In this document: piece by piece, positions 1 to 64,000 of the stretch
Layout: every line of letters begins with the position of its first letter
Position numbering within the stretch: position 1 is the stretch's first letter
Source of the DNA: Aquificota bacterium
Lineage (GTDB): Bacteria; Aquificota; Aquificia; Aquificales; Hydrogenothermaceae
NCBI GenBank assembly: GCA_013153635.1
Contig: JAADDZ010000014.1
Span: forward strand, 124,001-188,000
Direction of reading: 5' to 3'
Length of the DNA: 64,000 nucleotides
Notes under the pieces: model-generated
Told to the model about the DNA's origin: nothing
What the model saw: the letters and a program-made list of their open reading frames with translations, nothing else
The model's database searches: none
Program-made: the position numbers and the translations under genes

Positions 1-1
1 C

Positions 2-925
2 AAAGAAAAACTAAAAGACTGGAATGTTATTGAGTTAGATGCAGGGGAAAAGAAAGGTATAGACCACCTAAGAGAACTTATAAATCAGCTAGGTGGAGAA
101 AAAGTAGGTTTTGAAAAAGACAAAGTTACCATCTCCTTTTACGAAAAACTCCTAAACAAAAACTCAAAAGAAAAAAAAGATAGACTCCATTCTCATCTTA
201 TAGGATACGAAGGTTTCCTTAATGAGATTCGTATGGTTAAAACAGAAGAAGAAATAAACATAATAAAACAAGCTGTAAAAAAAACAGATAACATCTTTAA
301 AAAACTGTTAAAAGAGATTCCAAAATCAAAAACAGAACTAGATATAAGAAAAAAAATCATCAACTACATATTTGAGGAAGGAGGAACAGGAGAAAGCTTT
401 CCAGCCATTGTAGCATCAGGAGAGCATTCAGCCATACCTCATTGGGAAACATCCTCTTCTAGTTTAAAGTGGAACACATTTTTACTTATAGATATGGGTC
501 TAATCTACAAAGGTTACTGTTCAGATTTTACCCGAACAATCGGTTTAGGAAAGATAGATAAAGAGTTAGAAAAGATATATCACATAGTAAAAGAAGCCCA
601 CGAAGAAGCAACAAATGTAGTAAAAGCTGGGATACCAATTGGAGAGATAGACCTTGCGGCACGAAGAGTGATAGAAAAAGCTGGATACAAAGAATATTTT
701 ATCCATTCAACAGGACATGGAATCGGAGTAGAGATTCATGAAGAACCTAGGATATACAAAACAAATCAAGACCTATTACAAGAAAATACAGTATTTACAA
801 TAGAACCGGGAGTCTACATTCCGGGAAAAGCTGGAGTTAGGCTCGAAAACATTGTAGTCTGTAGAAAAGATAAAGCACAAGTATTAACTGAAACAGATTT
901 AGAACTTAGGATATTAGAAAGATGA
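2..925 (+). CDS. M24 metallopeptidase (Xaa-Pro aminopeptidase type), 5' end cut by window
   Basis: Open in frame from base 2, so the start lies upstream of the window. The visible part holds the end of the N-terminal creatinase-like domain and the whole pita-bread catalytic domain. The linker [10 protein letters not shown] near base 230 is typical of PepP/PepQ-type Xaa-Pro peptidases. The five metal ligands can be placed: Asp in LLIDMG, Asp in CSDFTRT, His in STGHGIG, Glu in TIEPGVY and Glu in VRLENIV. These enzymes remove an N-terminal residue next to proline or split Xaa-Pro dipeptides in the cytoplasm. The ATG at 233 lies inside the conserved region and is not the start. The stop overlaps the next gene by four bases (ATGA), so the two are probably co-translated. 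PepP versus PepQ cannot be settled. Confidence 0.88.
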
Positions 926-1551
926 AATTAGACAAGATACTCTTGGCAACTACAAATAAAGGTAAACTAAAAGAATTTAAACATCTCCTAAAAGATGCAG
1001 AGATACAGATTCTATCTCTACAAGATATGCCTCAAAAAATAGAAGTAGTAGAAGATAGACCTACCTTTTTAGAAAATGCTATAAAAAAGGCTAAAGAATA
1101 CGCTTTATTTTATAAAGTTCCAGTTATTGCTGAAGATGCAGGACTAGAGATAGATGCCCTTGGAGGCTTTCCCGGAGTATATTCAGCTAGATTTTTTTCT
1201 TTAAAAGAATTTGGAGGAGAAGAGCCTGTACAAGACAGTACAGATAGAGCAAACATATTAAAAGTTCTTAGACTGATGGAAGGGGAAAAAAATAGAACCG
1301 CTAGATTTGTAAGTAATATCGTCCTTTATATTCCAGAAGAAGAAGGTTTTTGGACAGAAGGTTATCTGTACGGAGAAATTACCCAATCTCCATTAGGAGA
1401 AGGAGGTTTTGGGTATGACCCTATATTCAGACCTATAGATTCAGAAAAAACGCTAGCTCAACTTAGTCCTGAAGAGAAAAACAGAATTAGTCATAGAGGC
1501 CAAGCTGTAAGAAAACTTATAAAAGTTATTAAACAGCTGAAAAATGAATGA
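922..1551 (+). CDS. rdgB: XTP/dITP diphosphatase (RdgB/HAM1 family)
   Basis: A house-cleaning enzyme that hydrolyses non-canonical purine triphosphates (XTP, dITP) to monophosphates and so keeps deaminated bases out of DNA and RNA. The 209 residues match the family length. The N-terminal nucleotide-binding motif [10 protein letters not shown] is at residues 9-18, the [12 protein letters not shown] active-site segment follows in the first half, and the C-terminal SHRGQA motif is present. The start overlaps the M24 peptidase stop by four bases and the end overlaps the M20 peptidase start by eight, so all three form one operon. Confidence 0.95.
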
Positions 1552-2620
1552 TATAAAAGTAAACAAAGAAAAATTAAAAAACTACCTAAAAGAGCTTGTA
1601 TCTATACCTAGTTACAAGGATTGTAAAAATATTCAAAACTACATATCAGATAAACTTTCTTTTTTGAGATGGGAAAAACAGTTTATTGGAAAAAATGACC
1701 TATACAACCTTATCAGTATAAACCCAAGAAAACCTTTTTTGATAAACACCCACGTAGATACAGTACCTCCTATAGATATGGAAAATCCATTTGAACTAAA
1801 AGAAAAAAACGGAGCTTTTTATGGGAGAGGGACAGCTGACACAAAAGGATTGATAGCATCTTTAATACTGGCTATTGAACTGTTCAAAAAAAATTTTCCC
1901 AAAAAAGAATTGCCTGTATCTTTGGCTTTTACAGTGGACGAAGAACAAAATACAGCCCTTGGTTCTGAAAAATTGAGAGAAGTTCTTAAGCCTATAAAAT
2001 ATGCTCTAATATTAGAGCCTACATATGAAAAGATATGTAATAAACAGATGGGAACAGTAGAGTTTAGACTCGATTTACAAGTCCCCTCGGCACATGCGGC
2101 TGAATTTGAAAAATATACAAATCCTTCTAAAGAGCTATGTAGAATATTAAACCAACTAGAAGATACCTTACAAAGAGATATAAACATAATAAAATTCCAT
2201 AGTGGTTGGGAATATTATGCAATCCCAAAAGAAGCCCAAATTTTAGGTGAATTTAAAATCTATGAAGGAGAAAAGGCAAAAACCTTAGAACAAAAATTAA
2301 TAGAAACCATAGCCAAACATAAAAATCTCCAATGCACTATAGAAGATAGTGAAGATTTTTTATACTTTGGAGAAGGGTTTTTAGTAGACACACTAAAAAA
2401 AGCATACTCAAAAGCTCTAAACAAAGAAGCTAAACTAGGAACTATGCCGTCTTGGACTGACGCGGCAAATATCTGTAAAGAAAATGTGGAATGTGTGATA
2501 TTTGGTACTTCACATCTTGATATAGCCCATACAGATAGGGAACATATAACAGTAAAACAGATGGAAGATATGACAAAAGTCCTTTATTCCCTTTTTTCCA
2601 TTCTTAGCCATTTGACATAG
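1544..2620 (+). CDS. M20-family zinc metallopeptidase/deacylase (ArgE/DapE/LysK-like)
   Basis: Cytoplasmic di-zinc hydrolase of 358 residues. The family pattern is clear: [10 protein letters not shown] with ligands His70 and Asp72, GRGTADTKG with the bridging Asp99, and the catalytic Glu pair in TVDEEQN near 133-134. A lid-domain insertion lies between about 165 and 280, and a C-terminal His ligand sits in SHLDIAHT. Related enzymes deacylate N-acetylornithine, N-succinyl-diaminopimelate or N-acetyl-lysine, or cleave peptides, and the sequence alone does not choose. It overlaps rdgB by eight bases. Its 3' end overlaps the convergent GNAT gene by 37 bases, so no terminator fits between them. 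Confidence 0.82.
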
Positions 2621-3042
2621 TCATACACAGGTAAAAATCCATAGTTCCTATAGAGTTTTATTGCTGAAGCATTCTTCTTCCCCACCCATAAACCTAAAAT
2701 ATCTACATTCTTTGATTTTAGATGCTCTATCGCTGTATCTAACAGCAATTTTCCTAAACCTTTTCCCCAGTATTTCTTCTTTAACGCCAACTCGTGAATC
2801 TCACCAACTCTTTTACCATCTATCCTTTTCCAGTTAGCATCAGCAACCACAAAACCTACTGGCTCTCCATCAACAAATAGAATTTTGAACAAAGTAGAAT
2901 GGTTCCTTAACCAGTTTATATACTTTTTTGCTCTTTCCTTAGAAGGTTCTCCATATTCAGGAAAATCTTGATAAGCGTCCATTAGTATATCAACTAATGC
3001 ATCTATATAATCTTGAGAAAAGTCCTTAAGTTCGACTTTCAT
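2584..3042 (-). CDS. GNAT-family N-acetyltransferase
   Basis: Small acetyltransferase of 152 residues. The acetyl-CoA pyrophosphate-binding loop is visible as KYWGKGLGKLLL, followed by the helix and the ASAIKLYRNYGF segment typical of RimI-like GNAT proteins. The substrate is unknown. It may acetylate a protein N-terminus or a small amine. Its ATG shares one base with the stop of the upstream thiO gene (TAATG), which implies translational coupling. It converges on the M20 peptidase with a 37-base overlap. Confidence 0.8.
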   Translation of the reverse strand: MKVELKDFSQDYIDALVDILMDAYQDFPEYGEPSKERAKKYINWLRNHSTLFKILFVDGEPVGFVVADANWKRIDGKRVGEIHELALKKKYWGKGLGKLLLDTAIEHLKSKNVDILGLWVGKKNASAIKLYRNYGFLPVYDYVKWLRMEKRE

Positions 3043-4130
3043 TACTTTAAAAATCTCTTATAAGAGAAACTCTCTAGATATTCTGATTTTTCCCTTTTAT
3101 GAATAAGGTCTGTTATTACTTTTACTGTAATAGGAGCTAATAAGATACCATTCCTATGATGACCTGTGGCATAAAAAAGACCTTCAATGTCACTTTCTCC
3201 TAGAATAGGTTCTAAATCAGGAGTAGCAGGTCTATATCCGTACCACATCTCTTGTATATTTCTATCTCTCATGTGAGGAAAAGTCTGTATCAAACCATTT
3301 AAAAGCTTTAATACCCCTTTTACAGTATTTCCATCTTTAAACCCTACCTTCTCCTCTGTAGCTCCTATAACTAAACGGCTGTAGTCCTTACGAGGTATTA
3401 GATAAGCTTTAGAACTAAAGAAAACCATATCTAGCTCTCCTTTTTTAATATCAACAGCACTCATCTCTCCTTTTATTGGGAACACTGGAATATCTGCGAT
3501 TTCTCCTGACCAAGCTCCAGCGGCTAATATACAGACGTCTCCATCTATGTAATTCTTATCTGTTCTTACCGCCTCAAACTTTCCATTGCTGGTTATAATC
3601 TTTTCTACTTTGCTATGCTCATAAGCCATTATGTTATATTCCCTACAGTACAACGTGAGAGCTTCCATCAGTAACCTATTATCAACTTGAGCATCTTCAG
3701 GATAAAAAACACCTCCTACTATATCCTCTCCAAGAGAAGAAAATCTTTTCTCTAAATCTTCCCTGTCTATCCACTCTCCACTAAGTCCCAAATTTTTATA
3801 CATTGTGAGTTTTTGTAAAAGCTGAACCTTTTCTTCCAACGAAAAAGCGGGACAAAAGATACCCGATTTCCAGTAACCTACATCAAGCCCTGTATCAACA
3901 AAAATCTCCTTTGTAAAAGCTTGATACATATCTCTACTTTCTAAACAAAAATCCAAAAATATCCCGGGTTCTAACCCTTCAGATTGAGGAGCTAGCATTC
4001 CACCAGCTACCCAAGAAGCTCCCTTGCCAATCTCCCCTTTATCAACTACTACAACCTCATACCCTAACTTGTGAAACTCTCTAGATATGGAAAGACCGAT
4101 TATACCACCACCAACTACAACTATTCTCAT
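3042..4130 (-). CDS. thiO: Glycine oxidase ThiO / DAO-family FAD oxidoreductase
   Basis: FAD-dependent amine oxidase of the D-amino-acid-oxidase fold. In thiamine synthesis ThiO converts glycine to dehydroglycine for the thiazole ring. The N-terminal Rossmann motif VVVGGGIIGLSI binds FAD, followed by GKGASWVAGGML, and the C-terminal FAD-contact segment YATGHHRNGILLAP is typical of ThiO. I chose the ATG at 4130, because GGAGAGG lies just before it. A longer frame would use a TTG at 4142 that falls upstream of this ribosome site. No other thiamine genes are nearby, so the assignment rests on sequence. Confidence 0.82.
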   Translation of the reverse strand: MRIVVVGGGIIGLSISREFHKLGYEVVVVDKGEIGKGASWVAGGMLAPQSEGLEPGIFLDFCLESRDMYQAFTKEIFVDTGLDVGYWKSGIFCPAFSLEEKVQLLQKLTMYKNLGLSGEWIDREDLEKRFSSLGEDIVGGVFYPEDAQVDNRLLMEALTLYCREYNIMAYEHSKVEKIITSNGKFEAVRTDKNYIDGDVCILAAGAWSGEIADIPVFPIKGEMSAVDIKKGELDMVFFSSKAYLIPRKDYSRLVIGATEEKVGFKDGNTVKGVLKLLNGLIQTFPHMRDRNIQEMWYGYRPATPDLEPILGESDIEGLFYATGHHRNGILLAPITVKVITDLIHKREKSEYLESFSYKRFLK

Positions 4131-4174
4131 TCTCCTCTCCAAAGAATATACCTAGTAACATTCGTATATCATAA

Positions 4175-4222
4175 TATAATGCTTTTTTTGTTTTTTATTC
4201 AAATATTTGAATATGATAAAAT
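4175..4222 (+). promoter_or_regulatory. pgk promoter with an 18-base palindrome
   Basis: An extended -10 element TGATAAAAT lies at 4214-4222. Directly upstream is the perfect palindrome TATTCAAATATTTGAATA at 4196-4213, in the spacer where a repressor or activator would act. A second -10-like TATAAT is at 4175-4180. The region also carries whatever drives the divergent thiO gene. The promoter is inferred from sequence and the operator role is speculative. Confidence 0.5.
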
Positions 4223-4253
4223 TTTAGGAGCTATTAACAAAAGGGGGACTGTT

Positions 4254-5447
4254 TTGTTCAATAACTATATGACTTTAGAAGATGTAGATGTCTCTAACAA
4301 GAGGGTATTCGTTAGAACAGATTACAATGTACCTCTTGATGAGTTTGGTAACATAGTAGACGACACAAGAATCAGAGAAACTATCCCTACTATAAACTAC
4401 CTAATAGACAGAAAAGCAAAAGTAATACTCGCTTCACATCTTGGAAGACCAAAAGGAATAGACCCTAGGTACTCCCTCTACCCTATTGCAAAAAGGCTAG
4501 AAAGACTACTAGGCAAAGAGGTAAAATTTGCCCCAGACTGTATAGGAGAAGAAGTAGAAAACATGGTAAACGAACTAAAACCGGGGGAAGTTATCCTTTT
4601 AGAAAACCTTCGTTTTCATGAAGGAGAAGAGAAAAATGACCCAGAATTTGCAAAAGCTTTAGCAAAGCTTGCAGACATATATGTAATTGATGCATTTGGA
4701 ACATGCCATAGAAAACATGCATCTATGTACGGAATAAAAGATTTTATCCAGCCAGTAGTTATGGGATTTCTATTAGAAAGAGAGCTTAAATACTTCGAAA
4801 AAGCATTAGTCAACCCTCAAAGACCTGTAGTAGCATTTATAGGAGGAGCAAAAGTTTCCTCTAAGTTAGGAGTTATAAAACACTTATTAGAGAAAGTAGA
4901 CAAAATATTCATCGGGGGAGCAATGGCGTTTACTTTTATAAAAGCTCTTGGATACAACGTAGGAAGCTCATTAATAGAAGAAGATATGTTCGAAGAAGCA
5001 TTAAAAGCCTTAGATAGAGCAAAAGAACTAGACGTTAAGTTTTATCTACCTGTAGATTTTGTATGTGGACAAGCTATATCGGAAGAAACACCAGTTATTG
5101 AAGTAGCATGGCAAGAAATACCAAAAGGTTGGATGGGCTTGGATATAGGTCATGCATCAGTAGTCCTGATAAAAGAAATAATAAGAGATGCCCAAACAAT
5201 AATATGGAACGGTCCAATGGGTGTTTTTGAAATAGATAAGTTTAAAATGGGAACCTTTAGTTTAGCTCATGCAATTGCAGAATCTCCAGCTCTCTCAATC
5301 GCAGGAGGAGGAGACACTGATTATGCCATACACAAAGCAGGGGTAGCTGACGGAATTAGTTATATATCAACTGGAGGTGGAGCATTTCTAAAGCTATTAG
5401 AAGGAAAACCTCTCCCATGCCTAGAAGCGATAACAAAAAAATCATAA
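4254..5447 (+). CDS. pgk: Phosphoglycerate kinase
   Basis: Catalyses 1,3-bisphosphoglycerate + ADP to 3-phosphoglycerate + ATP in glycolysis and gluconeogenesis. Motifs run in order: VRTDYNVPLDE and ASHLGRPKG (substrate-binding N domain), DAFGTCHRKHASMYG, GGAKVSSKLGVI, IWNGPMGVFE, and GGGDTDYAIHKAG with STGGGAFLKLLEG (nucleotide-binding C domain). The length of about 397 residues is normal. The frame is open well upstream, but conserved sequence begins at MTLEDVDV. I place the start at TTG 4254, six bases after the ribosome site GGGGG at 4243-4247. ATG 4269 is the alternative but lies too far from it. suhB follows 11 bases after the stop. Confidence 0.93.
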   Translation: MFNNYMTLEDVDVSNKRVFVRTDYNVPLDEFGNIVDDTRIRETIPTINYLIDRKAKVILASHLGRPKGIDPRYSLYPIAKRLERLLGKEVKFAPDCIGEEVENMVNELKPGEVILLENLRFHEGEEKNDPEFAKALAKLADIYVIDAFGTCHRKHASMYGIKDFIQPVVMGFLLERELKYFEKALVNPQRPVVAFIGGAKVSSKLGVIKHLLEKVDKIFIGGAMAFTFIKALGYNVGSSLIEEDMFEEALKALDRAKELDVKFYLPVDFVCGQAISEETPVIEVAWQEIPKGWMGLDIGHASVVLIKEIIRDAQTIIWNGPMGVFEIDKFKMGTFSLAHAIAESPALSIAGGGDTDYAIHKAGVADGISYISTGGGAFLKLLEGKPLPCLEAITKKS

Positions 5448-5458
5448 AAGAGGAACAA

Positions 5459-6253
5459 ATGATTGAAGAATTTGTACAAACAGCAAAAGAAGCATCTGTT
5501 ATAGGAGGGCAAATCCTAAAAGAGCATTTTAAACAGATAAGGAAAAAAGACATAGAGCTAAAAGGAATAAAAGATTTTGTAACTTACGTAGATAAACAGT
5601 CAGAGAAAAGAATTAGAGAATTTTTGTTAAATACATATCCAAATCATGCATTCTTAGGAGAAGAAGAAGGAAAAATAGGGAATAAGGACAGTGAATACAC
5701 ATGGATAGTAGACCCTTTAGACGGAACCAAAAACTACATAAATGGATTTGAAATATTTGCAGTATCTATAGCCCTAGCCAAAAAAAACGACATCATAGCT
5801 GGAGCTATATACATACCAATGCTAGACAAACTGTACTGGACAGGAAAAAACCTAGGAGCATACCTAAACGGAGAGAAAATAACCGTATCAAACAGAACGA
5901 AAGATTATGCAGTAATAGCTACAGGATTTCCATTTAGACATATAGAAGAGATAGACATATATTTAAAAGCATTTAGAGAAGCTATGATTACCTTTTCTGG
6001 AGTAAGGAGACCCGGAGCGGCGGCAGTAGACCTAGCTTTGACAGCAGAAGGAGTCTTTGATGGCTTTTTCGAAATGAAGCTGTCAGTATGGGACATAGCC
6101 GCAGGATATTTGCTAGTAAAAGAAGCTGGAGGTATTTTTACAAACTTTGAAGAAAAAGAGATACTAGATGGAAATGTTATCGCCGGAAATAAATATATAT
6201 ACGAAGACCTAAAAAGTATAGTCAAAAAAACAATCCTACAAGAGAAGAAATGA
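5459..6253 (+). CDS. suhB: Inositol-1-monophosphatase family protein (SuhB-like)
   Basis: Mg2+-dependent phosphatase of the inositol monophosphatase/FBPase superfamily, about 264 residues. The metal-binding signature DPLDGTKNYINGF is present, with the upstream GEEEG glutamate motif and the C-terminal WDIAAGYLLVKEAGG motif. In bacteria SuhB can act as a phosphatase and as a ribosomal RNA maturation/antitermination factor. In thermophiles related enzymes may also dephosphorylate fructose 1,6-bisphosphate. The ATG at 5459 follows AGAGGAA. A start at 5417 would overlap pgk by 31 bases with no better site. The stop overlaps pheA by four bases (ATGA). Confidence 0.88.
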   Translation: MIEEFVQTAKEASVIGGQILKEHFKQIRKKDIELKGIKDFVTYVDKQSEKRIREFLLNTYPNHAFLGEEEGKIGNKDSEYTWIVDPLDGTKNYINGFEIFAVSIALAKKNDIIAGAIYIPMLDKLYWTGKNLGAYLNGEKITVSNRTKDYAVIATGFPFRHIEEIDIYLKAFREAMITFSGVRRPGAAAVDLALTAEGVFDGFFEMKLSVWDIAAGYLLVKEAGGIFTNFEEKEILDGNVIAGNKYIYEDLKSIVKKTILQEKK

Positions 6254-7338
6254 GTAAAGAGTACGAAAAAGAACTTACAAAACTTAGAAAAGAGATAGAC
6301 AAAATAGACCAAAAAATAGTAGAACTTCTAAACAAAAGAGCAAAATTAGCTAAAAAAGTAGGCAAACTAAAAAAGAAATACAACAAACCTATATATGTTC
6401 CCGGTAGAGAACAAGAGATATTCGAAAGATTAGAAAAACTCAACCAAAAATATGGAGAATTTCCCACCAGTTCTATAAAGCCAGTATTTAGAGAGATTAT
6501 ATCAGCATGTAGGTCAACAGAAGAAAACCTAAAAGTCGCGTATTTAGGTCCCAGAGCGACCTTTACCCATTTAGCAAGTTTGAAACATTTTGGACAAGCG
6601 GTAGAACATATCCCAGTCTCTACCACAGAAGATGTCTTTGAAGAGCTGATAAAAAATAGAGTAGATTACGGCGTAGTACCTGTAGAAAATACAATAGAAG
6701 GAGCTATAAGTCATACATTAGACTTACTTATAGACTACCCTTTAAAAATAACAGGAGAGATAGTGCTAGAAATATCTCTACATCTGATGAGCATGAACCC
6801 TAACCTATCCCAGATAAAAAGAATCTATTCCCATAGATTTGGGTTTGCAGAAAGTAAAAACTGGCTACAGAAAAATATGCCAAACGTACAAACCATAGAA
6901 GTAGAAAGCACAGCCAAAGCCGCAGAAATAGTAAAAGACGATTTTGAAGCGGCGGCTATTGCCAGTGAAGCGGCGGCAGAACTATACGGCTTACATATAC
7001 TAGAGAGGAAGATAGACATACACCCTCAAAACTACACAAGATTTTTGATAATAGGAAAAAACACCCCACCCCCTTCAGAAAACGACAAAACAACATTCAT
7101 ATTTTCAGTAAAAAATGAAGTGGGAGCCTTGTACAAAGTCCTTGAACCCTTACACAGAAACAAAATAAACATGACCAAAATAGAATCAAGACCCAAGAAA
7201 AGAGAAGCTTGGGATTACATATTCTTCACAGATATAGAAGGACATATACAAGAACCCCAAGTCCAAAAAGCATTAGAAGAGCTAAAACAAAAAACACCAT
7301 TCTTCAAAATATTAGGTTCTTACCCTAAAGCTCAATAA
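6250..7338 (+). CDS. pheA: Bifunctional chorismate mutase / prephenate dehydratase (P-protein)
   Basis: Converts chorismate to prephenate and then phenylpyruvate for phenylalanine synthesis. Residues 1 to about 90 form an AroQ-type helical mutase (RKEIDKIDQKIVELLNKR). A dehydratase domain follows, starting VAYLGPRATFTHLAS and containing the catalytic NYTRFLIIG segment. A C-terminal ACT domain has GALYKVLEPL and the phenylalanine-contact ESRP motif, so feedback inhibition by phenylalanine is expected. The 362 residues are normal. The gene overlaps suhB by four bases. The 3' end overlaps the convergent lptG-like gene by 14 bases. Confidence 0.95.
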   Translation: MSKEYEKELTKLRKEIDKIDQKIVELLNKRAKLAKKVGKLKKKYNKPIYVPGREQEIFERLEKLNQKYGEFPTSSIKPVFREIISACRSTEENLKVAYLGPRATFTHLASLKHFGQAVEHIPVSTTEDVFEELIKNRVDYGVVPVENTIEGAISHTLDLLIDYPLKITGEIVLEISLHLMSMNPNLSQIKRIYSHRFGFAESKNWLQKNMPNVQTIEVESTAKAAEIVKDDFEAAAIASEAAAELYGLHILERKIDIHPQNYTRFLIIGKNTPPPSENDKTTFIFSVKNEVGALYKVLEPLHRNKINMTKIESRPKKREAWDYIFFTDIEGHIQEPQVQKALEELKQKTPFFKILGSYPKAQ

Positions 7339-8398
7339 ACCTCAACCTTAAGAGAGAAAAAATCCCTACAAATAGAAAAACAACATCAACAGCAAGAGTA
7401 AATTGATACGGGATAAGTCCAGTAGCAGAAATAGAGGAAATCAAAGCTATAAGATACCAGTAAAACATAATCCCAATAAAAATAAAAAAGAGTCTATTCT
7501 TTTTTCTCGTCCAAACAAAAGGTACAGCAAAAATAGATAAAACTGTAGGAGCAAAAATAGATGCCAACTTAGAATAAAACTTACTCCAGTAATAACTATA
7601 CTTATGTCCATACTCTTGAGCTATTTTCGCAGTCTCATATAGTTGAGTCAAAGACACAGGTTTCCTCTTTGCTACTAACTGTTTCAAATCATCTATATCA
7701 ATCTTAAAAGGTAACGTATACTGTTTAACATACTGGACATCTATCTTATCTATATTCTGAATAACTATGACCCTACTAGAAAAAGTCTCTATACTACTTT
7801 CAAGTATTTCAAACCTCTTACTCTCTACTCTATACACAGGATAATAATTTTTATCAAACTTTATAAGCACAAGATTTTTTCCTCTCTTGTTCTCAAAATC
7901 TATAAAATCAAAATACAGAAAAAGGTCTTCTTCTAAGGAGACCCATGTATTATACGCAAACGAAACCTCCTCCCCATTTTTATCTTTTTTAGTTTTCAGC
8001 TTTTTATATATATCTATAGACTTTGCCTTTGCATCAGGCATAAGCAACTCCACATTAACTATCTGAAAAAAAGTTATCAATCCAGTCAAAAATATAAGAG
8101 CCACAGACAAAGACCGTACAGAGATACCACTAGTCAAAACAGCATAAATCTCATTTCTATTAATCAGTTCTCTTGCCAAAAATATAAGAGCGATAACCGT
8201 AGAAATAGGAAGAACATAATAAACCTTTTCTGGAACTTGATACAGGATATAAAGCAAAATATCCCCTAAAACCATAACCTTTATCTTTCTCAAAAGCTCT
8301 ATAACATCAGCAAGCAAAGTAACAGCAACAAAGGAAGGAAAAATGATAAACAGATACACAAAATACCTTTTATACAGATACATATAAAGCTTTTTCAT
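7325..8398 (-). CDS. lptG: LptF/LptG (YjgP/YjgQ) family lipopolysaccharide export permease
   Basis: Inner-membrane protein of 357 residues with the YjgP/YjgQ layout. Hydrophobic helices occur near residues 10-35, 50-75 and 95-120, then a periplasmic beta-rich region at about 125-255, then three C-terminal helices. LptF and LptG form the membrane part of the ATP-driven machine that moves LPS from the inner membrane to the LptC/A bridge. Only one copy is here, so F versus G is not certain. The ATG is preceded by GGGAGGGC. It is divergent from rpsB and converges on pheA. Confidence 0.82.
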   Translation of the reverse strand: MKKLYMYLYKRYFVYLFIIFPSFVAVTLLADVIELLRKIKVMVLGDILLYILYQVPEKVYYVLPISTVIALIFLARELINRNEIYAVLTSGISVRSLSVALIFLTGLITFFQIVNVELLMPDAKAKSIDIYKKLKTKKDKNGEEVSFAYNTWVSLEEDLFLYFDFIDFENKRGKNLVLIKFDKNYYPVYRVESKRFEILESSIETFSSRVIVIQNIDKIDVQYVKQYTLPFKIDIDDLKQLVAKRKPVSLTQLYETAKIAQEYGHKYSYYWSKFYSKLASIFAPTVLSIFAVPFVWTRKKNRLFFIFIGIMFYWYLIALISSISATGLIPYQFTLAVDVVFLFVGIFSLLRLRFIEL

Positions 8399-8502
8399 AA
8401 AGCCCTCCCACTACAAACAGACTCTCAACATCAACACAGAAAACCAACCACAATTCCTCTTTAAAACCTCTGCAAAAATAGGTAAAGACAACAAGACCTC
8501 TA

Positions 8503-8531
8503 TTGGAATATATCATCAAATATGATATATT
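8503..8531 (+). promoter_or_regulatory. rpsB operon promoter overlapping an inverted repeat
   Basis: TTGGAA (8503-8508), a 17-base spacer and TATATT (8526-8531) make a good sigma-70-type promoter, with an extended -10 TGATATATT at 8523-8531. A perfect 10-base inverted repeat (8507-8516 and 8522-8531, five-base spacer) covers the spacer and -10 box and could be an operator. The 11-mer TATGATATATT at 8521-8531 recurs in the mog and atp promoters. Confidence 0.65.
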
Positions 8532-8554
8532 ATAAAGGTTAAAATCAAAAAGCA

Positions 8555-8620
8555 CGTCCTTTAGTTCAAAAGGGTTGCCCTTTTGGGTTTTCAGGGACGG
8601 AAGAAAAAACCCTAGGAGGA
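8555..8620 (+). promoter_or_regulatory. Structured 5' leader of rpsB (candidate S2 autoregulatory RNA)
   Basis: The leader carries a perfect 8-bp hairpin, CAAAAGGG (8567-8574) and CCCTTTTG (8578-8585), with a TTG loop. An outer stem CGTCC (8555-8559) pairs with GGACG (8595-8599). A competing helix, GGGTTTT (8585-8591) with AAAACCC (8606-8612), lies next to the ribosome site AGGAGGA at 8614-8620. Such a switchable fold fits ribosomal-protein autoregulation, known for rpsB leaders in other bacteria. The pairing is seen in the sequence; binding by S2 is inferred. Confidence 0.55.
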
Positions 8621-8625
8621 AGAAT

Positions 8626-9519
8626 ATGGCTTGTGAAATCACAATGAGAGAACTGCTCGAAGCAGGAGTCCATTTTGGACATCAAGTAAGAAGGTGGAAT
8701 CCTAAAATGTCCCCGTACATCTTCACAAAGAGAAACGGAATCCACATAATAGACCTATCCAAAACAATACCCCTTTTCAAAGTAGCTTGCGAATTCATAA
8801 GAGACGAAGTCGCAAAAGGAGCAGAAGTCCTCTTCGTAGGAACAAAAAAACAAGCTCAAACCATAATAGAAGAACAAGCTCAAAGATGCGGAGCTTACTA
8901 CATGAATCAAAGATGGTTAGGAGGAACCCTTACCAACTTTAGAACAGTAAGAAAAAGTATCGACAAACTAAAAAGGCTAAGAAGAATAGAAGAAGAAGGA
9001 GCATTCGACATACTACCTAAAAAAGAAGTAGTCAGACTAAAAAAGAAAAAAGAAAAACTTGAAAAATTCCTAAAAGGAATAGTAGACATGGAAAGACTTC
9101 CAGACATCATCTATGTAGTAGATACCGTAAGAGAAGAGTTAGCAGTTAGAGAAGCAAATAAATTAGGCATTCCAGTAGTAGCTATAGCAGATACAAACTC
9201 TGACCCAGAACTAATAGACTATCCAATTCCCGGTAACGATGACGCAATAAAAGCCATAAACCTTATAACCTCAAAAATTGCAGAAGCAATAATAGAAGGA
9301 AAATCAATGAGAGAAAGTATAGGCACAGCAGTAGAAGAGGCAAAATCAATAGAAGAAGAACTACTAGAAAAAGCAAAAGAAGAAGGTATCGAAGTAGTTG
9401 AATCAGGAATACACGGAGCAAATGCCCCAGAAAAAGAAGAAGCGATAGAAAAAGCCATAGATAAAGAGATAAAAGAAAAACTCCCAGAAGAAATAGAAGA
9501 AGCCAAGGAGGAGCTATAA
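8626..9519 (+). CDS. rpsB: 30S ribosomal protein S2
   Basis: Component of the small-subunit body, needed for S1 attachment in many bacteria. The 297 residues contain the family pattern [19 protein letters not shown] near the N terminus, [25 protein letters not shown] and [15 protein letters not shown] charged, glutamate-rich C-terminal tail of about 60 residues goes beyond the core domain. I chose ATG 8626 because AGGAGGA lies just upstream and [14 protein letters not shown] is where homology begins. The tsf start follows the stop directly, and its ribosome site AAGGAGG lies inside the rpsB end. Confidence 0.97.
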
Positions 9520-10119
9520 ATGGCAATAGATGCAAAACTAGTAAAAAAACTTAGAGAACTCACAGGAGCAGGAATGCTCGACTGTAAAAAGGCATTAGAA
9601 GAAACAGGAGGAGACCTAGAAGCGGCAGTGGAACTACTTAGAAAAAAAGGCATAGCAAAAGCCGCAAAAAAAGCTGGAAGAGAAACAAAAGAAGGACTCA
9701 TACACGCATATATCCACGCAGGAGGAAGAATAGGAGTATTACTAGAATTAAACTGTGAAACAGATTTTGTTGCAAGGAACGAACTATTCAAAGAGTTAGC
9801 AAACGAACTAGCAATGCAGATAGCCGCAATGAGACCTAAATGGGTAAAAAGAGAAGACATACCAAAAGAAATCATAGAAAAAGAAGGAGAAATAGCAAGA
9901 GAAGCGGCTATCGCCGAAGGAAAACCAGAACACATAGCAGAAAAAATAGCAGAAGGGAAAGTAGAAAAATTCTTCAAAGAAGTATGTTTACTAGAGCAAC
10001 CATACATAAAAGACGACAAAAAAACAGTAGAAGAACTAGTCAAAGAATACATCGCAAAACTCGGTGAAAATATACAAGTAAGAAGATTTACCAGATACGA
10101 GCTTGGGGAAGAGGATTGA
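9520..10119 (+). CDS. tsf: Elongation factor Ts
   Basis: Guanine-nucleotide exchange factor for EF-Tu. The N-terminal UBA-like domain and [14 protein letters not shown] signature are present, with the conserved [11 protein letters not shown] segment of the core domain. At 199 residues it is the short form with one core subdomain, shorter than the E. coli protein (about 280) and like the Thermus form. It begins right after the rpsB stop. The stop TGA overlaps the TTG start of pyrH. Confidence 0.96.
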
Positions 10120-10826
10120 GCCTCAAATATAAAAGAATCTTGCTAAAACTATCAGGCGAAGCATTAATGGGAGACCTATCCTACGGGATAGACCCAAAAT
10201 TTATAAACATACTGTCAAACGAAATAAAAGATGTTTATGACCTAGGAGCGCAAATCTCCATCGTCATAGGTGGAGGAAACATATTTAGAGGTATGCAAGG
10301 AACAGCTATAGGCATGGATAGAGCTACAGCAGACTACATGGGAATGTTAGCAACAGTGATGAACGCCTTAGCTCTTCAAGATGTACTTGAAAAAAAAGAA
10401 ATTCCTACTAGAGTGATGTCTGCAATAGAGATGAGACAGATAGCAGAACCATACATAAGAAGAAGAGCAATAAGACATCTAGAAAAAGGAAGAGTAGTAA
10501 TCTTTGCGGCAGGGACAGGAAGTCCCTTTTTTACCACAGATACAACAGGAGCATTGAGAGCGGCAGAAATAAAAGCAGATGTTCTGCTAAAAGGAACAAA
10601 AGTAGATGGAATCTATGATAAAGACCCTGAAAAATACCCAGATGCAAAACTCCTAAAAAAAATATCCTATATGGACGCCTTAAATAAAGGTATAAAAGTT
10701 ATGGATCACACAGCTATAACCCTGTGTAAAGAAAACAACCTACCAATCATAGTTTTTAACATAAAAAAACCCGGAAACCTAAAGAAGATAGTTCTTGGAG
10801 AAGACATAGGCTCACTAGTAAACTAA
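10116..10826 (+). CDS. pyrH: Uridylate kinase (UMP kinase)
   Basis: Phosphorylates UMP to UDP in pyrimidine synthesis. It is a hexameric bacterial UMP kinase of the amino-acid kinase fold, often regulated by GTP and UTP. Motifs include [38 protein letters not shown] and [19 protein letters not shown]. The start is TTG 10116, which overlaps the tsf stop (TTGA) and follows the ribosome-binding stretch GGGGAAGAGG. The 236 residues are typical. Position between tsf and frr is the classic bacterial order. Confidence 0.95.
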
Positions 10827-10845
10827 AACTACACGGAGGGGTAAA

Positions 10846-11400
10846 ATGATAGAGGAGTATCTCAAAGAAGCAGAATCTAGAATGAAAAAAGCGGTAGAAA
10901 AATTTAAAGATGAGATAGCTGGAATAAGAACAGGTAGAGCGTCTACAGCAATAGTAGAAAACATAAAAGTCGACTACTACGGTTCTCAAATCCCCCTCAA
11001 ACAGATAGCATCTATAACTATCCCAGAACCAACCCAGATACTAATACAAACTTGGGACAAGAACGCTACCCCAGCCATAGAAAAAGCCATATTAGAAGCA
11101 AATATTGGAGCAACCCCTCAAACAGAAGGAAACACAATAAGACTAAACCTACCACCACTCACAGAAGAAAGAAGAAAAGAGATAGTAAAAATGCTCAATA
11201 AACTAGCAGAAGAAGCTAGAATAGCAGTAAGAAACATAAGAAGAGATGAAAAAGACAATATAGAAGAACTAAAAAAAGAAGGTTTTTCAGAAGACGAAGT
11301 TAAAAAAGCCATAGACAAACTCCAAAAAATTACAGACAAATATATAGAAGAAATCAATAAATCATTGGAAGCAAAAGAAAAAGAAATCCTATCCCTTTAA
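10846..11400 (+). CDS. frr: Ribosome recycling factor
   Basis: Splits the post-termination ribosome together with EF-G. The 184 residues match the near-constant family length. Recognisable segments are AGIRTGRAS, VDYYGSQIPLKQIASI, PEPTQILIQTWD, the NTIRLNLPPLTEERRKEI block and AVRNIRRDEKD. The ribosome site GGAGGGG lies just before the ATG. It closes the rpsB-tsf-pyrH-frr group, and an 80-base gap with a promoter follows. Confidence 0.97.
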   Translation: MIEEYLKEAESRMKKAVEKFKDEIAGIRTGRASTAIVENIKVDYYGSQIPLKQIASITIPEPTQILIQTWDKNATPAIEKAILEANIGATPQTEGNTIRLNLPPLTEERRKEIVKMLNKLAEEARIAVRNIRRDEKDNIEELKKEGFSEDEVKKAIDKLQKITDKYIEEINKSLEAKEKEILSL

Positions 11401-11408
11401 ACCTACAT

Positions 11409-11436
11409 TTGAAATTCCCAAAAAAGATTTTATATT
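11409..11436 (+). promoter_or_regulatory. Promoter for the rimP-nusA-infB operon
   Basis: TTGAAA (11409-11414), a 16-base spacer and TATATT (11431-11436) lie in the 80-base gap after frr and about 45 bases before the rimP ATG. This is the only gap in the block long enough for a new promoter. No terminator hairpin was seen after frr, so read-through from the rpsB operon is possible. Confidence 0.5.
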
Positions 11437-11480
11437 AATTCCAGTAAATTACAATTTTAGTGAGGTGTTGTTAAATTATC

Positions 11481-11921
11481 ATGATAGAAGACAAAGTTAA
11501 AGAACTAGTCTTACCTATATTAGAAGAAAGAGATTTCAAACTAGTAGACATAGAATTTATAAAAGGTGCAAGACCAGTACTAAGGATATACATCTACAAT
11601 CCAGAAGGAACTACTATAGAAAACTGTGAATGGGTTAGTAGAAGAATTGGAGCTTTATTAGACATAGAAGACATAATCCCGTACTCTTACATATTAGAAG
11701 TCTCTTCCCCGGGACTAAACAGAAAACTAAAAAACAAAGAAGAATTCAATATCTTTAAAGATAGAGACATCAAGATTCACACAAAAGAACCTATTAACGA
11801 AAAAACATCTTTCAAAGGAAAACTAAAAGGAATAAATGATGATATGATAAAATTAGAAGAAGAGGGGAAAACGATAAACATACCCTATGATAAAGTTTCA
11901 TCAGCGAAACTTGAATTTTAA
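11481..11921 (+). CDS. rimP: Ribosome maturation factor RimP
   Basis: Assists assembly of the 30S subunit. The 146 residues contain the typical LVDIEFIKGARPVLRIYIYNP strand, NCEWVSRRIGALLD, and the family hallmark YILEVSSPGLNRKLK. A small SH3-like C-terminal domain follows. It is the first gene of rimP-nusA-ylxR-infB, the standard bacterial order. The ribosome site is TGAGGTG upstream of the ATG. Confidence 0.95.
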   Translation: MIEDKVKELVLPILEERDFKLVDIEFIKGARPVLRIYIYNPEGTTIENCEWVSRRIGALLDIEDIIPYSYILEVSSPGLNRKLKNKEEFNIFKDRDIKIHTKEPINEKTSFKGKLKGINDDMIKLEEEGKTINIPYDKVSSAKLEF

Positions 11922-11938
11922 ATAGGAGACCTTAGAAG

Positions 11939-13063
11939 ATGTCAGTTAAACTAAAGAACGTTATAGAAACAGTAGCAAAAGAAAAGAATGTTCCAGAAGA
12001 AATCATAGAAAAAGCATTAAAAGAAGGTATAATCACTGCAGTAAGAAAAGAATACAAAATTCCCAGAGAATTCATAAAAATAAATTTCGACAAAGAAAAT
12101 GACATACTAAAAGTATACGTAAAAAAGAAAGTTACCCCCTTTGTAGAAGACCCAAGAAAAGAAATATCCCTACAAGAAGCAAAACAATACGAACCAAACG
12201 CAGAAGTTGGAAAATACGTATATATCCCCCTTGACCTAGAAGAACTCGGAAGAATCGCACTATCAGCGGCAAAAGAAGTTATATCCAAAAAAGTATCAGA
12301 AGTAGAAAAAGATATACTTTTTAGAGAATTTAAAGAACTAGAAGGCAAAATAGTAACAGGAACAGTGAGAAGATTCGAAGATGGAGACATAATAGTAGAT
12401 TTAGGAAGAGTAGAAGCAGTACTTCCAGAAGAAGAACAGATAAAAAAAGAGAACTACAAAATTGGAGATAGAATAAGAGCTTTAATATTAAAAGTACTAA
12501 AAGATGGTTCATACGCCATATATAGAAAAGGAAAAGTAAAGAGATACATAAAATCCCAAAATGGTCCCCTTGTGATACTATCAAGAACACACCCAAACTT
12601 CTTAAAAAAACTACTAGAAATAGAAATACCAGAAATTCAAGAAGGAGAAATAGAAGTAAAAGCTGTAGCTAGAGAGCCGGGAGAAAGAGCAAAAGTAGCA
12701 GTATACGCAAAAGACAAAAACATAGACCCAGTAGGCGTAGTAGTAGGATTAAAAGGCAGTAGAATCCAAAGCGTATCAAACGAGCTTTCTGGAGAAAAGA
12801 TAGATGTTATAGAGTGGGACCCAGACCCAGCCAAATTTATACTAAAAGCTCTCTCTCCAGCAAAACCTACAAAATGGAGAGTCTTAGAAGACGAAAAGAG
12901 AATAGAAGTAGCCGTACCAAAGGAAGAACTGTCCCTAGCCATAGGAAAACATGGAATAAACGCCAAACTAGCCAACAAACTCACAGGTTGGCATATAGAC
13001 ATACTTAGTGAAGAAGACTTTGACAAAATCCAACAGCTACCAAGAGGAAAAGAAACTGTCTAA
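11939..13063 (+). CDS. nusA: Transcription termination/antitermination protein NusA
   Basis: Binds RNA polymerase and nascent RNA, and promotes pausing, termination and antitermination. The 374 residues hold an N-terminal polymerase-binding domain (1 to about 125), an S1 domain (ELEGKIVTGTVRRFEDGDIIVDLG) and two KH domains, the first containing PVGVVVGLKGSRIQSV and the second LAIGKHGINAKLANKLTGW. The C-terminal acidic repeats of E. coli NusA are absent, which is normal outside the proteobacteria. The stop overlaps the ATG of the YlxR reading frame by one base (TAATG). Confidence 0.95.
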   Translation: MSVKLKNVIETVAKEKNVPEEIIEKALKEGIITAVRKEYKIPREFIKINFDKENDILKVYVKKKVTPFVEDPRKEISLQEAKQYEPNAEVGKYVYIPLDLEELGRIALSAAKEVISKKVSEVEKDILFREFKELEGKIVTGTVRRFEDGDIIVDLGRVEAVLPEEEQIKKENYKIGDRIRALILKVLKDGSYAIYRKGKVKRYIKSQNGPLVILSRTHPNFLKKLLEIEIPEIQEGEIEVKAVAREPGERAKVAVYAKDKNIDPVGVVVGLKGSRIQSVSNELSGEKIDVIEWDPDPAKFILKALSPAKPTKWRVLEDEKRIEVAVPKEELSLAIGKHGINAKLANKLTGWHIDILSEEDFDKIQQLPRGKETV

Positions 13064-13598
13064 TGAAAAAACCAATAAGAACCTGTATAATCTGTAAAAA
13101 AAAATTGAAAAACAAAATCTATTAAGGTTCCTAAAAACCTCAAAAGAGTTTGACCCTTTAAAAAAACTTAAACACAGAGGATTTTATATCTGTTTAGAAT
13201 GCATGAAACACAAAGGGAAAATAATAGAGAAAAAGATGAAAATAGATAAAAACCAGACAAAAGAAAAACTACAAAAAAGTGTTATAAATATGATACAGCT
13301 AGGTTGGCGTTCAGGACAGATAAAAATAGGATACACAGAGTTAGAAAAAGCATCAAAAAAAGGAGAAAAAGGATTTATCATAATCGCCACCGATATAGCA
13401 CAAAGAACAAAAAGGCATATTTTTAGAGTGTTTAATGGAGACTGTTTTGAAATATTTACAAAAGAAGAACTTGGACAGTTTTTAGGAAAAAAAACCATAG
13501 GTGTAATCTTTGTAAAAGAGAATAAATTTGGTTTAAAATTAAAGAATTTAATTAAGCAGTATTTACAGTTAGAAGGAGGTAATAGTAGTTGCCAATAA
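13063..13598 (+). CDS. YlxR-L7Ae fusion RNA-binding protein, frame broken at an A9 run
   Basis: Two reading frames together encode one recognisable protein. From ATG 13063 (overlapping the nusA stop) the frame gives the YlxR start with RTCIICKKK, then meets nine A at 13096-13104 and stops at 13123. The -1 frame continues IEKQNLLRFLKTSKEFDP and HRGFYICLECMK, which completes the YlxR (DUF448) Cys pattern. An L7Ae/YlxQ domain follows (INMIQLGWRSGQIKIG, EKGFIIIATDIAQRTK, KEELGQFLGKKTIGV). The joined product would be about 178 residues. The next ATG in the second frame, 13203, has no ribosome site. Slippage at the A run, a sequencing indel or a true mutation could explain it. The fusion between nusA and infB is where YlxR and YlxQ normally sit. 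Confidence 0.72.
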
Positions 13599-16219
13599 AG
13601 GTATCAGAACTAGCAAAAGAACTTAACGTCTCTTCAAAAGAAATAATAGAAGCTATAGAACAGCTAACAGGAGAAAAAATCAAATCTGCATCAAAAAAAA
13701 TTAGCGATGACATTGCAGATTTGATAAGAGCTACCTTAGGAGAAACTTCACAAGAACCAGAAGAAACAATACAAGAACCACCAAAAGAAGAAGAAGGACA
13801 CAAACTCTTTGATGTCTCTCATCAGCTAGGAATACCTTTTGATGAACTAGCAGATAAATTAAAAGCTATAGGCTTCTCAAAAGAGATAACAAACTTTACC
13901 GAAATAGACGAAGAGACCTATAAAAAACTTAAGCAGTACATAGAAGAAGAGAAAAAACTAGAGGAAGAGAAGAAAAAAGAGTTAGAAAAACAGAAAAAAG
14001 AAAAACAAAAAAAATTAGAAGAACTAGCATCAAGAAAACTAAAAGAAAAAACTCAAAAAAGAGAAACACCACGAAAACCAGCAGAAGAGCCAAAAAAAGA
14101 GAAAAAAATAGAGAAAAAACCTATCCCCACCCAAGAAAAGCCACAAGAAAAACCAAAAGAAGAAAAACCAAAAGAAAAAATCATACAAAAGCAAGAGCCT
14201 AAAAAAGAAGAAAAGGTACACCCAAAACCAACCACCCCTACCCCAAGTCAGAAAGAAGAAAAATCAAAAGAAACAGAAGAAAAGCCAAAATTTATAGAAA
14301 AACAACCAATAAGAGAAACAAAAGAAGAAAAAGAAGAAAGAGAAGCCCTTAGAAAATTACTAGGAACTCAACCAAAGAAAAAGAAAAAAAAGAAAAGAAA
14401 AGAAAAAGAAAAGGAAAAACAGCAGGTAGAAGCAACTGTAGAAGAAGACGAAGTCAAAATAGTGATTATCCCAGAAATAATCACTGTACGAGAGCTAGCA
14501 GAACTACTAAACCTACCAGTAAATCAAATAATGGCTGACCTTCTAAAAAGAGGAATCCTAGCAACAGTAAACGATAACATAGACCCAGAAATAGCACTTC
14601 AAATCGCAGAAGAACACGGATTTTTGGCTGAAATAAAAAAAGAAGGGGAAGAGATAGAAAAATTAGAAGAACTACCAGAAGAGCTAAAGAAAAAATTAGA
14701 AGAAGAAGAAAAAGAAGGAAAATTAGTAGAAAGACCCCCTGTAGTAGTTATAATGGGACATGTAGACCACGGTAAAACCACCCTCCTAGATACAATAAGA
14801 AAAACAGACATAGCTCTTAGAGAAAAAGGGGGAATAACCCAGCATATCGGTGCCTATAAAATAAAACTAGAAAATGGAAAAGAGATTACATTCTTAGATA
14901 CACCGGGACACGAAGCTTTTACCACTTTAAGAGCTAGAGGGTCAAAAGTAGCAGATACAGCAGTCCTCGTTGTAGCCGCTGATGACGGAGTAAAACCACA
15001 AACCGTCGAAGCTATAAACCATGCAAGAAGTGCTGGTCTTCCTATAATAGTAGCAATCAACAAAGTGGACAAACCCGGTGCAGACCCAGATAGAGTAAAA
15101 AGAGAACTAACCCAATATGAACTCATACCTGAAGACTGGGGCGGAGATACAATAATGGTACCTATCTCTGCAAAAACAGGTCAAAACTTAGATGAACTTT
15201 TAGAGATGATACTCCTCGTGTCAGAGATGCTAGAGCTAAAAGCAAATCCTGATAGACTCGCTATAGGGACGATAATCGAATCAAAACTAGACCCAAAAAG
15301 AGGACCTGTAGCTACTGTTTTAGTAGAAAACGGTACTTTGAAAATCGGAGATTATTTTGTTGCAGGAACTACATGGGGAAAAGTTAGAGCCATGTACGAT
15401 GACAAAGGCAACTTAGTTAAAGAAGCTCCTCCAGGTTCTCCAGTAGAGATTCTAGGATTCAATGAAGTTCCTCAAGCAGGAGACAGATTTGTAGTTATGA
15501 AATCAGAAAGAGAAGCTAGACAGCTAGCAGAGCAAAGAAAGCAGAAGCTAGAAGAGGAACTTCAAGCAAAAAGAAGAGCCAGACTAGAGAGTCTCAAAGG
15601 AGCAAAAGAAGTAAATATCATACTAAAAGCTGATACACAAGGTTCTTTAGAAGCTATCATCAAAGCCATAGAAGAACTCTCAAACAAATTCGAAGATTTA
15701 GCTATAAATGTAGTTCATGCTGGGCTTGGAAAAATAACAGAGAGCGATGTTATGCTTGCGGCCGCATCAAACGCTATAATCATAGGATTCAATGTTAGAC
15801 CAGATTCAGCGGCTAGAAGGATAGCAGAAGAAGAAGGAATAGAAATCAAAACATACGGAATAATATACGAAATAGTAGAAGACTTAGAAAAAGCACTAAA
15901 AGGTCTACTTGAACCAAAGATAAAAGAAGTAGTAACAGGAACATGTGAAGTAAAACAGATATTTAGGATAAAAGGAATTGGAACAGTAGCAGGTTGTATA
16001 GTTACCGACGGAGTAATAAAGAGAAACTCTAAAGCAAGATTAGTAAGAGATGGAGTAGTTATATACGATGGAGAGATAAACTCTCTAAAAAGATTCAAAG
16101 AAGATGTCAAAGAAGTTTCAAAAGGTTACGAATGTGGACTAACACTAAAAGACTTTAATGACATAAAGCCGGGGGACATTATAGAGGCTTATGAACTTGT
16201 TGAAGAAAAAAACGAATAA
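13589..16219 (+). CDS. infB: Translation initiation factor IF-2
   Basis: GTPase that brings initiator tRNA to the 30S subunit and drives subunit joining. The 876 residues contain an N-terminal IF2N-like domain, a Lys/Glu-rich linker (about 115-275), a second IF2N (ITVRELAELLNLPVNQIM), the G domain with G1 GHVDHGKTT at 390-398, DTPGHEAF, NKVDKP and SAKTGQN, then the beta-barrel and C-terminal domains. The start is TTG 13589, ten bases after AGGAGGT, and it overlaps the end of the L7Ae frame by ten bases. The low-complexity linker explains the long spurious frames on the other strand. Confidence 0.97.
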   Translation: MPIKVSELAKELNVSSKEIIEAIEQLTGEKIKSASKKISDDIADLIRATLGETSQEPEETIQEPPKEEEGHKLFDVSHQLGIPFDELADKLKAIGFSKEITNFTEIDEETYKKLKQYIEEEKKLEEEKKKELEKQKKEKQKKLEELASRKLKEKTQKRETPRKPAEEPKKEKKIEKKPIPTQEKPQEKPKEEKPKEKIIQKQEPKKEEKVHPKPTTPTPSQKEEKSKETEEKPKFIEKQPIRETKEEKEEREALRKLLGTQPKKKKKKKRKEKEKEKQQVEATVEEDEVKIVIIPEIITVRELAELLNLPVNQIMADLLKRGILATVNDNIDPEIALQIAEEHGFLAEIKKEGEEIEKLEELPEELKKKLEEEEKEGKLVERPPVVVIMGHVDHGKTTLLDTIRKTDIALREKGGITQHIGAYKIKLENGKEITFLDTPGHEAFTTLRARGSKVADTAVLVVAADDGVKPQTVEAINHARSAGLPIIVAINKVDKPGADPDRVKRELTQYELIPEDWGGDTIMVPISAKTGQNLDELLEMILLVSEMLELKANPDRLAIGTIIESKLDPKRGPVATVLVENGTLKIGDYFVAGTTWGKVRAMYDDKGNLVKEAPPGSPVEILGFNEVPQAGDRFVVMKSEREARQLAEQRKQKLEEELQAKRRARLESLKGAKEVNIILKADTQGSLEAIIKAIEELSNKFEDLAINVVHAGLGKITESDVMLAAASNAIIIGFNVRPDSAARRIAEEEGIEIKTYGIIYEIVEDLEKALKGLLEPKIKEVVTGTCEVKQIFRIKGIGTVAGCIVTDGVIKRNSKARLVRDGVVIYDGEINSLKRFKEDVKEVSKGYECGLTLKDFNDIKPGDIIEAYELVEEKNE

Positions 16220-16862
16220 CCTAGAAACTGAAAAAATAAAAGTTGTAGAAATCTTTAGAACAGTAGAAGGAGAAGGAAGATGGGTAGGTCTTCCTATCTC
16301 TTTTGTAAGATTAGAAGGTTGCAATCTAAGATGTTCTTGGTGTGATACTACCTACTCTTACGATGGAAAATCATACACAGAACTAACCGTATCACAGACT
16401 ATCAAAGAGGTAGAAAAATTAGGATTAAAGAGGGTGTGCATCACTGGAGGAGAGCCTTTTCTCTCTCCATCTCTTCCTCGTTTAGTACAGCTACTCCTTG
16501 AAAAAGGATACAAAATCTTCATAGAGACAAACGGAACATTATGGAACGAAGAACTTGGAAAAGTGATTAATGAAAATGTATATATAACCTGTTCTCCAAA
16601 ACCACCTGTCTACTTTGTACACCCAAAACTGATACCTTTTATAGATGAATTAAAGTTCGTTATTGACAGTAACATAAAAGTAGAAAACATATTAAATCCA
16701 CAGATACTACAGTTTTTAAAAAATGACACAATCGTTTTGCAACCAGAGAGTAACAAAGAACAAATGGTAAAAAAGGCTCTTTATATCCAAGACCAGCTTT
16801 TAAAGCTAGGAATAGAAAGTAGAATTATACCCCAATGCCATAAAGTATTAGGATTACCTTAG
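16191..16862 (+). CDS. queE: 7-carboxy-7-deazaguanine synthase (radical SAM)
   Basis: Radical SAM enzyme that contracts 6-carboxytetrahydropterin to 7-carboxy-7-deazaguanine on the way to queuosine in tRNA. The cluster motif is CNLRCSWC (CX3CX2C), preceded by TVEGEGRWVGLPISFVRLEG, which is typical of QueE. TGGEPF of the SAM site follows. The 223 residues fit. ATG 16191 overlaps infB by 29 bases and has only GAGG close upstream, so the exact start is uncertain. The stop TAG shares its G with the GTG start of dprA. Confidence 0.92.
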   Translation: MNLLKKKTNNLETEKIKVVEIFRTVEGEGRWVGLPISFVRLEGCNLRCSWCDTTYSYDGKSYTELTVSQTIKEVEKLGLKRVCITGGEPFLSPSLPRLVQLLLEKGYKIFIETNGTLWNEELGKVINENVYITCSPKPPVYFVHPKLIPFIDELKFVIDSNIKVENILNPQILQFLKNDTIVLQPESNKEQMVKKALYIQDQLLKLGIESRIIPQCHKVLGLP

Positions 16863-17932
16863 TGGAAATAGTAAAAGCTCTACAACTTTCCTTTGTATCT
16901 GGTATAGGAAATGTAACCATAAAAAAAATCCTAGAGAGATTTGGAAGTTTTGAAAATGTGTTTGAACTATCATTTGAAGAGCTGTCCCAGTTCATAGGTA
17001 CAAAAACAGCAAACCTTATCCTAAACAGCAAAGATTTAGAAAAAAGGGCGGTTGAAGAGTACAAAAGAGCAAAAAAAGAAGGAGTTAGGCTAGTACCCCT
17101 TACAGACAAAAACTACCCAAACAACCTCAAAAACATCAGCGACCCTCCCTCTATTTTGTATGTAAAAGGTATCTTTCCAATAAATGAAAAAGCTGTATCA
17201 ATTGTAGGTACAAGAAAAGTATCCTCTTACGGAAGATACACTTCAGAAAAATTCTCAAAAGAGTTAAGTGAAGACGGGATAAACATAGTTTCTGGTCTGG
17301 CAACAGGAGTAGATACTATTGCTCACAAATCAGCTATTGAAACAGGAGGTTTCACTACTGCGGTACTAGGAAGTGGTATAGATATAGTTTTTCCTATAGA
17401 AAACAAAAAATTATATGAGAAGTTATACATGCAAGGCTGTATAATTTCAGAATTTCCGATAGGTACTAAGCCTACAAAATATACATTTCCCCAGAGGAAT
17501 AGGATAATAGCTGGACTATCATACGCTACAGTAGTAACAGAAGCTTCTAAAAAATCTGGAGCTTTAATAACAGCTAAATATGCAAATGATTATGGGAGAT
17601 TAGTTTTTGCAGTTCCATCAAATATTAATAATATCAATGCACAGGGCAGTAACCTCTTGTTAAAAGAAGGAGCTTTCCCACTGACAGAGACACAGGATAT
17701 TTATACCCAGATTCCTTACCTAAAACCTGAAAAACATTCAAAACTGAAAGAAGAGCTACCTTTAAACGAGATAGAAAGACAGATACTACAACTATTAAAC
17801 GAACCTACCCATATAGACCTATTGGTGGAAAAAACAGATTTAAACATTTCACAGCTTTCTACAATACTATTTGACCTTGAGTTTAAAGGTTTGATAAAAA
17901 ACGACAACGGTATCTATATAAGGTTGGTGTAA
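16862..17932 (+). CDS. dprA: DNA processing protein DprA (Smf)
   Basis: Binds incoming single-stranded DNA during natural transformation and loads RecA. An N-terminal helix-hairpin-helix region (LSFVSGIGNVTIKKIL) is followed by the Rossmann-like domain with SIVGTRKVSSYGRY, VSGLATGVDTIAH, VLGSGIDIVFP, FPQRNRIIAGLS and KKSGALITAKYA. A small winged-helix domain closes the 356 residues. The start is GTG 16862, overlapping the queE stop. Presence of dprA suggests competence, but no other com genes are in the window. Confidence 0.95.
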   Translation: MEIVKALQLSFVSGIGNVTIKKILERFGSFENVFELSFEELSQFIGTKTANLILNSKDLEKRAVEEYKRAKKEGVRLVPLTDKNYPNNLKNISDPPSILYVKGIFPINEKAVSIVGTRKVSSYGRYTSEKFSKELSEDGINIVSGLATGVDTIAHKSAIETGGFTTAVLGSGIDIVFPIENKKLYEKLYMQGCIISEFPIGTKPTKYTFPQRNRIIAGLSYATVVTEASKKSGALITAKYANDYGRLVFAVPSNINNINAQGSNLLLKEGAFPLTETQDIYTQIPYLKPEKHSKLKEELPLNEIERQILQLLNEPTHIDLLVEKTDLNISQLSTILFDLEFKGLIKNDNGIYIRLV

Positions 17933-17941
17933 ACTATAAAG

Positions 17942-20068
17942 TCATTCTTCAAAAAAGTATTTATTCTTTGGCTCATCTTCTTCTTTTACATCTTTTAATG
18001 AAACTTTTGCTCTTCCCATATCATCTATATCTATAACTTTTACCTTTAGAACATCTCCTACTTTTACTGCATCTTTTGCTGACTTTAATCTTTGGTTTGA
18101 TATTTGAGACACATGGAGTAAAGAAAGTTTTCCCGGTAGAAGTTCCACAAACGCTCCATAATCTTCTACCCTTGTTACTTTTCCAAGATAAACATCTCCT
18201 ACTTCCATTTGGGAGATAAGCTCATTAATCATGTCTATCGCTTTTTGAGCCATCTGCTTATGAATAGCATATATCTTTATCAAACCGTCTGGTTCTATAT
18301 CTATCTTTACTCCAGTTTCTTCTATGATTCTTTTGATATTCTTTCCTGCAGGACCAATAATAAGAGGTATCTTGTCTGGAAGAACTCTTAATTTTACAAC
18401 AGAAGGAGCATAAGGAGACACTTCTGGTCTTGGTTTAGGAAGTGCTTGATACATTATATCAAGAATATGAAATCTTCCTTCTTTTGCTTGTTTTAGGGCT
18501 TGTTCTAATATCTGCTTGGATAGTCCTTTTATTTTTATATCCATCTGAATCGATGTAACCCCATCTCTTGTCCCAGCAACCTTAAAATCCATATCTCCTA
18601 AGTGGTCTTCATCTCCAAGAATATCTGATAAGACTACAAAATCTTCTCCTTCTTTGATAAGACCCATAGCTATTCCAGCTACATGTTTTTTCATTGGAAC
18701 ACCTGCATCAAATAAAGATAAAGAGCCTCCACAAACAGTAGCCATAGAAGTAGAACCATTTGATTCTAGTATTTCAGAAACTACCCTTATAACGTAAGGG
18801 AACTCTTCTTCTGGAGGTATTAACGGCTCTAAAGCTCTCTCTGCAAGATTTCCATGCCCTATCTCTCTTCTAGAAGTGGCTCTTGGGGGTCTTGCTTCTC
18901 CTACACTAAACGGTGGGAAGTTATAATGGAGCATAAATCTTTTTTTCTCTTCTCCCTCTTCTATACTTTCTTCTATCTGTTCTTCTCCCGGCGCTCCTAA
19001 GGTAGTAGCAACAAACGCTTGAGTCTCTCCTCTTGTAAACACTGCTGAACCGTGAACTCTAGGGAACAGGTTCACTTTTATCCATATAGGTCTTATCTCA
19101 TCAGGTTTCCTTCCGTCTATTCTAACTTTTTCTTTTAGTATCATCTCTCTCATTATTTCGCTTTCTATCTCTTTAAATAGGGTAGAGACTTTTTTCAGCT
19201 CTTCTTCGGGTATTTCTAAGTCTTGAACCATCTGCTCAAAAAGTCTTTCTATGTATTTCTTTCTCTCTCTTTTTTCCTTTATACTGAAGGCTTCTTTTAA
19301 CTTTTGCTTGGCATATTCTCTTATCTTCACTTTTAGCTCTTCTAAAGAGGTATCTTCCTCAACAGTGTACTTTTCTACTCCTACCTCTTCTCTTAATTTT
19401 TCCTGTATCTCTATTAACTTTTGTAATTCTTGATGTGCGCTAAATATAGCCTCTAAAAGGTCTTCTTCTGGTACTTCTTCAGCACCTCCCTCTACCATAA
19501 CAACCGCATCTTTCGTCCCTGCTACTACAATATCAAAATCAGAATTATTTCTCTGCTCATATGTAGGATTAAAAACAAGCTCTCCATCTACTCTACATAC
19601 TCTAACAGCTCCTATAGGTTCTTCTAAAGGAATCCTAGATATATGCAAAGATGCTGATGCTCCAACAATCGCTAAAATATCTGGGTCGTACTTATCGTCT
19701 GCAGATAAGGTAAGGGCTGTGATTACAACATCATTAAAAAACCCTTTCGGAAAAAGGGGTCTTATAGGTCTGTCTATAAGCCTTGATACTAGTATCTCTC
19801 TTACACTTGGTTTTCCTTCTCTTTTAACAAATCCACCGGGAATCTTACCATATGCATAGGTTTTTTCTCTATAGTCAACAGTCAACGGTAGAAAGTCTAC
19901 ATCTGGTTGAGGTTCATCTGCCATTACTGCGGTAACTAAGACTGCTGTATCTCCTTGTCTTACAATAACAGCTCCGTCAGCCTGTCGTGCAAACCAACCA
20001 GTTTCTATTTTGTAAGATTCGTTGTTTATAACTGTTTCTACTATAACAGGCTTTGGAGCTTCTACCAT
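17942..20068 (-). CDS. pnp: Polyribonucleotide nucleotidyltransferase (PNPase)
   Basis: Phosphorolytic 3'-5' exoribonuclease, part of mRNA decay and the RNA degradosome. The 708 residues show two RNase PH domains (FARQADGAVIVRQGDTAVLV and RIDGRKPDEIRPI...FTRGETQAFV), the helical linker, a KH domain around 555-615 (IIGPAGKNIKRIIEETG) and an S1 domain (GDVYLGKVTRVEDYGAFVEL). The ATG shares one base with the rpsO stop, giving the conserved rpsO-pnp operon. The two ends of dprA and pnp are only nine bases apart. Confidence 0.97.
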   Translation of the reverse strand: MVEAPKPVIVETVINNESYKIETGWFARQADGAVIVRQGDTAVLVTAVMADEPQPDVDFLPLTVDYREKTYAYGKIPGGFVKREGKPSVREILVSRLIDRPIRPLFPKGFFNDVVITALTLSADDKYDPDILAIVGASASLHISRIPLEEPIGAVRVCRVDGELVFNPTYEQRNNSDFDIVVAGTKDAVVMVEGGAEEVPEEDLLEAIFSAHQELQKLIEIQEKLREEVGVEKYTVEEDTSLEELKVKIREYAKQKLKEAFSIKEKRERKKYIERLFEQMVQDLEIPEEELKKVSTLFKEIESEIMREMILKEKVRIDGRKPDEIRPIWIKVNLFPRVHGSAVFTRGETQAFVATTLGAPGEEQIEESIEEGEEKKRFMLHYNFPPFSVGEARPPRATSRREIGHGNLAERALEPLIPPEEEFPYVIRVVSEILESNGSTSMATVCGGSLSLFDAGVPMKKHVAGIAMGLIKEGEDFVVLSDILGDEDHLGDMDFKVAGTRDGVTSIQMDIKIKGLSKQILEQALKQAKEGRFHILDIMYQALPKPRPEVSPYAPSVVKLRVLPDKIPLIIGPAGKNIKRIIEETGVKIDIEPDGLIKIYAIHKQMAQKAIDMINELISQMEVGDVYLGKVTRVEDYGAFVELLPGKLSLLHVSQISNQRLKSAKDAVKVGDVLKVKVIDIDDMGRAKVSLKDVKEEDEPKNKYFFEE

Positions 20069-20355
20069 TATTTCCCTCTCCCTGCAGTTTCTCTAATTCC
20101 TAAAGTTTTTATTATGTCTTTGTATCTTTCTGGACTTGTCTTTTTTAGGTATTTAAGGAGTTTTCTTCTTCTGTTTACCATACCTATGAGACCTCTTCTA
20201 GAGTGAAGGTCTTTTTTGTGCTGTTTTATATGCTCTGTTAAATTGTTTATCCTCTCTGTTAAAATTGCGATTTGTACTTCTGGAGAACCTGTATCTCCTT
20301 CGTGTCTAGCGAACTGTTTGATGATTTCTTGTTTTTTGTCTGGAAGAATAGACAT
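20068..20355 (-). CDS. rpsO: 30S ribosomal protein S15
   Basis: Small-subunit protein that binds 16S rRNA early in assembly. The four-helix family pattern is clear: [37 protein letters not shown] and [15 protein letters not shown] 20355 has AGGAGGT with a five-base spacer; a TTG three bases earlier is in frame but less likely. S15 often represses its own mRNA, but no convincing leader fold was identified here. Confidence 0.97.
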
Positions 20356-20400
20356 CAACTACCTCCTGTTTATCTTCTAAGTTTTATAAGCTAATTGGAT

Positions 20401-20409
20401 ATTATACCA
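20401..20409 (-). promoter_or_regulatory. rpsO-pnp promoter (extended -10)
   Basis: Read on the minus strand the sequence is TGGTATAAT, a perfect extended -10 element, about 45 bases before the rpsO ATG. A weak -35-like TTGGTA lies about 20 bases further upstream, just inside the 3' end of purB. The extended TG can offset poor -35 spacing. Confidence 0.55.
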
Positions 20410-20418
20410 TAACAAATA

Positions 20419-21729
20419 TTAATATTTACCAAAAACTCTTTTGTATATATGAGGTACGTTCTTCAGAAAATTATTTATATCAAAAATCTTTTCTATCTCT
20501 TCTTGAGAAAGTTTTGACATCACTTTCGGGTCTTGCAAAAGAGCGTCTTTAAACATGAGACCTTCTGTATCCCACGCTTTTAGAGCATTTCTTTGAACGA
20601 TGTCATAAGCTTCATCTCTAGACAGACCTTTTTCAACTAGAGCAACTAAGACTTTTGATGATACATACAGACCTTTTGATAGCTCTATATTTTTTTTCAT
20701 TCTGTCTGGATAAACTACAAGCCCTTCCATAACTTTTTTGGTTAGGTTCAGTATGTAGTCTAAAGCTATAGATGAATCTGGCATAACTACTCTTTCTACA
20801 GATGAATGGGATATATCTCTTTCATGCCACAACGCTATGTTCTCCATTGCTGGTAGAGCGTTGGCTCTTATGACTCTTGCTAAGCCGGTTATTCTCTCAC
20901 AGGTTATAGGATTTTTTTTGTGAGGCATTGCTGATGACCCTCTTTGCCCTTTTTTAAAAGGTTCTTGGGCTTCTAAAACTTCTGTTCTTTGAAGGTGTCT
21001 TATCTCTACTGCTATCTTCTCTAAAGATGATGCTGTTATAGCCATAGCTGTCATAAATTCAGCATGTCTGTCTCTTTGCACTACTTGATTTGATACTGGC
21101 TCAACCTCTAAACCTAGCTCTTTAAGGGCTATAGATTCTACTTCAGGGGGTATATTAGAGTAAGTACCTACAGCTCCAGAGATTGCACCTACTGAAGTCG
21201 ATTTTTTCGCATTTAACAGTCTTTCTCTGTTTCTTTTCATTTCTTGATACCACAGTGCAAATTTAAGCCCAAATATCATAGGTTCTGCATGTACTCCGTG
21301 AGTTCTTCCCATTATTACTGTATCTTTGTACTTGAAGGCGTTCTCTTCAAGAATAGGTAAAAGCTGGTCAATATCTTCTATCAATATGTCTATGGCTTCC
21401 TTTATGAGAAGACCTAAAGCTGTATCAATCACATCTGACGATGTAACTCCTAAATGTATATACCTCCCATACTCTCCTACCTGTTCTGCTACTGCGGTAA
21501 CAAAAGCTAATACATCATGATTATAGATTTGGTCTAATTCGTGTATTCTTTCTACTACCTTTTCATCTATGTATGTTTTTTCTATAATCTCCTTTAGAGC
21601 TTCATCAGGGATTTTTCCAAGTTTGTTCCACGCCTTGCATATGGCTATTTCTACATCAAGCCATTTTTGGAATTTGTTAACTTCACTCCAAACTTTTCCC
21701 ATTTTTTCTCTGGTATACCTTTCTATCAT
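20419..21729 (-). CDS. purB: Adenylosuccinate lyase
   Basis: Cleaves SAICAR and adenylosuccinate in purine synthesis, releasing fumarate. The 436 residues contain the superfamily signature GSSAMPHKKNPI, the catalytic HGVHAEPMIFGLK region and HLGVTSSDVIDTALG. The short bacterial form is about this length. The ATG is followed by IERYTREKMGKVWS, the usual N terminus. rpsO lies 64 bases downstream with its own promoter. Confidence 0.96.
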   Translation of the reverse strand: MIERYTREKMGKVWSEVNKFQKWLDVEIAICKAWNKLGKIPDEALKEIIEKTYIDEKVVERIHELDQIYNHDVLAFVTAVAEQVGEYGRYIHLGVTSSDVIDTALGLLIKEAIDILIEDIDQLLPILEENAFKYKDTVIMGRTHGVHAEPMIFGLKFALWYQEMKRNRERLLNAKKSTSVGAISGAVGTYSNIPPEVESIALKELGLEVEPVSNQVVQRDRHAEFMTAMAITASSLEKIAVEIRHLQRTEVLEAQEPFKKGQRGSSAMPHKKNPITCERITGLARVIRANALPAMENIALWHERDISHSSVERVVMPDSSIALDYILNLTKKVMEGLVVYPDRMKKNIELSKGLYVSSKVLVALVEKGLSRDEAYDIVQRNALKAWDTEGLMFKDALLQDPKVMSKLSQEEIEKIFDINNFLKNVPHIYKRVFGKY

Positions 21730-21809
21730 AGAGCATCTCCAAAATTTAAAATTTTAGATTAGATTTGATAGGCTTAGTAAAGATTACCTACTTTTAAACT
21801 CTGTGTATA

Positions 21810-21818
21810 ATTATAGCA
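21810..21818 (-). promoter_or_regulatory. purB promoter (extended -10) in a divergent spacer
   Basis: The 179-base gap between purB and the small gene at 21909 is about 80 percent A+T. Read on the minus strand, TGCTATAAT at 21818-21810 is a perfect extended -10 about 80 bases before the purB ATG. The same bases read forward give TATAAT at 21806-21811, a possible -10 for the rightward gene. No riboswitch-like fold was recognised. Confidence 0.5.
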
Positions 21819-21908
21819 AAATTTAGTAGTAAGATTTAAAACTATTAGAAAATAAAAAATTTTTTTATAAATTTAAACTTTGAGAACAATATATATGAGG
21901 TTAAGAGA

Positions 21909-22211
21909 ATGGCTGATTTTACAAAAGCTGGAAGTGATAAAGGTGATGTAGAAAAACAACTAAAACATCTGCTTATCTCTGCAAATTTGACATATCACTC
22001 TTATATTGCCGTTATAGAAGACCTGTCTAAGGAAGAACTAGAAGGAGACCTAAGAGAGTATGTAGAGCAGTACACTTTAGAGATATTACCTATGGTAAAA
22101 AAGATAGAAGCAGAAGAAAATGACAAACTAATAGAAAAGGCAAATGAGATAAAGAAAATCTACGAAAATCTGATAAAAGAGATTAAAGATAAGATTAAAG
22201 AAACTAACTGA
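21909..22211 (+). CDS. Small helical protein of unknown function upstream of uspA-like gene
   Basis: I do not recognise this 100-residue protein. It is charged and predicted to be helical throughout, with an acidic centre (EDLSKEELEGDLREYVEQ) and a Lys/Glu-rich, possibly coiled-coil C terminus. It has no signal peptide, membrane segment or cysteine. The ATG follows GGTTAAGAGA, a moderate ribosome site. It sits 70 bases before a universal stress protein gene, in the same orientation and possibly one transcript, so a role in stress or energy limitation is conceivable but not shown. Confidence 0.7.
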   Translation: MADFTKAGSDKGDVEKQLKHLLISANLTYHSYIAVIEDLSKEELEGDLREYVEQYTLEILPMVKKIEAEENDKLIEKANEIKKIYENLIKEIKDKIKETN

Positions 22212-22281
22212 TAATTTTTTATCTTTGTCTAATTTAGGTTAGAATATTCTACAAATACATATTGAGTTTGTGGAGATTTTT

Positions 22282-23124
22282 ATGATTAAGCGTATTTTGG
22301 TAGGTTTAGATGGCTCTGAACAGTCTAAAATTGCTGGAAAGTATGGGATTTATCTGTCTAAGAAACTAAAAAAACCTGTTATAGGTATCCATATTATAGA
22401 TATTAGACTGTTAGAAGGTCCCTTTATAGAGGACATCGCTGGAGCTTTGGGATTTACAGTGTATTCAGATTTTACCCCAAAAATAAAAGAAGCTTTAGAG
22501 AAGAGAGCAGATATTATTTTAGATGCTTTTGCTAAAGAATGTAGAGAAGAAGGAGCTGACTGCTCTATAGTATCTGCATACGGGATTGTAGTAAATGAGA
22601 TTGTTAATATGGCAGACCCAGAAGATTTGATAATCGTTGGAAAAAAAGGACAGCATAGCGAGTTTACTGCACTACTTCTAGGTTCTACATCTGAAGCTAT
22701 CGCTAGAAAAGCTCCTTGTCCTGTAATGGTAACCCATGAGATTTTTAAAGAAATCCAAAATATCGTTTTAGCTTTTGACGGTAGAGAAAAATCTATCCAT
22801 GCATCGCAGTACATATCTGACACATTAAAAGATTTGGACATAAAGAAAGTAACTGTTATATCTGTATTAGAAGAAGACAGTCCTGAAAAGAAAAAACATA
22901 TACAAGAGCTGTTAGAAGAATATCTAAAAGTAGATTTTGAACTAAAATTTATGTACGGTTATCCAGAAGAGGAAATTACTGAATTTATAAACTCAAACTT
23001 AGACAAATATGACCTGTTAGTTATGGGAGCTTACGGAGAAAGTAAAATAAAAGAGCTTATTTTAGGAAGTACTACTTCTTACATTCTAAATCATACCCAG
23101 ATAGCTACTCTTTTAGTAAAGTAA
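22282..23124 (+). CDS. Tandem-domain universal stress protein
   Basis: Two UspA-fold domains in one chain of about 280 residues. Both begin with a beta strand plus acidic residue (ILVGLDGSEQS; IVLAFDGREKS). Each ends with the ATP-binding glycine pattern: GKKGQHSEFTALLLGSTS in the first and GAYGESKIKELILGSTTS in the second, so both may bind ATP. Such proteins support survival in starvation or oxidative stress. ATG 22282 follows GGAG with a six-base spacer; a GTG at 22270 overlaps that site and is unlikely. tyrA starts three bases after the stop. Confidence 0.88.
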   Translation: MIKRILVGLDGSEQSKIAGKYGIYLSKKLKKPVIGIHIIDIRLLEGPFIEDIAGALGFTVYSDFTPKIKEALEKRADIILDAFAKECREEGADCSIVSAYGIVVNEIVNMADPEDLIIVGKKGQHSEFTALLLGSTSEAIARKAPCPVMVTHEIFKEIQNIVLAFDGREKSIHASQYISDTLKDLDIKKVTVISVLEEDSPEKKKHIQELLEEYLKVDFELKFMYGYPEEEITEFINSNLDKYDLLVMGAYGESKIKELILGSTTSYILNHTQIATLLVK

Positions 23125-23126
23125 CA

Positions 23127-24002
23127 ATGAGTAAAGATTTTGGAAATTTTGACAGTATTCTTATCATAGGGCTTGGACTTATAGGTGGTTCTTTGGCTCT
23201 TTCTCTGAAAGAGGAAGGTTTTACAGGAACCATATATGGATACGACCTTAGCAAAGAAAGAATTCAAACTGCCCAAGAGTTAAACGCTATTGATAAAGGT
23301 TTTAGCAAGCTAGAAGAGATACCTTGGGACAAGATAGATTTGGTCATACTAGCTACCCCAGTAAGAACATTTGAAAAGATAGCAAAACAGATAAAGCCTT
23401 TTTTAAATTCTAGTACTGTAGTTTCTGATGTTGGAAGTGTAAAAGGAGACCTTATTGAAAATCTATCTAATATCCTAAAACCAAACACCTTTATAGGTAT
23501 TCACCCAATAGCTGGAACAGAAAAAGAAGGTATAGAAAATGCGGTAGTGGGACTTTTCAAGGGAGCAAAAGTTATCATCACTCCTACCAAAGAAAGCAAA
23601 GATGCTCAAAGATTAAAAAAGCTATGGGAAGATTTAGGTTCAAAAGTAGAAGTTATGAACCCACACACCCATGATTTTGTTTTTGCAAGTGTATCTCATT
23701 TACCTCATGCGGTAGCATTTGCTCTCGTTGATGCTCTTATAAAACTCTCAAAAGAAACAGGTATCGACCTTTTCTCTTACCCCGGAGGAGGTTTTAAAGA
23801 TTTTACAAGAATTGCCGCTAGCTCTCCTACAGTATGGAAAGATATTTTTATAGAAAACAAAAAAGATGTGATTCATGCTATAGATGAGTTCACAAAGTCC
23901 CTTCAAGAACTAAAAAAGTACATACAAGAAGAAAACCAAGAAAAATTAATAGAACTTCTATCAGAAAGTAGAGAAAAGAGGTTGTCCCTTGATAAAAGCT
24001 GA
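23127..24002 (+). CDS. tyrA: Prephenate dehydrogenase
   Basis: Oxidises prephenate (or arogenate) to the tyrosine precursor with NAD(P)+. The N-terminal Rossmann motif is [15 protein letters not shown]. Further landmarks are [37 protein letters not shown] with the substrate-contacting His, and [11 protein letters not shown]. The 291 residues match the monofunctional form without a mutase or ACT domain. The end overlaps pyrD by 14 bases. Confidence 0.94.
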
Positions 24003-24933
24003 AAAAGACTCTCTATCCTATGAACTCTTTGGTATAAAGTTTAAAAACCCTATCTGGACTGCTTCTGGCTGTTTTAGTTACGGCTTAGAAGTATCAAAAC
24101 TGTACGATTTATCAAAACTTGGAGCTATCGTAGTAAAGGGTCTGTCTTATAAAGAGAGGAAAGGAAATCCCCCAGAAAGGATAGTAGAGACCCCTGCTGG
24201 AATGTTAAACTCTATAGGACTTCAAAATCCGGGAGTAAAAAAATTTGTTGATGAAATACTACCAAGTTTGAGACAGTACGATACTGTTATCTTTGCCAAT
24301 GTTTTTGGAGAAGACGAGGAAGAATATATAGCGGTAGCTGAAGAATTAGACAAAGCTGATGGGGTACATGGACTAGAGCTGAATGTATCCTGTCCAAATG
24401 TAAAAAAAGGAGGAATTGCATTTGGAAGTGACCCCCAAACCCTTTATGACCTAGTTTCTAAACTGAAAAAGGTAACTCAAAAACCTCTTCTTGTAAAACT
24501 AAGCCCAAATGTTACAAACATACTAGATACAGCCCAAGCCTGTATTAGTGCTAACGCCGATGGTCTTGTACTGATAAATACCCTTCTTGGCATGGCTATA
24601 GACACAGAAAAAGAAGAGCCAATTTTAGCTACAAAAACAGGAGGTTTGTCTGGACCAGCTATCCTTCCCATCGCTGTTAGAATGATATACCAAGTGTACG
24701 AAAAATACAAAACCAGCACCACAATAATAGGTGTAGGAGGGATAACTACAACTCAAGATGCTCTCCAGCACATACTAGCAGGAGCGATAGCTGTCCAGAT
24801 AGGAACTGCCAACTTTTATGACCCTTATTCTCCTCTAAAAATCATAGAAGGACTAAAAGAACATATCCATAAAAAAGGATATTCTCACTATCTAGAATTA
24901 GTAGGAAAAGCTCACAAACTAAAAATAAAATAA
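23989..24933 (+). CDS. pyrD: Dihydroorotate dehydrogenase, class 1 (probably 1B catalytic subunit)
   Basis: FMN enzyme that oxidises dihydroorotate to orotate. The barrel shows [36 protein letters not shown] with the class 1 segment, LLVKLSPNV and [19 protein letters not shown]. In class 1B enzymes the catalytic base is a cysteine in a mobile loop and an electron-transfer subunit (PyrK) is needed; pyrK is not in the window. The start is TTG 23989 with AGAGG eight bases upstream, inside the end of tyrA. Confidence 0.93.
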
Positions 24934-24937
24934 ATCC

Positions 24938-25435
24938 CTATATGTGAGCTTTTATCAAAGATATAATCTCATTGATGTCTTCATCACTTAACTTTCCACT
25001 TTTTTTGTATATGAGCTTACCATCTTTATCGAAGATAAGAACATTGTAGTCATCGTCCTTTAATCCCCATTTTTTCACAAAAACTTTGTTATTATCTTTT
25101 ACATATATGGTATCTGGAAACTCTTTTTGTTTCTTTTTGAGAATTTTACTTAGTACAAATTTTGGAAGCCATGTTGCCTTCATATTGATAATCACGATAG
25201 AGCCGAATTTTTCTTTGTCAAAATTTTGTTTTTTTAAAATCTCTATAAGATTTTTGTTTAATTTTCTCACATCAGGGTCAACGTAAAGAACGAGATACAC
25301 TTTTCCCTTTATCATCTGCGTAGAAAAAGGTTTTCCATCTACAAAACCTCCCTCTTTGCCAGAGAGTTTTATCTCTGGTGGAACAAAACCTACACTCAAC
25401 GTAAAAGCCATAACTAATGAAAGAAAAAGCCCCAT
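24938..25435 (-). CDS. YtfJ-like periplasmic thioredoxin-fold protein
   Basis: Predicted exported protein of about 165 residues. ATG 25435 has AAGGAGA upstream and opens a signal peptide (MGLFLSLVMAFTLSVGF), whereas the longer frame from 25492 would bury it. The mature part looks like the YtfJ family of thioredoxin-fold proteins: GKVYLVLYVDPDVRKLN, SIVIINMKATWLPKF, NVLIFDKDGKLIYKKSG. It has no CXXC, as is usual for YtfJ, so it is not a classical disulfide reductase. Function is unknown. It converges on pyrD with four bases between stops. Confidence 0.72.
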   Translation of the reverse strand: MGLFLSLVMAFTLSVGFVPPEIKLSGKEGGFVDGKPFSTQMIKGKVYLVLYVDPDVRKLNKNLIEILKKQNFDKEKFGSIVIINMKATWLPKFVLSKILKKKQKEFPDTIYVKDNNKVFVKKWGLKDDDYNVLIFDKDGKLIYKKSGKLSDEDINEIISLIKAHI

Positions 25436-25470
25436 ACTTATCTCCTTAAAATTTTTATTAAATTTTAACT

Positions 25471-25479
25471 TGATATAAT
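25471..25479 (+). promoter_or_regulatory. ilvE promoter (extended -10)
   Basis: TGATATAAT is a perfect extended -10 element 37 bases before the ilvE start. The surrounding sequence is A/T only, and no good -35 is visible. It lies in the 81-base spacer shared with the divergent YtfJ-like gene. Confidence 0.55.
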
Positions 25480-25516
25480 AATTTAACCACAAGAAATTTT
25501 TGGAGGAATTAGAATC

Positions 25517-26422
25517 TTGGAGTACATATACTTTGAGGGGAAACTAGTACCTGAAAACGAAGCAAAAATCAGCATCAAAACAAACTCCTTCCACTACGGT
25601 ACTGCTGTTTTTGAAGGGATAAGAGCTTATTACGACCATGAAAAAGACAAGATGTACGGTCTTTTTTTTAAAGAACATTACCAAAGGCTTTTTCAAAATA
25701 TGAAAGTTCTGAATATGAAAATAGATGAAAGCATCGACCAACTAGTTGATATTACAAAAGAATTAATAAGAAAAAATAATATAAAAAATGATATATACAT
25801 AAGACCTATCGTTTACTTTTGTGACCTAAAAATAAGTCCTAAGCTAATAGGATACAACGCCAAAATAGCCATCTACACATATCCTTTAGGGGATTATATA
25901 GACATCAATCAAGGAGTAAAAGCGGTAGTATCTTCATGGAAAAGATTAAATGACAATATGATACCCCCTAGGTTAAAAGTAGCTGGAGCTTATGTAAATA
26001 GTGCTTTCTCAAAAACAGAGGCTATCCTAGCAGGAGCAGATGAAGCTATAGTACTTAACGAAAAAGGTTTTGTTTCTGAAGGGAGTGCAGAGAACATATT
26101 TATCGTGAGAAATGAAAAACTCATAACCCCTCCTGTAAGTGATGATATTTTAGAAGGCATTACTAGATGGGCGGTTATCCAGATAGCCAAAGACTTAGGA
26201 TACAAAGTAGAAGAAAGGCATATAGCGAGAACAGAACTGTACGTAGCAGACGAAGTCTTTTTCTGTGGTACTGGCGCTCAAGTGTCTCCTGTAGTAGAGA
26301 TAGACCATAGGAGTGTAGGAGATGGGAAACCGGGAAAAATCACAAAAGAGATACAGAATGTATATTTCAAGGCTGTAAAAGGAAAAATCGAAAAATATAA
26401 AAACTGGATAATAGAAATCTAA
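25517..26422 (+). CDS. ilvE: Branched-chain amino acid aminotransferase
   Basis: PLP enzyme of fold type IV for the last step of leucine, isoleucine and valine synthesis. Characteristic segments are HYGTAVFEGIRAYYD, LFFKEHYQRLFQN, the Lys-bearing LKVAGAYVNSAFSK, EGSAENIFIV, DILEGITRWAVIQIAKDLG and FFCGTGAQVSPV. The 301 residues are typical. The start is TTG 25517 with GGAGGAATT upstream. The next gene begins two bases after its stop. Confidence 0.93.
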   Translation: MEYIYFEGKLVPENEAKISIKTNSFHYGTAVFEGIRAYYDHEKDKMYGLFFKEHYQRLFQNMKVLNMKIDESIDQLVDITKELIRKNNIKNDIYIRPIVYFCDLKISPKLIGYNAKIAIYTYPLGDYIDINQGVKAVVSSWKRLNDNMIPPRLKVAGAYVNSAFSKTEAILAGADEAIVLNEKGFVSEGSAENIFIVRNEKLITPPVSDDILEGITRWAVIQIAKDLGYKVEERHIARTELYVADEVFFCGTGAQVSPVVEIDHRSVGDGKPGKITKEIQNVYFKAVKGKIEKYKNWIIEI

Positions 26423-26423
26423 A

Positions 26424-27431
26424 TTGAAACTAGACAGATATATAAAACAAGACCTAGAAAAGACTTTTAATATAAAAATAAATAGGGAGATTTTCTCCAA
26501 AGAGATATTTTTCTACCAAAAGACAAAATCTTCGAAAGAAAAACTAAACTCCAGATTTGGAGTTCTATATCCAAAAGAGATAAACAATCAAAGCAGTTTT
26601 CAAATTGAAAAGGTTTTCCCTTTTATACTTAATGAAAAACCTAAGATGCTAGAACACAGACTCTTAATAACTCCCTATCTATCAGAAAGGGAGCTAAAAT
26701 TTTTAACCCTCTTTAATATAGATAGTGTAATTACTGAAAAATTACAGATAAATACACCTTTAAAGGTTTTTGACATTCCTGTCCTAGAAACCAAAAATAT
26801 AGAAAAACTGAATATAGAAAAACTATCCTATAAAAGGAAAACAAAAGAGATAAGCGGAACAAACCTGTTTTTTGATTTTGGTTATGGAAATTACTATTTC
26901 CTCATAGTACTACCTTACGATTCTCTAGAACAGTCTCTAAAAAATCTCAACTTTATTGGAAGCTACAAAGTTACAAAAGAGTTAATAAGACGAATCTTTG
27001 AAGTATCTGCACCAAAAGGTTACAGAATAAGATTTTTGTTTTGTGACCATGCTTATCACAACAACATTGGACTAGTAGAGCATATCAAAAATATAAACAC
27101 AGATAAGATATTGGCTGTAATGAATCTACAAGATACTGGATTAGGAAATGAAAAACTGATAACCAAAAATTATAGATACTTACTTGATGAGTACACCCAA
27201 AGGAAGATAATCAAAATAGCAAACAAAATAGGAGAAAGTATAAAAAGTACAGTAATGGACGATTTTTCAAATATAGATTTGATAATAAAGGATATTCCTA
27301 TTATCTGGTTCTACTCTTTCCCAAATAGATACAAAACATCTCTCCATTACAATTTTTTACCAAAAATTTATACCAAAAAAATTTCCTATATACTATTTTC
27401 AATAATAAAAAATCTATACAGAGACATCTAA
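26424..27431 (+). CDS. Unknown protein, possibly a degenerate M28/M42-like fold
   Basis: I do not recognise this 335-residue protein. It starts with TTG two bases after ilvE. The middle contains FLFCDHAYHNNIGLVEHI and KILAVMNLQDTGLG, which recall the metal site and following strand of zinc aminopeptidases (M28/M42), but the usual second Asp and Glu-Glu ligands are not evident. It has no signal peptide or membrane segment. It is followed directly by a membrane protein gene, and the two appear to be a pair downstream of ilvE. The function should be left open. Confidence 0.6.
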   Translation: MKLDRYIKQDLEKTFNIKINREIFSKEIFFYQKTKSSKEKLNSRFGVLYPKEINNQSSFQIEKVFPFILNEKPKMLEHRLLITPYLSERELKFLTLFNIDSVITEKLQINTPLKVFDIPVLETKNIEKLNIEKLSYKRKTKEISGTNLFFDFGYGNYYFLIVLPYDSLEQSLKNLNFIGSYKVTKELIRRIFEVSAPKGYRIRFLFCDHAYHNNIGLVEHIKNINTDKILAVMNLQDTGLGNEKLITKNYRYLLDEYTQRKIIKIANKIGESIKSTVMDDFSNIDLIIKDIPIIWFYSFPNRYKTSLHYNFLPKIYTKKISYILFSIIKNLYRDI

Positions 27432-28316
27432 ATGGTTTTTGACATAGGAATTCGAATATTAATAGTACTAACAACACTACTTTTGATATTTTATGAACAG
27501 TTAGACTATAAGATACCCTTTTTAGTGTTAACCTTATTTTATATATCATCTATTTTTGTTTTACTATCTTTCTCAAGAGAAAAACCTTTAAAATTCCTCA
27601 TATTCCTAGTAGATATCATATTTATATCAACTTTTTCTTACCTTACATCTTACCCAGAAATCGCTCTTTTTATATTCCCATTGGCTATAAATTTCTTAGA
27701 AAACAAAAAAAACATTATACAGTTCTCTATCTTTGCTTTGATTCCTGTCCTAGTAGGTATATATATATCTGGATTTTCAGAAATAGCTTTTATAACTATA
27801 TATCTAGCCTTTATCATTTCTTTTATAGGTTTTTATTCCAAACTAAACAAAGAAAAGCAGACCATAGATAAAATAAAATCAAACATGGAAAACCTATACG
27901 TACAAAATCTGGAACTTCAAGATGAAATAACCAAATACAAACATCTACAAGATATATATGACCTAACTATAAAACTAAACGAAAGGAAAATATCCTTACA
28001 AGCATACCTAACAGCTGTATATGAACTAACAAACACAAAAGGAATAGTCTTTTATGACTTTTTAGGAAAAAAATGTATATCTATAGGGAATCTAGAGTGT
28101 AAAAAAGATATTCCAAAATATCTAACTACCGGTTTTAATGTTTTACAAGATACCAAAGTAAACAAAGAACTGCTCACAAAGTACATAATATCCTTTTCTG
28201 TAGAAAACAAAAACAACATTCACGGCTTTCTACTATTAGGTTACGAATCTTTAGACGAAGAAGAGCTAAATATTATAAAAACGATATTTATAGGAATAAA
28301 ATCTTATCACTGCTAA
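27432..28316 (+). CDS. Membrane protein with coiled coil and GAF-like C-terminal domain
   Basis: Residues 1 to about 140 form four to six hydrophobic helices (VLTTLLLIFY, FLVLTLFYISSIFVLL, FIPVLVGIYIS-like segments, FITIYLAFIISFIGFY). A coiled coil follows at about 140-180 (KSNMENLYVQNLELQDEI), then a domain of about 110 residues that looks GAF-like (LTAVYELTNTKGIVFYDFLG, HGFLLLGYESLDEEELNIIKT). No kinase, GGDEF or EAL domain is attached. The layout resembles the N-terminal part of a sensor such as PelD, but homology is not established. It begins at the base after the preceding stop. Its end overlaps aat by four bases. Confidence 0.62.
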   Translation: MVFDIGIRILIVLTTLLLIFYEQLDYKIPFLVLTLFYISSIFVLLSFSREKPLKFLIFLVDIIFISTFSYLTSYPEIALFIFPLAINFLENKKNIIQFSIFALIPVLVGIYISGFSEIAFITIYLAFIISFIGFYSKLNKEKQTIDKIKSNMENLYVQNLELQDEITKYKHLQDIYDLTIKLNERKISLQAYLTAVYELTNTKGIVFYDFLGKKCISIGNLECKKDIPKYLTTGFNVLQDTKVNKELLTKYIISFSVENKNNIHGFLLLGYESLDEEELNIIKTIFIGIKSYHC

Positions 28317-28966
28317 TAAAGAGTTACAGCTACTTTTAACTCGTCTAAAAATCTATCTCTTGGAATCTCCACCGCTCCAAAATTAGCTAGATAGTTAGAA
28401 GAGACCTGACAGTCTATAAAATGAAAACCTTCTTTCTCTAATTTTTTAACAAGATGTACAAACGCAACTTTTGATGCATCTGAAACCCTAGAGAACATAG
28501 ACTCTCCAAAGAACACTTTTCCAATAACAACCCCATATAAACCACCTACTAATTGACCATCTAGATACGTTTCTACACTTTGAGCATAACCAAGAAGATA
28601 GAGTTTTTTGTATGCTTCTATAATCTCTGGTAATATCCATGTACCATTTTGCCCCTTTCTAGGGATTTTTGAACAGTTCCTTATCACCTGTTCAAAATCT
28701 CTATTAAAATAAACTTCAAATTTATCCTTTTTTAGAACCTTTTTTAAACTTCTAGAGATTTTTAAATCTTTGGGATAGAGTACCATTCTTGGGTCTGGAC
28801 TCCACCACAAAATAGGGTCTCCTTCACTATACCACGGAAAGATGCCCATTTTGTAAGCATCAAGAAGAGTTTGAGGAGATAAATCTCCTCCAATAGCAAC
28901 TAAACCATTCTTCGATGCAAATCTAGGGTTAGGAAAGCTATCTTCTAAATCTAGTATCTTAATCAT
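28313..28966 (-). CDS. aat: Leucyl/phenylalanyl-tRNA-protein transferase
   Basis: Adds leucine or phenylalanine from tRNA to proteins with N-terminal Arg or Lys, marking them for ClpS/ClpAP degradation (N-degron pathway). The family pattern is clear: FPNPRFASKNGLVAIGGDLSP near the N terminus, GIFPWYSEGDPILWWSPDPR, and FGESMFSRVSDASKVAFVHL. About 217 residues. ATG 28966 is preferred over a TTG two codons upstream; neither has a strong ribosome site. Confidence 0.94.
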   Translation of the reverse strand: MIKILDLEDSFPNPRFASKNGLVAIGGDLSPQTLLDAYKMGIFPWYSEGDPILWWSPDPRMVLYPKDLKISRSLKKVLKKDKFEVYFNRDFEQVIRNCSKIPRKGQNGTWILPEIIEAYKKLYLLGYAQSVETYLDGQLVGGLYGVVIGKVFFGESMFSRVSDASKVAFVHLVKKLEKEGFHFIDCQVSSNYLANFGAVEIPRDRFLDELKVAVTLY

Positions 28967-28989
28967 AAACAAAATTTAATCTTTTTATT

Positions 28990-29018
28990 AAAATTTTGCA
29001 AAATTTTCATATTATAAT
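28990..29018 (+). promoter_or_regulatory. thrC promoter with an 18-base palindrome in the aat-thrC spacer
   Basis: AAAATTTTGCAAAATTTT at 28990-29007 is a perfect palindrome. It is followed by TATAAT at 29013-29018, about 40 bases before the thrC ATG. The palindrome takes the place where a -35 would be and could serve an activator or repressor of either divergent gene. In such an AT-rich region chance cannot be excluded. Confidence 0.45.
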
Positions 29019-29057
29019 AATATCTCTTACATAATTTACTTCGGAGGCTGTAACTAA

Positions 29058-30296
29058 ATGGCAAAAATCAAAGGATTAGCATGCAAAGAATGCGGAAGAG
29101 AATATCCAATAGAACCTATACATGTGTGTGAATTCTGTTTTGGACCACTAGAGGTAGTATATGATTACGAAGAAATCAAAAAAAATATATCAAGAGAAAA
29201 GATAGAAAAAGGTCCAAAATCATTATGGAGATACATAGACCTACTTCCTGTAGAAAATGCTACAGTAGGTCTTTCAGCAGGATTTACCCCATTAATAAAA
29301 GCTGAAAATCTTGGAAAAGAATTAGGATTAAAAAATCTATACATAAAAGATGATTCTGTAAATCACCCTACCTTATCTTTCAAAGATAGAGTAGTAGCGG
29401 TTGCCCTATCCAAAGCAAAAGAGTTTGGATTTGATACAGCCGCTTGTGCTTCTACTGGGAATTTAGCAAACTCTGTATCAGCTCTGGCTTCGTCATCAGG
29501 AATGAAATGTTTTGTATTTATACCTTCAAACTTAGAAACCAATAAAATAATCGGTTCTCTAGTGTTTGACCCAGTTGTCGTTGCAGTAGACGGGAATTAT
29601 GACGATGTAAACAGGCTATCATCAGAAATAGCAAATGAATTTGGGTGGGCATTTGTAAACATAAACGTGAGACCTTACTATTCAGAAGGCTCAAAAACTC
29701 TAGCTTTTGAGGTGGCAGAACAGCTTGGGTGGAAATCCCCAGATGCAGTAGTAGCTCCACTAGCTTCAGGTTCTCTATACACCAAGATATGGAAAGGTTT
29801 TAATGAGCTAAAAGAAGTAGGTTTGATAAATGATAAACCTCCAAGAATGTACGGAGCCCAAGCATCTGGTTGCAGTCCAATATACGAAGCATTCAAAGAA
29901 GGTAGAGATTGGATAAAGCCTGTAAAACCAGACACAATAGCAAAATCTATAGCTATTGGAAACCCTGCAGATGGTCCTTATGCAGTAAAAGTCGCTAAAG
30001 AAAGCAAAGGAGACATGGAAATCGCAACAAATGAAGAAATCATAGAAGGAATCAAACTCCTAGCAAAAACAGAGGGTATCTTTACAGAGACCGCTGGAGG
30101 TACAACGATAGCGGTACTAAAAAAATTCGCAGAAAAAGGTGTATTCAATCCAGAAGAAATCATAGTAGCCTATGTAACAGGAAACGGTTATAAAACAATG
30201 GAAGTCCTTGAAGGACATCTAAAATCACCTATACATATAAAACCATCTCTTCACGAATTTAAAGAAAAAGTTATCGGTCAAACAGTAAAAGGATAA
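29058..30296 (+). CDS. thrC: Threonine synthase
   Basis: PLP enzyme converting O-phosphohomoserine to threonine. The N terminus carries a zinc-ribbon-like pair of Cys (CKECGREYP and CEFCFGPLEV), common in thermophile and archaeal ThrC. The PLP lysine is in TLSFKDRVVAVAL, the phosphate-binding loop in ACASTGNLANS, and TAGGTTIAVLKK lies near the end. The 412 residues fit. The ribosome site GGAGG is upstream. The next two small genes follow in close order, which links ThrC's substrate pool to sulfur transfer (see findings). Confidence 0.93.
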   Translation: MAKIKGLACKECGREYPIEPIHVCEFCFGPLEVVYDYEEIKKNISREKIEKGPKSLWRYIDLLPVENATVGLSAGFTPLIKAENLGKELGLKNLYIKDDSVNHPTLSFKDRVVAVALSKAKEFGFDTAACASTGNLANSVSALASSSGMKCFVFIPSNLETNKIIGSLVFDPVVVAVDGNYDDVNRLSSEIANEFGWAFVNINVRPYYSEGSKTLAFEVAEQLGWKSPDAVVAPLASGSLYTKIWKGFNELKEVGLINDKPPRMYGAQASGCSPIYEAFKEGRDWIKPVKPDTIAKSIAIGNPADGPYAVKVAKESKGDMEIATNEEIIEGIKLLAKTEGIFTETAGGTTIAVLKKFAEKGVFNPEEIIVAYVTGNGYKTMEVLEGHLKSPIHIKPSLHEFKEKVIGQTVKG

Positions 30297-30309
30297 AAGG
30301 AGGAATGAA

Positions 30310-30588
30310 ATGGCAGTAACAGTAAGAATACCAACAGCTTTAAGGAGAATAACCCAAGGACAAGGAGAAGTCCAGATAGAAGCTTCTACAATAGGTGAAC
30401 TTATCGAAAAACTAGAAGAAGAATTCCCGGGAATAAAAGAAAGACTAGTAGACGAAAATGGAGAAATTAGAAAGTTTGTAAACTTTTTTGTAAACGACGA
30501 AGACATAAGGTTTTTACAAGGCAAAGACACACCACTAAAAGAAGGAGATGTAGTATCTATAATACCTGCAATAGCAGGAGGAAAATGA
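30310..30588 (+). CDS. ThiS/MoaD-like sulfur carrier protein (HcyS/CysO-like), C terminus GGK
   Basis: Beta-grasp ubiquitin-like protein of 92 residues. VRIPTALRRITQGQGEV, IGELIEKLEEEFPGIKERL and VSIIPAIAGG are the MoaD-type landmarks. The chain ends Gly-Gly-Lys, one residue past the diglycine that is adenylated and turned into a thiocarboxylate, so removal of the last Lys by a protease is probably needed. Position after thrC rather than among molybdopterin genes suggests a role in amino acid sulfur metabolism, as for CysO or the Wolinella HcyS system. That role is inferred. It overlaps the next gene by four bases. Confidence 0.8.
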   Translation: MAVTVRIPTALRRITQGQGEVQIEASTIGELIEKLEEEFPGIKERLVDENGEIRKFVNFFVNDEDIRFLQGKDTPLKEGDVVSIIPAIAGGK

Positions 30589-30830
30589 TGAACTCTATGA
30601 AACTTAAATTAATCTATCCAGAAGAAAAAATAAAAGAGCCAATCCTAAGCAAGTTATGTAAAACCTTCGATGTAGACATCAACATCAGAAAGGCAAATGT
30701 ACAAGAGAATATCGGTTGGCTAGAACTAGAACTAATAGGAACAGAAGAAGAGATAGAAAAAGCTATGGACTGGCTTATAAAACAAGGTATAGAAGTATCC
30801 CCTTTAGAAGGACAGGTATTTACTGAATAA
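30585..30830 (+). CDS. NIL-domain small protein
   Basis: An 81-residue protein with the NIL ferredoxin-like fold pattern found at the C terminus of MetN transporters and in small proteins near homocysteine-forming genes: KLKLIYPEEKIKEPILSKL, NIRKANVQENIGWLELELIG, EEIEKAMDWLIKQGIEV. It lacks cysteines, so it is not an Fe-S protein. It overlaps the sulfur-carrier gene by four bases and ppx by one, so it is translated with them. It may sense or bind methionine or assist sulfur insertion; this is inference. Confidence 0.75.
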   Translation: MMNSMKLKLIYPEEKIKEPILSKLCKTFDVDINIRKANVQENIGWLELELIGTEEEIEKAMDWLIKQGIEVSPLEGQVFTE

Positions 30831-31801
30831 TGCCACTGAAAATAGCGGTAATAGACATAGGAACATACTCTACAAGACTACTTATAAGTGGGATACATAT
30901 CAAACAAACCTTTGAAGAAACTATCAAAAATATAGAAGACATTCTGTCAGTAGGGAGAATTACAGCCCTTGGTAGAGGAGTAAAAGAAACCAAACTCCTC
31001 CAAGAAGAAGCGATAAATGAAACTCTAACCATACTAAAAGAGTATGTACTCATAGCTCAAGAGCATCAGGTAGACAAAATTATTGGGTTTGCTACCCAAG
31101 CATGTAGAACAGCAAAAAATGGAGAAGAATTTTTAAAAAAAGTAAGAGAACTAGGAATAGATGTAACCCTTATAGATGGAGAAAAAGAGGCTTGTCTCTC
31201 TTTTTTAGCCACTGCCTTTGGCGTTTTACCAAAAAGTAGTTTTGTAGTAATAGACCAAGGAGGAGGGAGTACTGAATATGCATATGGAAAAAAAGATAAT
31301 ACTAACTACAAGCTGTTAAAATCTGAATCCTTTCCTTTTGGTATTGTAAATCTAACAGAACAATTTGTTAAACACGACCCTCCACTACAATCTGAACTAA
31401 GCCAGATGAAAAATCAGATAAAACCTTACATAGAAAAAGCCTATAGAGAAATGAAAGAAGCAGAAGAACTAATCGGACTTGGAGGAACGATAACCACCCT
31501 AGTAGCCCTAGAACATAACATATACCCATATTCTTCTCAAAAAGTCCATGGACAGATACTAACCAAAAAAACCATAGAAAAATGGCTAAAAAAACTCTCA
31601 TCTTTAACCATAAAGCAAAGAAAAGCTATCCCAATAATAGAAGACAAAAGAGCAGAAGCGATAATAGCTGGTATAGTTATATTTGATACAACATTAGAAG
31701 TGTTCAAAAAAGAGAAACTAAAAGTTAGCGACTGGGGATTGAGACATGGAGCAGTGATAAAAGAAGTGATGAAGATTTTTGGGAGAAATAACACATGTTA
31801 A
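30830..31801 (+). CDS. ppx: Exopolyphosphatase / guanosine pentaphosphatase (Ppx/GppA family)
   Basis: Member of the ASKHA phosphotransferase fold that degrades polyphosphate or converts pppGpp to ppGpp. The phosphate-1 loop IDIGTYSTRLLI is at the N terminus, and the phosphate-2 loop is VIDQGGGSTEYAY. The middle shows IGFATQACRTAKNGEEFL and ELIGLGGTITTLVALE. The 323 residues correspond to the short form without the C-terminal HD domain. ATG 30830 overlaps the previous stop (TAATG). The end overlaps hisC by seven bases. Confidence 0.9.
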   Translation: MPLKIAVIDIGTYSTRLLISGIHIKQTFEETIKNIEDILSVGRITALGRGVKETKLLQEEAINETLTILKEYVLIAQEHQVDKIIGFATQACRTAKNGEEFLKKVRELGIDVTLIDGEKEACLSFLATAFGVLPKSSFVVIDQGGGSTEYAYGKKDNTNYKLLKSESFPFGIVNLTEQFVKHDPPLQSELSQMKNQIKPYIEKAYREMKEAEELIGLGGTITTLVALEHNIYPYSSQKVHGQILTKKTIEKWLKKLSSLTIKQRKAIPIIEDKRAEAIIAGIVIFDTTLEVFKKEKLKVSDWGLRHGAVIKEVMKIFGRNNTC

Positions 31802-32898
31802 ACATTCCACCGTATCTAAAATCTATAAAACCTTACAAATCAGGAAAACCAATAGAAGAACTAAAAAGAGAGCTAGGACTTACAGAAATCATAAAACTAG
31901 CATCAAACGAAAATCCTTTTGGCTGTTCTCTGTTAGTTAAAAGAGCTATAGAACAGCAAACAGTACATATAAACAGATACCCAGACGGAAAAGCATATTA
32001 CCTACGAGACCAGCTCTCTAAATTTTTAGAGATAGACCAAGATGAAATCATATTTGGTAACGGCTCAAACGAAATAATAGATTTAACAGCAAGAGTATTC
32101 CTATCTCCAGATGCAGATGCTTTAGCATTTCAAGGGTCTTTTCCTATCTATAAGCTAGTTAGTAAAACAGTTGGAGCAAACTTTATAGAAGTCCCTTTAG
32201 AGTGTGACTTCTCTAGAAATTTGGAAAAATTATTAAACGCTATCACTCCAAAAACGAAAGTGATATTCATAGACAACCCTTGTAACCCTACAGGTTTTGC
32301 AAACAAAAAAGAAGAATTTGACCAGTTTATAAAAGCCTTACCTAACGATGTAGTCCTAGTTTTAGATGAAGCTTATCATGAATATACAAAAGGACATAAT
32401 ATCCCTAATGGACTAAATTACATACACCCGATAAATCCAAATATCCCAAAAAAAAATGTGATACTGCTTAGAACTTTCTCAAAAGCTTACGGTCTGGCTG
32501 GCTTAAGAATAGGATACGCAGTAGCCCAAAAAGAGATTGTCGAAATTTTAGAAAAAGTGAGACAGCCATTTAACACAAACCTTCTAGCTCAAATAGGAGC
32601 TTTAGAAGCTCTAAAAGACCAGAATTTCGTAGAGTTCTCTGTAAAAGAAAATGAAAAAGGCAAAATTCAGCTTTACGAAGGCTTTGAACAGCTTGGGATA
32701 AAATTTTTACCCACATATGCAAACTTTATCATGTTCCAAGTAGAAGACGCAGACAAAGTATACAATCAGCTACTAAAAGAAGGTATCATAATAAGACCCG
32801 CTTTTGGTTTCGATAACTGGCTTAGGGTTTCCATCGGTACAAAAGACGAAAACATAAAATTTTTATCAGCATTAAAAGGTATTTTAGAAAAATGTTAA
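31795..32898 (+). CDS. hisC: Histidinol-phosphate aminotransferase
   Basis: PLP fold type I enzyme that makes histidinol phosphate; related copies also serve aromatic amino acids. SNENPFGCSLLVKRAIE, IIFGNGSNEIIDL, DNPCNPTGFA, LDEAYHEY and the PLP lysine in RTFSKAYGLAGLRIGYA are all present. The 367 residues are typical. It overlaps ppx by seven bases and the SDR gene by seven bases. No other his gene is in the window, which fits the scattered pathway genes of Aquificota. Confidence 0.93.
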   Translation: MLNIPPYLKSIKPYKSGKPIEELKRELGLTEIIKLASNENPFGCSLLVKRAIEQQTVHINRYPDGKAYYLRDQLSKFLEIDQDEIIFGNGSNEIIDLTARVFLSPDADALAFQGSFPIYKLVSKTVGANFIEVPLECDFSRNLEKLLNAITPKTKVIFIDNPCNPTGFANKKEEFDQFIKALPNDVVLVLDEAYHEYTKGHNIPNGLNYIHPINPNIPKKNVILLRTFSKAYGLAGLRIGYAVAQKEIVEILEKVRQPFNTNLLAQIGALEALKDQNFVEFSVKENEKGKIQLYEGFEQLGIKFLPTYANFIMFQVEDADKVYNQLLKEGIIIRPAFGFDNWLRVSIGTKDENIKFLSALKGILEKC

Positions 32899-33563
32899 AA
32901 AATAAAGTTACCCTGATAACTGGTTCTAGCATAGGTATAGGTAGATACACAGCTTACGAGTTTGCAAAAGAACAAGCGATTGTAATAATCACATATTACA
33001 AAGATAAGGAAGAAGCGATAAAAACTTATAAAAACTGCTTAGAGTTAGGCATGCCAGAAGGGAAAATCTTATATTTGAACCTCAAAGACAACCAAAGTAT
33101 AAAAAATTGTGTCAAAGAAGTGGTTGACAGTTATGGACAGATAGACATTTTGATAAACAACGCAGGAGTTCTTGCATGGAAACCTCTAAGAGAACAATCC
33201 TTTGAAGAGATAGAAAATCAAGTGAGGGTAAATCTAGAAGGCTTAATAAAATTCACAAAAGAATCTTTACCGTTTATAACCCAATCAATAATAAACATTG
33301 GAAGCGGTGCAGGAAAAACAGCTTTCCCTGAACTTACCACTTATTGTGCTACCAAATTTGGAGTAAGAGGGTTTACCCAAGCCTTAGCTTTAGAAGAGCC
33401 TCATATAAACATATATGTGGTTAATCCGGGAATGACAGCAACGAAGATGACAGGATACAAAGGGGTAAGTCCAAAAATAGTAGCAAAAGTTATACTAAAT
33501 ACAGCCAAAGGTATCTATAAAAAACCTTCTGGCTCTGATATAGATGTATGGGAATATTACTAA
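32892..33563 (+). CDS. Short-chain dehydrogenase/reductase
   Basis: NAD(P)-dependent oxidoreductase of the FabG-like classical SDR group, 223 residues. The cofactor motif TGSSIGIG is near residue 9, INNAGVLAWKP follows, and the catalytic Tyr-X3-Lys is in YCATKFGVRGF with the Ser in INIGSGAGKT. The Asn-Pro-Gly segment VVNPGMTAT is also typical. The substrate is unknown. It is a little short compared with FabG (about 245). The 3' end overlaps the convergent unknown gene by four bases. Confidence 0.85.
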   Translation: MLKNKVTLITGSSIGIGRYTAYEFAKEQAIVIITYYKDKEEAIKTYKNCLELGMPEGKILYLNLKDNQSIKNCVKEVVDSYGQIDILINNAGVLAWKPLREQSFEEIENQVRVNLEGLIKFTKESLPFITQSIINIGSGAGKTAFPELTTYCATKFGVRGFTQALALEEPHINIYVVNPGMTATKMTGYKGVSPKIVAKVILNTAKGIYKKPSGSDIDVWEYY

Positions 33564-33937
33564 GCTTTCTTTTTTCTAATACCAAAAAGCAACTGGTCAG
33601 TAAATTTTATAAGCCAGTCTTCGAAATTCTCCTGATTAGGGTTTTTTGAGTATATCCATTCTTCATCATACAAAATCACTGAATCAAAATGCTTTTCTAA
33701 CTCTTCATCTCCAAAATTCACAACTATAGTCTCATCTACAACCACGAGTTTTGGACTAGAATCTAAGATTCCTTTCTCTTTTAAGATAGTTTGATAATCT
33801 TTATCCATCTCATCGTAGGTCAAAATCGTATAAGTATGCTTTAGATGTTCGTTTTCATCTACAAGGTAGTATATATCTATAACTTTCTCTACTACTGGTT
33901 TTAAAAACTTTACACTTCCAACCGTTATCTTTTCCAT
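33560..33937 (-). CDS. Unknown 125-residue protein at the end of the ybeZ-dsrE operon
   Basis: Not recognised. It is soluble, acidic and contains no cysteine, so it is unlikely to be a redox partner of the neighbouring DsrE-like protein. Visible features are alternating beta-strand stretches (SPKLVVVDETIVVNFGDEE, FDSVILYDEEW) and a basic C terminus RKKKA. It starts ten bases after the dsrE2 stop and is the last gene of a seven-gene run. An anti-parallel ferredoxin-like or thioredoxin-like fold is possible. Orthologues next to dsrE2 in related genomes would support a shared role. Confidence 0.65.
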   Translation of the reverse strand: MEKITVGSVKFLKPVVEKVIDIYYLVDENEHLKHTYTILTYDEMDKDYQTILKEKGILDSSPKLVVVDETIVVNFGDEELEKHFDSVILYDEEWIYSKNPNQENFEDWLIKFTDQLLFGIRKKKA

Positions 33938-33947
33938 ATGATTTCCC

Positions 33948-34421
33948 TCAAAATGTCATTACTATTGGCTTATCAGAACTATTTACAAAATTTAAAAAAG
34001 TGGCGGCTCCTGCTGGTTTCTGTACACCTTCTATCAAGTCTTCTTTCTTGTAACCAAACATCTGCATAGCAGTTTGGCAGGGGAAAAGTTTCACATCAAG
34101 CTCCAAAGCCTGATTTATCAACTCTTCTAAAGAAGGTATCTTGTTTTTTTTCATCATCTTTTTCATCATATTTGTTGCAAAATCCATCATTCCCGGAAGA
34201 ATAGTTACTATCTGTGGAACAGATACAGGCATAGCAGGATTTCCTATAGGGGATACTTTGAGATTTTTTAGTTTTTCCTTATGAATAACATTTATTCCAT
34301 AAAAACTAAAAAACATACCTGTTTCCATACCCATAGCGGCGGCAGTAGTAGCAAGCATAAAAGGAGGAAGTACTTTGTCAAGAGTTCCACTTAAAACGAT
34401 AATTCCTACTCGTGTTTTCAT
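33948..34421 (-). CDS. DsrE/F-like (DsrE2-type) sulfurtransferase-related protein
   Basis: The 157 residues match the DsrE/DsrF/DrsH-like family, DsrE2 type. RVGIIVLSGTLDKVLPPFMLA at the N terminus is followed by AAAMGMETGMFFSFYGINVI and the C-terminal cysteine motif PCQTAMQMFGYKKEDLI, whose Cys normally carries persulfide sulfur. DsrE2 proteins are often membrane-associated and linked to sulfur oxidation with rhodanese and TusA, none of which are adjacent here. This fits a sulfur-metabolising organism. It lies 14 bases after rseP in the same operon. Confidence 0.85.
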   Translation of the reverse strand: MKTRVGIIVLSGTLDKVLPPFMLATTAAAMGMETGMFFSFYGINVIHKEKLKNLKVSPIGNPAMPVSVPQIVTILPGMMDFATNMMKKMMKKNKIPSLEELINQALELDVKLFPCQTAMQMFGYKKEDLIEGVQKPAGAATFLNFVNSSDKPIVMTF

Positions 34422-34435
34422 AAATATCCTCTCTC

Positions 34436-35761
34436 TTAGGATAAAGCTCTTAATATATCATTGAATATCACAAATATCATCAGCGTTCCTAGTAATGCAA
34501 AACCAAGATAAGCAAGATACTCTTTTGCTTTTTCAGGTATAGGTCTTCTTAATATAGATTCTATAAGAAGAATAGCGATAAGCCCTCCATCTAAAACAGG
34601 TATAGGAAGTAGATTCAAGTATCCTAACTGAAGGGATATAAAAGCAACTGTAAGTAAAAACGCTGATAGACCTGTTTCAAGAGCTTGTCCAGAAAACTGT
34701 GCTATCGCTATAGGTCCTCCTAGCGTTTTTAAAGAAATCTCACCTGTTACTAGCCCTTTTATAACAGTACCTATTGCAACTGTTAACTCCCATGTTTTTT
34801 CAAGCCCTTTTTTGACAGCTTCGAAGAATGGGTACTTTATAGTTTTTGTTTCTATAACAGGAGTGATACCTAACACATACCTGTTTAGTTTTTCATCTTT
34901 TTTCGGCTTAACAACAACGGTAAAAATCTTATCCCCTCTTTTTACTGTAAGAGCTAATTTTTTATCATCTTTAAGAGACGATAAAATCTCCACTATCTCA
35001 AACCATGTCTTTATAGGTTTGCCATTGATAGCTAAGATTACATCTCCCGGCTTTAAACCTGCCTGCTCTGCTGGAGACCCTTCTAAAACCTTATCTACAA
35101 CTGGAGGTAGTAGAGGGGATATTCCCAAAGATTCCTTAGTTATATTCTCTGGTATCTTAACAGGTATGATTAACTCTTTTCCATTTCTTATAACTTTAAG
35201 ATGGGCTACCTTTCCAGCTTTCATTCCAATCATCATAGTAAACTCTTTCCAGTTTTTGACAGGGTGGTCATCAACAGCAACAATTTTGTCAAAAGGTTTT
35301 AGCCCAGCTTTTGAAGCGTAAGAATCAGGCTGAACATATCCAATAACTACCGGTTCTTCCATATAAGCTGGCTCTTTTATACCCATCATATATACAGCAG
35401 AAAATAAAAATATAGCAAGAAGTATATTAAATAAAGGTCCAGCAAAAGCTATAAGTATCTTTTGCCATCTAGGTTTAGCATGAAAAGAACGAGGGTCATT
35501 TAGGGCATTTTCATCTACCTTTCCTTGAACAGGTTCAGTCATAGAGTCCTCGCCATACATCTTTACATATCCACCAAGAGGGATAAGAGCTATCTGGTAT
35601 ACAGTTTCTTTTCCTTTCCATCTAATTATGGGAGGTCCAAAACCTATAGAAAATACTTCAACTTTTACTCCAAAAAGTCTGGCAAAAAGAAAATGTCCAA
35701 ATTCGTGAATAGTGATTAACACACCTATCATTATCAAAAATGCAACTATACTCGTTAACAA
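34436..35761 (-). CDS. rseP: Site-2 metalloprotease RseP (M50), two PDZ domains
   Basis: Intramembrane zinc protease that cleaves anti-sigma factors and signal peptides. The zinc motif is TIHEFGHFLFARLFGVKVE in the first membrane helix, and the third ligand motif LNLLPIPVLDGG is near the C terminus. Two PDZ domains lie between about residues 125-200 and 205-290 (VGYVQPDSYASKAGLKPFD; VLEGSPAEQAGLKPGD). The 441 residues are typical. The start follows the dxr stop directly, the common dxr-rseP pairing. Confidence 0.95.
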   Translation of the reverse strand: MLTSIVAFLIMIGVLITIHEFGHFLFARLFGVKVEVFSIGFGPPIIRWKGKETVYQIALIPLGGYVKMYGEDSMTEPVQGKVDENALNDPRSFHAKPRWQKILIAFAGPLFNILLAIFLFSAVYMMGIKEPAYMEEPVVIGYVQPDSYASKAGLKPFDKIVAVDDHPVKNWKEFTMMIGMKAGKVAHLKVIRNGKELIIPVKIPENITKESLGISPLLPPVVDKVLEGSPAEQAGLKPGDVILAINGKPIKTWFEIVEILSSLKDDKKLALTVKRGDKIFTVVVKPKKDEKLNRYVLGITPVIETKTIKYPFFEAVKKGLEKTWELTVAIGTVIKGLVTGEISLKTLGGPIAIAQFSGQALETGLSAFLLTVAFISLQLGYLNLLPIPVLDGGLIAILLIESILRRPIPEKAKEYLAYLGFALLGTLMIFVIFNDILRALS

Positions 35762-36898
35762 CTAAAAAACCTCCTTTTCTACCTGTTTAAAAATCTCTTG
35801 AGTTTCTTCCATTATTTGGATAATATCTTCCAATTTTTTTGGTTTCCCAAAGTTAGCTCTTTCTATTACTTTCTGTATCAAGACAGGTATTTTATCAAAA
35901 GTTATCTTTTGAGATAAAAATCTATTAACAGCCAGTTCATCGGCAACTGTTAAAACTATAGGATAAGCTTCTCCTTTTATTCCAACCTCTTTTGCAAGTT
36001 TTAAGAGAGGAAATTTTTGATAATCTGGCTCAAAAAATTCTATCTTATGAAGATTCTTAAAATCTACAGAAGGTACATCTGTTTCCCATCTGTCTGGATA
36101 GGATATAGCATATGTTATTGGTATCTTCATGTCAGGTACAGATATGTTAGATATGATAGTGCCGTCTATATATTCAACCATACCATGAACTAGACTCTGT
36201 GGGTGAATCAGAACATCTATATGTGAGTAAGGTGTATCAAATAGATAATGAGCTTCTATGATTTCTAATCCTTTATTCATAAGGGTTGCACTATCTATAG
36301 TTACTTTTTCTCCCATTTTCCACTTTGGGTGCTGAAGAGCTTCCTCTACAGAAACATCTTTGAAAGATTCTATAGGTAGGTTTAAAAAAGGTCCCCCTGA
36401 TGCAGTAAGGACAATTTTTTTTATGTTTTTAGTTTTTTCTCCTTTCAAAGATTGAAATATAGCTGAATGCTCACTATCGATAGGAATTATTTTTTTGTAC
36501 TGCTTTTTTAGAATTTCTCCAAGACATATGATAGCCTCTTTGTTTGCTGTAGCTAGATTTTTTTTATGCTCTAAGATGTAATAGGTAGGTAATATTCCTG
36601 CAATACCTGCTATACCTACTACATACAAATCGACAAAAAGGTCTGTTATATGGAGTAACCCTTCTTCTCCTGTTAAAAAAATCAAATCATATTTTTTGAT
36701 AAGCTCTTTTGGTATCGTTTCATAATGGTGAACATAGACATATTTTGGTCTAAATTCTTCTATCTGTTCTTTAAGTTTTTGTGAAAATTTAGATGAGGCT
36801 AAAGCCTTTACCTTTACCTTTCCTGTATGTTGCCTCACTATATCTAGAGTCTGTGTTCCTATAGAACCTGTAGAACCTAAAACCGCTATCTCTTTCAA
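35762..36898 (-). CDS. dxr: 1-deoxy-D-xylulose-5-phosphate reductoisomerase
   Basis: Second step of the non-mevalonate isoprenoid pathway, forming methylerythritol phosphate with NADPH. Motifs are VLGSTGSIGTQTLDIV (NADPH binding), ATANKEAIICLGE, IIPIDSEHSAIFQSL (metal-binding Asp and Glu), LTASGGPF, HPKWKMGEKVTIDSATLMNKGLE in part, and the C-terminal helical domain. The 378 residues are normal. Confidence 0.96.
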   Translation of the reverse strand: MKEIAVLGSTGSIGTQTLDIVRQHTGKVKVKALASSKFSQKLKEQIEEFRPKYVYVHHYETIPKELIKKYDLIFLTGEEGLLHITDLFVDLYVVGIAGIAGILPTYYILEHKKNLATANKEAIICLGEILKKQYKKIIPIDSEHSAIFQSLKGEKTKNIKKIVLTASGGPFLNLPIESFKDVSVEEALQHPKWKMGEKVTIDSATLMNKGLEIIEAHYLFDTPYSHIDVLIHPQSLVHGMVEYIDGTIISNISVPDMKIPITYAISYPDRWETDVPSVDFKNLHKIEFFEPDYQKFPLLKLAKEVGIKGEAYPIVLTVADELAVNRFLSQKITFDKIPVLIQKVIERANFGKPKKLEDIIQIMEETQEIFKQVEKEVF

Positions 36899-36902
36899 TC
36901 TA

Positions 36903-37520
36903 TTATGCCTCTAGAGCTTGCAAGATATAACCAAAAAATTCGTTATCCTCTTTGGCTCCAAAAAATTCTACTTTATTATTAATAACTATTTTTGGGACTG
37001 TGACAACGTTATATTTCATAGCTATATGAGGAAAAGTATAACTATCAATCACTACAGTTTTGATAAAACTGTTAACAAGCGCAAAGCTGTAAGCGATTTT
37101 TATCGCTGGCGCACAAAACCCACAGGAAGATGTGGTAAAAACTTTTATTTCTATATCTTTGTCTACCTGTTTTACTAACTCTTCTATCCGTGGAGATATT
37201 TTGTGATTTTTCGTAGATACCATAACAATAGTATCTATTATAGTCTGAATTTCTCCACCATTTATTTCTCCCATATATCTTATCCCTAAGTCCTCTTCAG
37301 CAGTAGGATAGATACTAAAACATGGGGGTTCTATACAATCTAAGTCTAGGTTATGTTCAAATTCTAATTTAGGATTCAAAGAGACAAGCTCTCTTAGAAC
37401 CTGCTCTGTTTTGTTTGAAATAGAGTCGCCCTTGCCTTTAAATGCTATAGTTACAGGATATTTTAACTTTTTTGCAAAAATCTTTTCTATATTCTCTTTA
37501 ACTTTCTCTCCAATCAGCAT
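36903..37520 (-). CDS. Protein disulfide oxidoreductase-like protein with one CXXC
   Basis: The 205 residues have the two-thioredoxin-fold layout of thermophile PDO proteins, which make or isomerise disulfides in the cytoplasm. The C-terminal half holds the active site SSCGFCAPAIK and the cis-Pro segment VVTVPKIVIN. The N-terminal half (YPVTIAFKGKGDSISNKTEQ) lacks the first CXXC that Aquifex and archaeal PDO usually have, although two other cysteines occur in LDCIEPPCFSIY. The loss suggests a one-site reductase or a divergent role. It starts one base after ybeY. Confidence 0.82.
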   Translation of the reverse strand: MLIGEKVKENIEKIFAKKLKYPVTIAFKGKGDSISNKTEQVLRELVSLNPKLEFEHNLDLDCIEPPCFSIYPTAEEDLGIRYMGEINGGEIQTIIDTIVMVSTKNHKISPRIEELVKQVDKDIEIKVFTTSSCGFCAPAIKIAYSFALVNSFIKTVVIDSYTFPHIAMKYNVVTVPKIVINNKVEFFGAKEDNEFFGYILQALEA

Positions 37521-37521
37521 T

Positions 37522-37974
37522 CTATTTTCCAGTTATATTTTTATCTAATATATGTTTTATCAATTTTTCTTGTTTGTCAAACATTAATCTCGCTTCTTTT
37601 TGTGATTTTTCATGGTCATACCCAAGAAGATGTAAAAGCCCATGAGCTATAAGTCTAACAAGCTCTTCATAAAAGGAAACTCCTAAGTTTTCCGCCTGTT
37701 TTTTTGTATATGGAACGCTGATAACAATATCTCCTAAAACTTTGTATCTGTAGCCGGGAATCTCTCCAGCGGGAAAAGATAAAACATCTGTAGGTTTATC
37801 CTTGTCTCTCCATTCCTTGTTTAACTGTCTTATGTTAGTGTTATCTGTTAAAGTCAGCCCTACTTCTACATTATCTATACCTAGATATTCAAGCATCTGT
37901 GCCAAGATTTGATGTAACTGTTCTTTTTTTATTTTCGTTGTTCTGTAGTCTTTATTTATAAAGATGTTATTCAC
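37522..37974 (-). CDS. ybeY: Endoribonuclease YbeY
   Basis: Zinc-dependent RNase for 16S rRNA 3'-end maturation and 70S quality control. The catalytic zinc motif HGLLHLLGYDHE is present, with TDVLSFPAG upstream. The 150 residues match the family. It overlaps ybeZ by eight bases, the usual ybeZ-ybeY pair. Confidence 0.96.
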   Translation of the reverse strand: MNNIFINKDYRTTKIKKEQLHQILAQMLEYLGIDNVEVGLTLTDNTNIRQLNKEWRDKDKPTDVLSFPAGEIPGYRYKVLGDIVISVPYTKKQAENLGVSFYEELVRLIAHGLLHLLGYDHEKSQKEARLMFDKQEKLIKHILDKNITGK

Positions 37975-38935
37975 TTTCTTGTTCCTGCTCGTACTTTTCG
38001 TAAGCCATTATTATTTTCTGCACTACTGGGTGGCGTACTACATCTTTTTCTGTAAATTTTGTAAAACCTATACCTTCTACATCTTCTAAAACTTTTACCG
38101 CTTCAACCAAACCAGATTGGGATATTTTTGGTAGGTCTATCTGGGTTATATCTCCAGTAACTACTGCTTTTGAACCAAACCCTATCCTTGTTAGAAACAT
38201 TTTCATCTGTTCTCTTGTTGTATTTTGTGCTTCATCTAGTATTATAAAAGCATCGTTTAGAGTTCTTCCTCTCATAAAAGCCAAAGGAGCTATCTCTATC
38301 ACTTTTTTTTCTAGCATATCGTTTGCTTTGTCTGCATCTACCATATCGTAAAGGGCATCATAGAGGGGTCTAAGGTATGGGTCTACTTTTTCCGTGAGAG
38401 TTCCCGGAAGGAAACCTAATTTTTCCCCCGCTTCTACAGCTGGTCTCGTTAGGATAATCCTGTTCACTTTATTTTCCTTTAGATAAGATACTGCAACCGC
38501 CATAGCGAGATAGGTTTTTCCTGTGCCTGCTGGTCCTATTCCGAATGTTATATCATTCTTCTTTATAGTATCTACATACAGTTTTTGAGTTGGAGTTTTA
38601 GCTACTATTGGCTTTCTTTTTGAGGTAAATAAGATAACATTATCTCCTTGGAAAACAGGTTTTTTATTTTCTTCTACATCTAATTTAAAACCAAGAGCTA
38701 ATCCTCGAACATCAGCGGAACTTAGATTGTGACCTACTTCAAAAAGTGAAGCTACTTTTTCCATAAATTTTTCAAACTTATCAAGGGCTTCTTCAGAACC
38801 TTCTGCTATTAGTTTTGTTCCCCGTGCAAATATCTTTATATCAAAGATTTGAGAGAAATACTTCAAGTTTTCATCTCGATTTCCTACGATGTTAAAAAAT
38901 GCTTCTGATGGAATTTCTACTTCTAATGTAAAAAT
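37967..38935 (-). CDS. ybeZ: PhoH-like ATPase YbeZ, probable AUU start
   Basis: P-loop ATPase of the PhoH family, linked to YbeY and ribosome maturation. The Walker A is GIGPAGTGKTYLAMA, Walker B AFIILDEAQN, followed by TREQMKMFLTRIGFGSK and VVTGDITQIDLP. The first usual-type start in frame is TTG 38866, which has no ribosome site. Upstream codons in the same frame still encode family-like sequence (EVEIPSEAFFNIVGNRDENL), and AGGAGGT at 38950-38944 stands eight bases before an ATT at 38935-38933. I therefore place the start at this AUU. An AUC at 38941 in frame is the other option but is only two bases from the site. Confidence 0.9.
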   Translation of the reverse strand: MFTLEVEIPSEAFFNIVGNRDENLKYFSQIFDIKIFARGTKLIAEGSEEALDKFEKFMEKVASLFEVGHNLSSADVRGLALGFKLDVEENKKPVFQGDNVILFTSKRKPIVAKTPTQKLYVDTIKKNDITFGIGPAGTGKTYLAMAVAVSYLKENKVNRIILTRPAVEAGEKLGFLPGTLTEKVDPYLRPLYDALYDMVDADKANDMLEKKVIEIAPLAFMRGRTLNDAFIILDEAQNTTREQMKMFLTRIGFGSKAVVTGDITQIDLPKISQSGLVEAVKVLEDVEGIGFTKFTEKDVVRHPVVQKIIMAYEKYEQEQESE

Positions 38936-39019
38936 TTTGATATACCTCCTAACAAATTTTCTACATGAAGATAAATTTATACAAAAATTTTAATTTTCAA
39001 ATAAAATTTTCGACCTTTG

Positions 39020-39030
39020 TATGATATATT
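39020..39030 (+). promoter_or_regulatory. mog promoter (TATGATATATT)
   Basis: Extended -10 TGATATATT, 31 bases before the mog ATG. The 11-mer TATGATATATT is identical to that before rpsB and the atp operon. No strong -35 is seen. A minus-strand TATAAA near 38975 may serve ybeZ in the same 126-base spacer. Confidence 0.55.
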
Positions 39031-39061
39031 TTGAAAATTAACAAAGCATAAGAGGTTTGGT

Positions 39062-39595
39062 ATGGACAAAAAGGCAAAAATAGGTGTCTTAACTATATCT
39101 GATAGGGCTAGTAAAGGCATTTATGAGGATATAAGTGGAAAAGCTATCGTACAGTATTTGGAAGATATATTAATCACTCCCTTTGAAACTGTTTATAAGA
39201 TAATTCCTGATGAGCAGGATTTGATAGAAAAATCTCTTGTATATATGGCAGATGTGGAAAAGTGTAGTCTCATACTTACTACAGGCGGAACAGGACCAGC
39301 CCCTAGAGATGTTACTCCAGAAGCTACGGAAAATGTATGTCAAAAGATGATGCCCGGTTTTGGAGAACTGATGAGACAGGTATCTTTAAAACAAGTTCCT
39401 ACAGCTATCTTATCAAGGCAAACAGCAGGTATTCGAGGTAGCTGTCTTATTATAAATTTACCCGGAAAACCTCAATCAATAAAGCTTACTCTTGATGCTG
39501 TATTTCCTGCTGTTCCTTACTGTATTGACTTAATTGGTGGTGCTTTTATAGATACGGACCCCAAAAAACTACAAGCTTTTAGACCTAAGAAGTAA
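39062..39595 (+). CDS. mog: Molybdopterin adenylyltransferase (Mog/MoaB family)
   Basis: Adenylates molybdopterin before molybdenum insertion. The MoCF fold shows IGVLTISDRASKGIYEDISG, the signature LILTTGGTGPAPRDVTPEAT and SCLIINLPGKPQSI. The 177 residues fit Mog. It converges head-on with the molybdenum hydroxylase gene, whose stop is two bases away, so a shared need for the cofactor is likely though they are on opposite strands. Confidence 0.92.
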   Translation: MDKKAKIGVLTISDRASKGIYEDISGKAIVQYLEDILITPFETVYKIIPDEQDLIEKSLVYMADVEKCSLILTTGGTGPAPRDVTPEATENVCQKMMPGFGELMRQVSLKQVPTAILSRQTAGIRGSCLIINLPGKPQSIKLTLDAVFPAVPYCIDLIGGAFIDTDPKKLQAFRPKK

Positions 39596-39597
39596 CC

Positions 39598-41703
39598 TTA
39601 TATATGTTTTATTAGTGGAAGGTCTCTTATCCTTTTTCCAGTTGCCCAGAAAACAGCATTAGTTAGAGCAGGGATAACTGGGGGAAGCCCCGGTTCTCCT
39701 ACTCCTCCCATTCTTCCTTGAGAGTTTAGTATATACACTTCTATCTTGGGAGTTTTATCTATCCTTAATAGTCTGTAAGTATCAAAGTTAGTAGATGATA
39801 TTTTGCCGTCTTCGAACTGAACTTCTTCGTAAATGGCACTGCTTAGACCCATTATTACAGCACTTTCTATCTGCATTTTAACTAGCTCTGGATTTACAGT
39901 TATTGGACCTAAATCTATAACGGTTACTACTTTGTGTACTTCTATATCTTTTTTCTCTTCATCTACAGATACTTCTACAACTTGAGCTACATGGGAACGA
40001 AAAGATTTGTAGTATGCTATTCCCATAGCTTGTCCGTTTTTTGATTTTTTCCAATTTGCTTTTTCTGCAACTGTTTCAATTACTCTAGAGGCTCTTATGT
40101 TTGAGAATAGGTGCTGTAGCCTAAACTCTACTGGGTCTTTTTTTGCATGGTAAGCTATTTCATCTATAAATGATTCAATGGTAAATGCATTATGAGAACT
40201 GGCTACAGAGCGCCAATACCATAATGGTACAGGAAGGTCTACTTTTACATATTCTACTAAGAGGTTTGGAACTTCATATGGTAGGTCTTTTACTCCGTGT
40301 ACTACTTGAGGGTCTACTTTGTAACTTCTCTTTTTGGTAAATTCTGAAAGCGATGGAGAAGCTATTCTATGTTTCCATGCAGTAATATTTCCTTCTTTGT
40401 CTAAAGAGGCTTCTATCTTGGCAGTATGTATAGGTCTGAAGTGAGCAGAACTTATGTCATCTTCTCTAGAGTAGAAGAGTTTTATAGGTCTTTTTATTTT
40501 TTGAGCTATTTCTACTGCATCTGTAACAAAGTCTACAGCTGACTTTCTTCCAAAACCTCCTCCTAAAAAAGTGGTATATATCTCTATGTTTTCTTCTGGA
40601 AGACCTGTTAATCTTTTTACAGTTTTTAGGGTATTTGTTTGAGCTTGGGTTGGTATCCATATTTGGGCTTTTTTCTCTGTTATATTAACTACACAGTTTA
40701 GAGGCTCTGCAGTGGCATGGTAAAGATAGGGAAGAGAGTATTCAGCTTCTATTTTTTTGTGTCCTGTTTTAAGAGCTTTTTCTACATTTCCTCTTTTTTT
40801 GGCTACTGCTCCTTTCTTTCTCAAGGCTTTTTTGCATACCCTAATCATATCTTCGTGAGTCATTCCTTGGATTTTGCTTTTTGACCATTTTGTATGTATC
40901 TTTCGTTTTGTATCCCAAACTGCCTGTATCTCTTTCCCACATACAGCGACTCCAGAAGTTATAGGGAATATGTCTATAATCTTAGTAGATACAGGTTTAT
41001 TTACAGAGTAGTACTTTAATTTACTTCCCCATCTTACTGGTTTTATAACTGATGCATATACCATACCTTCTATATATATGTCAGTACCATATAAGGCTTT
41101 GCCGTTTACTTTCTCTTCTGTATCTAATTTTTTTACAGATTTTCCTATGTATTTCCAATCTTCTGGGTTTTTTAGTTTCACAGTTACAGGTATAATCAAT
41201 TTTTTTGTTATCTCTATCAGCTCTCCGTATGTTACATTTTGGTTGGTTGGTTTATGTATAACTCTACCGTCCTTTGCTATACACTCCTCTTTTTTTACTT
41301 TTAAAGCTCTAGCTCCTGCTTCCAAAAACAGTTCTCTAGCCACAGCTCCAGCTTTTCTCATAGGCATGAACATATTTCTTATACTGGTACTTCCTCCAGT
41401 GAGCATAGAGTTCATTTTTGGGTCTAAATAAGGTTTTCTTGGTTGAGGGAACTTTACAGTTATCCTATCTATAGGAAATTCCATTTCATCAGCTAAAATA
41501 GAGGTTAATCCTGTGTATACTCCTTGTCCCATTTCAGACTTGTTTATGTATATAGTAGCTGTGTTATTTTCTTTTATATTAATCCATGCATTAACTTTGA
41601 AGGATTCTGCATCTTTAGAATGTAGGATTCTATATCCTGAAGGGGTTAAGGCTATAACAAGGGTTAGACCTGATAGTTTTAAAAATTCTCTTCTACTTAT
41701 CAT
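39598..41703 (-). CDS. Molybdenum hydroxylase large subunit (IorB / xanthine-dehydrogenase family), Tat signal
   Basis: Molybdopterin-binding subunit like isoquinoline 1-oxidoreductase or aldehyde dehydrogenases of the IorB group. The N terminus SRREFLKLSGLTLVIAL is a twin-arginine signal, so the folded enzyme goes to the periplasm. KVNGKALYGTDI begins the core, TQAQTNTLKTVKRL and TTFLGGGFGRKS are molybdopterin segments, and GGVGEPGLPPVIPA carries the catalytic Glu. The 701 residues match IorB. The substrate, probably an aldehyde or N-heterocycle, is unknown. It overlaps the Fe-S subunit gene by 11 bases. Confidence 0.9.
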   Translation of the reverse strand: MISRREFLKLSGLTLVIALTPSGYRILHSKDAESFKVNAWINIKENNTATIYINKSEMGQGVYTGLTSILADEMEFPIDRITVKFPQPRKPYLDPKMNSMLTGGSTSIRNMFMPMRKAGAVARELFLEAGARALKVKKEECIAKDGRVIHKPTNQNVTYGELIEITKKLIIPVTVKLKNPEDWKYIGKSVKKLDTEEKVNGKALYGTDIYIEGMVYASVIKPVRWGSKLKYYSVNKPVSTKIIDIFPITSGVAVCGKEIQAVWDTKRKIHTKWSKSKIQGMTHEDMIRVCKKALRKKGAVAKKRGNVEKALKTGHKKIEAEYSLPYLYHATAEPLNCVVNITEKKAQIWIPTQAQTNTLKTVKRLTGLPEENIEIYTTFLGGGFGRKSAVDFVTDAVEIAQKIKRPIKLFYSREDDISSAHFRPIHTAKIEASLDKEGNITAWKHRIASPSLSEFTKKRSYKVDPQVVHGVKDLPYEVPNLLVEYVKVDLPVPLWYWRSVASSHNAFTIESFIDEIAYHAKKDPVEFRLQHLFSNIRASRVIETVAEKANWKKSKNGQAMGIAYYKSFRSHVAQVVEVSVDEEKKDIEVHKVVTVIDLGPITVNPELVKMQIESAVIMGLSSAIYEEVQFEDGKISSTNFDTYRLLRIDKTPKIEVYILNSQGRMGGVGEPGLPPVIPALTNAVFWATGKRIRDLPLIKHI

Positions 41704-42154
41704 TGTTTTCTCTCATATATTTTGAAGCTAGTTTTATAGCTTTTAATATTCTTTGGTACGTTCCACATCTACAAAGATTTCCATACATACTAGATATTAT
41801 GTCGTCAGTGGTAGGATTTTTATTTTGAGAAAGGAGATATACTGCCTGCATAATTTGTCCAGCTTGACAGTAACCGCATTGGGGTACATCTAATTCTATC
41901 CAAGCTTTTTTTACATGATGCTCTTGGGGGATACCTTCTATTGTGATTATAGGTTTATTCTCTACTTGAGAAACTGTGATTTGACAGCTTCTAACAGCAA
42001 CCCCATCTACTAAAACTGTACAAAATCCACAGAGAGATTTTCCACAACCGTATTTTGTTCCAGTAAGTTTGAGGTCTTCTCTAAGAACCCACAGAAGTTT
42101 CTTATCTTTTTCTACATCTACTTTGTATAATTTTCCATTTACTATAATCTCCAT
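41693..42154 (-). CDS. Molybdenum hydroxylase [2Fe-2S] small subunit (IorA-type)
   Basis: Carries electrons from the molybdenum site. A plant-type [2Fe-2S] cluster is bound by CGCGKSLCGFC-like cysteines (YGCGKSLCGFCTVLVDG) plus a later Cys. A second cluster domain is seen in CGYCQAGQIMQAV and NLCRCGTYQRI. The 153 residues are typical. It has no signal of its own and is probably exported with the Tat-signal-bearing large subunit. There is no FAD subunit nearby, as in other IorAB enzymes, which pass electrons to cytochromes. Confidence 0.93.
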   Translation of the reverse strand: MEIIVNGKLYKVDVEKDKKLLWVLREDLKLTGTKYGCGKSLCGFCTVLVDGVAVRSCQITVSQVENKPIITIEGIPQEHHVKKAWIELDVPQCGYCQAGQIMQAVYLLSQNKNPTTDDIISSMYGNLCRCGTYQRILKAIKLASKYMRENNDK

Positions 42155-42186
42155 AGAGATAAAAATGCTTTAAGGAAAGGATAAAT

Positions 42187-42564
42187 TCAAGTACCAAATA
42201 TCTCTTTTGGAGTGAGCCATGGGTGTAAAAGTTCTGCCTTGCCCTCATAATACTTACCATCTACCCACAGCTTGTAATGTTCCATAGTCTCTTGAGGTGG
42301 AATCTCTATTTTGACTTTAAACATGTGGGGGTCTGTTATCACTTCTCCTTTTTTTATATCTATGAGCATATCTGATATAGGATTTTCCTCTTCATCTAGG
42401 AATAGGACGAGGATATGCTCTTTGCCTAACAGGTAAACAGTAGCTCCAGCAAACTTTAAATCTGGTTTGGCTTCTTTTATCGCTTCTTTTACTGCGTCTA
42501 GAAAACCTTTCTTTTTGAGATATTTTTTGACTACTTCTTTTGAGATATGTACCCTTTTTTCCAT
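42187..42564 (-). CDS. Unknown 125-residue protein between rlmB and the IorA-type gene
   Basis: Not recognised. An N-terminal helical part (EVVKKYLKKKGFLDAVKEAIKE) is followed by a beta-rich part (AGATVYLLGKEHILVLFLDEE) with a VDGKYYEGKAELLHPWLTPKE C terminus. It has no cysteine, signal or membrane segment. It lies 20 bases after rlmB and 32 bases before the Fe-S subunit gene in the same direction, so it could be part of the hydroxylase transcript, perhaps as an accessory protein. This is only positional inference. Confidence 0.62.
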   Translation of the reverse strand: MEKRVHISKEVVKKYLKKKGFLDAVKEAIKEAKPDLKFAGATVYLLGKEHILVLFLDEEENPISDMLIDIKKGEVITDPHMFKVKIEIPPQETMEHYKLWVDGKYYEGKAELLHPWLTPKEIFGT

Positions 42565-42584
42565 GTTGCTTCTCCTTATTTATT

Positions 42585-43319
42585 TTATTCTATCCATTTT
42601 TGCTTTGCTATTTCCCAAAGAGCTATTGATGTAGCAGAAGATACATTCAAAGAGGTAACTTCTCCTTTCATTGGAATTGTTGCTATGATGTCAGAGGTCT
42701 CTAGAACTGTTTTAGAAACGCCTTTTCCTTCAGAGCCAACGACTACAGCGAGAGGAAATGGAAAAACTATTTTATGTATAGGCTTTCCCCCTTTTTCTAC
42801 AGAAACTACCCAACCATTTTTTTTCTTGAATCTATCTAAAAACCCTCTCAAACTTCCTACTTTCGCTATAGGTATATGAAAAATAGCTCCTGCTGACGCT
42901 TTAACTACTGTTTCATTTATCGGAGAACTTCTCTCTTTTGGGAGTATAATTCCATTAGCTCCTAAAACTTCAGCTGTTCTGATAATATTTCCAACATTTT
43001 GTGGGTCTGTTATGTGGTCTAACACAACCAAAACTCCTTCTTCTTGGAGTATTTTTTCCATTAGGTCATTTTCTTTCCAATACTTGATTGGAGATAGTAG
43101 AGCTACAACCCCTTGAGTTTTTTTTGTTCCTGCTAGCTCTTCTACTTTTTTTCTTGGTACTTTTTGGATTTTTATCTTATTTTTTTCTGCTAGTTTTACA
43201 AGCTCTTTTGGTGGGTGAGAGTCATGAGCTATAAGGATTTTTTCTAGATGTTTTCCTGCTTTTATAGCCTCTATAACAGGGTTTCTTCCCCAAATTACGA
43301 ATCTATTTTCTCTTTCCAA
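42585..43319 (-). CDS. rlmB: 23S rRNA 2'-O-ribose methyltransferase RlmB (SpoU/TrmH family)
   Basis: SAM-dependent SPOUT methyltransferase. The substrate-binding N domain starts FVIWGRNPVIEAIKAG. The three SPOUT motifs are visible: VVLDHITDPQNVGNIIRTAE, PLAVVVGSEGKGVS and IPMKGEVTSLNVSSATSIAL, which form the knotted cofactor site. The 244 residues fit RlmB (Gm2251 in E. coli numbering). A paralogous TrmH-like target cannot be fully excluded. Confidence 0.92.
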   Translation of the reverse strand: MERENRFVIWGRNPVIEAIKAGKHLEKILIAHDSHPPKELVKLAEKNKIKIQKVPRKKVEELAGTKKTQGVVALLSPIKYWKENDLMEKILQEEGVLVVLDHITDPQNVGNIIRTAEVLGANGIILPKERSSPINETVVKASAGAIFHIPIAKVGSLRGFLDRFKKKNGWVVSVEKGGKPIHKIVFPFPLAVVVGSEGKGVSKTVLETSDIIATIPMKGEVTSLNVSSATSIALWEIAKQKWIE

Positions 43320-43321
43320 AC

Positions 43322-43798
43322 TTACTCCTTTAAAAATTTTTCTATCAGTTTTTCTAATGTCTCTAATTTCTGTTCTCCAAATAGGATTTTACCAACTGTT
43401 AAGTCTTTTCTCAAAATGTAAAAGGTAGGAGTTCCCGGAACGAAATATTTCTTTATCACTTTACTATCTGGAAGTAATACAGGAAAACCAAAGTTCCATT
43501 TTTGGATTACCTTTTTTATTTTCTTTTTGTTGTGAGTATCTACTACTATTGTAAGGATTTTTACATTTTTGTTTTTGTATTTTTCTTGATACCATTTCCA
43601 CAGTTTTGGTAGCTCTCTTTCACATGAGGGACATTTTGTAGACCAGAATATAAGGATTACTACGTTTCCTTTGTAATCAGACAGTTTTACTGTTTTTCCA
43701 TCAATCGTTTTTAAAGTAAAATCAAAGGCTTTAAGTCCGGCGGTACTTGGGGTGGCAATAAAGAAAACTATCACTAAATTTAATACAATTTTCCACAT
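43322..43798 (-). CDS. Periplasmic TlpA/ResA-like thioredoxin
   Basis: Exported thiol-disulfide protein of 158 residues. A signal peptide (MWKIVLNLVIVFFIATPSTA) is followed by the TlpA pattern: FTLKTIDGKTVKLSDYKGN, ILIFWSTKCPSCERELPKL with the CPSC active site, and VPGTPTFYILRKD with the cis-Pro. Such proteins reduce cytochrome c cysteines or other periplasmic disulfides. It ends two bases before rlmB and is the first gene of the tlpA-rlmB-unknown-IorAB run. Confidence 0.85.
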   Translation of the reverse strand: MWKIVLNLVIVFFIATPSTAGLKAFDFTLKTIDGKTVKLSDYKGNVVILIFWSTKCPSCERELPKLWKWYQEKYKNKNVKILTIVVDTHNKKKIKKVIQKWNFGFPVLLPDSKVIKKYFVPGTPTFYILRKDLTVGKILFGEQKLETLEKLIEKFLKE

Positions 43799-43868
43799 AT
43801 GTACCCTCTTTTCGAATTTTATTTTATAAATTTAGGGGTTTTTTGATAAAAATACTATCTTTCCTATA

Positions 43869-43907
43869 TTGACAAAAAAAAGGAGATGTACTAGACTATA
43901 TAGTCTA
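43869..43907 (+). promoter_or_regulatory. tRNA-Phe promoter with a 16-base palindrome
   Basis: A consensus -35 TTGACA at 43869-43874 is followed 17 bases later by TAGACT. That -10 position coincides with the perfect palindrome TAGACTATATAGTCTA at 43892-43907, which ends five bases before the tRNA. The palindrome therefore covers the -10 and start-site region and could be an operator or a processing hairpin. Confidence 0.55.
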
Positions 43908-43911
43908 ATAA

Positions 43912-43984
43912 GGCCAGGTAGCTCAGTTGGTAGAGCACGCGGCTGAAAACCGCGGTGTCGGCGGTTCGATTCCGCCCTTGGCCA
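43912..43984 (+). tRNA. tRNA-Phe (GAA)
   Basis: A complete 73-base cloverleaf. The acceptor arms GGCCAGG and CTTGGCC pair over seven positions with one G-T. The D arm is GCTC...GAGC, the anticodon stem CGCGG/CCGCG has loop CTGAAAA with anticodon GAA, and the T arm is GGCGG/CCGCC with TTCGATT. The discriminator is A at 43984. CCA is not encoded. The gpsA stop, on the other strand, is four bases beyond. Confidence 0.97.
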
Positions 43985-43987
43985 TCT

Positions 43988-44977
43988 TTAGAACTCTTCT
44001 TTTAGCTCTCTTTTCATCAATATTTTCACTGCTTCTATAGGTTTTAAACCTTGGTATAGTACTTTGTATACAGTGGAAGATATAGGTAACTCCAAGTTAT
44101 ACTTTTGTTGAAGCTGATTTATAGCTTTCACTGTTTCTAAGCCTTCTACTACTTGACCCACCTCTTTTAGAGCCTGTTTTAATGATAGCCCTTTTCCTAT
44201 TAGTAATCCTAACTTTCTGTTTCTTGATAAATCACCTGTAGCAGTTAATACTAAATCTCCCAATCCAGATAGTCCGTATAGGGTCTCTGGTTTTGCACTG
44301 TATAGATGAGCTATCTTTCTCATCTCATTTAGACCTCTTGTTATTATGCTAGCCCGAGCATTGTTCCCAAGACCAATCCCATCACTTATCCCTGTCGCTA
44401 TAGCGATAACATTCTTAACAGCCCCTCCTATCTCTACCCCTTCTCTATCGCTGTTAGTATATACACGAAAGTTTTGCGTAGATAACAGTTTTTGAATTTC
44501 TCTTCCTTTACAAATGTCTCCTCCCAAAACCACTGCTGTCGGTAGACCTTCCAATACTTCTCTCGCAAAAGAGGGTCCTGATAGAGCAAAGATATTTTCA
44601 TCTTTTATTGAGAGTATTTCAGAAAGTATCTGGGTAGTCAGCTTTAAAGTTCCTATTTCTATACCTTTAGATGCGGAGATAACAGGCTTTTCCACTTTTT
44701 GGTCTGTTAGATTTCCTAGCACTTCTCTTATCGCTTGTGTTGGGATAACTACAATAATCATATCTCCGTGAAGGAAGGCTTCATCTATATCTGTGGTAGC
44801 TTTTATATTCTCTGGAAGCAAGATATGAGGAAAATATTTAGGATTTGTATGGTTTTTGTTTATAGCATTTGCAATACTTTGATTTTTTGTCCAAAGCAAA
44901 ATAGAATCAAAATTTACCGAAAATAGTTTTGCAAGAGCGGTTCCCCAACTTCCAGAGCCTATAATACTTAAATTCAA
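43988..44977 (-). CDS. gpsA: Glycerol-3-phosphate dehydrogenase [NAD(P)+]
   Basis: Makes glycerol 3-phosphate for phospholipids from dihydroxyacetone phosphate. SIIGSGSWGTALAKLF is the dinucleotide site. VIVVIPTQAIREVL, SASKGIE, FALSGPSFAREVLEGLPTAVV and the catalytic Lys in GGAVKNVIAIATGISDGIGLGNN follow. The 329 residues are normal. The ribosome site is AAGGAG. Confidence 0.96.
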   Translation of the reverse strand: MNLSIIGSGSWGTALAKLFSVNFDSILLWTKNQSIANAINKNHTNPKYFPHILLPENIKATTDIDEAFLHGDMIIVVIPTQAIREVLGNLTDQKVEKPVISASKGIEIGTLKLTTQILSEILSIKDENIFALSGPSFAREVLEGLPTAVVLGGDICKGREIQKLLSTQNFRVYTNSDREGVEIGGAVKNVIAIATGISDGIGLGNNARASIITRGLNEMRKIAHLYSAKPETLYGLSGLGDLVLTATGDLSRNRKLGLLIGKGLSLKQALKEVGQVVEGLETVKAINQLQQKYNLELPISSTVYKVLYQGLKPIEAVKILMKRELKEEF

Positions 44978-44988
44978 AGTAATTCTCC

Positions 44989-45017
44989 TTGCACAGAGCT
45001 TGTTACTGACCTATAAT
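44989..45017 (+). promoter_or_regulatory. tonB promoter, -10 box seven bases from the start codon
   Basis: TTGCAC (44989-44994), a 17-base spacer and a perfect TATAAT (45012-45017) make the best promoter of the window. The tonB ATG is at 45025. Transcription would begin at or within a base or two of the A of ATG, giving a leaderless message. No ribosome site is present upstream of the ATG. Confidence 0.65.
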
Positions 45018-45024
45018 ACTCTTC

Positions 45025-45798
45025 ATGAACATAATCATTTCTGAAAATTACTACATAAATAAGCGTGTATTAATTATAGCACTTGTATTAGGTCTCTTTT
45101 TAAATTTGGGACTTCTTGGACTGTTTGAATATTACATATCAAAAGTGCCTCCTTTAGAACCCCCTAAAGAGCCTGTTATTAAGTATGTCGAAATAAAAAA
45201 ACCTAAACCTAAGAAAAAGAGAATAATTAAAAAAGTAAAGAGAAAAAAAGTTGTAAAAAAGAAGACGTTTAAAACAAAGAAAAAAGTATATGCAAAAAAA
45301 GCAACTTCCCCAAAAACTTCCAAAAAAGAGGTTCTACCTGCGGCTACAGTACCTCTACCAAAAGTAGAGAATCTCGAGGAAAAAGAGATAGCTCTGCCAG
45401 AAAAAGAGGTAGATGTAGGTCTAAATGTAGATATTCCTTTGAAGTCTAAAGATTTAGGAGAGCTAAAAACAGTATCTTTTGGAGTTTTCTCTCCAAAGTT
45501 TGGACAAAAACTATCCAAATTTGATAGTACAGCTTTTGGTACTGCTACAGAGAGATATTTGGTGTACAAACCTGACCCTCCTAGAATAAAAACCAAAAGA
45601 CCTCCTCCTAGTGTAAAGGTAAAAATATGGGTCAATCCTGACGGTACAGTAGGTCGTGTAGAACCTATAACCACAACCAATGATAAAAAGATAGACAGTA
45701 TCATATGGAACTATGTAAAAAAGTGGAAATTCAATGAGATTCATAGCAATGAAAAACAATGGGCAGTGGTTACTATAAGATTTAGACCAGAAAGCTAA
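45025..45798 (+). CDS. tonB: TonB-family energy transducer
   Basis: Couples the proton gradient to outer-membrane receptors. One N-terminal membrane helix (VLIIALVLGLFLNLGLLGLF) is followed by a Pro/Lys-rich periplasmic spacer starting VPPLEPPKEPV and continuing with many Lys, then a C-terminal TonB domain (VKVKIWVNPDGTVGRVEPI, KKWKFNEI...VVTIRFRP). The 257 residues are typical. ExbB and ExbD are not in the window. The gene appears to lack a ribosome site (see promoter). Confidence 0.88.
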   Translation: MNIIISENYYINKRVLIIALVLGLFLNLGLLGLFEYYISKVPPLEPPKEPVIKYVEIKKPKPKKKRIIKKVKRKKVVKKKTFKTKKKVYAKKATSPKTSKKEVLPAATVPLPKVENLEEKEIALPEKEVDVGLNVDIPLKSKDLGELKTVSFGVFSPKFGQKLSKFDSTAFGTATERYLVYKPDPPRIKTKRPPPSVKVKIWVNPDGTVGRVEPITTTNDKKIDSIIWNYVKKWKFNEIHSNEKQWAVVTIRFRPES

Positions 45799-45815
45799 TA
45801 AAACCTTCATGTAAA

Positions 45816-46832
45816 ATGAATTCAAATCTAAAAAACCTTCCTGACTTAGAAGAAGAGCTTACTTTTAAGGTTGATAAACATTTTAACAGTAAAAGATTGG
45901 ACCAGTTCTTGTCAGAAGTATATCCAGAATATTCTAGAAACTACTACCAGAACCTTATAAAAGAAGGACTAGTTTTTAGTGAAAAAAAGCCGATAAAAAA
46001 ACCTTCAAAAAAGATAAAAGAAGGAGAAGAATACACAGTTCTTATACCAAAACCTCAAAATCTAGAGATAAAACCTGAAAAGATACCTTTAGATATTCTG
46101 TACGAAGACGAAGACATAGCTGTAGTTTTTAAACCAGCAGGAATGGTTGTTCACCCCTCTGTAGGACACACATCGAAGACTCTCGTAAACGCTTTATTAC
46201 ACCATTTTAAAAATGTATCTCAATACGGAGGAAAAAATAGAGCAGGTATCGTTCATAGATTAGATAAAGATACAGCTGGCTTGCTTATCACAGCTAAAAC
46301 AGAATTCGCACATAAAGAGCTTCAAAAACAGTTTCAAAACAAAGAGGTAGACAAACGGTACAAAACCATAGTTACTGGAAAACCAAAACAGCATGAAATT
46401 ATAGACCTTCCTATAGGAAGAAGTATTTTCAATAGAAAAAAGATGGGAACTACTTCTACTAATCTAAGAGATGCCATAACTGAATACTGGCTAGAAAATT
46501 ATGACAGCAAAAGTAATATATCTTTGGTGGATATTAAGTTGTATACAGGTAGAACCCATCAGATAAGGGTTCATATGTCAAGTATCGGACACCCTATATT
46601 AAATGACAGAACTTATGGATTTAAGCTCTCTAGTGTAAAAGACCCTAAAATAAGAGAATTTTTAAAAACTGTTCCGTACCATTATCTAATCGCTTACAAA
46701 ATTGGTTTCTCTCACCCAAGGACTAAACAGTACATAGAAGTTGAACTAGACAAGTTTCCAGAATATTTTAATGTTGTACAGAATATTTTAAAAGGGAGGG
46801 ACAACGCCCTCAAACAATCACGGGAGGATTAA
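45816..46832 (+). CDS. rluD: RluD-family 23S rRNA pseudouridine synthase
   Basis: Isomerises uridines in 23S rRNA (helix 69 for RluD). An S4 RNA-binding domain (KRLDQFLSEVYPEYSRNYYQ) precedes the catalytic core with GIVHRLDKDTAGLLI, where the Asp is the nucleophile, and GRTHQIRVHMSSIGHPI near the end. The 338 residues fit RluA/RluD-type enzymes. The ATG follows the tonB stop by 17 bases with no clear ribosome site, so coupling to tonB is likely. RluC-type specificity is an alternative. Confidence 0.9.
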   Translation: MNSNLKNLPDLEEELTFKVDKHFNSKRLDQFLSEVYPEYSRNYYQNLIKEGLVFSEKKPIKKPSKKIKEGEEYTVLIPKPQNLEIKPEKIPLDILYEDEDIAVVFKPAGMVVHPSVGHTSKTLVNALLHHFKNVSQYGGKNRAGIVHRLDKDTAGLLITAKTEFAHKELQKQFQNKEVDKRYKTIVTGKPKQHEIIDLPIGRSIFNRKKMGTTSTNLRDAITEYWLENYDSKSNISLVDIKLYTGRTHQIRVHMSSIGHPILNDRTYGFKLSSVKDPKIREFLKTVPYHYLIAYKIGFSHPRTKQYIEVELDKFPEYFNVVQNILKGRDNALKQSRED

Positions 46833-46834
46833 AG

Positions 46835-46891
46835 ATGAAGTATCTAACACTCAATAATCCTTTCGACTTATATAAAAAAAACTTTAGTTAA
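46835..46891 (+). CDS. Candidate 18-codon small ORF after rluD
   Basis: Immediately after the rluD stop, CGGGAGGATTAAAG precedes an ATG, giving the strongest ribosome site of this segment for a frame of only 18 codons (MKYLTLNNPFDLYKKNFS). It ends nine bases before the convergent ftsH stop. It could be a true microprotein, a relic of a longer gene lost when ftsH came next to it, or chance. Only the ribosome site supports it. Confidence 0.3.
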   Translation: MKYLTLNNPFDLYKKNFS

Positions 46892-46899
46892 AAATTTTT

Positions 46900-48792
46900 T
46901 TATGCTGGGGCAGGTAATCCCCCGGGAGGAGCATCAGGAGCAGAAGAATCTGTAATAACGGTCACTTCTGTTTTTCTACATTTATTTACTACAGGCACAT
47001 CGTACTCCTTTAATATAGAGAACATCTCTTCACAAGTTATAGTCTCTTTATCAAGGAGTAATTCTACTATAGCCATAACAGCATCTTTATATGTTTCTAT
47101 GATATTTCTTGCTTTGTGGTAAGCCTCTCTAAGAAGTCTGTTAACCTCATCATCTATTTTTTTCGCAGTTGCTTCACTTATCTCTGGTGCCATACTAGGC
47201 ATAAAAGGATTGTTTCTAGAGGTAGATACATGGATAGGTCCTATCTCATCAGACATTCCCCACGCGGCAACTATCCTATAGGCAAGCTCTGTAGCTCTCA
47301 TTAGGTCATTTTCCGCTCCTGTAGTTATACCATCTTTCCCATAGAAAACCTCTTCAGCGGCTCTTCCTCCAAATAGAGTAAGTATCCGTGCCATCAAATC
47401 CTTTTTTGAATAGATATGTCTATCTTCTTCTGGTAGGTTTACTGTAACTCCTAATGCCATACCTCTAGGTATGATAGATACTTTGTGTAATGGGTCTGCC
47501 TCTTCTAACATAACACTTACTAAGGCGTGTCCTACCTCATGGTAAGCTATTTTTTCTTTCTCTTTCGGTGTTATCGCCATACCTTTCCTTTCAAGACCCA
47601 TCATAATTCTATCCATCGCATCTTCAAACTCTTTCATAGTCACTTTGTCTTTTCTTCTTCTTGCGGCTAACAATGCCGCCTCGTTCACCAAGTTTGCCAA
47701 GTCTGCTCCTGAAAAGCCGGGAGTTCCTCTTGCTATTATCATCAAATCAACATCATCACCAAGAGGTATCTTTTTCTGTTTAACATGGACTTTTAGTATC
47801 TCAAATCTTCCTTTTACATCAGGTTTTGGTATGGCTATCTGTCTATCGAATCTACCGGGTCTAAGTAATGCTGGGTCTAAAATATCTGGTCTATTTGTAG
47901 CCGCAATTACTATTATTCCTTCATTAGAGTCAAAACCATCAAGCTCAACTAGCAACTGGTTTAAGGTCTGTTCTCTTTCATCGTGTCCACCGCCAAAGCC
48001 AACCCCACTTCTCGCTCTACCTACCGCATCTATCTCATCTATAAAAATCAAGCAAGGAGCATGTTTTTTTGCAGTTTCAAAAAGGTCTCTCACTCTAGCC
48101 GCACCTACTCCAACGAACATCTCAACAAAATCTGAACCAGAGATAGATATAAACGGAACATTTGCTTCCCCAGCTATAGCCTTGGCTAGTAGCGTTTTAC
48201 CTACTCCCGGGTCTCCATAAAATAGAACCCCTTTGGGCGCTCTTCCTCCTAGCTTTTGAAATCTTTGAGGGTCTTTGAGATAGTCGATTATCTCTTTAAC
48301 TTCTTCTTTTACCTCGTCCATTCCAGCAACGTCTTCTAGTTTTACATTTGGTTTTTCTTCTAAGTAGACCTTTGCTTTACTTTTTGCAAAAGAAAAAGCT
48401 CTATTAGCTCCTCCTGACATCTGCCTCATCATAAATATCCATAGTCCAATAAACAGTAAAATCGGTAGCCATGATATTAGCAAAGTGGCAAGCCAGCCAT
48501 TATTTTCTACTGGTATAGCTTTTACTTTTACTCCATTTTCAGTCAATATATCCACTATTTTGCTGTATCCTTGAGGAATTACTGTTTCTACTCTTTTACC
48601 ATCAGTAGTTATAGCTGTAACTTCTTCTCCTTTTATTGTAGCTTCTTTTATTTTTCCTTCTTCTACTAAAGATATAAACTCTGTAAATGAAATCTTATTG
48701 TCTACATGAGGTCTAGAACCAAACATATTAAAGGCAAATATCATAAATGCACCAATTAAAAACCATATTAGTATACTTTTAGAGAACTGCAT
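46900..48792 (-). CDS. ftsH: ATP-dependent zinc metalloprotease FtsH
   Basis: Membrane-anchored hexameric AAA+ protease for membrane and short-lived proteins. Two membrane helices (residues about 6-24 and 105-125) flank the periplasmic domain. The AAA module shows Walker [14 protein letters not shown] (less usual than GPPGTGKT), Walker [11 protein letters not shown], and the second region of homology [15 protein letters not shown]. The protease zinc site is HEVGHAL. The 630 residues are typical. It overlaps tilS by 14 bases, the common tilS-ftsH order. Confidence 0.97.
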
Positions 48793-50155
48793 TCTTAACC
48801 TCCTTTACTTCGAAGCAAACTAATTTAGCACTTTTTTCATTGACAGGAAAATATCCTGAACGCTTATAACCAATAATCCACAATATTTTATCTCTAAAAA
48901 CAAGAACTGGTATGCTTTCTCTCATATTTTTAGGTATCTTCAGTTCTATCATAACATCTTTTAGTTTCTTCTCTGTACTTTTACCAAACGGTAAAAATCT
49001 ATCTCCTTCTCTTCTATTTCTTACTATGAACTCTTCATCATTAGAAAAATCTGGTATATCAAAGCATACCATCTTTTTTTCATCTTTTAGATTTTTAATA
49101 TTTCCTTTATCTACAATATAGGAATTTAACACTATACCTGCTTCCTTTATATATACAGACTGACCAACTTTAAATTTATACTCAAAATCCCTTTTTTCAC
49201 TATCAGTTATAGATTTGATGAACAGTTTGTCGTACTCTTTTACAAGAGATACAGAATCGCTTATATAGATGGTTTTTGTACCTCCTTTTTTTATCATGTT
49301 CAAAATATCCAAAACAGTAGCATAAGATAGGTAAATCCCCGTTTTTTCATAGACCCATTTTTGGAGCAGTCTATAAAGGATAGGAGTTGGAATTTCCTTT
49401 GTATCTATGTAATCTTCATGTACATACATCTCAAAAAGTCTTTCTGCCTCTTTTTGTAGATATTCTTCGTCAAGAGATAAAAAATACGAAAGAACCATCA
49501 AAGAATTTTCTAAAGAAGGATTTATAAGTTTCATTTTTGGTATTACCAGTTTTCTTACTTTATTTCTTAGATAATCTAAAGATTCATTAGAAGAATCTGT
49601 TTTATACAGGATATTTTTCTCTTTTGCATATCTTTTTATCTCTTCTTTTAGGGCATAATACAAAGGTCTTACTATACGATTCTCTTTTGGTTTAAAACCT
49701 TTTACCCCTTTTTTGTTACCTTGTATAAACCATAAAGTCATAGTTTCTGCTAAATCAGATAGATGATGACCTGTTGCTATTTTTTCTGCGTTGTATTTTT
49801 TTCTTATCTCTTCCAAAAAAGAGTATCTTACCTGCCTAGCTAAAAACTCTATAGATTTTTTTTCTCTTTGAGCCAAAGAATTAATATCTACTCTTAATAT
49901 TTCTATTTTTAAGTTATGTTTTTGAGCAAATTCCCGACAAAAACGCTCTTCTTCGTCAGATTCTTTTCCTCTAAGCATATGGTTTATATGGGCAAGAATA
50001 ATATCTGACAGACCTAGATACTCTTTAAATTTTAAAAGTAGATATGTTAAAACGGTAGAATCTACTCCACCAGAGAAAGCTACCACAACTTTATCATTTT
50101 TACTAAAAAGGGAAAAATCTGATTGAGCTTTTAAAAATTTTTTTTCTAAATCCAT
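48779..50155 (-). CDS. tilS: tRNA(Ile)-lysidine synthetase
   Basis: Converts the wobble C of tRNA-Ile2 (CAU) to lysidine, so that it reads AUA and is charged with isoleucine. The PP-loop ATPase motif [21 protein letters not shown] is near the N terminus, and [17 protein letters not shown] follows. The C-terminal domain includes [19 protein letters not shown] 50155 lies six bases after a tRNA with anticodon CAU; a longer frame starting inside the tRNA is excluded. No ribosome site exists before this ATG. AUA is a frequent codon in this genome, so the enzyme is essential here. Confidence 0.93.
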
Positions 50156-50161
50156 TTTAAA

Positions 50162-50238
50162 TGGTGGCGGTAGGAGGATTCGAACCTCCGACACCGCGGA
50201 TATGAGCCGCGTGCTCTAACCGACTGAGCTATACCGCC
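50162..50238 (-). tRNA. tRNA with anticodon CAU (elongator Met or Ile2), CCA encoded
   Basis: A 77-base cloverleaf on the minus strand. The acceptor GGCGGTA pairs with TACCGCC, with discriminator A and an encoded CCA. The D arm is GCTC/GAGC, the anticodon stem CGCGG/CCGCG with loop CTCATAT, and the T arm GGAGG/CCTCC with TTCGAAT. It starts with a G-C pair and lacks the three G-C pairs of initiator tRNA, so it is not fMet. It may be elongator tRNA-Met or the lysidine-modified tRNA-Ile2. The acceptor looks like some elongator Met tRNAs, but its place directly before tilS suits Ile2. Confidence 0.95.
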
Positions 50239-50248
50239 ACTTTCAGTT

Positions 50249-50518
50249 TTATGAAGATTTTTTTGAGTTTACTAGTTTTGAAACTCTAGATATTCTTCTA
50301 GATGCTTCATTTTTTGGTATAGCACCTTTTGCCGCCGCTCTATATGCTAGCTTTTGGGCAAGGGGTAATAGATTTTCGGCTGTCTCAATGTCACCTTTTT
50401 TAAGTGCTTCACGAATCCTTTTTAGTGTAGTTTTCATTCTAGAGATATGATACCTATTTAACAATCTTCTCTTTTGAGACTGTCTTATTCTTTTCCTTGC
50501 GGATTTTGTATGAGCCAT
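50249..50518 (-). CDS. rpsT: 30S ribosomal protein S20
   Basis: Small-subunit protein binding 16S rRNA, 89 residues and very basic. AHTKSARKRIRQSQKRRLLN and LAYRAAAKGAIPKNEASRRISR are family landmarks. The ribosome site AAGGAGGAG is upstream. It is the first gene of an rpsT-tRNA(CAU)-tilS-ftsH run on the minus strand, the tRNA following ten bases after the stop. Confidence 0.96.
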   Translation of the reverse strand: MAHTKSARKRIRQSQKRRLLNRYHISRMKTTLKRIREALKKGDIETAENLLPLAQKLAYRAAAKGAIPKNEASRRISRVSKLVNSKKSS

Positions 50519-50543
50519 AACTCCTCCTTGTGTGGTTTAAAAA

Positions 50544-50570
50544 TTTATAACCTATGGGTAATCTTGTCAA
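50544..50570 (-). promoter_or_regulatory. rpsT-tRNA-tilS-ftsH promoter
   Basis: On the minus strand a consensus -35 TTGACA (50570-50565) is followed after 15 bases by TATAAA (50549-50544), about 25 bases before the rpsT ATG. The spacing is short, but the -35 is perfect. No other promoter for tRNA or tilS is visible. Confidence 0.5.
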
Positions 50571-50597
50571 GAGACAGATATTATAATCCAAAATATC

Positions 50598-50626
50598 TTA
50601 ACTTGTAAATATCATAAAAATATATT
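50598..50626 (+). promoter_or_regulatory. metK promoter
   Basis: TTAACT (50598-50603), a 17-base spacer and TATATT (50621-50626) lie about 40 bases before the gene start. It shares a 149-base spacer with the rpsT promoter. No SAM riboswitch fold is seen. Confidence 0.4.
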
Positions 50627-50667
50627 ATTGTATTTGTTTGTTTTAATTATCTTCGGAGGTCTTAAAC

Positions 50668-51870
50668 TTGGCAAACATTAATGTAGGAAGCCTTGATTTT
50701 CCAAAAGTAGCTAGCCAACCAGTAGAAATCGTTGAAAGAAAAGGAGTAGGACACCCAGATACTATCTGTGATGCTTTAGCAGAAGAACTATCTATAGCTT
50801 TATCAAAAATGTATATAGATGAATGTGGTGCTATTATGCATCACAATGTAGACAAAGCTCTACTTATAGGTGGCGTAGCAGAACCTAGATTTAACGGTGG
50901 AATCATGATAGCCCCTATAAAAGTCTATCTTACTGGAAGAGCTTTAGACGAGATAAATGGAAAAAGACTGCCAGTTAGAGAGCTAGCGGTAGAAACTGCC
51001 CATAACTGGCTAAAAGACAATATCCCAAACTTAGATATAACAAATCACATAATAATAGAACCAGAGTTAAGACCCGGAAGTAAAGACTTGGTAGAACTCT
51101 TTGAAAGATTTCAAAAAGAAGGAGAAGTACCTCTAGCAAACGACACTTCATTTGGAGTAGGATATGCTCCTTTTGATGACACTGAAACGATAGTCTACGA
51201 ATTAGAAAGAGCCTTGAATCATAAAGATTTTAAAAAAGAACACCCGTATGTAGGAGAAGATATAAAAGTTATGGGCGTAAGAACTGAAGATTACATAAAG
51301 ATAACAATAGCAATGGCTTTTGTAGACAAATATATTAGCTCTTTGAAAGACTACATAGAAAAAAAAGATATTGTGTCTAATTATGCATACTCTATAGCAA
51401 GAAAGCTAACAACCCATGAAGTAGATGTTTTTATAAATACTGCAGATGACCCAGAAAACAACTCTGTATACATAACAGTTACAGGTACATCTGCCGAAGC
51501 TGGTGATGACGGAGAAGTAGGTAGAGGAAATAGAGTGAATGGACTTATAACACCGTACAGACCAATGAGTCTAGAAGCGGCGGCAGGAAAAAATCCAGTA
51601 AGTCACATAGGAAAAATATACAATACTGCCGCAATGGACATGGCAGAGAGAATCGTTGCAGAGTTTGAAGAAATAGATGAAGCTTATGTCTACCTTGTAA
51701 GTCAAATAGGAAAACCTATCACAGAGCCTCAAGTATGTGATATAAAGCTAAGAACAAACAAGGATATTAAAACTTTAGAAGAAAAGGTAAAAAAGATAGC
51801 TCAAGAAGAGATTGAAAAATTACCTTCTACATGGAAAAAGTTTTTAAAAAGACATTTTAGAATTTATTAA
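50668..51870 (+). CDS. mat: Archaeal-type methionine adenosyltransferase (SAM synthetase)
   Basis: Makes S-adenosylmethionine from methionine and ATP. The sequence follows the archaeal MAT family, not the bacterial Met[21 protein letters not shown] near the N terminus, [53 protein letters not shown] and [20 protein letters not shown]. Its 400 residues match the archaeal form. The start is TTG 50668 with CGGAGGT upstream. hemW starts eight bases after the stop. It is an unusual enzyme for a bacterium and probably an old transfer from archaea. Confidence 0.95.
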
Positions 51871-51878
51871 GTTCCCTT

Positions 51879-52985
51879 ATGATAGAAGGGTTATATATCC
51901 ATATCCCCTTTTGTAATACGAAATGTCCTTACTGTGATTTTGTTTCTTTTGTAAATGAAGATAAATCTATCATAAAAAAGTACATAGATACGCTAAAAAA
52001 AGAGTTAAATTTATATCTTGAAAAAGAGTTAAATTTTAGACTAAAGACTATATATTTTGGAGGAGGTACTCCCTCCTTAATAGAGCCAGAATACATAAAA
52101 GACCTTATAGAATTCATAAAAAATAACATAAAGCACGAATCTTCTATAGAAATAACCGTAGAATGTAATCCAGAAACTTATAGATACCAACAGTTTAAAA
52201 TCTTAAAAGATGCAAAAGTCAACAGAATAAGCATAGGAAACCAGTCATTTTTAAAGAAGAATCTACAAGTTCTTGGAAGAAAACATAAACCAGAAGATAC
52301 TATTGAGATGATATACTCTGCAGTAGATTCTGGAATAGATAACATAAATTTAGACCTTATATACGCAATACCAAACCAAACTACAGATGAATTAGAATTT
52401 GACCTAAAAAGGTATACAACCCTTCCAATCACCCACATATCTGCGTATATGCTTACAGCTTACGAAAATACTGTATTTGGTGAGTTGGTTCAAAACAACC
52501 GTTTAACACTGCCAGATGAAGAGCTATCTAGTAAAATGTTTTTTCTAATAGACAGATTTTTGGAACACAACGGTTTTGAACGGTACGAGCTGTCTAACTG
52601 GTCGAAAAAAGGATACCAATGTAAACACAACCAAGGATACTGGAATCACAAAGAGTTTTTAGGCATAGGAGTATCTGCATGGTCTTTTATAAAAAATAAA
52701 CGATTCGGTAACGAAAAAAATTTTCAAAAATATATAGACTCTCTAAAAGAAAACAAACTTCCCATCAGCTTTGAAGAAACCTTAAACGATACAGAATTTG
52801 AAAAAGAAAAAATCTTTTTAGGTCTTAGGACAAGTAGGGGTATTCCCAAAAATATCATAAAACATGAGGAAAAAATAGTAGAGCTACAAAAAAATGGATA
52901 CATAAAAGTCCTAGATGATAAAATTTCCTTAACCCCTAGAGGACTTATGGTTATAAACCAGATAGTAAAATTTTTAATAGATTAG
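51879..52985 (+). CDS. hemW: HemW-like radical SAM protein
   Basis: Radical SAM protein of the HemN/HemW group. The cluster motif is IPFCNTKCPYCDF (CX3CX2C). FGGGTPSLIEP, VECNPETYRY, RISIGNQSFLKKNLQVLGRKH and NLDLIYAIPNQTTDEL follow. The 368 residues suit HemW, a heme chaperone, rather than the longer coproporphyrinogen oxidase HemN. It probably forms a transcript with mat. Confidence 0.9.
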   Translation: MIEGLYIHIPFCNTKCPYCDFVSFVNEDKSIIKKYIDTLKKELNLYLEKELNFRLKTIYFGGGTPSLIEPEYIKDLIEFIKNNIKHESSIEITVECNPETYRYQQFKILKDAKVNRISIGNQSFLKKNLQVLGRKHKPEDTIEMIYSAVDSGIDNINLDLIYAIPNQTTDELEFDLKRYTTLPITHISAYMLTAYENTVFGELVQNNRLTLPDEELSSKMFFLIDRFLEHNGFERYELSNWSKKGYQCKHNQGYWNHKEFLGIGVSAWSFIKNKRFGNEKNFQKYIDSLKENKLPISFEETLNDTEFEKEKIFLGLRTSRGIPKNIIKHEEKIVELQKNGYIKVLDDKISLTPRGLMVINQIVKFLID

Positions 52986-53003
52986 TTATATGAGGAAACA
53001 GAT

Positions 53004-53606
53004 ATGAAAATACTAATGATTGACAACTATGATTCATTTACCTACAACATCGTTCAGTATCTATTTGAACTAGGAGCAGATGTAATAGTTAAAAGAAACG
53101 ATGAAATCAAAATCCAAGAGATAAAGGATTTACCAAATCTTAATGCAATCGTTATATCACCGGGACCCTGTACCCCAAATGAAGCTGGAATATCAGTAGA
53201 AGTTATAAAAACATACAAAGGTAAATATCCTATCCTTGGAGTGTGTTTAGGACATCAATCAATAGGAACAGCCTTTGGCGCCAAAATAATAAAAGCAAAA
53301 TGCCTAATGCATGGAAAAACCTCAAAAATCTATCACAACAGAGAAAATCTATTCAAAGGTATCCCCTCTCCCTTTGAAGCGGTGAGATACCACTCCTTAG
53401 TCATAGACGAGAAAACCTTACCTCAAAATATAAAAATAACCGCAAGAAGCGAAGATAACGAAATAATGGCAATAGAACACAAAGAATATCCAATATGGGG
53501 AGTTCAATTTCACCCAGAATCAGTACTCACAAGATATGGAAAAAAGCTCCTAAAAAACTATCTAGAACTCGTAAAAAAAACTAAACACAATTTTCAAAAA
53601 TCATAA
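53004..53606 (+). CDS. pabA: Glutamine amidotransferase subunit of anthranilate/aminodeoxychorismate synthase
   Basis: Provides ammonia from glutamine for anthranilate (TrpG) or aminodeoxychorismate (PabA) synthesis. The class I triad is visible: Cys in GVCLGHQSIG, His and Glu in QFHPESVLT. MIDNYDSFTYNIVQYL and ISPGPCTPNEAGIS are typical of this subgroup. The 200 residues are normal. No trpE or pabB neighbour exists, so one protein may serve both pathways. The 3' end overlaps the convergent metallo-hydrolase by 26 bases. Confidence 0.92.
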   Translation: MKILMIDNYDSFTYNIVQYLFELGADVIVKRNDEIKIQEIKDLPNLNAIVISPGPCTPNEAGISVEVIKTYKGKYPILGVCLGHQSIGTAFGAKIIKAKCLMHGKTSKIYHNRENLFKGIPSPFEAVRYHSLVIDEKTLPQNIKITARSEDNEIMAIEHKEYPIWGVQFHPESVLTRYGKKLLKNYLELVKKTKHNFQKS

Positions 53607-54465
53607 TTTGATTTGGCTCTATTATAAAAGCTCTAGAAGACATACCCTTTTTTTCTATCTCCTCTTTAAAATACTTTAAAGGAGCTTCTATCTTTACAAA
53701 CTTAGGAATGGTATGAAAAGTAGCATAATGAATAGGTATGATAAACTCTGCCTTTAACTCTACAAAAGCTTGAACCGCCTCCCAAGGACTCATATGTACA
53801 TTTTTCAAAAATAAAGTAGGTTCATACCCACCCACAGGTAACAGAGCAATCTCAATTTTATGACTCCTCCCAATCTCCCTAAATCCTTCGAAATAAGCGG
53901 TATCCCCTCCAAAATAAAAACTCTTATCTCCTATTTCAAAATAATAACTAACTGTTTCAGTATTTGGGAAAAGTATAGACCTACCTTTATTATGTTTAAC
54001 TGGAAGAGCATGAATCTTAATATTGCTATCTTGATACTCATCAAAGAGCTTTAACTCCCTTATATGTGAAAATTTAGTCATTCCAAATACTGCTTTTACA
54101 TTTTCAGGAACGATAACTTTAGCACCTCTCTTTAATCGCCTTAGAGTTCTCATATCAAGATGGTCATAATGAGCATGAGAGATAAGTATATAATCCATTT
54201 CAGGAAGTAAATCAGGTCTAAGAGCTGGTTTTTGTCTCCTTATCCCAAAGATATGAGGACTTAAAAAAGGGTCTGTAAGAACCTTGACCCCTTTATAAAA
54301 GATAAAAAACGTAGAATGTCCCAAATTCGCCACAAAATCTAAACCATGATTTAGAGCATAGATTATCTCTCGATAAATAAAACTTTTCTCATCTAAAAAA
54401 AACCTTTTATGTAATCTATAATCCTTTACTCTTTGCCTCTTCCCAAAGTCTATCCATCTCTTCAA
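53581..54465 (-). CDS. Metallo-beta-lactamase-fold hydrolase (UlaG/NAPE-PLD-like)
   Basis: A 294-residue metallo-hydrolase. The metal motif LISHAHYDHLDMRTLRRL provides the HXHXDH ligands, followed by LPVKHNKG, FYFGGDTAYFEGF with the bridging Asp, and IPIHYATFHT near the end. This layout is like N-acyl phosphatidylethanolamine phospholipase D and RomA-type proteins, but the substrate is unknown. The start is TTG 54465 with GAGGAG seven bases upstream, inside mazG (50-base overlap). Confidence 0.85.
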   Translation of the reverse strand: MKRWIDFGKRQRVKDYRLHKRFFLDEKSFIYREIIYALNHGLDFVANLGHSTFFIFYKGVKVLTDPFLSPHIFGIRRQKPALRPDLLPEMDYILISHAHYDHLDMRTLRRLKRGAKVIVPENVKAVFGMTKFSHIRELKLFDEYQDSNIKIHALPVKHNKGRSILFPNTETVSYYFEIGDKSFYFGGDTAYFEGFREIGRSHKIEIALLPVGGYEPTLFLKNVHMSPWEAVQAFVELKAEFIIPIHYATFHTIPKFVKIEAPLKYFKEEIEKKGMSSRAFIIEPNQIMIFENCV

Positions 54466-55201
54466 GACTCATCTCCTCAAGACTTTTATTTTGTTCTTTT
54501 GCCTTTTTCTCAATATACTGAAATCTCCTTATAGTCCTATCTATAGCCTCATGTAGAGCCTCCTCCGGGTCTATACCAGTTAACCTGCCCAAATTAGTAA
54601 CCGCAATCAGTATATCCCCAAGCTCATGCTTCATCTCTTCTTTTGATTTTGCCTCTTTAAACTCTTGTATCTCTTCCTCTATCTTCTCTAAAACCTGCTC
54701 AATCCTTTCCCAATCAAAACCAACCTTTCTCATTCTATCTTGTACCTTTACCGCTCTAATCAAAGCAGGCATTCTTCTAGGAATTCCATCAAATATAGAC
54801 TCTCTTTTTTCCTCTTCTTGTTTTATTTTATGCCACTGATTCAAAACCTCACTAGTAGAGCTTACATCTTTATCCCCAAAAACATGAGGGTGTCTCCTTA
54901 TCAATTTTTCAATAAGATGATTAATAACATCATTAATATCAAAAGCTCCTTCATCTTTCTTTATCTGGGCATGGAAGACAACCTGAAGTAAAACATCACC
55001 AAGCTCTTCCAACATAGCTGTATCATCATTCTTCTCTATCGCCTCCAAAAGCTCATATGCCTCTTCTATAAGATTATTTTTGATAGTTTGATTTGTTTGC
55101 TCCCTATCCCACGGACATTCTCTTCTTAGTTTCTCTACTATATCTACCAACCTCTGGAAATTTTTACCTTCCTCTCTACAGTCTTGATACATCTCCTCCA
55201 T
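54416..55201 (-). CDS. mazG: Nucleoside triphosphate pyrophosphohydrolase MazG
   Basis: All-helical NTPase that clears aberrant nucleotides and can lower alarmone levels. Two MazG modules are visible: the first with CPWDREQTNQTIKNNLIEEAYELLEAI and DVLLQVVFHAQI, the second with FDWERIEQVLEKIEEEIQEF and ELGDILIAVTNLGRLTG. The acidic EEXXE...EXXD metal ligands occur in both. The 261 residues are the normal two-domain length. It overlaps the metallo-hydrolase gene by 50 bases. Confidence 0.95.
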   Translation of the reverse strand: MEEMYQDCREEGKNFQRLVDIVEKLRRECPWDREQTNQTIKNNLIEEAYELLEAIEKNDDTAMLEELGDVLLQVVFHAQIKKDEGAFDINDVINHLIEKLIRRHPHVFGDKDVSSTSEVLNQWHKIKQEEEKRESIFDGIPRRMPALIRAVKVQDRMRKVGFDWERIEQVLEKIEEEIQEFKEAKSKEEMKHELGDILIAVTNLGRLTGIDPEEALHEAIDRTIRRFQYIEKKAKEQNKSLEEMSLEEMDRLWEEAKSKGL

Positions 55202-55252
55202 TTATCAATCCTCCTTTAATAAATAAAGATATTAGAATTTATACTCTATAGT

Positions 55253-55288
55253 TTTTGAATTCAAAATTTTTCTTTGATATGATATATT
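55253..55288 (+). promoter_or_regulatory. atp operon promoter with palindrome TTTTGAATTCAAAA
   Basis: TTCAAA (55260-55265), 17 bases, then TATATT (55283-55288) with the extended -10 TGATATATT (55280-55288). The 11-mer TATGATATATT at 55278-55288 is shared with rpsB and mog. A 14-base perfect palindrome at 55253-55266 overlaps the -35. Confidence 0.6.
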
Positions 55289-55327
55289 ATTAGAGCTTTT
55301 GTACGAGCATAAACAGGAGGAAAGGCA

Positions 55328-55765
55328 TTGGTTCATGTAATTCCAGACATTACTATCTTTGTACAATTAGTACTATTTTTGATATTTATGGTAGTTATGA
55401 AAAAAGTATACTTTGACCCATATCTAGAGGGGCTACAAGAAAGAGAAGAAACTATAGAGAAACTATTCAAAGAAGCAGAAGAAAACAACCAAAAAACCCA
55501 AGAGATACTAGAAGAAGTTAACAAAATACTAGAACAAGTAAAAGCAGAATCCAAAAAGGTACTTGACGAAGCAAGAAAAGAAACAAACGAACAAGTTGCG
55601 GCAATTCTAAAAAAAGCCCAAGAAGAAGCTGAAAAAGAGATAGAAGATGCAAGAAAAGAAGTAGAAAGAGTAGTAGAGATAGAGAAGAAAACTATGGACG
55701 TAATAATTAAAAAACTAGCAGAAGAAATCGTACAGAAAATACTTCCAAAGGAGAAAGCCGCATGA
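55328..55765 (+). CDS. atpF2: ATP synthase subunit b'
   Basis: Half of the peripheral stalk that holds the F1 head to the membrane. One N-terminal membrane helix (IFVQLVLFLIFMVVMKKVYF) precedes a long charged coiled coil to residue 145. The start is TTG 55328 with AGGAGGAAAGG upstream. Together with the next gene this gives two unlike b subunits, as in Aquifex and photosynthetic bacteria. Subunits a and c are not in the window. Confidence 0.9.
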   Translation: MVHVIPDITIFVQLVLFLIFMVVMKKVYFDPYLEGLQEREETIEKLFKEAEENNQKTQEILEEVNKILEQVKAESKKVLDEARKETNEQVAAILKKAQEEAEKEIEDARKEVERVVEIEKKTMDVIIKKLAEEIVQKILPKEKAA

Positions 55766-56313
55766 AAAAAAGCCTAATTACAATAACATTAGGTATTTCT
55801 ATACTATTAGTAGATTACAGCTTTGCCTCTGGAGACTTGGTAAATCCAAAATCTCTATTTTGGAAAGGGGTAAACACCCTACTTATGCTGGCGATTCTTT
55901 ACTTTGTAGCATGGAAGTTTATAAAAAAATTCTTCTTAGATAGAAGAGAAAGTATAAAAAACATAGTGGAAGAAGCTAAAAAAGCTAGAGATGATAGTAG
56001 AAAAGCCCTAGAAGAAGCTAATCAAAAACTAGAAGAAGCAAAATATAAACTAGAAGAAAGTCTAAAAATAGCAGAAGAAACTGCAAAACTAGAAAGAGAA
56101 CAAGCCCTAAAAGAAGCAAAAGAAATAGCAGAAAGAATAAAAAAACAGGCAAAAGAAGCAGTCCTAATAGAAATAAAAAGAGGAGAACAAGAACTAAAAA
56201 AATATGCAGTTCAAAAAGCTCTCGAAATATCAGAACAACTCCTAAAACAAAACATAAACCCTCAAGTGAACAAAGCTATACTAGAAGAAACTCTTAAAAA
56301 ACTGGAGGCATAA
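55762..56313 (+). CDS. atpF: ATP synthase subunit b, with an apparent signal peptide
   Basis: Second stalk subunit, 183 residues. The first 24 residues (KKSLITITLGISILLVDYSF then ASG) look like a cleavable signal peptide. A second hydrophobic segment (LLMLAILYFVAWKFIKKFF) is the true stalk anchor, followed by a long coiled coil. It overlaps b' by four bases (ATGA) and ends two bases before atpH. Confidence 0.9.
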   Translation: MKKSLITITLGISILLVDYSFASGDLVNPKSLFWKGVNTLLMLAILYFVAWKFIKKFFLDRRESIKNIVEEAKKARDDSRKALEEANQKLEEAKYKLEESLKIAEETAKLEREQALKEAKEIAERIKKQAKEAVLIEIKRGEQELKKYAVQKALEISEQLLKQNINPQVNKAILEETLKKLEA

Positions 56314-56315
56314 GG

Positions 56316-56864
56316 GTGAAAGTAGATAAAAAAGTACTAAAAAGAGTGACAAAAATACTCCTAAACAAAGTACCTAAAGAAGAAGAAGTTATACTAAAAG
56401 TACTAAAAGACCTAGAGATTATATCAGCCTTGTACAAAAAAAGCACTGAATTTAGAAACCTTATCCTAAGTCCATCTATAGAACTGCAAACCAAAGAAAA
56501 GATACTAAATCAGCTTTTTCAAGAACTAAAAATAAACGACATAGTAAAGCAAGCTGTATTTTACCTAGTAAAAATAGGAAAAGGAAACATTATAAAAGAG
56601 CTAGACAAATCTTTCAAATTTGAAGTAGAGAGATTTTTTGCTACAGTACAAGGAGAAATCATAACAGCGTATCCATTAGAAGAATCTTACATAAACAAAA
56701 TAAAAAACCTCGTTGAGAAACGAATAGGCAAAAAAGTAGAATTTGAAATAAAAGAAGACAAATCCCTAATAGGTGGAGTAGTAGTAAAAGCAGGTAGTTA
56801 TGTACTAGACGCATCTATCAGATTTTTTATCAAAAAACTTCAGCAACAATTAACACAAGTTTAA
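56316..56864 (+). CDS. atpH: ATP synthase subunit delta
   Basis: Connects the peripheral stalk to the top of the alpha3beta3 head. The 182 residues show the OSCP/delta pattern with LILSPSIELQTKEKILNQLF in the helical domain and ITAYPLEESYINKIKNLVEKR plus DKSLIGGVVVKAGSYVLDAS in the C-terminal part. The start is GTG 56316 with the site GGAGG upstream in atpF. Confidence 0.92.
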   Translation: MKVDKKVLKRVTKILLNKVPKEEEVILKVLKDLEIISALYKKSTEFRNLILSPSIELQTKEKILNQLFQELKINDIVKQAVFYLVKIGKGNIIKELDKSFKFEVERFFATVQGEIITAYPLEESYINKIKNLVEKRIGKKVEFEIKEDKSLIGGVVVKAGSYVLDASIRFFIKKLQQQLTQV

Positions 56865-56876
56865 AGGAGGTAAAGA

Positions 56877-58391
56877 ATGTCAATAATAAGAGCAGATGAA
56901 GTAGCAGAAATATTAAAAAAACAGCTACAAGAGTTTGAAGTCTCTGCCGAGTTAGAAGAAGTAGGAACAGTTATCCAAGTGGGAGATGGAGTAGCAAGAG
57001 TATACGGACTAGAAAAGTCTGTAGCAGGAGAGATGTTAGAATTTGAAAACGGTGTAACAGGAGTTGTATTTAACCTAGAAGAAGATAACGTAGGTGCAGT
57101 TCTCCTTGGAGAAGAATCACTGATAAAAGAAGGTTCTATAGTTAAAAGAACAGGAAAAATACTTGAAGTGCCTGTAGGAAAAGGACTATTAGGGAGAGTA
57201 GTTGATGGACTTGGAAGACCTATAGATGGAAAAGGACCCATAGAAGATATAGCCTACTACTCCCCTGTAGAAAAAATCGCTCCGGGAGTCGTAGCAAGAA
57301 AATCTGTTCATGAGCCTCTCCAAACAGGAATAAAAGCTATAGATGCAATGATTCCAATTGGGAGAGGGCAAAGAGAACTGATAATCGGGGATAGAGCTAC
57401 TGGAAAGACAACTATCGCTATAGATACAATACTAAATCAAAAAGAAGAGAATGTTTTTTGTGTATATGTAGCTGTAGGTCAAAAAAGAGCGCAAGTTAGA
57501 AGAGTGGTAGAGATACTCCAGCAAAATGGAGCAATGGAGTATACAGTAGTGGTTGCGGCTACTGCGTCTGAACCTGCAACAATGCAGTATATAGCTCCAT
57601 TCGTTGGTTGTACCATTGGAGAATACTTTAGAGATAACGGCATGCACGCCTTAGTTATATATGACGACCTTTCAAAACATGCACAAGCATACAGACAGCT
57701 ATCTCTACTACTTAGAAGACCTCCCGGTAGGGAAGCTTATCCCGGTGATGTATTTTACCTCCACTCAAGACTCTTAGAAAGAGCGGCTAAACTAAACGAT
57801 GAGCTTGGTGCAGGTTCACTAACAGCATTACCAATCATTGAGACTCAAGCTGGAGACGTTGCGGCTTATATACCTACAAACGTAATATCCATAACAGACG
57901 GACAGATTTTCTTAGAAACAGACCTATTTAACAAAGGGATAAGACCCGCTATTAACGTAGGTCTATCAGTATCAAGGGTTGGTGGTGCGGCTCAAATAAA
58001 AGCTATGAAACAAGTAGCAGGAACTCTAAGGCTAGAATTAGCCCAATTTAGAGAGCTAGAAGCTTTTGTTCAATTTGCATCAGAATTAGATAAAGCAACA
58101 CAACAACAGATAGCCCGGGGACAAAGAATGGTTGAACTCCTAAAACAACCTCCTAACAAACCAATCCCTGTAGAAAAACAAGTAGCTATCATATATGCAG
58201 GAGTTAATGGATACCTAGATGATGTTCCCGTTGAATCAATACAAAAATTTGAACAGGAGTTTTATGTATTCCTTGATACTGAACACCCAGAAATCCTAGA
58301 GTTAATCAAAGTAGAAAAAGTACTAACTGACGACATCAAAGCAAAATTAGACATGGCAATAAAAGAATTCAAGCAAAAGGTAGCTTTCTAA
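56877..58391 (+). CDS. atpA: ATP synthase subunit alpha
   Basis: Non-catalytic nucleotide-binding subunit of F1. The Walker [15 protein letters not shown] lies around residue 170, with [12 protein letters not shown] before it. [29 protein letters not shown] and [10 protein letters not shown] with the arginine finger follow. The 504 residues are normal. The ribosome site is AAAGGAGG. Confidence 0.97.
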
Positions 58392-58403
58392 GAGAGGTAA
58401 AAA

Positions 58404-59285
58404 ATGGCAAAACTTTCACCAAGGGATATAAAAAGGAAGATAAACGGAATTAAAAATACCCAGAGAATCACCAAAGCCATGAAAGCGGTTTCTGCCGCTA
58501 AACTTAGAAAAGCCCAAATCCAGCTTAACGCTACTAGACCTTACTCAAATAAACTATATGAGCTTATATCAGACCTTGGATTATATGCAGACAGAGAAGC
58601 ACACCCCCTTTTAGAAATAAGAGAAGAAAAAAACAGTGTAGATTTTATAGTAGTTACAGCAGATAGAGGATTAGCAGGAGCTTTTAACTCATACGTTATC
58701 AAAACAGCAATAAAAGAAGTAGAAAAACTAAAACAAGAAGGAAAAGATGCCCATCTGATACTTATAGGAAGAAAAGCAGTACAGTTCTTCAAAAACAAAG
58801 ATTTCTCTATTATAGATGCTTACGAAGATGTCTATAGAGCTAACATGAATCTATCATTTACTTCTAAGATTGGAGAAATCATAGCAAACAGATATACAGA
58901 AAAAAAATCTGACGCAGTATTTATCATAAACAATGAACTACTAACTACAGTCAAATACGAAACCAAAATAAGAAAGTTACTTCCTATAGAAGCACAAATA
59001 GTAGAACCTACAAAACTAGATACATATGCCAAATACAATATAGAACCAACAAAAGAAGAAGTATTAGAACATCTACTAAAGATGTATATAAATTTCCAAA
59101 TTTACAGAGCGATGGTAGAATCTGCTACAGCAGAACACGCCGCTAGAATGATAGCTATGGACAACGCTACAAAAAATGCAGACGAAGCCATAAGAAAATG
59201 GACTATCATTTTTAACAAAGCTAGACAAGAAGCTATAACCACAGAACTCATTGATATTATAAATGCGGCAGAAGCTATCAAGTAA
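58404..59285 (+). CDS. atpG: ATP synthase subunit gamma
   Basis: Rotor shaft of F1. The 293 residues begin KRKINGIKNTQRITKAMKAV and end ITTELIDIINAAEAIK, the two helices forming the coiled-coil shaft. VVTADRGLAGAFNS marks the Rossmann-like domain. The ribosome site is AGAGGT. Confidence 0.97.
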   Translation: MAKLSPRDIKRKINGIKNTQRITKAMKAVSAAKLRKAQIQLNATRPYSNKLYELISDLGLYADREAHPLLEIREEKNSVDFIVVTADRGLAGAFNSYVIKTAIKEVEKLKQEGKDAHLILIGRKAVQFFKNKDFSIIDAYEDVYRANMNLSFTSKIGEIIANRYTEKKSDAVFIINNELLTTVKYETKIRKLLPIEAQIVEPTKLDTYAKYNIEPTKEEVLEHLLKMYINFQIYRAMVESATAEHAARMIAMDNATKNADEAIRKWTIIFNKARQEAITTELIDIINAAEAIK

Positions 59286-59305
59286 AAAATTTAGGAGGAA
59301 CATAA

Positions 59306-60751
<1,446 letters not shown>

Positions 60752-60763
60752 ATCATCTTCTCT

Positions 60764-60798
60764 AGGGGCTTTTAAGCCCCTTCTTACCTCTCTTTTAA
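60764..60798 (+). terminator. Hairpin terminator after the atp operon
   Basis: AGGGGCTT (60764-60771) and AAGCCCCT (60774-60781) form an 8-bp stem with a two-base gap, followed by the T-rich tract TCTTACCTCTCTTTT. The U tract is interrupted, so efficiency may be moderate. It separates the atp genes from the CRISPR operon. Confidence 0.7.
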
Positions 60799-60870
60799 TA
60801 TCCCCTTTTGTTAAAAGTCAGATTTTTATAATCTAAATCGTTTTTAGACTTAAAAGTTAGTAATTAATAA

Positions 60871-60900
60871 TTGACATGTTTTATAGTTTTGTACTTAAAT
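60871..60900 (+). promoter_or_regulatory. Promoter of the type III-A CRISPR operon
   Basis: A perfect TTGACA at 60871-60876 is followed after 18 bases by TTAAAT (60895-60900), 30 bases before the cas10 ATG. A TATAGT at 60882-60887 is closer but badly spaced. The rest of the 179-base spacer is AT-rich, and no CRISPR repeat is visible in it. Confidence 0.5.
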
Positions 60901-60930
60901 ATATTTGTGATAATAAGGGGGATATACTAA

Positions 60931-63513
60931 ATGGACAACCAAAAACAAAAGTACCTCACAGCCCTAGCTGGTCTATTTCACGACATAGGAAAGTTCTACC
61001 AAAGAGCAACTAATACAAAAACATCTACAGAAGAAAAAAGTCAGTTCGGCTACGCCCACGCAGTTTTATCTGCAAAAGCAATAAAAGAAGAACTCAACGA
61101 AGGTCTATCTGCCGTATTTTCTCCAGAAGAGATTGATTTTATCCTTGAAGGCACATACCATCACAAGCCTAAAAATCCTATCCAGTATCTAATGCAAAAA
61201 GCTGACTGGGTTTCTTCATCTGAAAGAGAAAAAGCAGAAGCAGAATATCTACTAACTATTGATGAACTAAAAGAAGAGATAAAAAATCTATCCGAAAAGA
61301 ATCCCCGTCTAAGAAGTATATTCGAAAGGTTAGAACTTGGGAAAAACTTAGAAAAAAGAGGGTTCGTCTACAAAATAACCCCTCTTGAGCTAAATGATGA
61401 TATATTCCCTCTACATCTAGAAGAAGATGTTCACAACGAAATCGCCAAATCTTTCAAAGAAATAGAACAACTTCTTGGAAGTTACAAAACCCACTGGAAT
61501 GCTTTTAAGGAAGAGTTTAACCAAAAGCTAAAAGACTCAAAACTGAAATTTAGTGAGAATCCTGAAAAAGTGTTTAGTCTTATTTATCATATATTTTACA
61601 AATACCTATGGTGTATCCCCGCCTCTACTTATGATAGAGAGAACTACTCAAGTCATTATCCGGATATATCCCTTTTTGATCACTCAAGGGTCTTGTCTGC
61701 AGTAGCTTGCTGTTTTTATGATTACGATAAAGATGGTTTTCAGCAGAAAACCCCCGCAGAATTTGAAGAAAAGTTAAAAGATAAAAATGTGTTTCTACAC
61801 CTAAAGGGAGATATAAGCGGAATTCAAAAATTTATCTACAATGTTTATCAAGGAAAAGGAGGTATCGCCAAAACTCTTAGAGGAAGGAGCTTTTATGTGG
61901 CAATGCTTCCTGAAGTACTATCTAGATACATTTTAAATGAACTTGGTTATCCTATCTCAAATCTTCTATACTCTGGCGGTGGTATATTTGAAATATTGGT
62001 CGCTAATACAGAGGAAAACAGAAAAAAGCTAAAGGAAATAGAGGACAAAATAAATGAATTTTTAGCCAGAAAATTTGAAGCTGATTTGGGACTTTCAATT
62101 GGAACTTATGAGTATTCCCCAGTTGAACTGATGACAAATTATGAAAACATTTTAGAACGGCTAAATGAGAGTTTAGATAACGCTAAAAAACAAAAATTTA
62201 AGGTAATTATAGAAAGTGGAAATATCTTTAAATTATTGAACTCAAATTCCAAAAAATTAGAAGAAGAAAATAAAAAGAAAAAGAAATGTCCAGTTTGCCA
62301 AACATACCTAATTGATGAAAATTTAGAAGGAGATAATGAACTTTGTGCTGTTTGTAAAGAATTTAGAGACATCGGAGATAATCTTCCACGAACAGAAACT
62401 TTAGTCTTTGCAAAAGAAAGCACCCAAAATTTTGTAGAGAATAAAAAATTAATTGATTTTGGAGATTTTGGTATTGTCTATCTACTAACGAAGGATAACT
62501 TTACTGATTTACAACCTATATATTTTGATAAAAAAACAACGGAAATTTTAGATATAAATGATACAAAATTAGATAAATACATAACAGGTTTTAAGTTTAT
62601 AGGCAAATCTGTTCCAGAGGTAAAAGAAAAAGAAAAATTATCTCCAGAAGAAACAGGAGAGGAAGAACCTATACATAGCGGTCAGATAGCACCTTTTACA
62701 TATCTTGCAAAACTGTCAGATGGAGATGAAAGAATAGGGATTCTTAGAATGGACGTTGATAACCTTGGAAAGCTATTTAGCAAAGGACTCAAAGGAAAAA
62801 TATCCATTTCACGAATTGCTACATTAAGCCGTTCGTTAGACCTGTTTTTTGCAGGTTATTTAAATAAAATAACCCAAAAACTTACCGATAGGTACAAGGA
62901 CAAAATAGAAAACCTAAAAGTGGATAACCTGTTTTACATACTCTATTCTGGTGGAGATGATGTATTTTTAGTCGCACCTTGGGATAAAGCCATAGAAATA
63001 TCACAAAAGATAAATGAGGAATTTTCTAAATATACGTGTAAAAATCCCAATGTTTCCATTTCAGCCGGATACTTACAAACAAAACCAAAATTCCCAATAA
63101 GAGTATCTGCTGAGATGGCAGGTGAAACAGAAGATAGAGCCAAAAAGGCTGGAAAAGATAGAATTTGTGTTTTAGGTGATGTTTTCAAATGGGAGGAGCT
63201 AAAGGATATAAAAGCAAAAGTAGAAGAATGGGCAAAAAAGATAAAAGGTGACCAACTTCAAAGAGGTTTTATCTATGCAGTCCACAGACTAAAAGAACAG
63301 TTTTTAAAAGATGAACAAGAAAGGTCAAAACTAGTTTTCCCTTATAAAAGAGAAGAAAATCCAATGTTTTACCCATACGCTCAATACTACATAGCAAGGA
63401 ATATAAAAAGTGAAGAGCTAAAAGAAGAAATTGCTAAGTTTTTGTTAGATAAGAAAAATTTCAACAAGTTAACTTTTACTGTTAACTATGTAGCACTTAA
63501 AACAAGAAAATAA
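60931..63513 (+). CDS. csm1: Cas10/Csm1, type III-A CRISPR effector large subunit
   Basis: Largest subunit of the Csm complex. On target-RNA binding it cuts DNA with its HD domain and makes cyclic oligoadenylates with its Palm domain. The HD motif LFHDIGKF gives His17-Asp18, and HHKP and ADWVSSSERE are Csm1 landmarks. The first Palm-like domain begins LKGDISGIQKFIYNVYQGKG. A zinc finger uses Cys453/456 (CPVC) and Cys472/475 (CAVC). The second Palm has GGDD at 674-677, so both HD and cyclase sites look intact. The 860 residues are typical. The presence of GGDD predicts a CARF effector (Csm6-like) elsewhere in the genome. No array is in this window. Confidence 0.95.
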   Translation: MDNQKQKYLTALAGLFHDIGKFYQRATNTKTSTEEKSQFGYAHAVLSAKAIKEELNEGLSAVFSPEEIDFILEGTYHHKPKNPIQYLMQKADWVSSSEREKAEAEYLLTIDELKEEIKNLSEKNPRLRSIFERLELGKNLEKRGFVYKITPLELNDDIFPLHLEEDVHNEIAKSFKEIEQLLGSYKTHWNAFKEEFNQKLKDSKLKFSENPEKVFSLIYHIFYKYLWCIPASTYDRENYSSHYPDISLFDHSRVLSAVACCFYDYDKDGFQQKTPAEFEEKLKDKNVFLHLKGDISGIQKFIYNVYQGKGGIAKTLRGRSFYVAMLPEVLSRYILNELGYPISNLLYSGGGIFEILVANTEENRKKLKEIEDKINEFLARKFEADLGLSIGTYEYSPVELMTNYENILERLNESLDNAKKQKFKVIIESGNIFKLLNSNSKKLEEENKKKKKCPVCQTYLIDENLEGDNELCAVCKEFRDIGDNLPRTETLVFAKESTQNFVENKKLIDFGDFGIVYLLTKDNFTDLQPIYFDKKTTEILDINDTKLDKYITGFKFIGKSVPEVKEKEKLSPEETGEEEPIHSGQIAPFTYLAKLSDGDERIGILRMDVDNLGKLFSKGLKGKISISRIATLSRSLDLFFAGYLNKITQKLTDRYKDKIENLKVDNLFYILYSGGDDVFLVAPWDKAIEISQKINEEFSKYTCKNPNVSISAGYLQTKPKFPIRVSAEMAGETEDRAKKAGKDRICVLGDVFKWEELKDIKAKVEEWAKKIKGDQLQRGFIYAVHRLKEQFLKDEQERSKLVFPYKREENPMFYPYAQYYIARNIKSEELKEEIAKFLLDKKNFNKLTFTVNYVALKTRK

Positions 63514-63573
63514 TGTCAGAAATTTATAAAGTATAGCGTTTTTAAAAAATAAATTCTAAGGAGGTTAATACTT

Positions 63574-63921
63574 ATGGATTACTTTAAAAAACCTCTGTCT
63601 TTAGGAGAACTTTATGATATGTTTGGTGAAGATTTACATTACAGTGAAATCAAAAAGATGGAAGGAATAACTTTAGAAGATTTATACTACATAGAAAAAC
63701 TACAACCTAAAGTAAGAACAGTAATAAATTCAGATTTCGTTAAATTCCTAAAACTTATAAAAAATTGTAAGAACCCAAGAGATGTCAAAATTCTATCAGA
63801 ACGATTCTTTCATGTATTAATAGACCCAAAAGAAATAGATAAAGAAACATCATTAGAAGAAAAATATGACCTAGCTTATAAAGAAGCGATAAGAATTTGG
63901 GAAATTAAAAAGGAGGATTAA
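63574..63921 (+). CDS. Small protein after csm1: Csm2-like or an unknown accessory
   Basis: A 115-residue protein with AAGGAGG upstream and 60 bases after csm1. It is acidic at the N terminus and helical, with VINSDFVKFLKLIKNCKNP in the middle; the size and helical content would fit Csm2, the usual gene after csm1. However I could not match a Csm2 motif, and another short gene with its own ribosome site follows immediately, so either may be csm2. The Csm operon position is certain; the identity is not. Confidence 0.5.
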   Translation: MDYFKKPLSLGELYDMFGEDLHYSEIKKMEGITLEDLYYIEKLQPKVRTVINSDFVKFLKLIKNCKNPRDVKILSERFFHVLIDPKEIDKETSLEEKYDLAYKEAIRIWEIKKED

Positions 63922-63924
63922 CCA

Positions 63925-64000
63925 ATGGGCAATAACCCAATCGAAGAATTTACACAAAAAATAGAAAGAGCCTCTTCTTTATCTGAAGTTCTATTACCAA
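63925..64000 (+). CDS. Start of the next CRISPR operon gene, cut by window end
   Basis: AAAGGAGGA is followed by ATG 63925, three bases after the previous stop. The 25 visible codons (GNNPIEEFTQKIERASSLSE and on) have no similarity I can see to Csm3, whose N terminus is usually a RAMP strand. It could be csm2 or an accessory gene. The frame is open to the window end. Confidence 0.6.
   Translation, partial: MGNNPIEEFTQKIERASSLSEVLLP

Follow-up and report, generated by a model that had tools for sequence, protein, structure and literature searches.

Restriction-site avoidance of unusual breadth in an Aquificota chromosome: GCWGC among about ten purged words

From the chromosome described here about ten words, among them the pentamer GCWGC (GCAGC or GCTGC), have been purged to a similar degree, each now standing at 0-18% of expectation. 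The original prediction, which concerned GCWGC alone, was right about the avoidance but too narrow, at least nine other words being equally avoided. The purged set comprises GCWGC, GATC, GATATC, CTCAG/CTGAG (CTSAG), CCWGG, GGATG, GDGCHC, GGCC, and the gapped word CABNNNVTG, and ACAAN8TAC probably also belongs to it. Restriction-site avoidance is a known phenomenon, of which this genome is a strong and unusually broad case. The explanation we favor, with good confidence, is that selection has purged the chromosome of the words of several restriction-modification (R-M) systems and that the GCWGC system itself has probably been lost or was left unassembled.

The window, meaning the whole stretch of 64,000 bases that was analysed (34.4% G+C), is positions 124001-188000 of contig 12 in a 1.69-Mb, 28-contig, 96%-complete assembly, an Aquificota MAG of the Hydrogenothermaceae. 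Core genes (IF-2, PNPase, FtsH, ATP synthase, and PGK) mark it as ordinary chromosome, and the PNPase gene shares 71-76% identity with those of Persephonella/Hydrogenothermaceae MAGs. Together with 378 kb in twenty other stretches, drawn from ten contigs, the window made up a genome sample of 442 kb, or 26% of the genome. Expectations came from order-2 and order-3 Markov nulls, the order-3 values running higher for GCWGC. As had been claimed, GCAGC and GCTGC are absent from the window (0 + 0), where 46 (order-2) to about 55 (order-3; 32.1 GCAGC and 22.7 GCTGC) are expected; with 0 versus 46, GCWGC ranks among the most depleted palindromic IUPAC words of 4 to 6 bases there. Nor does the rest of the genome hold a normal number: the 442 kb contain 6 sites versus 356 expected under the order-3 null and 300 under order-2, and the avoidance is thus genome-wide and not local to the window.

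The related words GCGGC and GCCGC are frequent in the window (34 versus 17 expected and 18 versus 11, respectively), and one or the other stands at every place where alanine pairs had been said to be written with them:

6949..6977, plus strand: GCGGC at 6949, 6952, 6970, and 6973, Ala-Ala written GCG-GCN in the ORF at 6250-7338 (frame by arithmetic)
12266..12270, plus strand: GCGGC, Ala-Ala in frame in the ORF at 11939-13063 (word count and frame)
34336..34343, minus strand: GCGGC (GCCGC on the minus strand) at 34336 and 34339, an Ala run in the minus-strand ORF at 33948-34421 (word count and frame)
50331..50338, no strand assigned: GCCGC at 50331 and 50334, inside a short minus-strand ORF at 50249-50518 of uncertain status (word count)
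51577..51584, plus strand: GCGGC at 51577 and 51580, Ala-Ala in frame in the ORF at 50668-51870 (word count and frame)

The further claim, that codon choice is bent to avoid the word, was examined in 302 genes (long ORFs of the genome sample) by a synonymous-codon shuffle that preserves every protein and total codon usage. The shuffles give 212.7 ± 6.9 GCWGC sites and the genes themselves have 5, so codon choice is indeed bent, and the word remains very scarce once composition, codons, and proteins are controlled for. Alanine pairs in these ORFs begin with GCG (118) or GCC (109), and the assertion that they never begin with GCA or GCT is nearly true, the exceptions being 3 and 2 (227 versus 5 in all). 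For Ala-Asp the starting codons are GCA in 175 cases, GCT in 92, GCC in 11, and GCG in 4 (267 GCA/GCT versus 15 GCG/GCC).

The same picture holds for the other words. Counts seen versus expected in the window, in the 442-kb sample, and in the shuffled 302 genes are, in that order: GATC, 3 versus 211, 35 versus 1415, and 27 versus 826; CTSAG, 3 versus 91, 18 versus 340-565, and 7 versus 333; CCWGG, 2 versus 66, 20 versus 361-457, and 14 versus 249; GGATG (GGATG/CATCC in the window), 3 versus 73, 30 versus 472-504, and 21 versus 325; GATATC, 1 versus 26, 4 versus 188-266, and 0 versus 114; and GGCC, 5 versus 42, 37 versus 281, and 29 versus 214. GAGCTC, absent from the window (13 expected), is one of five depleted hexamers in the 442 kb that fit the single word GDGCHC (GAGCTC 10 versus 101, GAGCAC 7 versus 58, GGGCAC 4 versus 24, GAGCCC 13 versus 64, and GTGCAC 0 versus 10), for a joint ratio of 0.14; in the 302 genes GDGCHC is seen 24 times versus 130 shuffled. 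Among gapped words, CABNNNVTG is seen 43 times versus 374 shuffled, and ACAAN8TAC 5 times versus 55. In the gapped-word scan, all B/V combinations of CABNNNVTG fall at 0.05-0.17 of expectation and the forms with CAA or TTG at 1.0-1.5; no other tested spacer between its half-sites is as low. ACAAN8TAC, at about 0.09-0.11, looks like a Type I site. A third gapped word, GAAGN6GTG, is borderline (3 versus 18.8 ± 4.9 shuffled), and two candidates, GTAGN6TTTG and CTAAN3TTAG, were dropped, the codon-shuffle null making both rare too.

Sister words are not avoided. In the 302 genes GCSGC is 3.9-fold enriched (228 versus 59 shuffled), CCSGG is 2.9-fold enriched (196 versus 67), and CTWAG sits at a ratio of 1.00 (506 versus 505). 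Were the cause a general bias in codon or oligonucleotide use, or an artefact of assembly, only the low G+C content would speak for it, and we give this reading almost no weight. The shuffles, which keep the same proteins and codons, should then have reproduced the scarcity of GCWGC, and they do not; moreover, the depletion is exact as to spacer (ACAAN8TAC 0.09, but 0.95 with N7 and 1.11 with N9; CABNNNVTG 0.11, but CAAN3TTG 0.89 under the shuffle). As for an artefact, variants stand in for the words within long contigs, and nothing is missing.

Comparison with relatives places the GCWGC loss in the lineage of the source genome, to which it is private. Depletion of GATC and GGCC is common among the 24 relatives sampled and in much of the family, but only the source genome is deeply depleted in GCWGC, GGATG, CTSAG, and GATATC all at once (several of the 24 samples being of 5-40 kb). 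In two congeners, G001 (343 kb) and G002 (179 kb), the GCWGC ratio is 1.12 and 0.88, and those of the other words are 0.89 and 0.58 (GATATC), 0.82 and 0.51 (CTSAG), and 1.08 and 0.68 (GGATG). Their alignments to the source genome cover 79.5 kb at 72.5% identity for G001 and 34.7 kb at 78.0% for G002, and within them not one congener GCWGC site is kept (0 of 81 and 0 of 35), versus 16.7% and 29.6% for other pentamers containing three or four G/C. Sites that relatives retain have thus been lost in this lineage specifically.

The changes themselves are informative as to route. Against G002, 28 of the 35 sites are a single base apart, and in 25 of these it is the central W that differs (read as GCAGC, 13 to C and 12 to G); for G001, 40 of the 55 one-step changes fall at the same position (20 A3G and 20 A3C). 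One-step losses are therefore mainly W to S (GCW to GCS), with transitions about as common as transversions, and are not C to T. Among coding losses that could be classified, all the codons affected stay synonymous in 22 of 30 for G002, the nearer congener, and in 40 of 76 for G001. Substitution direction is unpolarised at single sites; the lineage-wide GCWGC counts are what place the change in the source lineage. The simplest reading is that selection stripped the sites by the cheapest silent route. Could mutation alone have done so, methylated bases mutating fast when hot? The host is a thermophile, and deamination of 5-methylcytosine is heat-driven (PMC8557920), yet this spectrum contradicts it: cytosine deamination would give C to T or G to A, not changes at the center of which half are transversions. 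Moreover, a C5 methylase was not found in the assembly, GATC and GATATC are adenine-methylase words that cytosine deamination is not expected to remove, and sites persist in tRNAs. We reject deamination as the cause of GCWGC loss and regard it as highly improbable.

Of the six GCWGC sites surviving in 442 kb, one overlapping pair lies within the signal peptide of an outer-membrane-like protein, a second overlapping pair lies on a 3.85-kb contig of foreign-looking DNA in which several of the words are near normal, one lies within an envelope or sugar gene block, and one lies elsewhere. Eight tRNA genes (611 bp in total) hold 6 of the 18 sampled CTSAG sites, along with 7 GDGCHC and 5 GGCC, and in the window two of the three CTSAG sites are within tRNA genes. 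Survivors in the window include the following:

43912..43984, plus strand: tRNA-Phe gene, the window's densest survivor cluster, with GGCC at 43912 and 43980, CCAGG at 43914, and CTCAG at 43922
50162..50238, minus strand: tRNA-Met gene with CTGAG at 50224, one of the window's three CTCAG/CTGAG
27612..27617, no strand assigned: the sole GATATC of the window (word search)
10704..10707, no strand assigned: GATC, one of three in the window, the others being at 60662 and 61678 (word search)

The opening 9.8 kb of contig 3 form a virus-like island (a small packaging-type ATPase, a weak P2 coat match, and a lytic transglycosylase); it carries 12 GATC versus 26.5 expected, and the next 10 kb carry 1 versus 28.3. 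From the tRNA and imported-DNA survivors, the words persist where sequence is constrained, with no silent change available, or where DNA was recently imported. A 53-kb contig of genome G004, which may be a plasmid, also avoids several words, including CABNNNVTG (4 versus 58, both strands counted). An unprotected nuclease lacking any methylase was set aside, since sites remain in tRNAs and elsewhere, with about 35 GATC and 18 CTSAG per 442 kb.

One predicted R-M pair in the assembly illustrates the principle of avoidance within this same genome. On contig 13, at about 68.7-70.2 kb, lies a homologue of the EcoRV endonuclease (PF09233, Endonuc-EcoRV, E 1.4e-84; PDB EcoRV chains, E 3e-47) that keeps the PD...DxK motif, its YPDFTL and ALDLKTSY aligning with YPDFTL and AIDIKTTY of EcoRV; a Dam-family D12 adenine methylase adjoins and overlaps it on the same strand. 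Judged by homology, this predicted pair would account for the GATATC depletion. The arrangement is like that of the EcoRV system, with a family endonuclease, a D12 methylase, and GATATC nearly absent; unlike EcoRV, the predicted system has an Aquificota thermophile as host, and its endonuclease gene did not turn up in 40 relatives searched, most of which show no GATATC depletion of this depth.

For GCWGC, the prediction had proposed a search for a methyltransferase or nuclease gene of that specificity; none was recognised in the whole assembly of this incomplete MAG. ApeKI, TseI, and BbvI share the word avoided here (GCWGC and GCAGC being the same sites on double-stranded DNA), and M.ApeKI, a thermophilic GCWGC methylase, is a C5 enzyme (PMC8557920); unlike the ApeKI case, the whole assembly gave no C5 methylase match (PF00145, present in 10 of 14 controls) and no homologue was identified. 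As for Type I genes, matches to PF02384 (HsdM) across the assembly fall only on RNA/protein methylase-like ORFs, as do all Eco57I-profile matches above cut-off, and PF01420 (HsdS) gave none. The whole assembly totals one D12 and two N6/N4 loci. One of the latter, on contig 12, is broken in two by a frameshift within a stretch rich in A/T, which suggests that R-M systems do decay here. The other, intact, lies on contig 19 (57.7-58.9 kb) beside a 372-aa ORF.

It is possible, though we think it unlikely, that this contig-19 pair is a resident GCWGC system of the N4-methylcytosine kind. The two genes are adjacent; the methylase fits Type II methylase profiles and weakly matches the N4-cytosine methylase M.PvuII, and N4-methylcytosine is favored by thermophiles (PMC8557920). 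The partner ORF has a PDYDIF...QIR stretch and weak fold matches, none below E 0.08, that include PD-(D/E)XK nucleases. A search of 136 genomes of the phylum found it nowhere else, and it has no plasmid match; it is thus as private as the GCWGC depletion. However, the pair could equally serve CTSAG, CCWGG, GGATG, GDGCHC, or CABNNNVTG, words whose depletion is comparably private or deep, and the partner has no match in Pfam, NCBIfam, PADLOC, or PDB sequences and a poor structural model (mean pLDDT 47.5). The GCWGC system is either this pair, or lost, or in unassembled strain-variable DNA. A long exposure to such a system is likely, and avoidance by restriction is well supported; that the system is resident now was not borne out.

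Taken together, the word specificity, the bending of codons, the loss relative to congeners, the survival of sites in tRNAs and imported DNA, and the EcoRV-type pair argue for restriction-driven avoidance. In the preferred mechanism, an R-M system would occasionally leave one of its own sites unmethylated, and the endonuclease would then cut the chromosome, imposing a small fitness cost per site; mutations destroying a site, mostly synonymous, would be favored until few remained. GCWGC would have been one such target in the species' recent lineage, its R-M genes probably having been lost since or, being strain-variable, having dropped out of the MAG. Self-restriction as the driver is an inference, as is the idea that the GCWGC system was lost or escaped assembly. 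Two observations weigh against this explanation. First, the assembly has two intact methylases for about ten avoided words, with no GCWGC enzyme among those identified; should most of the systems have disappeared, the depletion of so many words to a similar depth requires either that they were lost recently or that selection is ongoing. Second, ACAAN8TAC has the look of a Type I site, and avoidance of such sites is rare (PMC4687349), which makes this case unusual in kind.

An alternative source of selection, to which we assign perhaps a minor share of the probability, is DNA exchange between strains, with site-free segments transferring or surviving better, such that the words of any strain's R-M set are purged. 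The mismatch between words and methylases fits this, as does the GATC and GGCC depletion common to much of the family. Genomes avoid the words of conspecific strains' systems in 43.3% of cases (PMC4687349), and MAGs lose strain-variable islands; the source MAG behaves as a gapped one, since a search of the assembly turned up no LSU rRNA. On the other hand, self-restriction followed by loss fits the same data, and the exchange reading is weighed on one genome of the species. Its strongest form, that of a “taboo genome” in which about ten words are barred by ongoing exchange among strains with differing, fast-turning R-M systems, is a tentative proposal of comparable standing. If it is true, the purge, including CABNNNVTG and ACAAN8TAC, mirrors the whole restriction repertoire of the population and not one cell's genes.

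Much of this accords with Type II avoidance in hosts as surveyed by Rusinov et al. 2015 (PMC4687349): palindromic and asymmetric words are under-represented, lost systems leave traces, and the effect is lineage-dependent. In that survey, sites of orthodox Type II systems are avoided in 47.9% of site-genome pairs (cut-off Kr < 0.78), avoidance grows with the lifespan of a system and outlasts its loss, traces of lost systems are common, and genomes average 2.3-2.6 R-M systems. Unlike those cases, the source genome has about ten words at 0-18%, two of them gapped and most with no visible methylase, and relative to that survey both the number of words and the depth of their depletion look exceptional. 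Phages and plasmids likewise purge short R-M words, mostly silently (PMC6286503, PMC10359461), but here a whole chromosome is purged, and the lone virus-like island less so than its flank. A partial literature search found no papers on site avoidance in this order.

A genome in which about ten words have been cut to a few per cent of expectation within the divergence of one genus is an extreme case. The avoided words constitute a fossil record of specificities, gapped ones included, that are no longer visibly encoded, and DNA that still bears them, such as the virus-like island and the foreign-looking contig, stands out as a recent arrival, which makes the words a practical marker. Possible uses include timing the gain and loss of R-M systems, predicting which words to remove or methylate when transforming such hosts, and testing self-cutting versus inter-strain exchange as the route of selection.

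CABNNNVTG is depleted nine-fold in the genome sample of the source organism (the window plus L084-L103), while the CAA/TTG forms are not depleted in the same sample. It is low as well on a 53-kb contig of the relative G004, and it reads as a restriction-modification specificity, one that is not known to match a described system. Four features of the source genome, G000, bear separate mention.

Window 60931-63513, + strand, right end of the window: Cas10/Csm1, Type III-A CRISPR system
Contig 12, 89.4-90.6 kb (L002): frameshifted Type II methylase gene
Contig 8, 3.85 kb (L101): foreign-looking contig, by its word densities
Contig 3, 1-9800 (L099): virus-like island, by its gene content

The methylase gene is split by a frameshift at an A/T run, and no nuclease was recognised in its neighbourhood; it is either the relic of a lost restriction-modification system or a phase-variable gene. 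On contig 8, GCWGC, GGATG and CTSAG occur at near-normal density and GATC and GGCC are both at zero; its genes include a sugar-transferase, an epimerase and a PIN toxin-antitoxin. This contig is either a recent import from another member of the family or a binning contaminant. The contig 3 island, whose boundary is marked by a jump in GATC density, encodes a small packaging-type ATPase, an SLT lytic transglycosylase, a radical-SAM-like ORF and a coat candidate weakly matching the PRD1-type P2 coat (E 0.011), for which an IMG/VR search found no relative. The island may be a virus of the tailless double-jelly-roll kind, with a member of the Aquificota as its host.

Other relatives have avoidances private among those sampled, of CCWGG (counts of 0/19 in G010 and 0/18 in G021) and of ACGT (0.08 in G035, 0.10 in G010). 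Across the order, it seems to be common for words to be strongly avoided, with the set of words changing.
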